Part shown: in pieces, positions 1 to 33,906 of the stretch
Layout of the letters: each line of letters opens with the position of its first letter
How positions within the stretch are numbered: the stretch's first letter is position 1
Source: Stramenopiles sp. TOSAG23-6
Taxonomy: Eukaryota > Sar
Direction of reading: 5' to 3'
NCBI GenBank assembly: GCA_900128565.1
Contig: LT635953.1
Location: 1-33,906, forward strand
Length of the DNA stretch: 33,906 nucleotides
The notes under the pieces: model-generated
What the model was told of the DNA's origin: nothing
Seen by the model: only the letters and a program-made list of their open reading frames with translations
Databases searched by the model: none
Program-made: the position numbers and the translations under genes

Positions 1-458
1 CATCTCTCTCGATCATTGCCCCAGTTACATATTGCTCCAATTTTGCCACCTTTTCCAGAAATGCTTCAAGAGTTTGCTTTATTCGGCACTAAAGGAGGTG
101 CAAATCATTTTGATTCTAAAATACGAACAATTCGTCCATTACCCATTAAATATCTTGCTTCCTCTGCAGAAGATCGTATGAACCAATTATTTGGTATTAA
201 AAAGAAATGGTCACTTGAAGAACTTCGACCTTTTATTAAAGATTTAACATGTACATTTTCATCATGAGTTTCAAATTGTTTTTTTTTCATAGAAAATTTT
301 GTACGTAACGAATTTTATAAAAAAAAAAAAAAATATTTTTTCACAATACACGTGGCGAAAATGATCTAACGGAGGGAAAACTTTTGTTGAAGTTTTGTCG
401 AAGTAGTACGTCAATTATTGACGGGAAAACAATTCGCTTATTTAATAAAAGATTTTGA
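1..458 (+). CDS. DSCC1: DCC1 (DSCC1) sister-chromatid cohesion protein, C-terminal part
   Basis: Partial gene, open at the left edge. Exons are 1-250 and 352-458, separated by introner 1. DCC1 joins CTF8 and CTF18 in the alternative RFC clamp loader, which acts on PCNA at replication forks and in cohesion. The visible part is the C-terminal winged-helix region: KKWSLEELRPFIKDL resembles the human stretch with RWTEEDITPYIQDL. After removal of the intron the frame reads IKDLTCGEND...LLLKFCRSS, close to human IQDLCGE...LLTKYSHSS, and ends at TGA 456-458. Without removal, translation stops soon after entering the intron. The family match is from remembered family sequence, not a search. The join fits far better than any GT-AG alternative, which shifts the frame. 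Confidence 0.8.
251..351 (+). mobile_element. Introner 1 (in DCC1), non-canonical intron
   Basis: 101 bp. It starts GTACATTTTC and ends CACAATACAC, and interrupts codon TGT after its first base (phase 1). The core at 288-309 is the most diverged copy (atagaaaattttgtac then GTAAC instead of CTAAC), preceded by a T run. GT is shared at the two junctions. No AG at the 3' end restores the frame; the nearest downstream AG (GGAG) shifts it. Confidence 0.8.
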
Positions 459-789
459 TTTTGTGTTTTCAATTTGAAAATGAAATAAAATTTACATTTT
501 TTTTACTTTTTGTTCAAAAAAATTATTCAATTTCAAATTTCAAATTTCAATAATAAGATCAAAAACAGGTTTGTCCAAATGTTCACAGAACGTTAAATAA
601 CGGTTACTATACCAGAACACACAGAAACTTTCCCTACACAAACGTAGTTAATAAATAAACCTCACAATGGCAGAATGTTCGTGACCCTCTACTCACATAG
701 TATTATCAACACTTCATTTATTTACATATTTATGACCTCTTTAGATTATTCCACTTTATATAAACGTTATCTCACATTTATTTTCAGAA
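459..789. other. Intergenic region DCC1-B9D2
   Basis: About 330 bp of AT-rich sequence with poly-A/T runs and a repeated TTTCAAA word at 530-548. I see no gene. ATTTTCAG at 780-787, directly before the B9D2 ATG, looks like a 3' splice site, so B9D2 may have a 5'-UTR intron ending here. No upstream exon giving an in-frame extension was found. Confidence 0.5.
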
Positions 790-1374
790 ATGATATACAA
801 CAAACTTACAGTGCACGTAACGGGGCAAATATCTGGTGGGTCTGACTTTGAAGCAAACAATGGTTTATATTTGAGGTGGAGACTTGTAGATGACCGTAGC
901 ATTACTGCAGTAGATAAAACAGAGGATGGTTGGCATTTGCTTCGTGGTTCAACATCAGGACAAACACAAGTGTCTACTCCCGACGACATAGATTCCTTTG
1001 CGCTGTGGCAACATCCAATTGATGTCCACTTCGCGTTGAGTTCCATAAGAGGCTGGCCTCGTTTGTACGTCGAAGTGTGGGCATTAGATGAATTTCGACG
1101 ACATGAATTAGCTGGGTATGGATTTGTACACGTTCCAACCGCAAGTGGTTGCTTTGACTTGGATATTGTCACTTGTGTACCGGAGTCAAAAGGTCCGATA
1201 GGACGTTTATCTGAAGATTTAGTTGGCGGTTTGCCAAAGTTAAAAGACCCCACAGTCTTACTTCGAAGTGGGAGTAGATTAGGTTTAAATACAAAAACGA
1301 CTGGTATTGTTCATGTTGAGTTGCAGTTACTTCACCGCGGATTCAATGGAACAAATATTAAATTTTCATCATAA
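790..1374 (+). CDS. B9D2: B9 domain-containing protein 2 (transition-zone MKS module)
   Basis: 194 aa, the usual size of B9D2 (human about 175 aa). B9D2 works with B9D1 and MKS1 in the ciliary transition zone, gating entry of membrane and soluble proteins. The sequence is one B9 (C2-like) domain. Family hallmarks are HVTGQISGGSDF near the N terminus, QTQVSTPDDIDSFALWQHPI, DVHFALSSIRGWPRLYVEVW and ELAGYGFVHVPTASGCFDLD; the tail has the beta strand GIVHVELQLLHRGF. It has no intron. The start is the first ATG of the frame and sits just after a possible 3' splice site. It implies the organism builds a cilium or flagellum. It is convergent with the next gene, with a 48 bp gap. Confidence 0.9.
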   Translation: MIYNKLTVHVTGQISGGSDFEANNGLYLRWRLVDDRSITAVDKTEDGWHLLRGSTSGQTQVSTPDDIDSFALWQHPIDVHFALSSIRGWPRLYVEVWALDEFRRHELAGYGFVHVPTASGCFDLDIVTCVPESKGPIGRLSEDLVGGLPKLKDPTVLLRSGSRLGLNTKTTGIVHVELQLLHRGFNGTNIKFSS

Positions 1375-1422
1375 AATTTGAAACTTTTTTAATTTTAATC
1401 ATAAATTTTTCGGAAATAATTT

Positions 1423-2367
1423 TTATCCAATATCAGTAGCATCAGAATCTGTAGACATCGACGTAGTAGTATTCCCAGAAAATTCAAGAAAGCGAGAATG
1501 AGATGGATTCTGCAAAATTGGTAAGTTTTGTAGTAAATCTCTGGCGTCTTCTATTTTTAAATGACTCAGTAAGTTTTCTATTTCAGATTGTATTTCACTG
1601 AGTTTCGTGTTTGTATTTGGTGAATACTTTGTAAGGGCAGCTATTGCTCGCCCTCCAGGAAAAAATTTAAAGAATGAAGATGATCTTCTTCGAGTTGGAG
1701 AAAACCTATGATGAGAGTTATGCTTAAAAGCAATGGTTGGAGTATCGCTTCCAGAAGGAGCTAGTTTCATATCTATAGAGGGAGAATTTTCCAGGCTATT
1801 CTGAGCTGGTGTTTCAGGTGTTGTTGGGATCATATTCTTTGTTATTTTCTGAGCAGCTTTATCACTTTGGAATTCTGAAATAAGATCTTGAAGTCGTTGT
1901 TTTTCTTCTTCAAGTTTCCTATTCTGTAATTTTTTTTCTATAAGTTCCTGTTTAGAAAAAATGTTCTCCTCTTCAACAACTTCTAAACGCTCCTGTAATC
2001 TAATCTCAGTTGACTTGGAAACACGTAAAGCAGTCTCCAGCTCATCATTTCTCTGTTCTAAATTTTGAACTTTATTCAAAGTAATTTTATATGAACTTTG
2101 GCATTCCTCCAATTTCCGCCGTACCCTAGATATATCAGTAACTAGTTTCGAAGCATCTAGCCGGGATGCGTGTAATAAATTCTCTAAACTAGCGATACGC
2201 TTCAATGACACTTGAGTTTTCTCCTCTGCTTTCGATAACAAAGTTTCTAGTTCATCCTCAACCTCCTTTGAAGTAGTCTCAAAATCTTCCCATTGTTCTT
2301 TTAAATTAACAAGTTCAGCTGTCTTTGCTTTTAACAAGCCTTGTAGTTTCAACAACTCACTTGACAT
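1423..2367 (-). CDS. NudE/NDEL1-like coiled-coil protein
   Basis: 314 aa from the first ATG (2367); the frame is open a few codons further upstream but without an ATG. Residues about 5-180 are one long coiled coil. It resembles the NudE family, which binds dynein and LIS1: the early segment EDFETTSKEVEDELETLL parallels human REFQEGSREYEAELETQL, and NLEQRNDELETALRVSKST parallels ELEQANDDLERAKRATIMS. The C-terminal 130 residues are low complexity, with an arginine/serine patch (SPTRRRSSS) and a possible short helix SEIQSEIENLLSHLKIEDA. NudE would fit the dynein light chain and docking-like proteins nearby. Generic coiled coils can mimic this pattern, so the family call is moderate. Confidence 0.55.
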   Translation of the reverse strand: MSSELLKLQGLLKAKTAELVNLKEQWEDFETTSKEVEDELETLLSKAEEKTQVSLKRIASLENLLHASRLDASKLVTDISRVRRKLEECQSSYKITLNKVQNLEQRNDELETALRVSKSTEIRLQERLEVVEEENIFSKQELIEKKLQNRKLEEEKQRLQDLISEFQSDKAAQKITKNMIPTTPETPAQNSLENSPSIDMKLAPSGSDTPTIAFKHNSHHRFSPTRRRSSSFFKFFPGGRAIAALTKYSPNTNTKLSEIQSEIENLLSHLKIEDARDLLQNLPILQNPSHSRFLEFSGNTTTSMSTDSDATDIG

Positions 2368-2864
2368 TTTGGAAGTACCAACCACAATATTATCAAAAAG
2401 AAGTCTTAAACAAAATTTCCATACGACGTTAGAATTTGAACAAGTTTTATTATACTATGACTAGAAAGTATACTAATTCAATAATAGTATGGATCTAGAT
2501 CCAAAAATACAAAAAGGAAGGTCTCACACGAGCGAGTGGCTGTGTGTGTGACAACAGACAGTGTGTGGTTTTGGAAGAAAGATGAGACACGCGCGTCTTT
2601 TTTCTCTTTTTTTTTGAATTTGAAATTATTGGAAATTTTTTTGATGGTCAGAATTTTGGAAAAAAAATCGATCATCAGCATCATGAACAACAACACACAC
2701 AAGCTCTTACACACTCTTGAATAAATTGCATTTGGTGAGATTAGTTTTGATTTACCTCGACCAAGATACAGATGGTGTCATTTTTCAATTGTAGAAGAGT
2801 TAGGTAAGTTCAGTGGAGGACCTTTAAAGCGATATTGCTATTGTTTCACTGTAGTTGGGAAAAC
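2368..2864. other. Divergent intergenic region with possible 5' exon of the glycosyltransferase gene
   Basis: About 500 bp between divergent genes. It has a TG/CA-rich stretch (2525-2570), T runs, and at 2740-2803 a less AT-rich segment open in one frame (FDLPRPRYRWCHFSIVEEL) that ends at a strong donor-like GTAAGT (2804). See the finding on the 5' end of the next gene. Confidence 0.4.
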
Positions 2865-4603
2865 ATGTCTTCTTTGTTTGTTATATTTTACGTGTACGTT
2901 TTACTTTTCAGTGGTTGGACAAATTCTTGGAAAGTTGCCTCCGAAGCCGAAAGAAGCTCTTTTTTAGCAGAATCTAATATTATGCAACGATTAAAAATTT
3001 GCGAAAGCGAAGGAATATATCCTATTTCATTGAGTATTCCAGCGGAATTTATTGTTTCTGAAGATCATGTTGACCTGGCATCTTTTTCTAGTCGCACACT
3101 ATTGTCAGAGATCTCACCAGTTGGATATGGAAAGATGATGGGTGATGCCAAAAGGTGGACTTTTTCGCCCACAAAAGAAGGAGAAACAGAATATCATTCA
3201 ACATACAGTAAATCTTTATTTGCTCTCACGATGAAGAAAGGTGGTTGGGACTGTTTATGTCTTCAAAATTGAATTCAAATTTATTTTGTTTGTACCAAAT
3301 TTCGTACCTAACGAATTTGAAATTTCAAGTTTTTGAATATTTTTTCACTCTACATTTACGCCACTATGAAATAATTGCAGCAGGCACAGTTCCTATATTC
3401 GTCGGTATTGAAGACGCCCCACCAGGTGTTTTATCTCTTGTACCTCGTGATTTATTTGTACGTGCTCGAAAGTTAACTTTATGGAATGATCAATCTAATT
3501 CTGGGTCACTTCCAATACTTGACTTTAGTGGCAATGATCAAAATTCAGAAACTCAAAAATACACTTCTGAATATTTAAATCTGCGAAAAGATTTTCTAAA
3601 AGTAGCACGACAAAAACTCACAACATTGTTTTCTGCTCAACGTTTACTGTCTATAATGGGATTTGATATCAATAATGAAAGTAAAAATAAAAAAATTTGC
3701 GCGGACAAACCACGAATAAATGAAAGTAAAAATAAAAAAATTTGCGCGGACAAACCACGAATACTATTTCTCACAGGTCGAGTTCAAGACCAGAATTATA
3801 TTCGGGAGCTCATGTACGTTTTCATTATGAATTTCAAATTTATTTTTTTTCATACGAAATTTCGTACCTAACAATTTGTTTTGACCAATTTCGAATGTCT
3901 ATTTTTTTTACAATACATATTTCATGGTTTGCGGAGCTTACTAGATGGAGAAAGTAGTCAAGATAAAATCAATCAAAATTCGTCGGAATCGCATACAAAT
4001 AATAGTGTACATGTCACTGATTTTCCAAAACTATCATTTATGTATGCTGAGTTAAACAGTGATGACTATTCGAAATCATCTGATAAAAGTTACGAATATG
4101 AAACAATTCATTTAAATAAAACTCGCGTGAAAAGACAAAGTCTATACGGATGGGGTTTTACTTACTCACATTTATTACCTGATTTGACAGTGAATAGATC
4201 TCCAAGGACTATTGAGAAGAATATTCGTAATATGGAGTATGATCTTGTAATCTATAGCCGCATGGATGGGATGTCATATAATCCGTTATCTCTCCGTATG
4301 TCGGATGGCACACTGTGGAGAGATGATAATAAAGGTGAGAAAGCAGCTGATGTTATGGGATATCCAGAAGATGTTGGGGAAAAACCATCGTGGGAGTATC
4401 CACCTTTTTGGCCCCTTGTACGGCAATATTATGCAGATCCATTTCCAAAAGGAGAGAAAAAAGTAGCATTTCTATTTGGAAGTGATTTATACGAACTTGA
4501 TGATGCAATGAAAATGGCTACACGATGGTCACAATTTGGCACAGTTTTTTTTCGCGAACTTGTTGATTGTCCAGAGGAAGTTCTCCAACGTTTCGAAAAA
4601 TAA
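2865..4603 (+). CDS. Exostosin/GT47-like glycosyltransferase
   Basis: Exons 2865-3254, 3356-3813 and 3919-4603, split by introners 2 and 3; 510 aa as modelled. It starts with a hydrophobic stretch (MSSLFVIFYVYVLLF) that could be a signal anchor for the Golgi, as expected for such enzymes. The best family mark spans the first junction: WDCLRHYEIIAAGTVPIF, the nucleotide-sugar-binding signature of exostosin-like (GT47-type) transferases, formed only when introner 2 is removed precisely. The C-terminal half (VIYSRMDGMSYNPL...FLFGSDLYELDDAMKMATRWS) I do not recognise in detail. Sugar and acceptor cannot be told. A perfect 45-bp in-frame duplication lies at 3674-3763. The 5' end is uncertain: a GT-AG intron at 2804-2911 with a start at ATG 2772 is also possible. 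Convergent with the next gene, 22 bp apart. Confidence 0.6.
3255..3355 (+). mobile_element. Introner 2 (first in glycosyltransferase gene)
   Basis: 101 bp, phase 0, placed by the YAT-end rule shared with the other copies. Core at 3291-3312 (tgtaccaaatttcgtac then CTAAC). The junctions share TTTA, so the exact cut can slide by four bases. This copy starts TTATGTCTTC rather than GTAYGT, so no 5' GT is available at the position that keeps WDCLRHYE intact. Confidence 0.85.
3674..3763 (+). repeat. Perfect 45-bp tandem duplication, in frame
   Basis: Units 3674-3718 and 3719-3763 are identical over 45 bp and encode NESKNKKICADKPRI twice in the glycosyltransferase. Perfect identity at third positions suggests a very recent duplication or an assembly artefact. 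Confidence 0.95.
3814..3918 (+). mobile_element. Introner 3 (second in glycosyltransferase gene)
   Basis: 105 bp, GTACGTTTTC to TACAATACAT, phase 2. Core at 3851-3872. The junctions share CAT. Removal gives RELIFHGLRSLLDG. A GT-AG alternative using a downstream GGAG would also stay in frame but would drop FHGLRS, so this copy alone does not decide between models. Confidence 0.8.
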
Positions 4604-4625
4604 TAAAATTACAAATATGGTTTAT

Positions 4626-6500
4626 TTATTGAAATGTTTTATTGGCATATTTCTCTATAATATGTATACTGCGTTTCTTTAGCTCTAACCTCGCAAATTT
4701 CACGTCTTGTTCTAGAACAGTATCATAATTATCGTTTTCATAAGAAATGTGATTATTATAACGATTTGTGACTGAATAATTAAGACCGAGATTTTGGTAA
4801 TCGGTTGAAGAATTTTTATTTTGTTCATCAGTTCCAAAGTCAATATGAGGTACGTCATATTCATGATTATTTGGTTTATTACTTTGTATGCTGATTGCGA
4901 CTTCGCTTTTGTACTCCGAACTTGTCAAAAATGTTGAAGATATGTTTCTTCGTTTGCTTCCAGATGTATCGCAACTGAATTTGATAGCACTAATATGATC
5001 TTTCTTGGAGAGGATCTCACCTGTCCGTTGATGAATGAAACGTAAATATTTCAATAATTTTTGACCCAAGTTTTGATATTTTCGAGTGTTTTCTTTTCCT
5101 TGAGATTCATCTTGGAATTTACTAGTGCATTTAATTTTGTTCTGAAGATTCATCATGACTTTAGTTTTACTAGATTTTGATTCATTTATGGAATTATCTA
5201 TCAATGTGATATCCATTGACTTGAAGCGCTCATATAGTGTTTCTATGACCATTTGTAATTGAGCTAGTTTACGTGATGCCTGCATAAAGTTTTGTCTGGC
5301 TAAAACAGCGGTTCGAATGACGCTTTCAACTTTGGCTTCATCGTAACCGTGAGTAATATCTCTAGCACTATGTTCCGAGGTATTTAGCGTTTCTTGAAAT
5401 TTCTGTAGCTCGATGCGCATATCTGCCAAATGTTGTTCTTCAAAAATTTCTTGTGCATGGATATTTGATATTGTTGCGTCAAGTTCTATTTGAATTTGAT
5501 TTTGTTTTGCGTAATAATTATGAATATCAGTTACATTATTGCATCCTGTCATTGCGTAAATCATATTAAATGATTCTCTACAAATATTTCGGCGGTTTTC
5601 TTGATGCTTCTTTTTTACATGTTGCGATGATATATTGAGAGCTTCTACTTCTAAATCATTGGCTTTTGTATTATCTTTTGAGTAAGTATCGGAACTTAGA
5701 GATTTCTGTCGCTGAAGCATCCCACGGAGTTCGTTTAGCGAACGGCGTGCTTCATTTAATTGATCTTCTCCCATTTTCTTTTGCTTTGTCATTTGTGCTT
5801 TCAAAGATTTAACTTCCTCGTTTGTTTTTGCATACAGTTGAGCAGCATCTCGCTCTTTATGTCTTACACGAATTAGCTGGGAATCCCAAGATTGAACCAA
5901 CTTTGTGAGCACTCTGATATTCTGTTTTAAATATGGAGCTTCATATTTATAACGCGATATCATATGTGCAAGTGAATTCCTGTACTGAACAGATGCTTGG
6001 AACTTAGACTTTAGTTCAAACTGCCTTTTTTTTCTTTCTTTAAACTTTTGTTTGACCGAAGAAATTGAAGCAGACTTCCTAGATTTACTCAAATTAAGCC
6101 TATTCATGGTTTCTTCGGTTTCTTTCATACCAACACTTGCTTTTATTAATTGAAAGTGCAAATCATTCTTTTCTGTGGATATTTCATCCAATTCTTTAGT
6201 CAGTTGTTCTTTTCGATCTTCGAGTTCAAAGAGGATATTTTTTCGTGTTTGTGACGCTTCCTTATCACCGACAATTACGTCATTGTGTGCTTGTGAAGTC
6301 TTTGTAATATTCTTTTTTGTCGAACCAGATGTATCTATAGTGTTTCTGCTCAAAGTGTAAGCTGCTGCATTTTCTAAAATATTTATTTTTGTGGGTATCC
6401 ATTTGCGCTGCTTAATTCTCCTCTTCCTATTTTTGGCAATTTGTATTTTTGTTTTTTGTGTGTCCTCCGAAATTCGTCGAACAACTGTAGCAAAATTCAT
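4626..6500 (-). CDS. Coiled-coil protein, outer-dynein-arm docking complex-like
   Basis: 624 aa from the first ATG (6500); the frame continues upstream without an ATG. Basic N terminus, then coiled coil over about residues 85-300 and 335-430, and a low-complexity tail. The segment at about 310-335, FNMIYAMTGCNNVTDIHNYYAKQ, followed by more coiled coil, resembles the F-x-x-I-x-x-x-TG-x-x-D-x-x-E/H-x-V/Y pattern in CCDC63/CCDC114/CCDC151-type docking proteins that anchor outer dynein arms to axonemal doublets. This is a pattern-level resemblance only. It is head-to-head with the WW/coiled-coil gene at 6863, which has a comparable motif, so the two may be co-expressed partners. Confidence 0.45.
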   Translation of the reverse strand: MNFATVVRRISEDTQKTKIQIAKNRKRRIKQRKWIPTKINILENAAAYTLSRNTIDTSGSTKKNITKTSQAHNDVIVGDKEASQTRKNILFELEDRKEQLTKELDEISTEKNDLHFQLIKASVGMKETEETMNRLNLSKSRKSASISSVKQKFKERKKRQFELKSKFQASVQYRNSLAHMISRYKYEAPYLKQNIRVLTKLVQSWDSQLIRVRHKERDAAQLYAKTNEEVKSLKAQMTKQKKMGEDQLNEARRSLNELRGMLQRQKSLSSDTYSKDNTKANDLEVEALNISSQHVKKKHQENRRNICRESFNMIYAMTGCNNVTDIHNYYAKQNQIQIELDATISNIHAQEIFEEQHLADMRIELQKFQETLNTSEHSARDITHGYDEAKVESVIRTAVLARQNFMQASRKLAQLQMVIETLYERFKSMDITLIDNSINESKSSKTKVMMNLQNKIKCTSKFQDESQGKENTRKYQNLGQKLLKYLRFIHQRTGEILSKKDHISAIKFSCDTSGSKRRNISSTFLTSSEYKSEVAISIQSNKPNNHEYDVPHIDFGTDEQNKNSSTDYQNLGLNYSVTNRYNNHISYENDNYDTVLEQDVKFARLELKKRSIHIIEKYANKTFQ

Positions 6501-6862
6501 GAAAATGAAAGTGCAGTATTTAAATTCCACGTTTATGAGTTTCTCCTAATGGGCATTATTGTGGATATCCCTGTAATTATTCCTCGAATGCAACTTCACT
6601 TAGCTACTAGTAGCATTGTTGCTCAAAAAAGGGATCAGATCACGATTTAGATTCGACCGTTTCATAACCGTTAATTAATTTCCCCTCCTAGGACTACAAG
6701 TATTGCGTTATACGGTATTCGTATTCACACACGTCCTAGTGTGTTACCATTCAACAACGAATCGAAACCGTGCTATTAAGGACTAGTTATATGAGTATTC
6801 TACACAAGTAGTTTTGAACACGTGTAATAGTTCTTTATTAATAGAAACTAGCCGGAAGATAG
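6501..6862. promoter_or_regulatory. Shared divergent promoter region with CACGTG and X-box-like site
   Basis: 362 bp between two divergent coiled-coil genes. It holds CACGTG at 6819-6824, an inverted pair ACACAC...GTGTGT around 6726-6745, and GTTACC-ATTC-AACAAC at 6743-6758, which resembles an RFX X-box (GYNRCC, short spacer, RRNRAC) but with a spacer one base longer than usual. I see no gene. Function is inferred from position only. Confidence 0.3.
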
Positions 6863-9145
6863 ATGCGGAAAGTCCCCACAAAAAGAGATTCAATTGCAGA
6901 TAAGCAAGCAAGACTGCACACAAAGCGCGAAAAAGATAGAATAGACAAAATGCAATTCAGTAGAACTCTAAAGAAAGTGAAAATGCCGCAATTCGATGCA
7001 CCCAGAATATCAAGGAAATCAATACAGACTCATGATATAACTAATGCTAGTTTGAAAAGAGCGACACAAAAATCTAAGCAGGGATCAATAAAAATTCTTC
7101 GAAAGAAGAAAAGGCTTACTTCTCGGGTAGAGAGACCATTAAAAAAAATGGAGAAAAATAAACACAACAATTCCCATTTATTGTGGTCAGAATTTATGGA
7201 TTATGGCACGCGCAATTTGTTCTACATTCACAACAATACTGGGGAATCGAGCTGGGAAGCACCCAAAGGCTGGTATCGGACAAAGTCAAATTGTTCACTT
7301 ATTCCTTTGGATGATCTTAAGGATAAAAATTTTCCTATTAAAAATTGTACGTCAGCAAGAAATAGAGTTAAACCAAAGAAAAAACCAATATTGGTAACTA
7401 TTTCACCAAATAGAAAGAAAACCATGCGGCGATTTTATCCTGTGATATCAAAACCCACAAGAAAATCTTCGAACAGAAATGTTCACAATAGGGCTAAGAC
7501 ACATGGGAAGCAATCAACAGTAGGAACTTATAGAAAATATCGCTCACAAATTGTCTCCTACAGTAATGATCAGGGTCAGACTATCAAAGAATTTAATGGC
7601 CCGTCGAAGTCATTTTCTCAGATAAAAGCGTCAAAAGAAAAGGTGGCAAAATTGGAGCAATATGTAACTGGGGCAATGATCGAGAGAGATGAAGTAAAAA
7701 ACAATCTCAATAAAGTGAGTTTACTTTCTGCTGCACACTCTCAAGAGCTTGAAGATATTCGTAAGCCAAATTCAAAACATAATTTGTCACCCAATGCGAA
7801 TAATAGAAATAAGTTTGCAATAACAAAATCACTAGGGCATCAGAATGAATATATGCTTACTTTACTTAGTAAATCGGAGGCCACTAAAGATGATTTGAAG
7901 ACCAACATAAATATACTTCGCCGAGAAGCAAACATTTATAAATCTGCACAAGCACGGCTTAGAGATGGAGTTAATGTAAGTAAGTCAAGAGTTGCCGAGA
8001 GTAATATGAGAACAAATGAGTACTATAGATCCATAAAAGACGCGACAGATACATACCTTGAACAAAAATCACATTATATAGCTGAATGTAAAAATGTTCA
8101 AGACAAGCTATTAAAACTTCAACAACAAGCAAATAAGCTTACATTTCAAAACTCAGATGACATGGAAAATCTTAAAAACTGGGACAGTATTTCTGAAAGT
8201 TTTCAATCTGAAGTCTCAAAGAAATTTCTCGATGAAAATGTAGATAGATCAAAAAAAAAAGATTCAGAGCATAAATTCCACAAGCCACTGAGTAGCCGCA
8301 ACAAGATGCAGCATATTGCCCAATCGGAGTCATATTACAATAAACAGTGGACTGAACTATCTGCATTAACAGATGTTCAAAATATTAGTGATTTTGTGAA
8401 CATATGTATTAAATTTGAAAAAGAAAAGAAACGCAAGTTAGATAGAGTAAGCATTTATCTTGAAAACACACAGAAGATTAGACAACAACAACAAAGAATA
8501 AAGAACGAAATCATAAATATAAAATCTCGAATAACAGCAATTACAAATAATGGTAGTAAACAAGAAAGCTTAAGGGCATTTATGTCAGCCAAAGCATTCC
8601 AAGATAAAGCAGAGCAAGACGAAAAGAACATTTTGAAGAAAGAAAAGATTGTAGTTGATGCGATAATGAATGCAACTCAGTCACTATATCAATTATTGAG
8701 CAGTTCGCAAGTCTACCTTCACACAGATGTTGAGAGTATATCTGATTCTGTTGAAATTGTATCTACAAATACAAATGTAAAATCAAGAGTGAAATTATTA
8801 TTGAAAAACTTTTGTGTAATTGAAAGTATATTGAATCATATCCTAGAACCTTATATAATTTTCGAGGAGAACCAGGGTTGTATACCAAATAGAGCAAACT
8901 TTAATGTTGATGCCGAACGGAAAAAGCTTAACTCAATATTTTCAGACGTATTTAAGAAAGAAGATTGCTGGGTATCTAAAGTGTCTAAAATAATTGCTTC
9001 GAAAAGGGTTGCAAGTTTTGATACTGCTTCAAAAAACTCAAAAAGTAAACATTTAAGAACGAAAATAGAGGATACAACTTTACCAATTTTACACCATGAA
9101 GAGTTGTTACAATCAATGATAGGACGAAAACAGTATCTTCTGTAA
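6863..9145 (+). CDS. WW-domain coiled-coil protein, possibly axonemal
   Basis: 760 aa, no intron. Very basic N terminus (1-100). One WW domain at about 105-137: W108, the FYIHN core, ESSW with W131, and P134. WW domains bind proline-rich peptides. From about 250 to 640 it is coiled coil. At about 493-525, QWTELSALTDVQNISDFVNICIKF... recalls the same short motif that interrupts the coiled coil of docking-complex proteins and of the divergent neighbour. Role in the axoneme is inference from that resemblance and from the head-to-head pairing. It ends 20 bp from the convergent Tctex1-like gene, another possible axonemal dynein component. Confidence 0.5.
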   Translation: MRKVPTKRDSIADKQARLHTKREKDRIDKMQFSRTLKKVKMPQFDAPRISRKSIQTHDITNASLKRATQKSKQGSIKILRKKKRLTSRVERPLKKMEKNKHNNSHLLWSEFMDYGTRNLFYIHNNTGESSWEAPKGWYRTKSNCSLIPLDDLKDKNFPIKNCTSARNRVKPKKKPILVTISPNRKKTMRRFYPVISKPTRKSSNRNVHNRAKTHGKQSTVGTYRKYRSQIVSYSNDQGQTIKEFNGPSKSFSQIKASKEKVAKLEQYVTGAMIERDEVKNNLNKVSLLSAAHSQELEDIRKPNSKHNLSPNANNRNKFAITKSLGHQNEYMLTLLSKSEATKDDLKTNINILRREANIYKSAQARLRDGVNVSKSRVAESNMRTNEYYRSIKDATDTYLEQKSHYIAECKNVQDKLLKLQQQANKLTFQNSDDMENLKNWDSISESFQSEVSKKFLDENVDRSKKKDSEHKFHKPLSSRNKMQHIAQSESYYNKQWTELSALTDVQNISDFVNICIKFEKEKKRKLDRVSIYLENTQKIRQQQQRIKNEIINIKSRITAITNNGSKQESLRAFMSAKAFQDKAEQDEKNILKKEKIVVDAIMNATQSLYQLLSSSQVYLHTDVESISDSVEIVSTNTNVKSRVKLLLKNFCVIESILNHILEPYIIFEENQGCIPNRANFNVDAERKKLNSIFSDVFKKEDCWVSKVSKIIASKRVASFDTASKNSKSKHLRTKIEDTTLPILHHEELLQSMIGRKQYLL

Positions 9146-9165
9146 GTCAGGATAAATTAGATTTA

Positions 9166-9666
9166 TTAAGATTTTAATGCTACACCATGAACAAAAGTAT
9201 AACAAGCCAAGGAACCATTGGGCGAATGCCATTTCACTACAAAACTACCATCAGCAGCACCACCTAGAACAGAAGTTGAAGAATGAAACGCCGTATTCGC
9301 ATTTTCAATAATATTACTACTTACGAACAATTTAAATGGTTTCTGAAGAGCTTGCAACGCTTTTAGACAAGTAATACTAACCTTCTCAGTCAGCTCTTGG
9401 ACTGTTGATCTATGGAACTCCATATCGCGAAGTTCGGCTTTTAAAGTATCAGATACAACTGATTTAAAGAGCTCTTTGCACTGCGCAAAACCACTCACTT
9501 GTTGATTCATTGGAAATAACGATAGAAACTTGAGCAGCTCCTTGAACAAATTACTAAACAAATACACAGAATTTGATATATAGTGGACGTATTGAAACAC
9601 AGACCAGTTTTGAAACTTTTTTGAAGCGACCTGCGAGTCAAAAGAGTCAACGTCATCATGATTCAT
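9166..9666 (-). CDS. Tctex1-type dynein light chain-like protein
   Basis: 166 aa from the first ATG (9666). The C-terminal 110 residues fit the Tctex1 (DYNLT) fold: a helical stretch (ELTEKVSITCLKALQAL) followed by beta strands FKLFVSSNIIEN, AFHSSTSVLG, the turn ADGSFVVKW and CYTFVHGVAL. Human DYNLT ends with the comparable DGSCTVRW and a final hydrophobic strand. Tctex1 dimers sit on dynein intermediate chains of cytoplasmic or axonemal dynein. The N-terminal 50 residues have no match that I recognise. Divergent from the next gene with 208 bp between them. Confidence 0.65.
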   Translation of the reverse strand: MNHDDVDSFDSQVASKKFQNWSVFQYVHYISNSVYLFSNLFKELLKFLSLFPMNQQVSGFAQCKELFKSVVSDTLKAELRDMEFHRSTVQELTEKVSITCLKALQALQKPFKLFVSSNIIENANTAFHSSTSVLGGAADGSFVVKWHSPNGSLACYTFVHGVALKS

Positions 9667-9874
9667 CAACGAAAAGTCAAGTCAAAAAGCCGGCCAACAA
9701 CGGCCAACCCAAAAACGGCCAATTTCAACGCGAACGATCTCACTCGTCCACGGGTAGTAAAAGTCCTGTATTCTATTCGTGCCGCATTTTACAACTCTAT
9801 AATATTATCATTGTTTCCCTAATATTCTCTGTGGGAGGATATTAGTACTACGTTAACCTGTGCATATAATCACT

Positions 9875-10402
9875 ATGAGCGATGTATATTATAGAAGAAC
9901 TCACCGAAATAAAGGTCATCTTTTCCCCGATGTTTCAGGGACAAATATTCCACCTTCAGTTGCTCAATATATGTGTCTAGCACCTCCAATAGGATTGTGG
10001 AATATTGAATACACTGAAAGCGACACCCCGCTTGAGCGTGTTTTATTTGACAGAGGAGAATATATAATCAATAGTAGTGAAAGTGAGGACGAACTTATTC
10101 CTCAAATAGTAATGTCAGATGAGTGGAAGAAACGCTTTCAGCGCACAGAGGCTACAAGAAGACGAAGAGCAAACGAGCGTAGAAAGGGACAACGCAAAGG
10201 AAATCCAAGGAAGCCAGCGTGGAAGCGTGATGACTCAAAAACGTATGATCCGCGTGATTTGTTACTTGATGCTATCAAAAGATATGGTAGTGAACCTATC
10301 GCTCGTAAGATTCTTTCAATGGAAGCGTCACTTCAATCAAATTTTGATCGTATGCGTAATGAAACAGGAGCGATGCCCTGGCCCTCAATGCCTCTAACAT
10401 GA
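9875..10402 (+). CDS. Unknown basic protein
   Basis: 175 aa from ATG 9875; the frame is open slightly upstream without an ATG. Not recognised. The N-terminal half is proline-containing with acidic patches (SSESEDE). The middle is strongly basic (TRRRRANERRKGQRKGNPRKPAWK), suggesting contact with nucleic acid or a nuclear/nucleolar signal. The end has a predicted helix, LLLDAIKRYGSEPIARKIL, and a proline-rich tail MPWPSMPLT. Codon use looks like its neighbours and the overlapping frames lack support, so I consider it a real gene. It could be a small ribosome-biogenesis or mitochondrial ribosome protein; neither can be shown. Confidence 0.7.
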   Translation: MSDVYYRRTHRNKGHLFPDVSGTNIPPSVAQYMCLAPPIGLWNIEYTESDTPLERVLFDRGEYIINSSESEDELIPQIVMSDEWKKRFQRTEATRRRRANERRKGQRKGNPRKPAWKRDDSKTYDPRDLLLDAIKRYGSEPIARKILSMEASLQSNFDRMRNETGAMPWPSMPLT

Positions 10403-10468
10403 AATTTGATATTGCTTTTATTATAATACCCAAACAATTTGATATTTCCTTTATTATAATACCCAAAT
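10403..10468. repeat. 33-bp tandem repeat in convergent 3' region
   Basis: Units 10403-10435 and 10436-10468 (AATTTGATATT...TTATTATAATACCCAAA) differ at three positions. They fill most of the 82 bp between the stops of two convergent genes and may duplicate the 3'-end processing signals. Confidence 0.85.
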
Positions 10469-10484
10469 TAAATATATATAATAG

Positions 10485-11858
10485 TTAAACTGTAATATTT
10501 CCAAGTACAAACCTTTTAAGTTTTGCGTCATCACCGCCAGTTGCCAAAGTATTCGACTGTCGCCAGTCAACACACAGAATTTTACCATCATGAACATCAC
10601 GAATAATATGAGAAGCACTAGCACGCGATATTTTCCCTTCTTCCTCTGATTTATTTTTGGGTGTCTTTTTGCCAATGGCACGCATGTCCCATAGGCACAT
10701 GCTTTTGTCATAAGAAACAGAAGCTAGAAATCTATCTACCTCCTGGCTTTCTGATTTATCGGCCGGTTGAAAGGATAGCGAAGAGACCCACCCATTATGC
10801 CCACCTCGTCTTAATGTGGCACGTGAAATAATATTTTCTGTCTCTGCCACGTCACGAGTATCCCACAGGCGGATAGCATGATCAGGATGGGCTGAAGCTA
10901 TAAGCCCGTTTTGACTTACTGCTAATGCAGTGACTACTTTACTACAATGAATTACACGAGTGCAACATAATTGATCTATATTCCATATTCTCAGGGAGTG
11001 ATCCCATGAACCACTCACTAAAGCACTTTTACAATCTTTGTTTGAAATTCCTTTGTTACCTTCAACCCATGCAATAGCTCCCACACACTGAGTATGGCCA
11101 GAGAGCAATGCAAAAGGGGCTAATTCAGAAGTAGTTGAAGCCTTACGAGCATCTCCTGTCTTTTGTCGTTTCGTTGATGGTCCATCTGAATCTTCAACAT
11201 CACTTTGAGTTGGCGTATTCCACAGACAAATTGTCCCGTCATAACATCCACTAGCAAACTTGTTTGATTCTTTTGACATTGCAATAGATTCTACACTATC
11301 AGTATGTCCACAGCATACAGCTACTACTGAGAGAGAATCTGAAGCAAACTGCCAAAGCACTACTGTTCTGTCCTTCGACGCACTTACAATATAGATTTCT
11401 CCATCCGAACCACGATGTGTTGCAATAGCCTTGATCGGTTGTGTATGATTGGTAGCAGTTGCTAGTGTTTGACCTTTGGTATCAAAAACACGAATAGTAC
11501 CGTCATAACAGCCAGTTACTAAATGTGTACCAAGCTGACCGTCGACACAACTTACCCAATCTGGATGTTCTTCAGCTCCATTTTGTTTTGGAGCTTCCGA
11601 ACGAATAAAGTATTCAAGTGTAAGAATTGACTCAGTAGATTTACCCACACTCATAAGATGTTCAGCAATTGTACTCTGCAATAGTAGCTCGTCCTCTATG
11701 CATAGAATTTGGAATTCCAGCTTTGACATACCGAGTAAATGGTTTAGGATTTCCGATAAACCTTCCCTAGTTAAAGTAGTAGGTACATCAATCGGGGTGG
11801 ACGGGACACGCATGTCCTGCATTTTTGTAACAAACTTCACACGGACAGTCTCCATCAT
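10485..11858 (-). CDS. WDR12: WDR12/YTM1 ribosome biogenesis protein
   Basis: 457 aa, the usual length (human 423, yeast 460). YTM1/WDR12 forms the PeBoW complex with NOP7 and ERB1, needed for 27S pre-rRNA processing and 60S assembly; the AAA protein MDN1/Rea1 binds its N-terminal NLE domain to release it. Residues about 4-70 fit the NLE (ubiquitin-like) domain (VRVKFVTKM...VPTTLTREGLSEILNHLLG). Then seven WD repeats follow, for example CYDGTIRVFDTKG, SASKDRTVVLWQF, GCYDGTICLWNT, SGSWDHSLRIWNI, AHPDHAIRLWDT and VSYDKSMCLWDM, with a KRQK basic insert. It starts at the first of two adjacent ATGs, divergent from the FKBP gene. Confidence 0.9.
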   Translation of the reverse strand: MMETVRVKFVTKMQDMRVPSTPIDVPTTLTREGLSEILNHLLGMSKLEFQILCIEDELLLQSTIAEHLMSVGKSTESILTLEYFIRSEAPKQNGAEEHPDWVSCVDGQLGTHLVTGCYDGTIRVFDTKGQTLATATNHTQPIKAIATHRGSDGEIYIVSASKDRTVVLWQFASDSLSVVAVCCGHTDSVESIAMSKESNKFASGCYDGTICLWNTPTQSDVEDSDGPSTKRQKTGDARKASTTSELAPFALLSGHTQCVGAIAWVEGNKGISNKDCKSALVSGSWDHSLRIWNIDQLCCTRVIHCSKVVTALAVSQNGLIASAHPDHAIRLWDTRDVAETENIISRATLRRGGHNGWVSSLSFQPADKSESQEVDRFLASVSYDKSMCLWDMRAIGKKTPKNKSEEEGKISRASASHIIRDVHDGKILCVDWRQSNTLATGGDDAKLKRFVLGNITV

Positions 11859-12087
11859 TTTATGTACTCTATGCTGATAATTTGCAAAACTAATCTCGTT
11901 TTGTTTGCAGAACTATTCTTCACACTTGGCACTACTGGCACTGACTCTTAGACATGATACCCGGTACCTCAATTGATTTTTTCGATTTTTTCTGACCATC
12001 GACCACTCGTATACTCGTCGACCTTTGACACTCTTGTCTTGAGATTCATTCTCTCGACTCTGTTATTTGATCCACAAACAATATACA

Positions 12088-12655
12088 ATGAAGCTAATCA
12101 TCGGCATTTTTGCTCTTATGGTCGCGTCTTGTTCGGCTTCTAACGCTGAAGGTCAAGCGTTCCTTGAAGAAAATGGGAAAAAGGAGGATGTAGTAGTGCT
12201 ACCATCGGGACTGCAGTATAAAATCTTAAAGTCAGGACCGTCACCAGGAAAATCACCAACAGCAGATTCTCCTTGCTCTTGCCACTACAAGGGCACCTTG
12301 ATTGACGGCACCAAGTTTGACTCCTCATACGACCGTGGACGCCCAACTACGTTTGCCCCAAACCAAGTCGTAAAAGGCTGGACGGAAGCTATGCAGGTAA
12401 GTTTCTTTGTCCTGTCGCTTTGAACTCTACCAATATTATGAGTACCTTTATATATTCTAACACATCACTTATTCTTTCGTATATTTATTTTAACAGCTCA
12501 TGAAAGAAGGCGATACTTGGGAACTCTACTTGCCTTCCGAGTTGGCTTATGGAGATCGCGGAGCCGGAGCCACCATAAAAGCTGGAGACGTTCTTGTGTT
12601 TACTCTTGAAATGATAGAAGTCAAGGGTGGTTCTAAGATGCTTACAGACAAGTGA
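12088..12655 (+). CDS. Secretory FKBP-type peptidyl-prolyl isomerase
   Basis: 155 aa; exons 12088-12396 and 12497-12655. It begins with a clear signal peptide (MKLIIGIFALMVASCSA), so the enzyme enters the ER. A single FKBP domain follows: CHYKGTLIDGTKFDSSYDRG, VVKGWTEAMQLMKEGD, LAYGDRGAG and VLVFTLEMIEV. The substrate-pocket residues of FKBP12 are recognisable (Y and D in HY...FDSS, the V-V-x-x-W segment, and the AYG tyrosine). The front (VVVLPSGLQYKILKSG) is of the Mip/FkpA type. There is no KDEL-like retention signal; the end is MLTDK, so it could be secreted or vacuolar. The one intron is conventional. Confidence 0.9.
12397..12496 (+). other. Conventional GT-AG intron in FKBP gene
   Basis: 100 bp, phase 0, GTAAGT donor, TTCTAAC at about 12457 as branch-point candidate, and 3' end TTTTAACAG. 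Removal joins EAMQ to LMKEGD as in other FKBPs. It shows that the ordinary splice signals of this genome differ from those of the introners, apart from the shared CTAAC. Confidence 0.95.
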
Positions 12656-12854
12656 ATGTGACTCATGTTTCATGTAGTTCAGTGTATATTCGAAGATTGT
12701 TTTAGAAAATTCTGATTTGTTACTACATGTAGAGTTGATTAAGTCTCCTCTCAACTATATAATTGTTGAAAAATTTAACGAAACATATATTGTTGAGAAA
12801 GTTAAGGTAGATGTTACTCAAGTAAATTCTTTTACACCTTCAATTATTTTTTAT

Positions 12855-13781
12855 TTATGAATCAATATCGCATATAAGATTTGAAATTGGATCTTCACTC
12901 GCAAAATCTGCTTCGTTTCGTAAGTCTAAATCTTCAATATTTAAATTGTCCTCGTCGAAAGATTTTAGGTCTGCTTCCAAAATAGTTTGACTGATAGTGT
13001 TAGAATCATCTTCAGATTCTTCCGACAAAAAAACCCACGGCGAAGAGTTCCGTATTGATTCTGTAGATTCTGTATCTGCTATTGCATTATTCATTTCGAC
13101 GTTGCTTAGACTGTAACACAAATCATTCATATTTTTCTGTCCAGTGCTTGAATCAGTAGAGTTTGTCTCAACGGCAGTTTTGAGTTTGTCATAGCTTTCC
13201 TCACAGATAATAGAAACATGATGAAAATAATTTTTCCAAAAGTTTTGTTCTTCAACGTACGAATTCATCCCAGTTTTGTTTGCCTTCAATGTAACAACTC
13301 GTTGGCTACGTACAAGACGAAACCTTACTTGACCAAGGCGAGAGTCAAACTTCAATAACATTTTTGCTTGTTCGATATGCAAAGAATCCATTGAAAAATT
13401 TACTGTGCTGTCAGTAGGCTGAAGGAAAATTTTGTCGCTTGTTGAAAGTTTTAGAATTTTCTCCTTGCAAACTTTACTTTCTCTGGCAATATTGGATGGC
13501 GCAAGGGCTTTACTAGAAGAGGGGGAAATATTTTCCCAGGATAGTCCTTTGAGAAATATATTTTTAGGTGAACATTCTACCTCTAAATTCTGTGCATTTA
13601 ATGTCACCTCTGTCTCTAAATTCTGTGCATTTAATGTCACCTCCGTATCGTTTTCTCTATCAGATGTTTGTGATCCGATATTTTCTTTTCCACAATGCTT
13701 CGACTGTTCTAGCAAAAAATCGTTGTGGGCTTCATGTATTTTTTCTAAAACTGCTGAAGACTGACGTAGTAACCAATCCAT
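12855..13781 (-). CDS. BSD-domain protein
   Basis: 308 aa from ATG 13781. Residues about 145-194 fit a BSD domain: FDSRLGQVRFRLVRSQRVV, then a spacer and EEQNFWKNYFHHVSII, matching the conserved FW-x-x-YF-x-x-V core. BSD domains occur in TFIIH p62, in synapse-associated/BSDC1-type proteins and in plant DOS2-like proteins. The short N terminus (MDWLLRQSSAVLEKIHEAH) and the acidic, aspartate-rich tail resemble the BSDC1-like group better than TFIIH p62. A 33-bp duplication encodes TEVTLNAQNLE twice. Cellular role unknown. Confidence 0.6.
   Translation of the reverse strand: MDWLLRQSSAVLEKIHEAHNDFLLEQSKHCGKENIGSQTSDRENDTEVTLNAQNLETEVTLNAQNLEVECSPKNIFLKGLSWENISPSSSKALAPSNIARESKVCKEKILKLSTSDKIFLQPTDSTVNFSMDSLHIEQAKMLLKFDSRLGQVRFRLVRSQRVVTLKANKTGMNSYVEEQNFWKNYFHHVSIICEESYDKLKTAVETNSTDSSTGQKNMNDLCYSLSNVEMNNAIADTESTESIRNSSPWVFLSEESEDDSNTISQTILEADLKSFDEDNLNIEDLDLRNEADFASEDPISNLICDIDS
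13581..13646 (-). repeat. 33-bp in-frame tandem duplication
   Basis: Units 13581-13613 and 13614-13646 differ at one base and encode TEVTLNAQNLE twice in the BSD-domain protein. Confidence 0.95.
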
Positions 13782-14187
13782 TTAGTCCAATTTCTAAGAA
13801 ATAAAACTTGAACTTTTGAAAACTGTATCGTACCAGTCAGTAGGAGTAGACTACTTTTATTTTACACATAAGTGCAATAATGAGAGATTTGAATCACTTA
13901 ATTTGTTTGTTGAATAGATTTCAAAATATAATGTTCACGTTATCGGAATTTCAATTGAAATGAATTTCAATTGAAATGAAATAGTCAAAAAATGAGCTCG
14001 AGAGATGGTTGAAAATATCGGCACCCAAATTAGCTAGGGTTAGGGGTTAGCTCTTAGATTCAGTCTTGAATCTCATATTTGACCCAGCAGCCAGTAAACT
14101 TTACTTATCAGATTCTGTCAAGACATTGACCAACGAAAGTCACCAACCACCACGAATTTATTCTTAATACAAACGTAAAATATAAGT
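13782..14187. promoter_or_regulatory. Divergent promoter region with doubled palindrome and telobox-like motif
   Basis: 406 bp without a gene. GAATTTCAATTGAAAT is present twice in tandem (13946-13961 and 13962-13977); each copy contains the palindrome ATTTCAATTGAAAT. At 14031-14053, AGCTAGGGTTAGGGGTTAGC carries TTAGGG-like telobox words flanked by AGCT/AGCT. A role in expression of the flanking genes is inference. Confidence 0.4.
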
Positions 14188-15142
14188 ATGGCGAGCGATT
14201 CTACAACACCACAAGCATCTCATAAAAATCGTAGCAAGCTTGGTAAGAAGGCTAATTCTAAGAATGCAAAGAAAGCCAAGCAAAGTCGAAAGGTAAAAGT
14301 TAAGTCTAAGAAGACAACCCCAAGCACATCTGTCCCAACTGTGTCTCGAGTGAGCAAGGCTAAGCTTCTTGCAGCAAAGATATCAAGACAGGAACTTGCA
14401 GTTTTGAATAATCCATGTTTTGTATTGGTATCTAAGCGAGTACGTGCTGCGAAAAAGAAGCTTCAGCGAATAGTTGACTTGGAAAAGTCAAAGGCACAGG
14501 GCAAGGAGCTCGATGCTGCACAATTGCAGTCTCTAAAAGGAAAAAGTCTTGTTGAAACGAAATTGATTGAAGCGGAGAAATTAAAAGAGAACATGATGCA
14601 GGCCGCCAAACAACAGGTATTAGCATCAGAGGCTCAAATGGAAGATGCGATTTCTAAGTTAATCAAATTGTTTGTACTCGCACAACGTAGACCTGATGAC
14701 TCGTTGTTACAGACTGCTTTGGAGTCTATATTTCCGTCTCGGATAGTTTCAATTGAGAACGATGTCATGAAAGCAACTAGTCGTGCATTGATGTTCATTG
14801 AAAATTCAGAAGCGACTATTAATCGTCATAAAAAGATGGAAGAACATGTGACTTATAAAAGTATTTCTGAACATGTTTCCTCTGTTGCAAAAGAAGTACA
14901 AGAAGAGGAAGTGACAGCGGCAGAAGAACTTGTAAAGAAGGAAAAGGAGTCGAAGGAAAAGGAGACAATTGCGGTGAATAAATATGTTTCCGCTGATGAT
15001 GTCGAAGCTATCGAAAAGGATTCTCTTCCCATTAGCAAAGACTATATTCATGTAAATTCCACTGAAGTTAAGGCTCAAATGAATTTAAACTCTAAAACGA
15101 AATCTCAACGTCGTCAGGGAAAGCGACAGAATGAGCAAAAGC

Positions 15143-15186
<44 letters not shown>

Positions 15187-15741
15187 CTTAATTGGCAACA
15201 AATGCAACAACAGGAATTTGTAGAAGAAGTAAATGTTTCTCTTGTAACTGGAGAATTAGAAAATAATTATAATCATGAAACTTGTACTAACATTAATGAT
15301 ACGCAAGAAATTAATGCATCTACTGGTTGGAATGACGTTGTGACATTAGGTGGATGGGATGCTGCTCTACAATCAGAATGTGACGTGAATCAGAATATAT
15401 CTATTCCACCAAAGCCACATTCTAAAACCAAACTCAATGGAAAACAAAATGGAAAACAAAATGGAAAACAAAATTTTAAACAAAATTTTAAACAAAATGG
15501 AAAACAAAATGGAAAACAAAAACAAACAGGAAAACATTCTGCAAAACAACAGCCGCGGAATGCTTCTCAAAACGTATCCAAACAACGTGGTGCATCTCGA
15601 CGCGGAAATAGATCTTATGGGCGTGGAAAAGGTAAAGGTGATAATCGGCAAGGTGGAGAAAATGGTCAGTTGAATCACAAATTTCAAAAGAAAAACACCA
15701 ATAAGCGAACTTCATCACCTAAGAAGTCAACTAATGTATAG
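14188..15741 (+). CDS. Basic polyQ protein with RG-rich tail, possibly caprin-like RNA-binding
   Basis: 517 aa, no intron. Lysine-rich N terminus (1-55). Helical region about 85-240, where KKLQRIVDLEKSKAQGKELDAAQ recalls the caprin-1 homology segment (KKLRNLEKKK...N.GE.LN.DQ). Then a charged coiled coil with runs of E/K, a 15-residue polyglutamine encoded only by CAA (15142-15186), the motif TGWNDVVTLGGWDAA, seven NGKQ/NFKQ repeats, and an arginine/glycine-rich end (RGASRRGNRSYGRGKGKGDNR) typical of RNA-binding, granule-forming proteins. Caprin kinship is weak; the RNA-related role rests mostly on the tail. The pure CAA tract is likely length-variable. Confidence 0.5.
15142..15186 (+). repeat. 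Pure (CAA)15 polyglutamine tract
   Basis: Fifteen uninterrupted CAA codons with no CAG. This suggests replication slippage rather than selection on codon use. Confidence 0.95.
15436..15519 (+). repeat. Seven 12-bp units encoding NGKQ/NFKQ
   Basis: AATGGAAAACAA three times, AATTTTAAACAA twice, then AATGGAAAACAA twice. The two variants occur in blocks, as expected from unequal exchange or slippage. Confidence 0.95.
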
Positions 15742-16258
15742 ATTATATGACCTTTACTTCATTGATCGCAGAAACTGATGCTATGCGAGGAAGTGTTAAT
15801 GAATATGCGTTTATTTGATAAATTAGTACTGCTATTATGTTTTACTATCTTGGAATTTATTTATATGTTAAAATTAAAAAATCCCAAATTATTATACTGT
15901 ATTCATTATGAATGTCTTTTCGATTATACACTTTCAAAACATATTTTTTAAAATTTATCGGCTCATAAAACCCCGTAGTAGAACATTGTATGTTATTAAT
16001 GTTAATGCTAAAGAATACAAGAGGAGGAACTGAAAGTCAGCTACAGTATAGGACTATTGTAGCAAATTCGGAATTTTTTAATAGTAGCAAAATTTGACGT
16101 CATCAAATTCAAAATGAGGTTTTCTTTCTGCATTGTCGTGACTCCAAGACTCATGGTCAGTCACTCACACATAAATTATTATTTTCATTCATCACCATGG
16201 GCAAGATTAAGCTTGCAAGTTAGCACACTTAAGCCAATTGTATTTTGTTACGAGGAAT
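15742..16258. other. Intergenic region before DDX11
   Basis: About 515 bp in one of only two same-strand (tandem) junctions. It contains the perfect CRE-type palindrome TGACGTCA at 16095-16102 and GACTCA/GTCACTCA words at 16147-16168. A 60-codon frame at 16114-16296 is not supported. No RNA gene seen. Confidence 0.4.
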
Positions 16259-19200
16259 ATGCCGTGTCAGACTACTTTGAATCATCAAAAAGGTGAAGAA
16301 ATTATATTCCCGTTTCCTTTCCCACCCTATGATATCCAGAAATCGCTGATGTCTAGTATATTTAAAAGACTTCAAACCGGTGGTGTTGGTATCTTTGAGA
16401 GTCCGACGGGTACAGGGAAGAGTTTAAGTATAATCAATAGCGCACTACTTTGGCTTAAATGTTACGCACCTCCAAACTATGACGTTCTTGCGGGAAATAG
16501 GAAATTTGAGCAAAATGGAAAAGCTATTGCAAAAGTTCCAGCTGTAGCTTCGTCTTTCAATTCGTCTGACGATGAAGAACCAGATTGGGCTACTCAATAT
16601 GAGTCCGCAGCAGTGAGATCTCTGCGAGAGCGTCATGAATTTGCAGAAAAACGATGGCAGGCTCGAATCTTGGCACTACTTCAAAATGCAGAAGGCTCCG
16701 ACAACTTAAACCGTAAACGTGGCCGTTGGTCTAGAGGCCACCACAAGGGTTCACGAGCAAGCACAAAATCTAAATTATCTAAAAAAGTACTTTCTGACAA
16801 CAAACAAGAGAATTCAACGATATGCGATGATGAAAATGACGATGAATTTCTTGTGGATGCATATGATAGCGATGATGGCGTTAAAGAGGCATGGTGTACC
16901 AGCAGTAGTAGTAGTGATGCGGATGGTTTTAATTCTGATGATGACGACACACCTCTTAGTGTTCGGAAAGTAATTTACTGTACTCGAACACATTCTCAGC
17001 TCTCACAGTTCATGAGTGAAGTTAGAGAAACGACATTTGGAAATCCCGTTGGTAAATCTCGTACAAAAGAAACATCATCGATGATAGAACATTCCGGTAC
17101 CAAAAGGAAACTCTCTTCTACTGATAGTTCTATTGAGCCATTATATGTGAGATGTATGTTTTATTTTTTTTAATTTATATTTGTTTTTCGTACGAAATTT
17201 TGTACCTAACGAATTTTATTTGAAATTTTTTTTGAAATATTTTTCCAAAATATATGTATTGCATTAGGATCTAGAAAGAATCTTTGTATAAACGAAAGTG
17301 TTAAAAAACGGGGAGGGACAAGCATAAACGAATCGTGTCTCGAAATGCAAAGAAATGCAAAATCCATTAGTAAAACATCTGATAAGAATATAAAGAAGGG
17401 AAGTTGTCCTCATTTTGATAAAGGTCCACAAAAATTGTTTGGAGACCATGCGACTGTCAAAGTTCGTGATATTGAAGATTTAGCAGCACTTGGTAAGAAT
17501 ATGGGATCTTGTCCATATTACGGAGCTCGAAAAGCTGTACCTTTAGCAGAATTGGTCACAGTTCCTTATAATATGATTCTTCATAGTGGAACACGAAATC
17601 GATTACAGTTGCCATTGAAGGGAAATATTGTAATATTTGACGAAGCACATAATATTATTGATGCAATTAATAATGCTTACAGTTGTTATGTAACTCATGA
17701 AATTCTAATTGCAGCTCATAGAGAACTTTCACAGTATCTTCAACGATATAAAAGTCGACTGAAAGGTCGAAATATTATTTTTATCAATCAATTATTATAC
17801 GTTTTACGGTCCATTGCCAAATTCATTGACAAGTCTAAAATATCTCCAATTTCAAATGTGAATGGGAAAAGTGTCAATGAAACATCCAATAATAATGTGT
17901 TTTCTCTTAGTGAGTTTGTAACAAAAGCTGGTATTGATCATATAAATATGTTCAAACTTGATAAATATATTGAACGTAGTAAAATAGGACGTAAAGTTCA
18001 AGGTTTTACAGAAAAGTATGTGAAACCTTTTGAAGTAGAGTCTGATGATAACCATAACCCTAATATCCAAACGCAAAAGAAATCTTCAGGCTCAGCACTA
18101 ATGCAGGTCAGGGAATTTCTCATGGCACTTACAACAGCAAATGGTGACGCAAGAGTTCTTATTACAATTGGAAGTGTAAAGATTGTAATGCTCAATGCCT
18201 CAGTACATTTCAGAGAAATTGTAAATGAAGCCCATGTACGTTTTTCAAATTGAATTTTGAGTTTTTTTTTTCATACGAAATTTTGTACCTAACAAGTTTT
18301 TGAAAAAAAAAATTGAAATATTTTTATACAATATATGCGGTGCTTCTTTTGGGCGGTACCATGCAGCCAATTCAAGATATCGTGAATCAATTATTTTGGC
18401 ATGTAGAATCTGATAAAATTACTACACTTTCTTGTAATCATGTTGTTCCTGATTCAAATATAATAGCTCTAACTGTTGATAAAGGACCTATGGGGAAATC
18501 TCTTAAGTTTACTTATAAAATACGAGAGCAAGTAGAGACACAAATTGAACTTGGCCGTCTGATTGCGAACTTATGTATATGTATGTTTTATTTTTTTTCA
18601 AATTCTAAATTTTTTTTCGTACGAAATTTTGTACCTAACAAATTTTAGGTTTTTTTTTTGAAATATTTTTCCAAAATTCATTAGTTCCTGGTGGAGTTGT
18701 CGTATTTTTACCATCTTTTCAATATTCAAAAACACTTCAAACAACATGGAACAAATCTGGTGGTATATTAAATAGAATTGCAAAAAAAAAGAAAATATTT
18801 TGGGAACCACGTAATGCTATTGATGTGGAATCCACATTATTGGATTATTCATTCGCTATAAAGAAATATAATATTTCAGAAAAGTGTAATCAAAATATAT
18901 CGCCCTTGGGCACTCAAAATCAGAATACTCAACAAGAAAAACAAAATAAAAATCTTACTGGTGCAATATTATTCAGTATTGTTGGTGCTAAAATGTCTGA
19001 AGGAATTGATTTTAAGGATGACTTGGCAAGATGTGTAATTATGGTAGGTTTACCTTTTCCGCCTCCTAATAGTCCTGAACTGAGAGAAAGGATGATCTGG
19101 TTAGATGAACAATCTAATAAAAGGACAATGGAGTTACAGCCACAAGATTCAAGAATTTGCTCAAAAGATATAAAAAATAANAACAAAAATAGCGCTGGTC

Positions 19201-19427
19201 AGGATTATTACGAAAATATATGTATGCGGGCAGTGAATCAGTCTATAGGTCGCGCAATTAGACATAAAAATGATTTTGCTTCAATTGTGTTGGTTGATAG
19301 TCGATACAAAGAAGAAAGAATAAAACGAAAACTTCCAGCATGGATACAAAGGCGTACGAAAGTAGCCGATTCATATGGACAAGTAGCAAAATGTTTAGGA
19401 AAGTTCTATCGATCACATAAAGTGTGA
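16259..19427 (+). CDS. DDX11: DDX11/CHL1 iron-sulfur DNA helicase
   Basis: 954 aa (human 970). Exons 16259-17153, 17256-18235, 18337-18580 and 18682-19427, separated by introners 4-6. It is a 5'-3' superfamily 2 helicase of the XPD group, acting in sister-chromatid cohesion and at replication forks. Seen: FPFPPYDIQ, Walker A SPTGTGKS (48-55), the FeS-cluster cysteines C309, C326, C349 and C384, DEAH at 427-430, GGTMQP (631-636, formed directly after introner 5), [10 protein letters not shown] and QSIGRAIRH (from 893). An acidic serine-rich insert (about 190-230) lies between motifs I and Ia. One unresolved base at 19181 gives one unknown residue. The start is the first ATG before the conserved N terminus. 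CHL1 works with the CTF18-DCC1 pathway, whose DCC1 gene starts this window; the linkage may be chance. Confidence 0.93.
17154..17255 (+). mobile_element. Introner 4 (first in DDX11)
   Basis: 102 bp, GTATGTTTTA to CAAAATATAT, phase 1. Core at 17189-17210. The junctions share ATGTAT (6 bp). Removal gives [15 protein letters not shown], matching human VRLVSLASRQNLCVN at full length. The nearby TTAG used as a GT-AG 3' site would create an in-frame TGA, so this copy is the strongest evidence for non-canonical removal. Confidence 0.9.
18236..18336 (+). mobile_element. Introner 5 (second in DDX11)
   Basis: 101 bp, GTACGTTTTT to TACAATATAT, phase 0. Core at 18272-18293. The junctions share ATG. Removal gives [15 protein letters not shown] as in CHL1 helicases. 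The first downstream AG (CATGCAG) would stay in frame but would delete the helicase motif GGTMQ. Confidence 0.9.
18581..18681 (+). mobile_element. Introner 6 (third in DDX11)
   Basis: 101 bp, GTATGTTTTA to CAAAATTCAT, phase 1. Core at 18618-18639. The junctions share AT. Removal gives NLCILVPGG, the same length as human NLCRVVPGG. A GT-AG exit 3 nt further (CATTAG) is also in frame and would give NLCIFPGG, one residue shorter. Confidence 0.85.
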
Positions 19428-19458
19428 ATGTAAATTTAATATGAAATAAATATACTGT

Positions 19459-19493
19459 CGTAATTATTTCGTACCTTTGAAATTATAAAATAC
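19459..19493 (+). mobile_element. Possible introner relic in DDX11 3' region
   Basis: ATTTCGTACC followed by TTTGAAATTATAAAATAC resembles the introner core joined to its right end with the CTAAC part missing. It lies between the convergent DDX11 and mL49 genes. Short and AT-rich, so chance is possible. Confidence 0.35.
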
Positions 19494-19539
19494 TTCCATC
19501 ATCTATCTTCCACATAAAATGTTCATAGCCATATAAAAG

Positions 19540-19998
19540 TTAGAATCCTAAATCAGACAACCAGCTCTTCACCCTCTTTGTGTGATTGCCCTTTGCTTCA
19601 ATTCTACCATTATATATTTTAACTTCACTTTCCAAACAAACCTTTTGCATCTCCGTAGCGAGGGCATGGACATCTCCTTCATACTTGCGCAATATTGTTA
19701 CAGTCTTTGAACGACCATTTTTATAGTCGATATACACTGGCAATTGCTTACCAATATCTGAACGGAAAATGTTAAACGGAACATTGCCTGCTTCTTTCAT
19801 ATCACGTGTGTAAACTAAAGGTCTAGGATTTTCTGACCACGCCACTTGGTGTTCACGGCGTTGCTTTTTTACCCAGAATGGAATCATACGCTTATTAATA
19901 ATACGATTTGAATGACTACCACTTCCCCCATGCTTGGTTGCGATTGAGCGGGTGAACATGACTATGGTGTGCTTTGTAGCGCTCATGTTGAAGTACAT
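19540..19998 (-). CDS. MRPL49: Mitochondrial large ribosomal subunit protein mL49
   Basis: 152 aa, typical size. mL49 (yeast Img2) is a structural protein of the mitochondrial large subunit. The conserved C-terminal domain is present: VPFNIFRSDIGKQLPVYIDY, KNGRSKTVTILRKYEGDVHAL, and KVCLESEVKIYNGRIEAKGNHTKRVKSWL without its middle, all fitting the mL49 pattern P-Y-x-V/I-x-R-T/S...LPVY-x-D...T-x-I-R-K-x-x-GD. The N-terminal 35 residues are basic, serine/threonine-rich and free of acidic residues, as expected for a mitochondrial targeting sequence. Translation may begin at M1 or M5. It is divergent from CDT2. Confidence 0.85.
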   Translation of the reverse strand: MYFNMSATKHTIVMFTRSIATKHGGSGSHSNRIINKRMIPFWVKKQRREHQVAWSENPRPLVYTRDMKEAGNVPFNIFRSDIGKQLPVYIDYKNGRSKTVTILRKYEGDVHALATEMQKVCLESEVKIYNGRIEAKGNHTKRVKSWLSDLGF

Positions 19999-20074
19999 CT
20001 TGTAGAAAAACTAATAATATTTCTACAGTAGTGTTTTAGTATAGGTTGGTACTGGTAAGTTCAGTAGACTTTGG

Positions 20075-20102
20075 CACGTGTTGCGTTGCTTTTTGACACG
20101 TG
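20075..20102. promoter_or_regulatory. Two CACGTG motifs 22 bp apart
   Basis: CACGTG at 20075-20080 and 20097-20102, start to start 22 bp (about two helical turns), in the 293-bp divergent region between mL49 and CDT2. CACGTG is the classic site of bHLH and some bZIP factors. A third copy is in the 6501-6862 promoter region. Confidence 0.4.
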
Positions 20103-20291
20103 GCATCGGCATGCATGATTTTTTTGATTTTTTTGAATGACATCAGCAAATAACTCACGACGGACTCACGACCAAAAAAACTGAAAGAATTAATAATATT
20201 TTTAGAGTTTACTAAACTTGTTTCAACAAGAAGATTCTGGAAAAAGACTACAATCCCTATAATCACTACAGTGTAATATCAGACGCGGAAG

Positions 20292-22670
20292 ATGTCGAGC
20301 GATCCATGTTCTAGTACTGTATCAAATCTAGTCTGGCGTGAAAAAAAAAATTCAGTGAACATTGTGCCAATGGTCAAAACTTGGAATGCTAGAGCTACTA
20401 ACAGACGTTTACGCCCAAGCTTGTCACGCTATGTGATGAATCGTCAAATGGGTTGTGGCGGAGGACAACAATACTCACAGTCTACAACTGTACAGTGGAT
20501 GAAACGTCGGCTTATCGTTGGATGTAAAGCTTCATCCCTTGCAAATTCACGAATAAACGTTCTCATGTGTCGAAATGAGTTGGAGGAAGATGTACCACCG
20601 TTTTGTTCCTTTTTCTCCAGATATGCGCTTGGTGGACATGCACTATGTATATCAGACGAAGATGGATGGGTAGAAATCTTAGACTCGCGATTGCCATTGG
20701 ACATCATTGAAAATGCTGAAAGAAAACGTCACCGTTGGCTTGCTCACGCTAACGCAGTATTCGATTTAAAGTGGACGGACTACGACACCAAAATTATTAC
20801 AGCTTCAGGTGATCAAACGGCACGTTTATTTGATATAGAAACACGGAAATTATTGTTAACATTTGAATCTCATAATGGAAGTGTTAAATCTATTTCAACG
20901 CATCCATTAAACCCTCATGTGTACGCTACTGGTGCACGTGATGGCCATTTGATGCTTTGGGATTCTCGTATATCAATGAAAATAGCTGGTTCAAACAAGA
21001 GAAGAGATCGTGGTCGTAGTATTGGCGATACGACGGCAAATACAAATGACTGGATTGTCAATCCTTTCATAAAAGAATACAATGCACATACTCTTCAAAT
21101 GTTCAAACGAAAAAGAAGTCAAGGTTCTATTCCTGTCGACTCTTGTGCTGCTGTTACAACTGTTAACCTCATGAAGGATGGATTTTCATTAATAACTGGT
21201 GGTGCTGCATCAGGTTGTATGAAAGCATGGGATTTGCGACGTTTAAAAGGTAGAAAGAATAAACAAATTCAACATGTCGATGAATTTTGTCCTAGGCGAA
21301 GTCCGGGTAGACCATATGGAATTAGCTCAATTGATGTAGATGAAAGTGGAACAACACTCTTGGTAAACTTTACTAATAATATTATCAATCTCTTTCATTT
21401 TGGTATGTCTAATCCATGCTTCAAGAGTTATAGTGATATAACTGGTAAAGGCAAAGGAAAATGTTGTGATGGGAGGTCAGGTGGGTGTCTTAATCACACT
21501 TCTGGTTTCGTAAAACATCCGTATAATTATGTATCAGACACAAGAATGAGTGACTCTTTCTACGTAAAGGCATGTTTTTCTCCAGATGGTAGACACATAC
21601 TAGCAGGTTCTTGTGACAGTAAAGCATATATTTGGCCAGTACTATCATGTGGTAGTTCTTATGACTTTGATGGAATTTCTTCTTTTGCACCTGATGAAGT
21701 ATCTATACCAAAGGATGTAATATTAGAACGTCGTAGGCAACAAAAATATTCTTCCGAAGAAATTCATAATGTGAAACCTATACGAATTCTTTCTGATGCT
21801 CTTTCAGAAGTAACCTGTGTAGATTGGTGTAAAATTGACCCTCAAAGAATTGTTACTTGTTCAGATGATTCTATTGTTAGATGTTATCAATTGCCCAATG
21901 CATGTGACGAAGAAAAAACATATTTCAGTAATCCCTACCTAGTATATAAGACAATATTACCTGAATCTCAAAAAAATATACAAAATAATAACAATTCACA
22001 GACAAACACTCAAAATAAACCGAAAAAAATCCAATACACTCTTGCGAATAAAAGTATCAGATATTCTACTATAAAAAATAATATGATATCAGAGTCTATG
22101 GAAACCTCAGCTGGTAGATCTGTCAAAGATAAAATAAAATATAGTGAAAATATTGAAAAAAATAAATCATTTTTATGGCCAAATAAAGAAGTAAATTTAA
22201 AACAAAAAAAAGAAGCTCGTTTAATAGCAATAATGAGAGCAAAAATAAAAGCTGAAAAAATAAAAGAAAACAAAAGAATTAAAGACGAGGAAAATAAATT
22301 ACATAATGGGAATGGAGAAACTGATAAAACGGATATTCTATCCAAGATTTCACCTCTTAGTCGATATTTTCGAATCAAACCAAGAACAATTAGCAAATTA
22401 ACAGATACAGATGTTGTATCTGACAATAAAGAAAATGTATCACAGCATGATGATTCTTGCACAAAAAAGCAAAGTAAGACAAGTTTTAATAATTCTGATA
22501 GTAATTACCAAGCATGTATTATAAAGAAGGTATTAGATGACTCTAGAGAGAAAAACCAAATAAATACAAAAGAATCTGAAAAAGATCTATCGTGTAGTAG
22601 TAGTCCAGAGAAAAAACGACAGCGAACTATTTTAGACTTATGGGGGCTTAATAATATACTTAACTTATAA
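20292..22670 (+). CDS. DTL: CDT2/DTL, substrate receptor of the CRL4 ubiquitin ligase
   Basis: 792 aa, no intron. CDT2 recruits PCNA-bound CDT1, p21-type proteins and Set8 to CUL4-DDB1 for degradation in S phase. N-terminal WD40 propeller (about 100-540). Characteristic repeats are HANAVFDLKWTDYDTKIITA followed by SGDQTARLFDIE, and GSVKSISTHPLNPHVYATGA followed by RDGHLMLWDSR, the DDB1-contacting WDXR type. The C-terminal 250 residues are lysine/asparagine-rich and disordered. Two PIP-box-like motifs: ISPLSRYF at 686-693 (compare the MRKICTYF PIP box of human CDT2) and QRTILDLW at 777-784 near the very end. Only 42 bp separate its stop from the convergent giant gene. Confidence 0.88.
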   Translation: MSSDPCSSTVSNLVWREKKNSVNIVPMVKTWNARATNRRLRPSLSRYVMNRQMGCGGGQQYSQSTTVQWMKRRLIVGCKASSLANSRINVLMCRNELEEDVPPFCSFFSRYALGGHALCISDEDGWVEILDSRLPLDIIENAERKRHRWLAHANAVFDLKWTDYDTKIITASGDQTARLFDIETRKLLLTFESHNGSVKSISTHPLNPHVYATGARDGHLMLWDSRISMKIAGSNKRRDRGRSIGDTTANTNDWIVNPFIKEYNAHTLQMFKRKRSQGSIPVDSCAAVTTVNLMKDGFSLITGGAASGCMKAWDLRRLKGRKNKQIQHVDEFCPRRSPGRPYGISSIDVDESGTTLLVNFTNNIINLFHFGMSNPCFKSYSDITGKGKGKCCDGRSGGCLNHTSGFVKHPYNYVSDTRMSDSFYVKACFSPDGRHILAGSCDSKAYIWPVLSCGSSYDFDGISSFAPDEVSIPKDVILERRRQQKYSSEEIHNVKPIRILSDALSEVTCVDWCKIDPQRIVTCSDDSIVRCYQLPNACDEEKTYFSNPYLVYKTILPESQKNIQNNNNSQTNTQNKPKKIQYTLANKSIRYSTIKNNMISESMETSAGRSVKDKIKYSENIEKNKSFLWPNKEVNLKQKKEARLIAIMRAKIKAEKIKENKRIKDEENKLHNGNGETDKTDILSKISPLSRYFRIKPRTISKLTDTDVVSDNKENVSQHDDSCTKKQSKTSFNNSDSNYQACIIKKVLDDSREKNQINTKESEKDLSCSSSPEKKRQRTILDLWGLNNILNL

Positions 22671-22712
22671 TTTATTATTAAAGAATGTTTTTATCATCAC
22701 ATTAAATGTCTT

Positions 22713-25700
22713 CTATGTTTCCCAAATTTTAGCGTTGTTCCATTCTGCGGAGTTTTCTCCGTAAACGCTTCGGAATTCCTCTTCGGTGTATGCGGTGCCA
22801 TCACTAGGATCAATCCGCTTTTCAACATAGTATAATGGCTGATTATCATCTGATTGGTATGCGTCATTATCAAAGTGATCTCCATCGGTATTATAACCAC
22901 CTTCATCAGTTTCGTATCCAAATTCGTCATTAAGAGCCTCCAACGAAGTCATATCATCAAGTATGCTATTTTGTGGATAATCTTGGTCTTGCTCTGCGTA
23001 GTTGATTTGATTAATTCCTGTGTCATCTTTCTTCTCGTCCGCATCCACCCCGGCTTCGTTGATGTTTTCGTCATCGTCACTATTATCACTATCACTTTCT
23101 TTGTTTTTGTCACTATCGTCAAAACCTCCTTCCGGTATCGGCGGTGGTGGGGGTCTTTCCTTTACTTTTTTCTTGAGAATATTCTTGAAACTAGAAACCT
23201 TTTTCTTTTCAATAACTTTTACGACGCCACCTTCGTCGTTTTTCTCGTTATCATCATCGCTATCATCATCGCTATCTTCATCGTCGCTACTACTACTTTT
23301 GCTGATTTGCTTGGTGTCCTTTACCTTTCTTTTTTTTCTACGTAAAAGACGTTTAAACTTCTTTGCCAAAGGAACGTCCGAATCTGAATCAGTGTCAGAA
23401 GAAAGTACAGCTGCCCGTTTCTTCTTAGGCTTTTCAAAAGGAACAATTCGAATATCGCCTTCTGGCATTTTCCAGCTAGTCTCACCAGATGCTCCGCAGA
23501 AATAGTATGTTCTTCCAGTTTTTTTGTCGTGCAACGAATTCCAAAGCATAATACTGTTGGTGTCCTTAATTTTCTTGACAAAGCCTCCCACAGTAGCGCG
23601 GACGTCTTCCTTTCCACGAATTGCTCTTCCTAAAAATGAAACTGCGTTTGCTAGGTCTTGTGCTTGCAATGATGTTGCTGCACTGACAAGGTTCGAAGAA
23701 ATCCTTGCGGCTTTTGTATCCATTGCGTTTTTATATGCATCTGTATCCTTTGCGACACCCCACAATTTTGAAAGAGCTTCCGCTGTTTCACTTTCACGAA
23801 TTTTCGTCATTGTACTTTCAGAACCAGGTGGGCCCTTCAACACCCCACCAATATCGATCCCTTTCTCTCTTACACCATCCGCGAGTCTTGCCGCGAACAA
23901 TGCTACTTTCGAATGTTTTGGCAACTTATAGCATTTGACTCCTTTTACTCTAGTGCAATTTCCCTGACTATCTAACTTCACATTCTTCGAAGGAACAGTT
24001 GCAAAATTTCCGAATCCGTCCCATTTTTCTACCAGCATTATTTGTAATACGGTCTCTATGCTCTCCTTCTGTTGTTGCTCTAAACGAATTTTATCAATTA
24101 GCCTTTGTGCTGGCGATTTCAATGAATCCATTAAAATTGCTGCGTCAGTTTTTTTATTGACAATCGCGTTACGTCTCTTCTTCTTCTTCGATTTTCTCCT
24201 CGCACGTTTAACTGTGAACTTGCGCCCAACAATGAGTATACGGTCGTTTTCTTTCAAAAGATCAGTGATATCAACTGTCGTGTGAAGCGTTCTCTTATCT
24301 CTTACCAAAGTAACGGTTCCCGGCAGTTCCTCACTGAATTTATCTTCCATTATAATAGAAGCAGCTGATCGACCAATATTTTTGAAACGAGTTGACGTCA
24401 ACTTTTGCCGATCTTGTTCTTGTCTAACCTTAATACTTTCAGCTCGCTCCCAAAGTCGCTGCTGTCTCATACGCTCACGCCCTGCGCGACGGATCATCTT
24501 TCCACGATACAATGCTTGAAATTTTGTAGCGGACTGATGCATCGCCATTAATTGGAACTGAGCTCGCAGTGCATCTCGTTCTGCTAGCTGTTCTGCTTCT
24601 ATACGAGCTCTTTCTTCTTGAATTTTCTTATTCCAAATATCAACTAGAAGCAAAGGTTCAGGTTTCGCATTGTGAAGCATCCTTTGGCCATGAGAGTGAA
24701 CTTTTTCAAAGCAAATTGTGCAATATGGTTCATCGCACTCAATACACCACCACTTAACTGCGTAGTCCTCACACTCTACACATGTTGCAACAATTGGTGT
24801 CCATGAGTGAGACTTTTTCATGTGTATATTTTCAAAGCAATTGTCACAAAGTTTAGCTTTCTTTGGAGTTTTCCTATGAGCAAGCTTACACGCTAAACAG
24901 TGGCGAGTTGCCACTTGATAACCACATTCCCCACAGATGTCAACAGGGAGTTTTGTGTGCTTCTTCCGTTTACCTGAACAGTGTGTGTCGTCATAACATG
25001 CACTACAAAATTGTGTCTCACATTCCCGACAGACAACTTCAACACGTTCTTCTTCACATTGCGAACATAGAACAACAAATTCACGCTCAGGAGTCGGAAG
25101 TGTAAAAATATTGTCAAGATCTTCCGCTTCAACCCAATAAGCTTGATCATTCGCATCATAATCCCAATAACCATCTCGTAGGCAAGCAGGTCGATGCCAA
25201 GACTTTTCATTTGTTCTTTTGTTGAAATAATACGGTTCTTTAGTTTCAGGGTCCATAAATTTTACAAATATATCATTGATAACAGCCCATCTACGAGCTT
25301 TAGCCTGGTATCTCCTGACCATTAATTGAATACGAATAACCCAACCACCCTTTCGCTTTGCTTCCAACCATGCTTCCTTTGCTATTCTAGAAAGTGCCAT
25401 GAGCTCCTTTCCCTTATACCTTCGCCAGGATGCAGCGCACACCCTTTGAGCCCATGTTAAATCATCTGTTACTTTCGACTCAAGTTTCTTTCTTGCGCTC
25501 TTGTTAAAAACTACCCCGTTGGAATATAATAAATGATTATGGATAACTAGTATTAATCTAATTTCACCTGGTGTCAATGGATTGAAAATTCCTCCCAAGC
25601 GACCAGGTGTTCTCGTGTTCGGAATCAATTTTCCAATTCTATGTTGTGCTCTTAGTTCGTTAAAATTTGTCGCTGCTGGATACTTAAGATTTGCTATATC

Positions 25701-28700
25701 TAAGAGAGCGTCGAGAAACTGTGAAAAGTTTAGGACACGCTCGTTCTTTTTTTTGTATTTAGCAAAGATAATATCGCACTTAGTAGCAGTTATTTTTGAT
25801 TTATCCAAAAGATTATGTGCTTGTGATATCATCTTTTTAAAAGAAGAATTGTCTATGGTTAATTGCTTTGAGGCTCCCTGCTCCTTTGCGAAGTTACAAA
25901 ATATACCGCCAAAGCCCCACACACCCAAAACTTCAGGGCNTATCCCCTTTTTCTTTTTTATACGTATAGTTCGTAGAGTAAGAACGTATTTCCAGTACTT
26001 TCTCGTATGAGCATATTCGGCACGCCCACACCACCCGACATCCTCAAGCCGACGCATTGAATCTCTCAAGTTTGAAGCCAATATACGTCCGTGATATCCA
26101 CGGACCATCGATTGAATTTTTGCCACAACACCCTGGTATCTTCTCATCCTATCTAATAGTGCTCGAAATTTTTTACGTTGCATTGATCCTTTCAAATATC
26201 TTTGAAGAACTATCGCCATTTTCTTCTTTCTTGCAGAGTTCCACTTGAGAAAGCGCCGCTGTATTTTCGAAGCAGCCGGTCCATATCTTTTCATCAGAAC
26301 TCTCTTTTTCATTAGATGTCCACGTATCCTACTCTGTACGAGAATGACAGCATTCATTCTTTTCTCTATTTTTGACTTAATTCTTGCTTTTTGCATTAGA
26401 TGGATTTTACACTTTACTTTTTTTCGACCAAGCTTCCCACGATAGCATTTTTGAACTAAAATTGCTGCTTTCTCAAGCTTTCGAGCTTTGTTAAATATAC
26501 CTAGTTTTACTGCCCGTCTTAGCTTGTGCTTGTTTTTCTTCAGAGCTTGCATATCAACGACAGTTTTAAACCTACCTCCAAAATACGATAGCTCTTGTAA
26601 GTCAGCCTCTCCTGCTTGTTTTTTTTTCTGTCTTCGTTGAGCGGTAATACGAATCTTTGACCAATATAAATCTTCCCGAATTTTTTTGCAAGCCTGCACC
26701 TGTAGAATCCGCCGCAAGTGATACTGAACTTTTTTCTTTGCAAGGAAACGTCTTCTTTCTTTGAATGTTCCAGTGATGTATCGCTGTACTCTCAGCGCCA
26801 TCTTGAATTTTCTAGCTTTTATTAAATTTCGAAGCTGCTTATATCGTTCTATACCACGCCACCATTCTTTAATATAATTAGCTGCCCCGTGTTTTCGAAA
26901 TAAAAGAAGACGTTCTGCCCGTTCCCTCTCACGTTGAACCTTGGCTCGTCGCATACGCCGCAAAGTCAAAAGAAGCTTAACATGCTTCCTATCTCTAAAA
27001 GCTCGAAAAATTCGCTGTGCATGAACTGCAAGACGTATTTTTGCTTCCTTCAGTATTTTTAGGAAAAACATCAATGCTTTTGAGTGGTGTATCCGGTAGT
27101 GCTGCTGCACTTTCTTACAGCTTTCTACCAACAGTTTGAATTTTTTTGTACTCTTTCTTGATTCGTAACCACGATAGAGTCTTTGTAAGTGAATCGTTCC
27201 TTGAATACGACGGAGAACTCTTTCACGAGAATCTTTCTGTGCTTCCCGTTCCTGATTCCGAATTCTACCCAACTTGTCCTGGATATCCTTCCAACCCCAA
27301 TATATCCTATAACGCCTTTGAATAATTGTTGCGTATTTTATTCGACTTGCTAAAATTTGTCGCTGTATTTCTTCTCTCCACCTATGCAAACCGAGCTCAA
27401 GGTATTTTATGATCATGTTGTTTAAAGATTTCTTAATCATGTTAACGAAACGTTTCATTCGGAACCCATAGACTTCATCGTTCATTGCTTTTGCGACTAA
27501 ATTCCGTGGTAACCTTTGCAACATCGCAGACATCATTCTCGTGCTTTGATATTTCATTTCATTTACTTGCAACCGTGATTCTTCGGCACTATGCTTCAAA
27601 ATATTGTGTCTTTGTTTTGTTGGAGGATCAATTGCCTGAGGAGTTTGTATTAAATTTGTACTTGTTAAACCAGTAGCTGATTTCAGGCAATGTGCTGACA
27701 GACCATGTAACACAAAACCTGGTTTTTTGACAGAGGTTGAATGCAGAGCTATTGGAGTCTTTTCTATATTTATAACTTTCGGATCTGTTTCTTGTTCTAC
27801 ATTTTCTGTTTCAGAAAACCCCTCATTATTTTCTGAATGTAAACAAATGTCTTTATTATTTTCTCTATCAAGTATGTTGTTCTCATGAATTTGTATATCT
27901 TTGCTTTTTGAANTTGAAGTCCTCACAACATCTTGATGTCTTGATATTTTCGTTTTTGTAGAATCTTTTTGTGAAACTTGTGGTTTTGTAAAATCTTTTT
28001 GTGAAACTTGTGGCAATGGTGTTGTTCCAATATAAGACGTTGGAAATTTATGTTTCCTAGCGAGTGTTTCATGTTGTTTCTTTCGAAGTTCATGAAATGG
28101 ATCCAAATGATCACTTTTCGTAAATTGTTTTTCAATCTGTTTAATTGCTTGCCTTACGGCAAAGTTGGGCGCAGGAATTTTATCTAGTTCTTTTGCCATA
28201 TGAGGTGAAATTGCACTGAGTATTGGTAATTTCGGTGGTGGTGTATATTCTATTGGTTTTTCATCTTTATTTAGGGATGATTTATATCCAGGTATAATAC
28301 CTCGTTTCTGTAAAATGTATTTTCTGTGTTGCTGTGCTGTTCTTTGTAAATGATATAATTTAACCTGAAAGTTTGTATCATTTTGCATTCGTTTGTATCG
28401 TATATTTTGCTCTAACGCCTTCGCTTCATCCTCAAGTTCTTTCGGTCGAGATAAAAACTCTTCAATTGTTAGTTGTGATTTCCTATCAGATAAATGCATC
28501 GGTTGTAGTGAATATTCCTCACGTCTATCTAATAACCCTAATCCTACAGTTGGATTACTTGTGACAGATTTTGATATTTTACGTCTAATTGTACTACTTC
28601 GTGGCTTATTTGCCACTGAGCGAACTGAAGATAAGGGGGGGACTACAAAGCTCCCACCTGGTCCAAATGAACCGTCTTCGGCATATCCCGATCCAATTAT

Positions 28701-29042
28701 ATCACCTATATTGTACGAACCAATACTTACTAAACTATTCATAGGACCAAGTTGGTCCTTTTTTTGATTCTCAGTCAGTCTCTCTTGACGATAACGCTTT
28801 CGACGGCGTCTTTTGATTTTAGATTCAGATATTTGGTTCTTTTTTGTGTAAGGAGATATACCAAACTGACTAGATATAATGTTACGTGAAACCTTTAGGG
28901 AGGAAGCGTTACCAGTTTCAATTTGCGATAGTAAGTCTTGAATGTCAGTCATATCCTGACCAACTGGCTCGTCATTGAAGTGATCTATAGGAGTAGAACT
29001 TTTCCGACGAGCACCTACTCTAAAGAATTTTTTGTCAGACAT
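22713..29042 (-). CDS. Giant IQ-repeat / p25-alpha / WW / B-box protein
   Basis: 2109 aa in one exon. Order: disordered N terminus (1-530); a long array of IQ calmodulin-binding motifs (about 540-990, for example ATIIQRRYRIYWGWKD and AVILVQSRIRGHLMKKR); a p25-alpha/TPPP-like segment (about 1065-1120, ITATKCDIIFAKYKKK and VLNFSQFLDALLDIANLKYP); WW domain 1 (about 1258-1287, YYFNKRTNEKSW); tandem B-box-like zinc fingers (about 1320-1460, with repeated CxxC, CxxCH and Cys/His pairs); another IQ (about 1495); WW domain 2 (about 1832-1862, YYFCGASGETSW); an acidic/serine low-complexity region; and a C-terminal motif DPSDGTAYTEEEFRSVYG. It is probably a microtubule- or cilium-associated scaffold regulated by Ca2+/calmodulin (inference). 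Unresolved bases at 25940 and 27913 give two unknown residues. The frame is intact throughout. Confidence 0.8.
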   Translation of the reverse strand: MSDKKFFRVGARRKSSTPIDHFNDEPVGQDMTDIQDLLSQIETGNASSLKVSRNIISSQFGISPYTKKNQISESKIKRRRRKRYRQERLTENQKKDQLGPMNSLVSIGSYNIGDIIGSGYAEDGSFGPGGSFVVPPLSSVRSVANKPRSSTIRRKISKSVTSNPTVGLGLLDRREEYSLQPMHLSDRKSQLTIEEFLSRPKELEDEAKALEQNIRYKRMQNDTNFQVKLYHLQRTAQQHRKYILQKRGIIPGYKSSLNKDEKPIEYTPPPKLPILSAISPHMAKELDKIPAPNFAVRQAIKQIEKQFTKSDHLDPFHELRKKQHETLARKHKFPTSYIGTTPLPQVSQKDFTKPQVSQKDSTKTKISRHQDVVRTSXSKSKDIQIHENNILDRENNKDICLHSENNEGFSETENVEQETDPKVINIEKTPIALHSTSVKKPGFVLHGLSAHCLKSATGLTSTNLIQTPQAIDPPTKQRHNILKHSAEESRLQVNEMKYQSTRMMSAMLQRLPRNLVAKAMNDEVYGFRMKRFVNMIKKSLNNMIIKYLELGLHRWREEIQRQILASRIKYATIIQRRYRIYWGWKDIQDKLGRIRNQEREAQKDSRERVLRRIQGTIHLQRLYRGYESRKSTKKFKLLVESCKKVQQHYRIHHSKALMFFLKILKEAKIRLAVHAQRIFRAFRDRKHVKLLLTLRRMRRAKVQRERERAERLLLFRKHGAANYIKEWWRGIERYKQLRNLIKARKFKMALRVQRYITGTFKERRRFLAKKKVQYHLRRILQVQACKKIREDLYWSKIRITAQRRQKKKQAGEADLQELSYFGGRFKTVVDMQALKKNKHKLRRAVKLGIFNKARKLEKAAILVQKCYRGKLGRKKVKCKIHLMQKARIKSKIEKRMNAVILVQSRIRGHLMKKRVLMKRYGPAASKIQRRFLKWNSARKKKMAIVLQRYLKGSMQRKKFRALLDRMRRYQGVVAKIQSMVRGYHGRILASNLRDSMRRLEDVGWCGRAEYAHTRKYWKYVLTLRTIRIKKKKGIXPEVLGVWGFGGIFCNFAKEQGASKQLTIDNSSFKKMISQAHNLLDKSKITATKCDIIFAKYKKKNERVLNFSQFLDALLDIANLKYPAATNFNELRAQHRIGKLIPNTRTPGRLGGIFNPLTPGEIRLILVIHNHLLYSNGVVFNKSARKKLESKVTDDLTWAQRVCAASWRRYKGKELMALSRIAKEAWLEAKRKGGWVIRIQLMVRRYQAKARRWAVINDIFVKFMDPETKEPYYFNKRTNEKSWHRPACLRDGYWDYDANDQAYWVEAEDLDNIFTLPTPEREFVVLCSQCEEERVEVVCRECETQFCSACYDDTHCSGKRKKHTKLPVDICGECGYQVATRHCLACKLAHRKTPKKAKLCDNCFENIHMKKSHSWTPIVATCVECEDYAVKWWCIECDEPYCTICFEKVHSHGQRMLHNAKPEPLLLVDIWNKKIQEERARIEAEQLAERDALRAQFQLMAMHQSATKFQALYRGKMIRRAGRERMRQQRLWERAESIKVRQEQDRQKLTSTRFKNIGRSAASIIMEDKFSEELPGTVTLVRDKRTLHTTVDITDLLKENDRILIVGRKFTVKRARRKSKKKKRRNAIVNKKTDAAILMDSLKSPAQRLIDKIRLEQQQKESIETVLQIMLVEKWDGFGNFATVPSKNVKLDSQGNCTRVKGVKCYKLPKHSKVALFAARLADGVREKGIDIGGVLKGPPGSESTMTKIRESETAEALSKLWGVAKDTDAYKNAMDTKAARISSNLVSAATSLQAQDLANAVSFLGRAIRGKEDVRATVGGFVKKIKDTNSIMLWNSLHDKKTGRTYYFCGASGETSWKMPEGDIRIVPFEKPKKKRAAVLSSDTDSDSDVPLAKKFKRLLRRKKRKVKDTKQISKSSSSDDEDSDDDSDDDNEKNDEGGVVKVIEKKKVSSFKNILKKKVKERPPPPPIPEGGFDDSDKNKESDSDNSDDDENINEAGVDADEKKDDTGINQINYAEQDQDYPQNSILDDMTSLEALNDEFGYETDEGGYNTDGDHFDNDAYQSDDNQPLYYVEKRIDPSDGTAYTEEEFRSVYGENSAEWNNAKIWET
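27954..28013 (-). repeat. 30-bp in-frame tandem duplication
   Basis: Units 27954-27983 and 27984-28013 differ at one base and encode PQVSQKD(F/S)TK twice in the giant protein. Confidence 0.95.
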
Positions 29043-29353
29043 ATCTAAATCTTTATTCTGGCATTTTCAGTGATTCCTTGGCCATGTGGCCGAAAACATG
29101 GCGTGGTGCTGATCAATCTTTCAATTTGTTTGTATGGGGGGGTACCAAGCATATTAGTAGTAGTGTCTCTCTCATGTCAGTTACATACAATTGTTGACTA
29201 CTAGTAGCAGCTGAATTTTAAAGATTTCGTGTAATCGCGCTGAGAGTCAGTTTAATTTTCACTCGAGGTTGAAGGAAGGAGTGCTACAAAGTACTTAGTT
29301 GTATATATCAGAGGCGCCCTCACATATAATATCGAGGTGCTCTTCCAGGGGCC
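29043..29353. other. Divergent promoter region of giant gene and Pol I gene
   Basis: 311 bp with a G7 run near 29138 and several CTAGTAG/TAGTAG words (29155-29210). No gene seen. The Pol I ATG at 29354 has a strong Kozak-like context (GGGGCCATGGC). Confidence 0.4.
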
Positions 29354-32300
29354 ATGGCTACCGTTGGCTCTTTACAGAAGAGTACACCCAGTTCTATACC
29401 TGGTGCATATCCTCTAAATGCTTCTGAACATTTGAAGGAGCTAGTATCCCCTCATATAGAATCGTTCAACTATGTGATTCATGATGGTCTTGAAGCAGCT
29501 ATTAATAGCCTTGCAACTTATCCAACTGTTATTACAATGGATAATGCAAAGCAAAAGAAGAAGAAATCAAACATAAATACAAAGAAACACAATACCCGAG
29601 CAGATTCGTCTAGCTCTTCAGGATCATCTAGTTCTGATGATAGTGATTCGGAGTCTTCAGAGGAAGAACGTGACGGAGATGTTCTCCAGTTGTGGATTGA
29701 AGACGCTGAGATTGGCTACCCCACTAGGTCAGATGATTCCCTTGACTCTCGATGTTTTCCAGCAGAATGTAGACAACTTGGTACAACGTATGATGCGCCA
29801 CTTTGGTTGACTATTTGTCGACGTGTTAATAATGGTACAGTTATTCGTATGCAACAAAAAGTTGGAGATATTCCAATCATGGTTCGTTCTGACCGTTGTC
29901 ACCTGAATGGTTTGTCTCCAAAAGAACTTGTACGTCGTCATGAGGATGCGGATGAATTTGGTGGATATTTTGTATGTAATGGTATCGAACGTTGTATCCG
30001 TATGTTACAAATCCCACGGAGAAATATGGTACAATCTCTTGATCGTCCGTCTTTTGCAAATCGTGGTCCGAAGTATTCCTCTAAAGCAACTTCAATTCGA
30101 TCTGTGACTGCAGATCAATCTGGTACTACTGTAACTTGTCACTACCAAACTGATGGTAATGTTATGGTTAGATTTCTTGTGCGTAAACAAGAGTTTTTTG
30201 TTCCAGTAATTCTTTTAATGCGAGCACTAAAAGAAGTAACTGATCGTGAGATTTACGATCGTCTCGTTGGTACGGGGAATAATTCATCAACTGATAAGGT
30301 AAATAAGAGTTCTTCATTTGTTGCTGATCATGTAGAAGTTATTCTTAGAGATGGGCGTACATATGGTGATATGTATTCTCGTACACAGTGTTTAGCTTAC
30401 CTTGGTGCTCGATTCCGTGTTTTGTTGCAACAAGGACTATCGTGTGAATTAATGTCTGATGCACAGGTTGGCCGTGCTTTGTTGCATCGTCATATTTTTG
30501 TGCATCTTAGTCAGTCATCTAAGATTGTGAACGATAATGCGGATAGTGCAAAGTTTAGTCTTTTGTTATTTATGCTTCGCAAACTTTTCTCTTTTGTTGA
30601 AGGTACGAGTGTCGCTGATAATTCTGATGCTCTTTCATCACACGAAATCCTCACTTCTGGTCATTTGTACATTAAAATTCTTAAAGAAAAAATCGAAGAC
30701 TTCATGCTTAATGTAAAACAATTTATTCTTGCTGATCTACGCCGTGATAGCTCTCGTGTGTCATTCAACAGTGAAACATACATTAAACGATCGTTAGACC
30801 GCCAAAAAGATTTAGGTAAAGAATTATACTATTTTCTTGCTACTGGTAATTTGAGATCTACGTCAGGTCTTGATCTGATGCAGAATTCCGGATTTACTAT
30901 TATAGCAGAGAAATTGAATTGGTTGCGGTATATTGCTCATTTTCGATCAGTACGTTTTATTTTTTTTCAATTTTTTTATCTAATTTTTTTTCGTACGACA
31001 TTTCGTACCTAACAAATTTTAGTTTTTTTTTTGAAATATTTTTCCAAAATACATGTACATCGAGGTAGATTTTTTGCGGAAATGAAAACAACAACGGTAC
31101 GTAAACTGTTGCCGGAATCGTGGGGATTTTTATGCTGTGTTCATACTCCTGATGGTTCCCCATGTGGACTTCTTAGTCATTTATGTGCCGCTGCAAGGTA
31201 AGTTTTTTTGAACGAAACAAATTCTTTCTTTTTTGTTTTTCTTTCTTTGTTTTCTGTAACATTCTATTGTTTTTTGTATAACTAGTGAAATGATTACAAA
31301 TTATTGACATTTTTGTCAATGTGCCGCTCCAGACTTAAAGAAGCTTCAACGGGCGTCTTGTAGACAGCAGGCAAGCACCCCACCATTTTCTTGCCGGATG
31401 ATCACTATAATACAATCAATCAATTAGAATTTTCAATCAATATATTTTAATTATCAATGTCACAATCAATATCACAACCAACTCATTGTATACATTTTGT
31501 TTTATTAATTATACACAATAGAATTGTTCCACAAGCTCAGGATACTTCCAGACTTCCAAGTGTATTGGTTGCATTAGGAATGATTCCAGATGTTGAAGAT
31601 ACGAGATTGCTTCTACCTCGTTCTCAATCTGTTGATGGTGAAGGCAAGGGATATCTTCCAGTATTGCTTGATGGGCGCGTCATTGGTGCTGTTGCCGTTG
31701 GACGTGCAACTAAAATGGTGTCTGAATTACGTAGAATTAAAGTAACAGAGTTAGCATCTCGTGTAGCTGCTGGCAAGTGTAACAGTAGTTACCTTACACC
31801 AGTTTCAGAATGCTCAGATGTGAAATTAATCGGTAAAAATCGAGGCGTTCCTGTGGATCTAGAATGTGCATTAGTACTACCAATGTCTGCTGAAGGAGGT
31901 GGACCATTTCCTGGACTATATCTTGCAGCTGAAGCTGCCCGATTGGTTCGTCCAGTTCACCATCTTGGTGCAAATGCTCCCGAGTGGATAGGTACATTTG
32001 AGCAGATGTTTATGTCAATTGGTTGTCAGGATGCAGAAGCTGAAGACGCTACTCATCGTGAAATCGATCCTATGAATATTCTCTCTGTAGTTGCTAGTCT
32101 AACACCTTTTTCGGATATGAACCAAAGTCCGCGTAATATGTACCAGTGTCAGATGGGTAAACAAACAATGGGGACACCATGTCACAATTGGATTAATCGT
32201 CGTGATAATAAAATGTATCGCATTCAACATGCACAAGCGCCTATTGTTCAAAATAAAGCACAGGTTCACTATCGTATTGATGACCACAGTAATGGATGTA

Positions 32301-33553
32301 ATGCTGTTGTTGCTGTATTGAGTTATACTGGTTATGATATGGAAGATGCAATGATTATTGGTAAAGGGTCGTATGATCGTGGCTTTGGACATGCATCTGT
32401 GTACAAAGTGAAAACTGTTGACTTGTGCGAACGCGAAGCCAATCCAAAAGAACGTTTTGGAGTTGAAGTTCCGGTTGAAGGAAATGTAAGTGAATGTAAT
32501 GGAAATACCACACATGGCAAAGGACAACAACAAGGCGCAGAGAATATCGATTCGGATGGTCTTCCACGTGTCGGAACAAGACTTGTCAAAGGTGATGCTA
32601 TGTATTGTACTGTAGATAAGACTACGGGTATAGGTCACTACGGAGTATATAAAGATAATGAACCATGTGTTGTGGAAGATGTACAACTTCTTGGTCCTGG
32701 TATGGGCAAATCTGAATTTACCAAAATTAGTATGAAGCTACGATACAATCGTAATCCAGTAGTAGGAGATAAATTTTCAAGTCGTCATGGACAAAAAGGT
32801 GTATTATCCTTTCTATATCCGCAACAAGATATGCCATTTACTGAAAGTGGAATGTCGCCTGATATTATTATCAATCCACATGCTTTCCCTTCTCGTATGA
32901 CAATTGGTATGCTTGTTGAAAGCATGGCTGGTAAAGCTGGAGCTCTTCATGGTCATTTTCAAGATTCAACTCCTTTTCGCTTTGATGAAAATCACCGTGC
33001 TGTAGATTACATGGGTGAACAACTAAAAGCTGCAGGTTACAATTACTATGGTAGTGAACCTATGTACTCTGGAATTACAGGTGAAGAAATGCAAGCAGAT
33101 ATTTTCATTGGTTGTGTTTATTATCAAAGACTTCGACATATGGTCAGCGATAAATCTCAGGTAAGATCAACTGGACCAATGAATTCACTCACAATGCAAC
33201 CTGTAAAAGGCCGTAAACGAGGTGGTGGAATCCGTTTTGGTGAAATGGAACGCGATTCTCTCATTGCTCATGGAACATCTTTCCTCTTGCAAGATCGTCT
33301 TTGCAATAGTTCAGATAGACATAATGCATGGGTATGTTCTAGTTGTGGGTCAATGCTCGGATTCCAATATCACAGAAAAGGCGGCGCAGCAATTCCTGGA
33401 GGTAAAATCATGCACGAAACTGCCCAAAATGCTTTACAATGCCGCTCTTGTAATAGTAAAAACATAAAGCAAACATCGATGCCTTATGTTGTACGTTATT
33501 TAGCTAATGAACTTGCAGCTATGAATATCAGAATGGGTGTGGAAGTATCATAA
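29354..33553 (+). CDS. POLR1B: RNA polymerase I second-largest subunit (RPA2/RPA135)
   Basis: 1256 aa; exons 29354-30949, 31055-31197 and 31522-33553. It makes half of the active centre of Pol I, which transcribes the rRNA precursor in the nucleolus. Seen in order: [20 protein letters not shown]; an acidic serine insert (about 85-110) longer than in fungi or animals; [30 protein letters not shown] and [16 protein letters not shown] (fork region, formed across introner 7); [19 protein letters not shown] (from about 850); [19 protein letters not shown] (hybrid-binding); and the C-terminal zinc site C1185, C1188, C1220, C1223. [11 protein letters not shown] and the Pol I-like wording of the fork region favour Pol I over Pol II/III. 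It has both an introner and a conventional intron. Upstream gene divergent. Confidence 0.95.
30950..31054 (+). mobile_element. Introner 7 (in POLR1B)
   Basis: 105 bp, GTACGTTTTA to CAAAATACAT, phase 0. Core at 30992-31013. The junctions share GTAC. Removal restores HFRSVHRG, conserved across Pol I subunits. The nearest AG sites (CGAG, GTAG) both break the frame. Confidence 0.9.
31198..31521 (+). other. Conventional 324-bp GT-AG intron in POLR1B
   Basis: GTAAGT donor, 3' end ACACAATAG, phase 2. Three times longer than every other intron here. It contains an internal segment of higher GC (31319-31400) with hairpins and repeated CAATCAAT words near the 3' end. Removal joins CAAAR to IVPQAQ, a poorly conserved stretch, so the acceptor is chosen by frame and AG position. 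Confidence 0.8.
31303..31400 (+). ncRNA. Candidate intron-encoded structured RNA
   Basis: Three perfect small hairpins in a row: ATTGACA-TTTT-TGTCAAT (31303-31320), GTCT-TGT-AGAC (31355-31365) and GGCAAG...CTTGCC (31370-31395). ACAGCA, fitting the ANANNA box H pattern, lies between the second and third. The GC content is higher than in the rest of the intron. It may be a snoRNA, but no family can be assigned. Confidence 0.2.
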
Positions 33554-33906
33554 ATTAAATGAGTCAAAGACAAGCTTAATAAGTTGGAAAAATAATGAAA
33601 ATAATCTATTCGAAAAAGAAAATAATGAATGGGTGTGGATATTCTTTACTAACTCCGATTTTTTTTACTATATTATGTCTATTTGTCGCGTGTGATGTGC
33701 ACTATGAATTTGATCACTATAAAAAACTTTAAAAAAGCGACTTTTAAAATATTTTGTTTTTTATATTTTGTTTTTTATTTTGTTTAAGCGCACGAAATCA
33801 AATATCACAAAAAATCAAATAATAAAATTTTTTGGAACAGGAGCGCGAAAGTTCAAAAAGTCACAAAACACAACAACTTGAAAATAACAACAACTTCTTC
33901 TTCTTT
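33554..33906. other. 3' flank of POLR1B
   Basis: 353 bp, strongly AT-rich, with a 14-bp tandem word ATTTTGTTTTTTAT (33751-33764 and 33765-33778). No gene seen before the right edge. Confidence 0.5.

Follow-up and report, generated by a model that had tools for sequence, protein, structure and literature searches.

Results

The window, by which we mean the whole 33,906-nt stretch of DNA analysed, contains seven short insertions on the + strand, whose coordinates and strand we confirmed as the first-pass annotation had reported them. Copy 1 lies in a DCC1-like gene (251..351, GTACAT...AATACAC), where it is preceded by AT (249-250) and finishes in AC. Copies 2 and 3 lie in a glycosyltransferase-like gene; the former (3255..3355, TTATGT...TACAT) lacks the 5' GT, is preceded by GT and finishes in AT, and the latter (3814..3918, GTACGT...AATACAT) has AT both upstream and at its end. 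A CHL1-like helicase gene carries copy 4 (17154..17255, GTATGT...AATATAT), copy 5 (18236..18336, GTACGT...AATATAT) and copy 6 (18581..18681, GTATGT...AATTCAT), all three with AT at both positions, and copy 7 (30950..31054, GTACGT...AATACAT), in the Pol I gene RPA2, is preceded by CA and finishes in AT. The ends proposed earlier, GTAYGT...YAT with TTATGT at the start of copy 2, therefore describe the AT finish of copies 2 to 7 and not that of copy 1. A branch-point-like motif, GTACCTAAC, is found in copy 7 (31005..31013, + strand) and at 3304, 3864, 17202, 18285 and 18631 in the window, and a variant of it, GTACGTAAC, is found at 301 in copy 1. The exostosin label given to the gene of copies 2 and 3 did not hold, since Pfam gives only a sub-threshold RXYLT1_C match (E 0.014).

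The results show that the seven insertions form one family, as had been proposed. We built a profile from 65 copies, with the seven most likely among them, and it matched exactly these seven in the window, with E-values from 4.9e-11 to 6.1e-16 (1.2e-13 for copy 1 and 1.3e-13 for copy 3), and matched nothing in the reversed sequence. A repeat search that did not depend on the profile also grouped all seven, over 68 nt, with identities of 63-85% to a single reference copy. Counting copies across the genome had been set as a test of the family, and it continues far outside the window: a 16-base core had 844 forward and 751 reverse exact matches in the 8.03 Mb searched (1,595, duplicated contigs included). 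As a negative control, the reversed core pattern had 0 matches in the same 8.03 Mb. Thirty IMG/VR stretches have an exact match to the 16 bases, but none holds the whole element, the highest profile score being 15 bits, and we take these viral matches as chance.

We collected 111 copies, of which 108 could be tested for reading frame, 98 were used for counts of ends and motifs and 96 for RNA folding. The elements are 86-124 bp long, and repeated whole-length copies occur in sense orientation at unrelated gene positions, with boundaries that match those of inferred introns. In the window, removal from GTAYGT (TTATGT in copy 2) to YAT (CAC in copy 1) regains an open frame in 7/7 copies. When GTAYGT...AATACNN was removed from the 108 copies, the frame was open in 100 and not restored in 8, compared to 36 and 33 open frames when one or two extra bases were removed. 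The same cuts gave 74, 24 and 20 open frames in an earlier set of 85 that overlaps the 108, and 20, 3 and 3 at 20 further loci. Element length modulo 3 is evenly spread (31/34/33 of 98 copies), the frame is open with the element retained in 10/98, and the antisense of the joined flanks is open in 19/98. The one antisense copy that was examined (L040, 4529-4614) is partial, lies inside an open frame and is apparently read as coding.

In Pol I, the glycosyltransferase-like gene, the CHL1-like helicase and MCM5, comparison with homologues fixes the junctions at residues that are conserved. The first-pass annotation had claimed that only this cut restores the conserved protein for copies 1, 2, 4, 5 and 7, and residue-level support was obtained for copies 2, 5 and 7 and, against XPD only, for copy 4. 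For copy 7, AT-end removal predicts the join of TCA to GTACATCG and hence of FRS to VHRG, and [FY]R[SCAMG][VI]HRG spans the junction in 108/120 homologues listed. For copy 2, D-C-x-R-H-Y-E is present in 117/120 homologues, with the junction between D-C and L/M/C-R-H-Y-E. The junctions of copies 5 and 6 align without gaps against FANCJ and XPD, in copy 6 using the AT end, while that of copy 4 aligns without gaps against XPD only, four residues from the edge of the alignment. In copy 6, a TTAG three bases downstream would permit a GT-AG end with a protein one residue shorter. Residue-level support is weak for copy 1, in which the Pfam match to DCC1 ends ahead of the junction; the sole alignment that spans this junction has an E-value of 0.03 and a two-residue gap just past it. 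For copy 3 the support is the frame.

At the 5' end, 88/98 copies have GT and 10/98 have another dinucleotide (AT 5, GC 2, GA 2, TT 1). The context is U1-like, with G at +5 in 92/98 and T at +6 in 95/98, and CTAAC is present in 84/98 copies, 32-56 nt upstream of the end. The 3' dinucleotide is mostly AT and sometimes GT, CT, TT, AC, AA or GC. The absence of a 3' AG, claimed from the window, also holds beyond it: AG is the 3' end in 0/98 copies, so that the elements lack the 3' AG of canonical U2 introns. Genome-wide, a TACAG end occurs 14 times, and at least two of these are not the element.

A new observation is that the two bases just upstream of the element correspond to the final two that are taken out. 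Genome-wide, the upstream/last combinations are AT/AT 476, AT/GT 3, GT/AT 37 and GT/GT 23. In a separate shuffling test, the upstream and last dinucleotides agreed beyond the shuffled expectation at positions -2 (0/2000) and -1 (40/2000). We read this as statistical evidence for a 2-bp target-site duplication, by which the 3' splice dinucleotide would be derived from the target and would mostly be AT. The 3' dinucleotide is AT although the target was a different dinucleotide in the Pol I gene, in MCM5, in ClpB and in the gene of copy 2, and such copies are not what a simple, unmutated duplication yields.

RNAalifold found no shared fold in 96 copies, the single-copy folds of six copies had z from 0.5 to -3.5 with only two below -2, and perfect terminal pairing is 0-6 bp in 98 copies. 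These folds yielded no common RNA structure that could act as the excision signal. In the partial 8.03 Mb genome neither U2 snRNA nor U2AF1 gave a match, which says little, and the U2 controls gave none either.

A near-identical Pol I protein bears the name GSMAST32, which suggests that the host is likely a MAST stramenopile, probably MAST-3, rather than a dinoflagellate. Besides the seven copies, which the first-pass annotation took to be most of the introns in the window, a GT-AG intron is supported in Pol I (31198-31521), and 2804-2911 is a possible second one. The public Pol I model P0002 has 988 aa compared to 1256 aa in our reconstruction, with 268 gap positions in the alignment.

Discussion

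Nearly all spliceosomal introns finish in AG. The first-pass annotation had proposed a family of mobile introns that are excised with no AG at the 3' end, and the restored frames, the lack of AG ends and the more than 1,500 core matches support it. From the sense orientation, the 5' splice-site and branch-point-like motifs and the coding constraint, we infer that the elements are spliced. The reading that we prefer, at a probability of roughly 0.77 for all its parts jointly, is an introner family in a MAST host with a 2-bp duplication and non-AG removal on RNA by the major spliceosome. These introners would have GTAYGT as a U2-type 5' splice site and in most cases the branch-point-like CTAAC, and would insert into coding DNA, mostly at AT, duplicating two bases. 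Frame and protein conservation show that the reading frame is regained when GTAYGT...AATAC and the downstream dinucleotide are taken out and the upstream dinucleotide is left in the exon. The host major spliceosome, which would carry out this removal on RNA, would have to tolerate non-AG ends for the introner class alongside GT-AG introns.

It is improbable that these are ordinary GT-AG introns whose true 3' AG lies a few codons away, the conserved residues having been over-interpreted. P0002, as we read it, fits such an intron at copy 7 (30954-31064), the MCM5 member near L004 2622-2718 also permits GT-AG with one residue added, and in-frame AGs show a slight excess over ±36 nt around the end (92 compared to 68 and 69 in the other frames). 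However, P0002 drops residues of the conserved HRG motif and leaves the alignment gaps noted above, in-frame AG within ±12 nt is found in 21/98 copies compared to 19 and 20 for the two alternative frames, and the first AG from the end onwards is in frame in 39/98 compared to 29 and 30. Since 0/98 copies have a cut that yields GT-AG with the same protein, and there is no near-end excess, AG ends were rejected.

Somewhat less improbable, although still unlikely, is a non-spliceosomal removal from RNA set by the ends of the element, either as proposed for euglenid non-conventional introns or by a remnant of a group II/III-like ribozyme. The ends GUAYG...AU resemble those of group II introns, and the 10/98 non-GT 5' ends and the varying 3' dinucleotide would also fit. 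The strong 5' splice-site and CTAAC motifs, the lack of a common fold, the terminal pairing of at most 6 bp and a length of about 100 nt, which leaves little space for group II domains, argue against it. Precise excision from DNA, like that of ciliate internal eliminated sequences, would be expected to give both a 2-bp duplication and exact restoration; we consider it very improbable, as the copies lie in sense orientation in open frames (100/108, compared to 19/98 for the antisense), and the sole antisense copy examined is apparently coding.

We regard it as an even question whether the terminal dinucleotide of this large intron class is the duplicated target and not a fixed signal, with the 3' cut two bases past the conserved TAC and AT secondarily favoured, the transposon thereby freeing part of host splicing from the AG rule. 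If this is true, a transposon sets a non-canonical splice site via a 2-bp duplication.

U12-type introns have borders such as AT-AC and the 5' consensus [AG]TATCCTT. The elements share AT-AC-like borders with them, and CCTAAC resembles the U12 branch site, but +5/+6 is GT and not CC, and 32-56 nt separate the branch-like motif from the end. Group II/III introns have a conserved domain V/VI structure, whereas no conserved structure emerged here from a general fold test that is not domain-specific. The introners of Amoebophrya A25/A120, as described by Farhat et al. (2021, PMC7789003), have highly variable borders, with 8-20 nt inverted repeats together with direct repeats in a subset. The likeness to these that the first-pass annotation had drawn stands in that both are marine protists whose short, repeated introns have non-canonical borders and are apparently mobile; it fails in that the ends are fixed here (GTAYGT...AATAC and two bases), the host is probably a MAST stramenopile, and no terminal inverted repeats of 8-20 nt were found among 98 copies searched for perfect repeats. 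The same source mentions many introns outside GT-AG in the tunicate Fritillaria, where AG-A(N) patterns dominate; one genome likewise holds many non-GT-AG introns here, but the 5' GT is retained and a single sequence family lacks the 3' AG. Transposon-derived introners with target-site duplications, as far as the consulted portion of Gozashti et al. (2022, PMC9860276) describes them, were surveyed from annotated introns and have GY/AG splice sites; they resemble the present elements as sense-oriented, repeated introns with a duplication tied to the splice borders, and differ in their 3' AG. A literature search that left aside bioRxiv and most subscription papers turned up no description of non-canonical introns for MAST-3; the word 'intron' is absent from the main text of PMC8163842 and PMC12614181 and appears twice in PMC5778133, both times in the methods.

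An intron class that is large and uniform, with a GT start, a branch-point-like motif and an AT end, would let the 3' splice-site rule be tested in a natural system. As the elements appear to be cut out at an AT end, gene-finding by standard rules would misread the genes of this host, and among the public gene models of this uncultured marine lineage at least P0002 appears to be wrong. P0002 may come from a paper whose evidence included metatranscript alignments.

An introner family in the window and in the genome

The first-pass annotation had placed seven elements in the window (copies 1-7, at 251-351, 3255-3355, 3814-3918, 17154-17255, 18236-18336, 18581-18681 and 30950-31054), and all seven were borne out at these positions, on the + strand. 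The window (33,906 bases, 36% G+C) is contig C3 of an 8.03-Mb genome of 408 contigs. A profile built from 65 copies, most likely including these seven, matched the window at exactly copies 1-7 (E 4.9e-11 to 6.1e-16) and 30 kb of contig C1 at 11 further places, one of them partial and antisense; as a negative control, the reversed sequences of both gave no matches. In the 8.03 Mb, matches to the 16-base core AAATTTYGTACCTAAC number 844 on the forward and 751 on the reverse strand, and its reversed pattern has none. Further copies, whose possible absence the first-pass annotation had raised, are thus present outside the window. The core count overestimates sites because some contigs (C2, C4 and C13/C14, judged from core match positions) are palindromic or near-duplicate, and underestimates copies because the exact core is present in only 61 of 98. 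Scaling from 18 places in 63.9 kb, we estimate about 2,000 in the 8.03 Mb of contigs. At the contig end, window 1-55 and 7637-7691 form a perfect 55-nt inverted repeat, and element matches mirror each other in contigs C2, C4, C37 and C58; these look like amplification or assembly artefacts.

Removal of the element restores the reading frame

We used 111 non-redundant, nearly full-length copies, most from loci chosen for carrying the element and 20 for a GT preceding it, so that their base counts are not those of a random sample. The cut was placed before GTAYGT and two bases past the terminal AATAC, and the frame was read over 75 nt on each side. The results show an open frame in 100 of the 108 testable copies, compared to 36 and 33 of 108 when one or two more bases were removed. 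An earlier overlapping set with 90-nt flanks gave 74 of 85 versus 24 and 20 with shifted cuts, and the 20 GT-preceded loci gave 20 versus 3 and 3. Among 98 copies, the antisense of the joined flanks was open in 19 and the unspliced sequence in 10, and element length modulo 3 was 31/34/33. Frame restoration depends on the sense strand and the exact boundary, not on length. Intron phases were 36/32/28 in the 96 copies with a single open frame, and at least one of the 13 copies outside the 98 (L021:2813) restores the frame with its boundary set by the earlier rule.

Conserved proteins fix the junctions

In the Pol I RPA2 gene, [FY]R[SCAMG][VI]HRG was found in 108 of 120 homologues listed (third residue S in 83, C in 19, A in 3, M in 2 and G in 1), and the protein reconstructed by removing copy 7 reads FRS/VHRG (slash, junction), with a 77% match to database protein P0001 and no gap at the junction. 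Among the 12 listed homologues without the motif is P0002 (EukProt, GSMAST32.ASY1.ANO1.1206.1), which agrees with our reconstruction at 980 of its 988 residues, with 268 gap positions in the alignment; P0002 as modelled requires a GT-AG intron at copy 7, with conserved residues lost. Its entry name, together with the single-cell assemblies of MAST-3A and MAST-3F described in the accessible text of Seeleuthner et al. (PMC5778133), suggests that the lineage is MAST-3.

In the glycosyltransferase-like gene of copies 2 and 3, [WF]-D-C-[LMC]-R-H-Y-E is conserved in 117 of 120 homologues, which sets the junction of copy 2 at TGT/TTA; copy 2 therefore has neither GT nor AG. The first-pass annotation had the conserved protein restored in at least copies 1, 2, 4, 5 and 7. 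This held for 2 and 7 by their motifs, for helicase copy 5, which like copy 6 is gap-free against FANCJ and XPD, and for copy 4, gap-free against XPD near the alignment edge, whereas copy 1 (DCC1) has only a weak alignment with a 2-residue gap right after the junction. Elsewhere, two junctions in MCM5 (contig C80) are crossed without a gap in the alignment to MCM5 chains, the three alignments shown for ClpB have no gap, and ATP synthase beta is gap-free across its junction against P0241 and P0242, with W-D-K/F-D-Q-Q in P0241 (transcript- or genome-derived). MCM5 also has three more diverged members (ends ACAT, ACAT and AAAT) which, by our reading, would restore GGAM/VLAD/GGVVCIDEF and LNSRV/SVLAAANP; for the third, GT-AG is also possible, with one extra residue.

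Protein-search relatives of the gene at window 3245-4603 are named from Chlorella virus and Parachlamydiales/Chlamydiales bacteria, and a perfect 45-bp tandem duplication lies within the glycosyltransferase-like gene (3674-3763). About eight 12-nt repeats resembling AAACAAAATGGA lie in a + strand ORF at 15418-15551.

The frame-restoring 3' end is not AG

In the 98 copies, the last dinucleotide is AT in 73, GT in 13, CT, TT and AC in 3 each, AA in 2, GC in 1 and AG in none; without the 20 GT-preceded loci, it is AT in 62 of 78 and again never AG. When the cut is slid without altering the product, one of the 98 copies can be given an AG end of some kind, and none a GT-AG or GC-AG pair. An in-frame AG lies within 12 nt in 21 copies versus 19 and 20 in the other frames. 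With 36 nt on both sides, AG dinucleotides number 92 in frame versus 68 and 69 in the other frames, a slight, unexplained excess. The first AG at or past the element end falls in the reading frame in 39 of 98 copies versus 29 and 30 in the others, and AG in the upstream exon shows no excess by frame (70, 77 and 73). Genome-wide, TACAG ends occur 14 times, at least two of them (C74, C133) not the element, compared to TACAT ends 476 times after AT and 37 times after GT. Taken together, the 100 of 108 restored frames and 0 of 98 AG ends support, at the sequence level, the mobile intron family without a 3' AG that the first-pass annotation had proposed. Pol I also contains a GT-AG intron (window 31198-31521, junction AAAR/IVP), and therefore AG splicing is not lost in this genome. 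This intron ends CACAATAG, resembling the family end CACAATACAT.

The 5' ends are GT in 88 of the 98 copies, AT in 5, GA and GC in 2 each and TT in 1, and 84 of 98 contain the branch-point-like CTAAC, 32-56 nt upstream of the end. Across 96 copies RNAalifold detected no common fold; folded singly, six of the window copies gave z of 0.5 to -3.5, and the ends pair over no more than 6 bp. We favour removal by the ordinary spliceosome, which would accept a non-AG end positioned by the element's terminus.

A probable 2-bp duplication and an apparent preference for AT

The bases preceding the element were compared with the last bases removed, against 2000 shuffles. Identity at position -2 exceeded all 2000 and that at -1 was reached by 40, with no excess at -3 and 0; offset +3 was reached by 123 (58 without the chosen loci). 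Of 25 copies with a non-AT 3' dinucleotide, 16 match the upstream dinucleotide. Genome-wide upstream/last counts, with duplicated contigs included, are AT/AT 476, AT/GT 3, GT/AT 37 and GT/GT 23, an odds ratio near 99. We read the match as a 2-bp target-site duplication, in which the mobile unit would be GTAYGT...AATAC and the intron's final two bases the second target copy.

At conserved residues where the two dinucleotides are not the same, the exon keeps the upstream one: Pol I has S and not Y, the copy-2 gene C and not Y, and MCM5 V and not M. ClpB likewise has V, for which the alternative, isoleucine, would also be a mild change. The downstream dinucleotide in these four genes is AT even though the target was not, which leaves two readings: evolution of the intron end towards AT, or insertions that in some cases brought AT with them. 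AT as a preferred, non-obligatory 3' end fits AT/GT being far rarer than GT/AT; upstream exonic A-to-G changes could be an extra source of GT/AT.

We conclude that the introner family is real and large, and that its 3' end is not AG and apparently comes from the target. Non-canonical introners are already known from Amoebophrya (PMC7789003); the literature searched contained no report of non-canonical introns in MAST-3. The survey of Gozashti et al. started from annotated introns (PMC9860276).

Pairs in a subfamily with interior ATATGAATTTCTAATTT (L045, L080, L082, L088, L094) are 94-98% identical across different sites, which suggests recent spread. On contig C1, locus L040 carries two directly adjoining copies, head to tail and without an intervening exon (7482-7679; C1:17482-17679), as if one had inserted at the other's end to form a twin intron, and a partial antisense copy (4529-4614) inside an open reading frame, which seems to be translated as protein.
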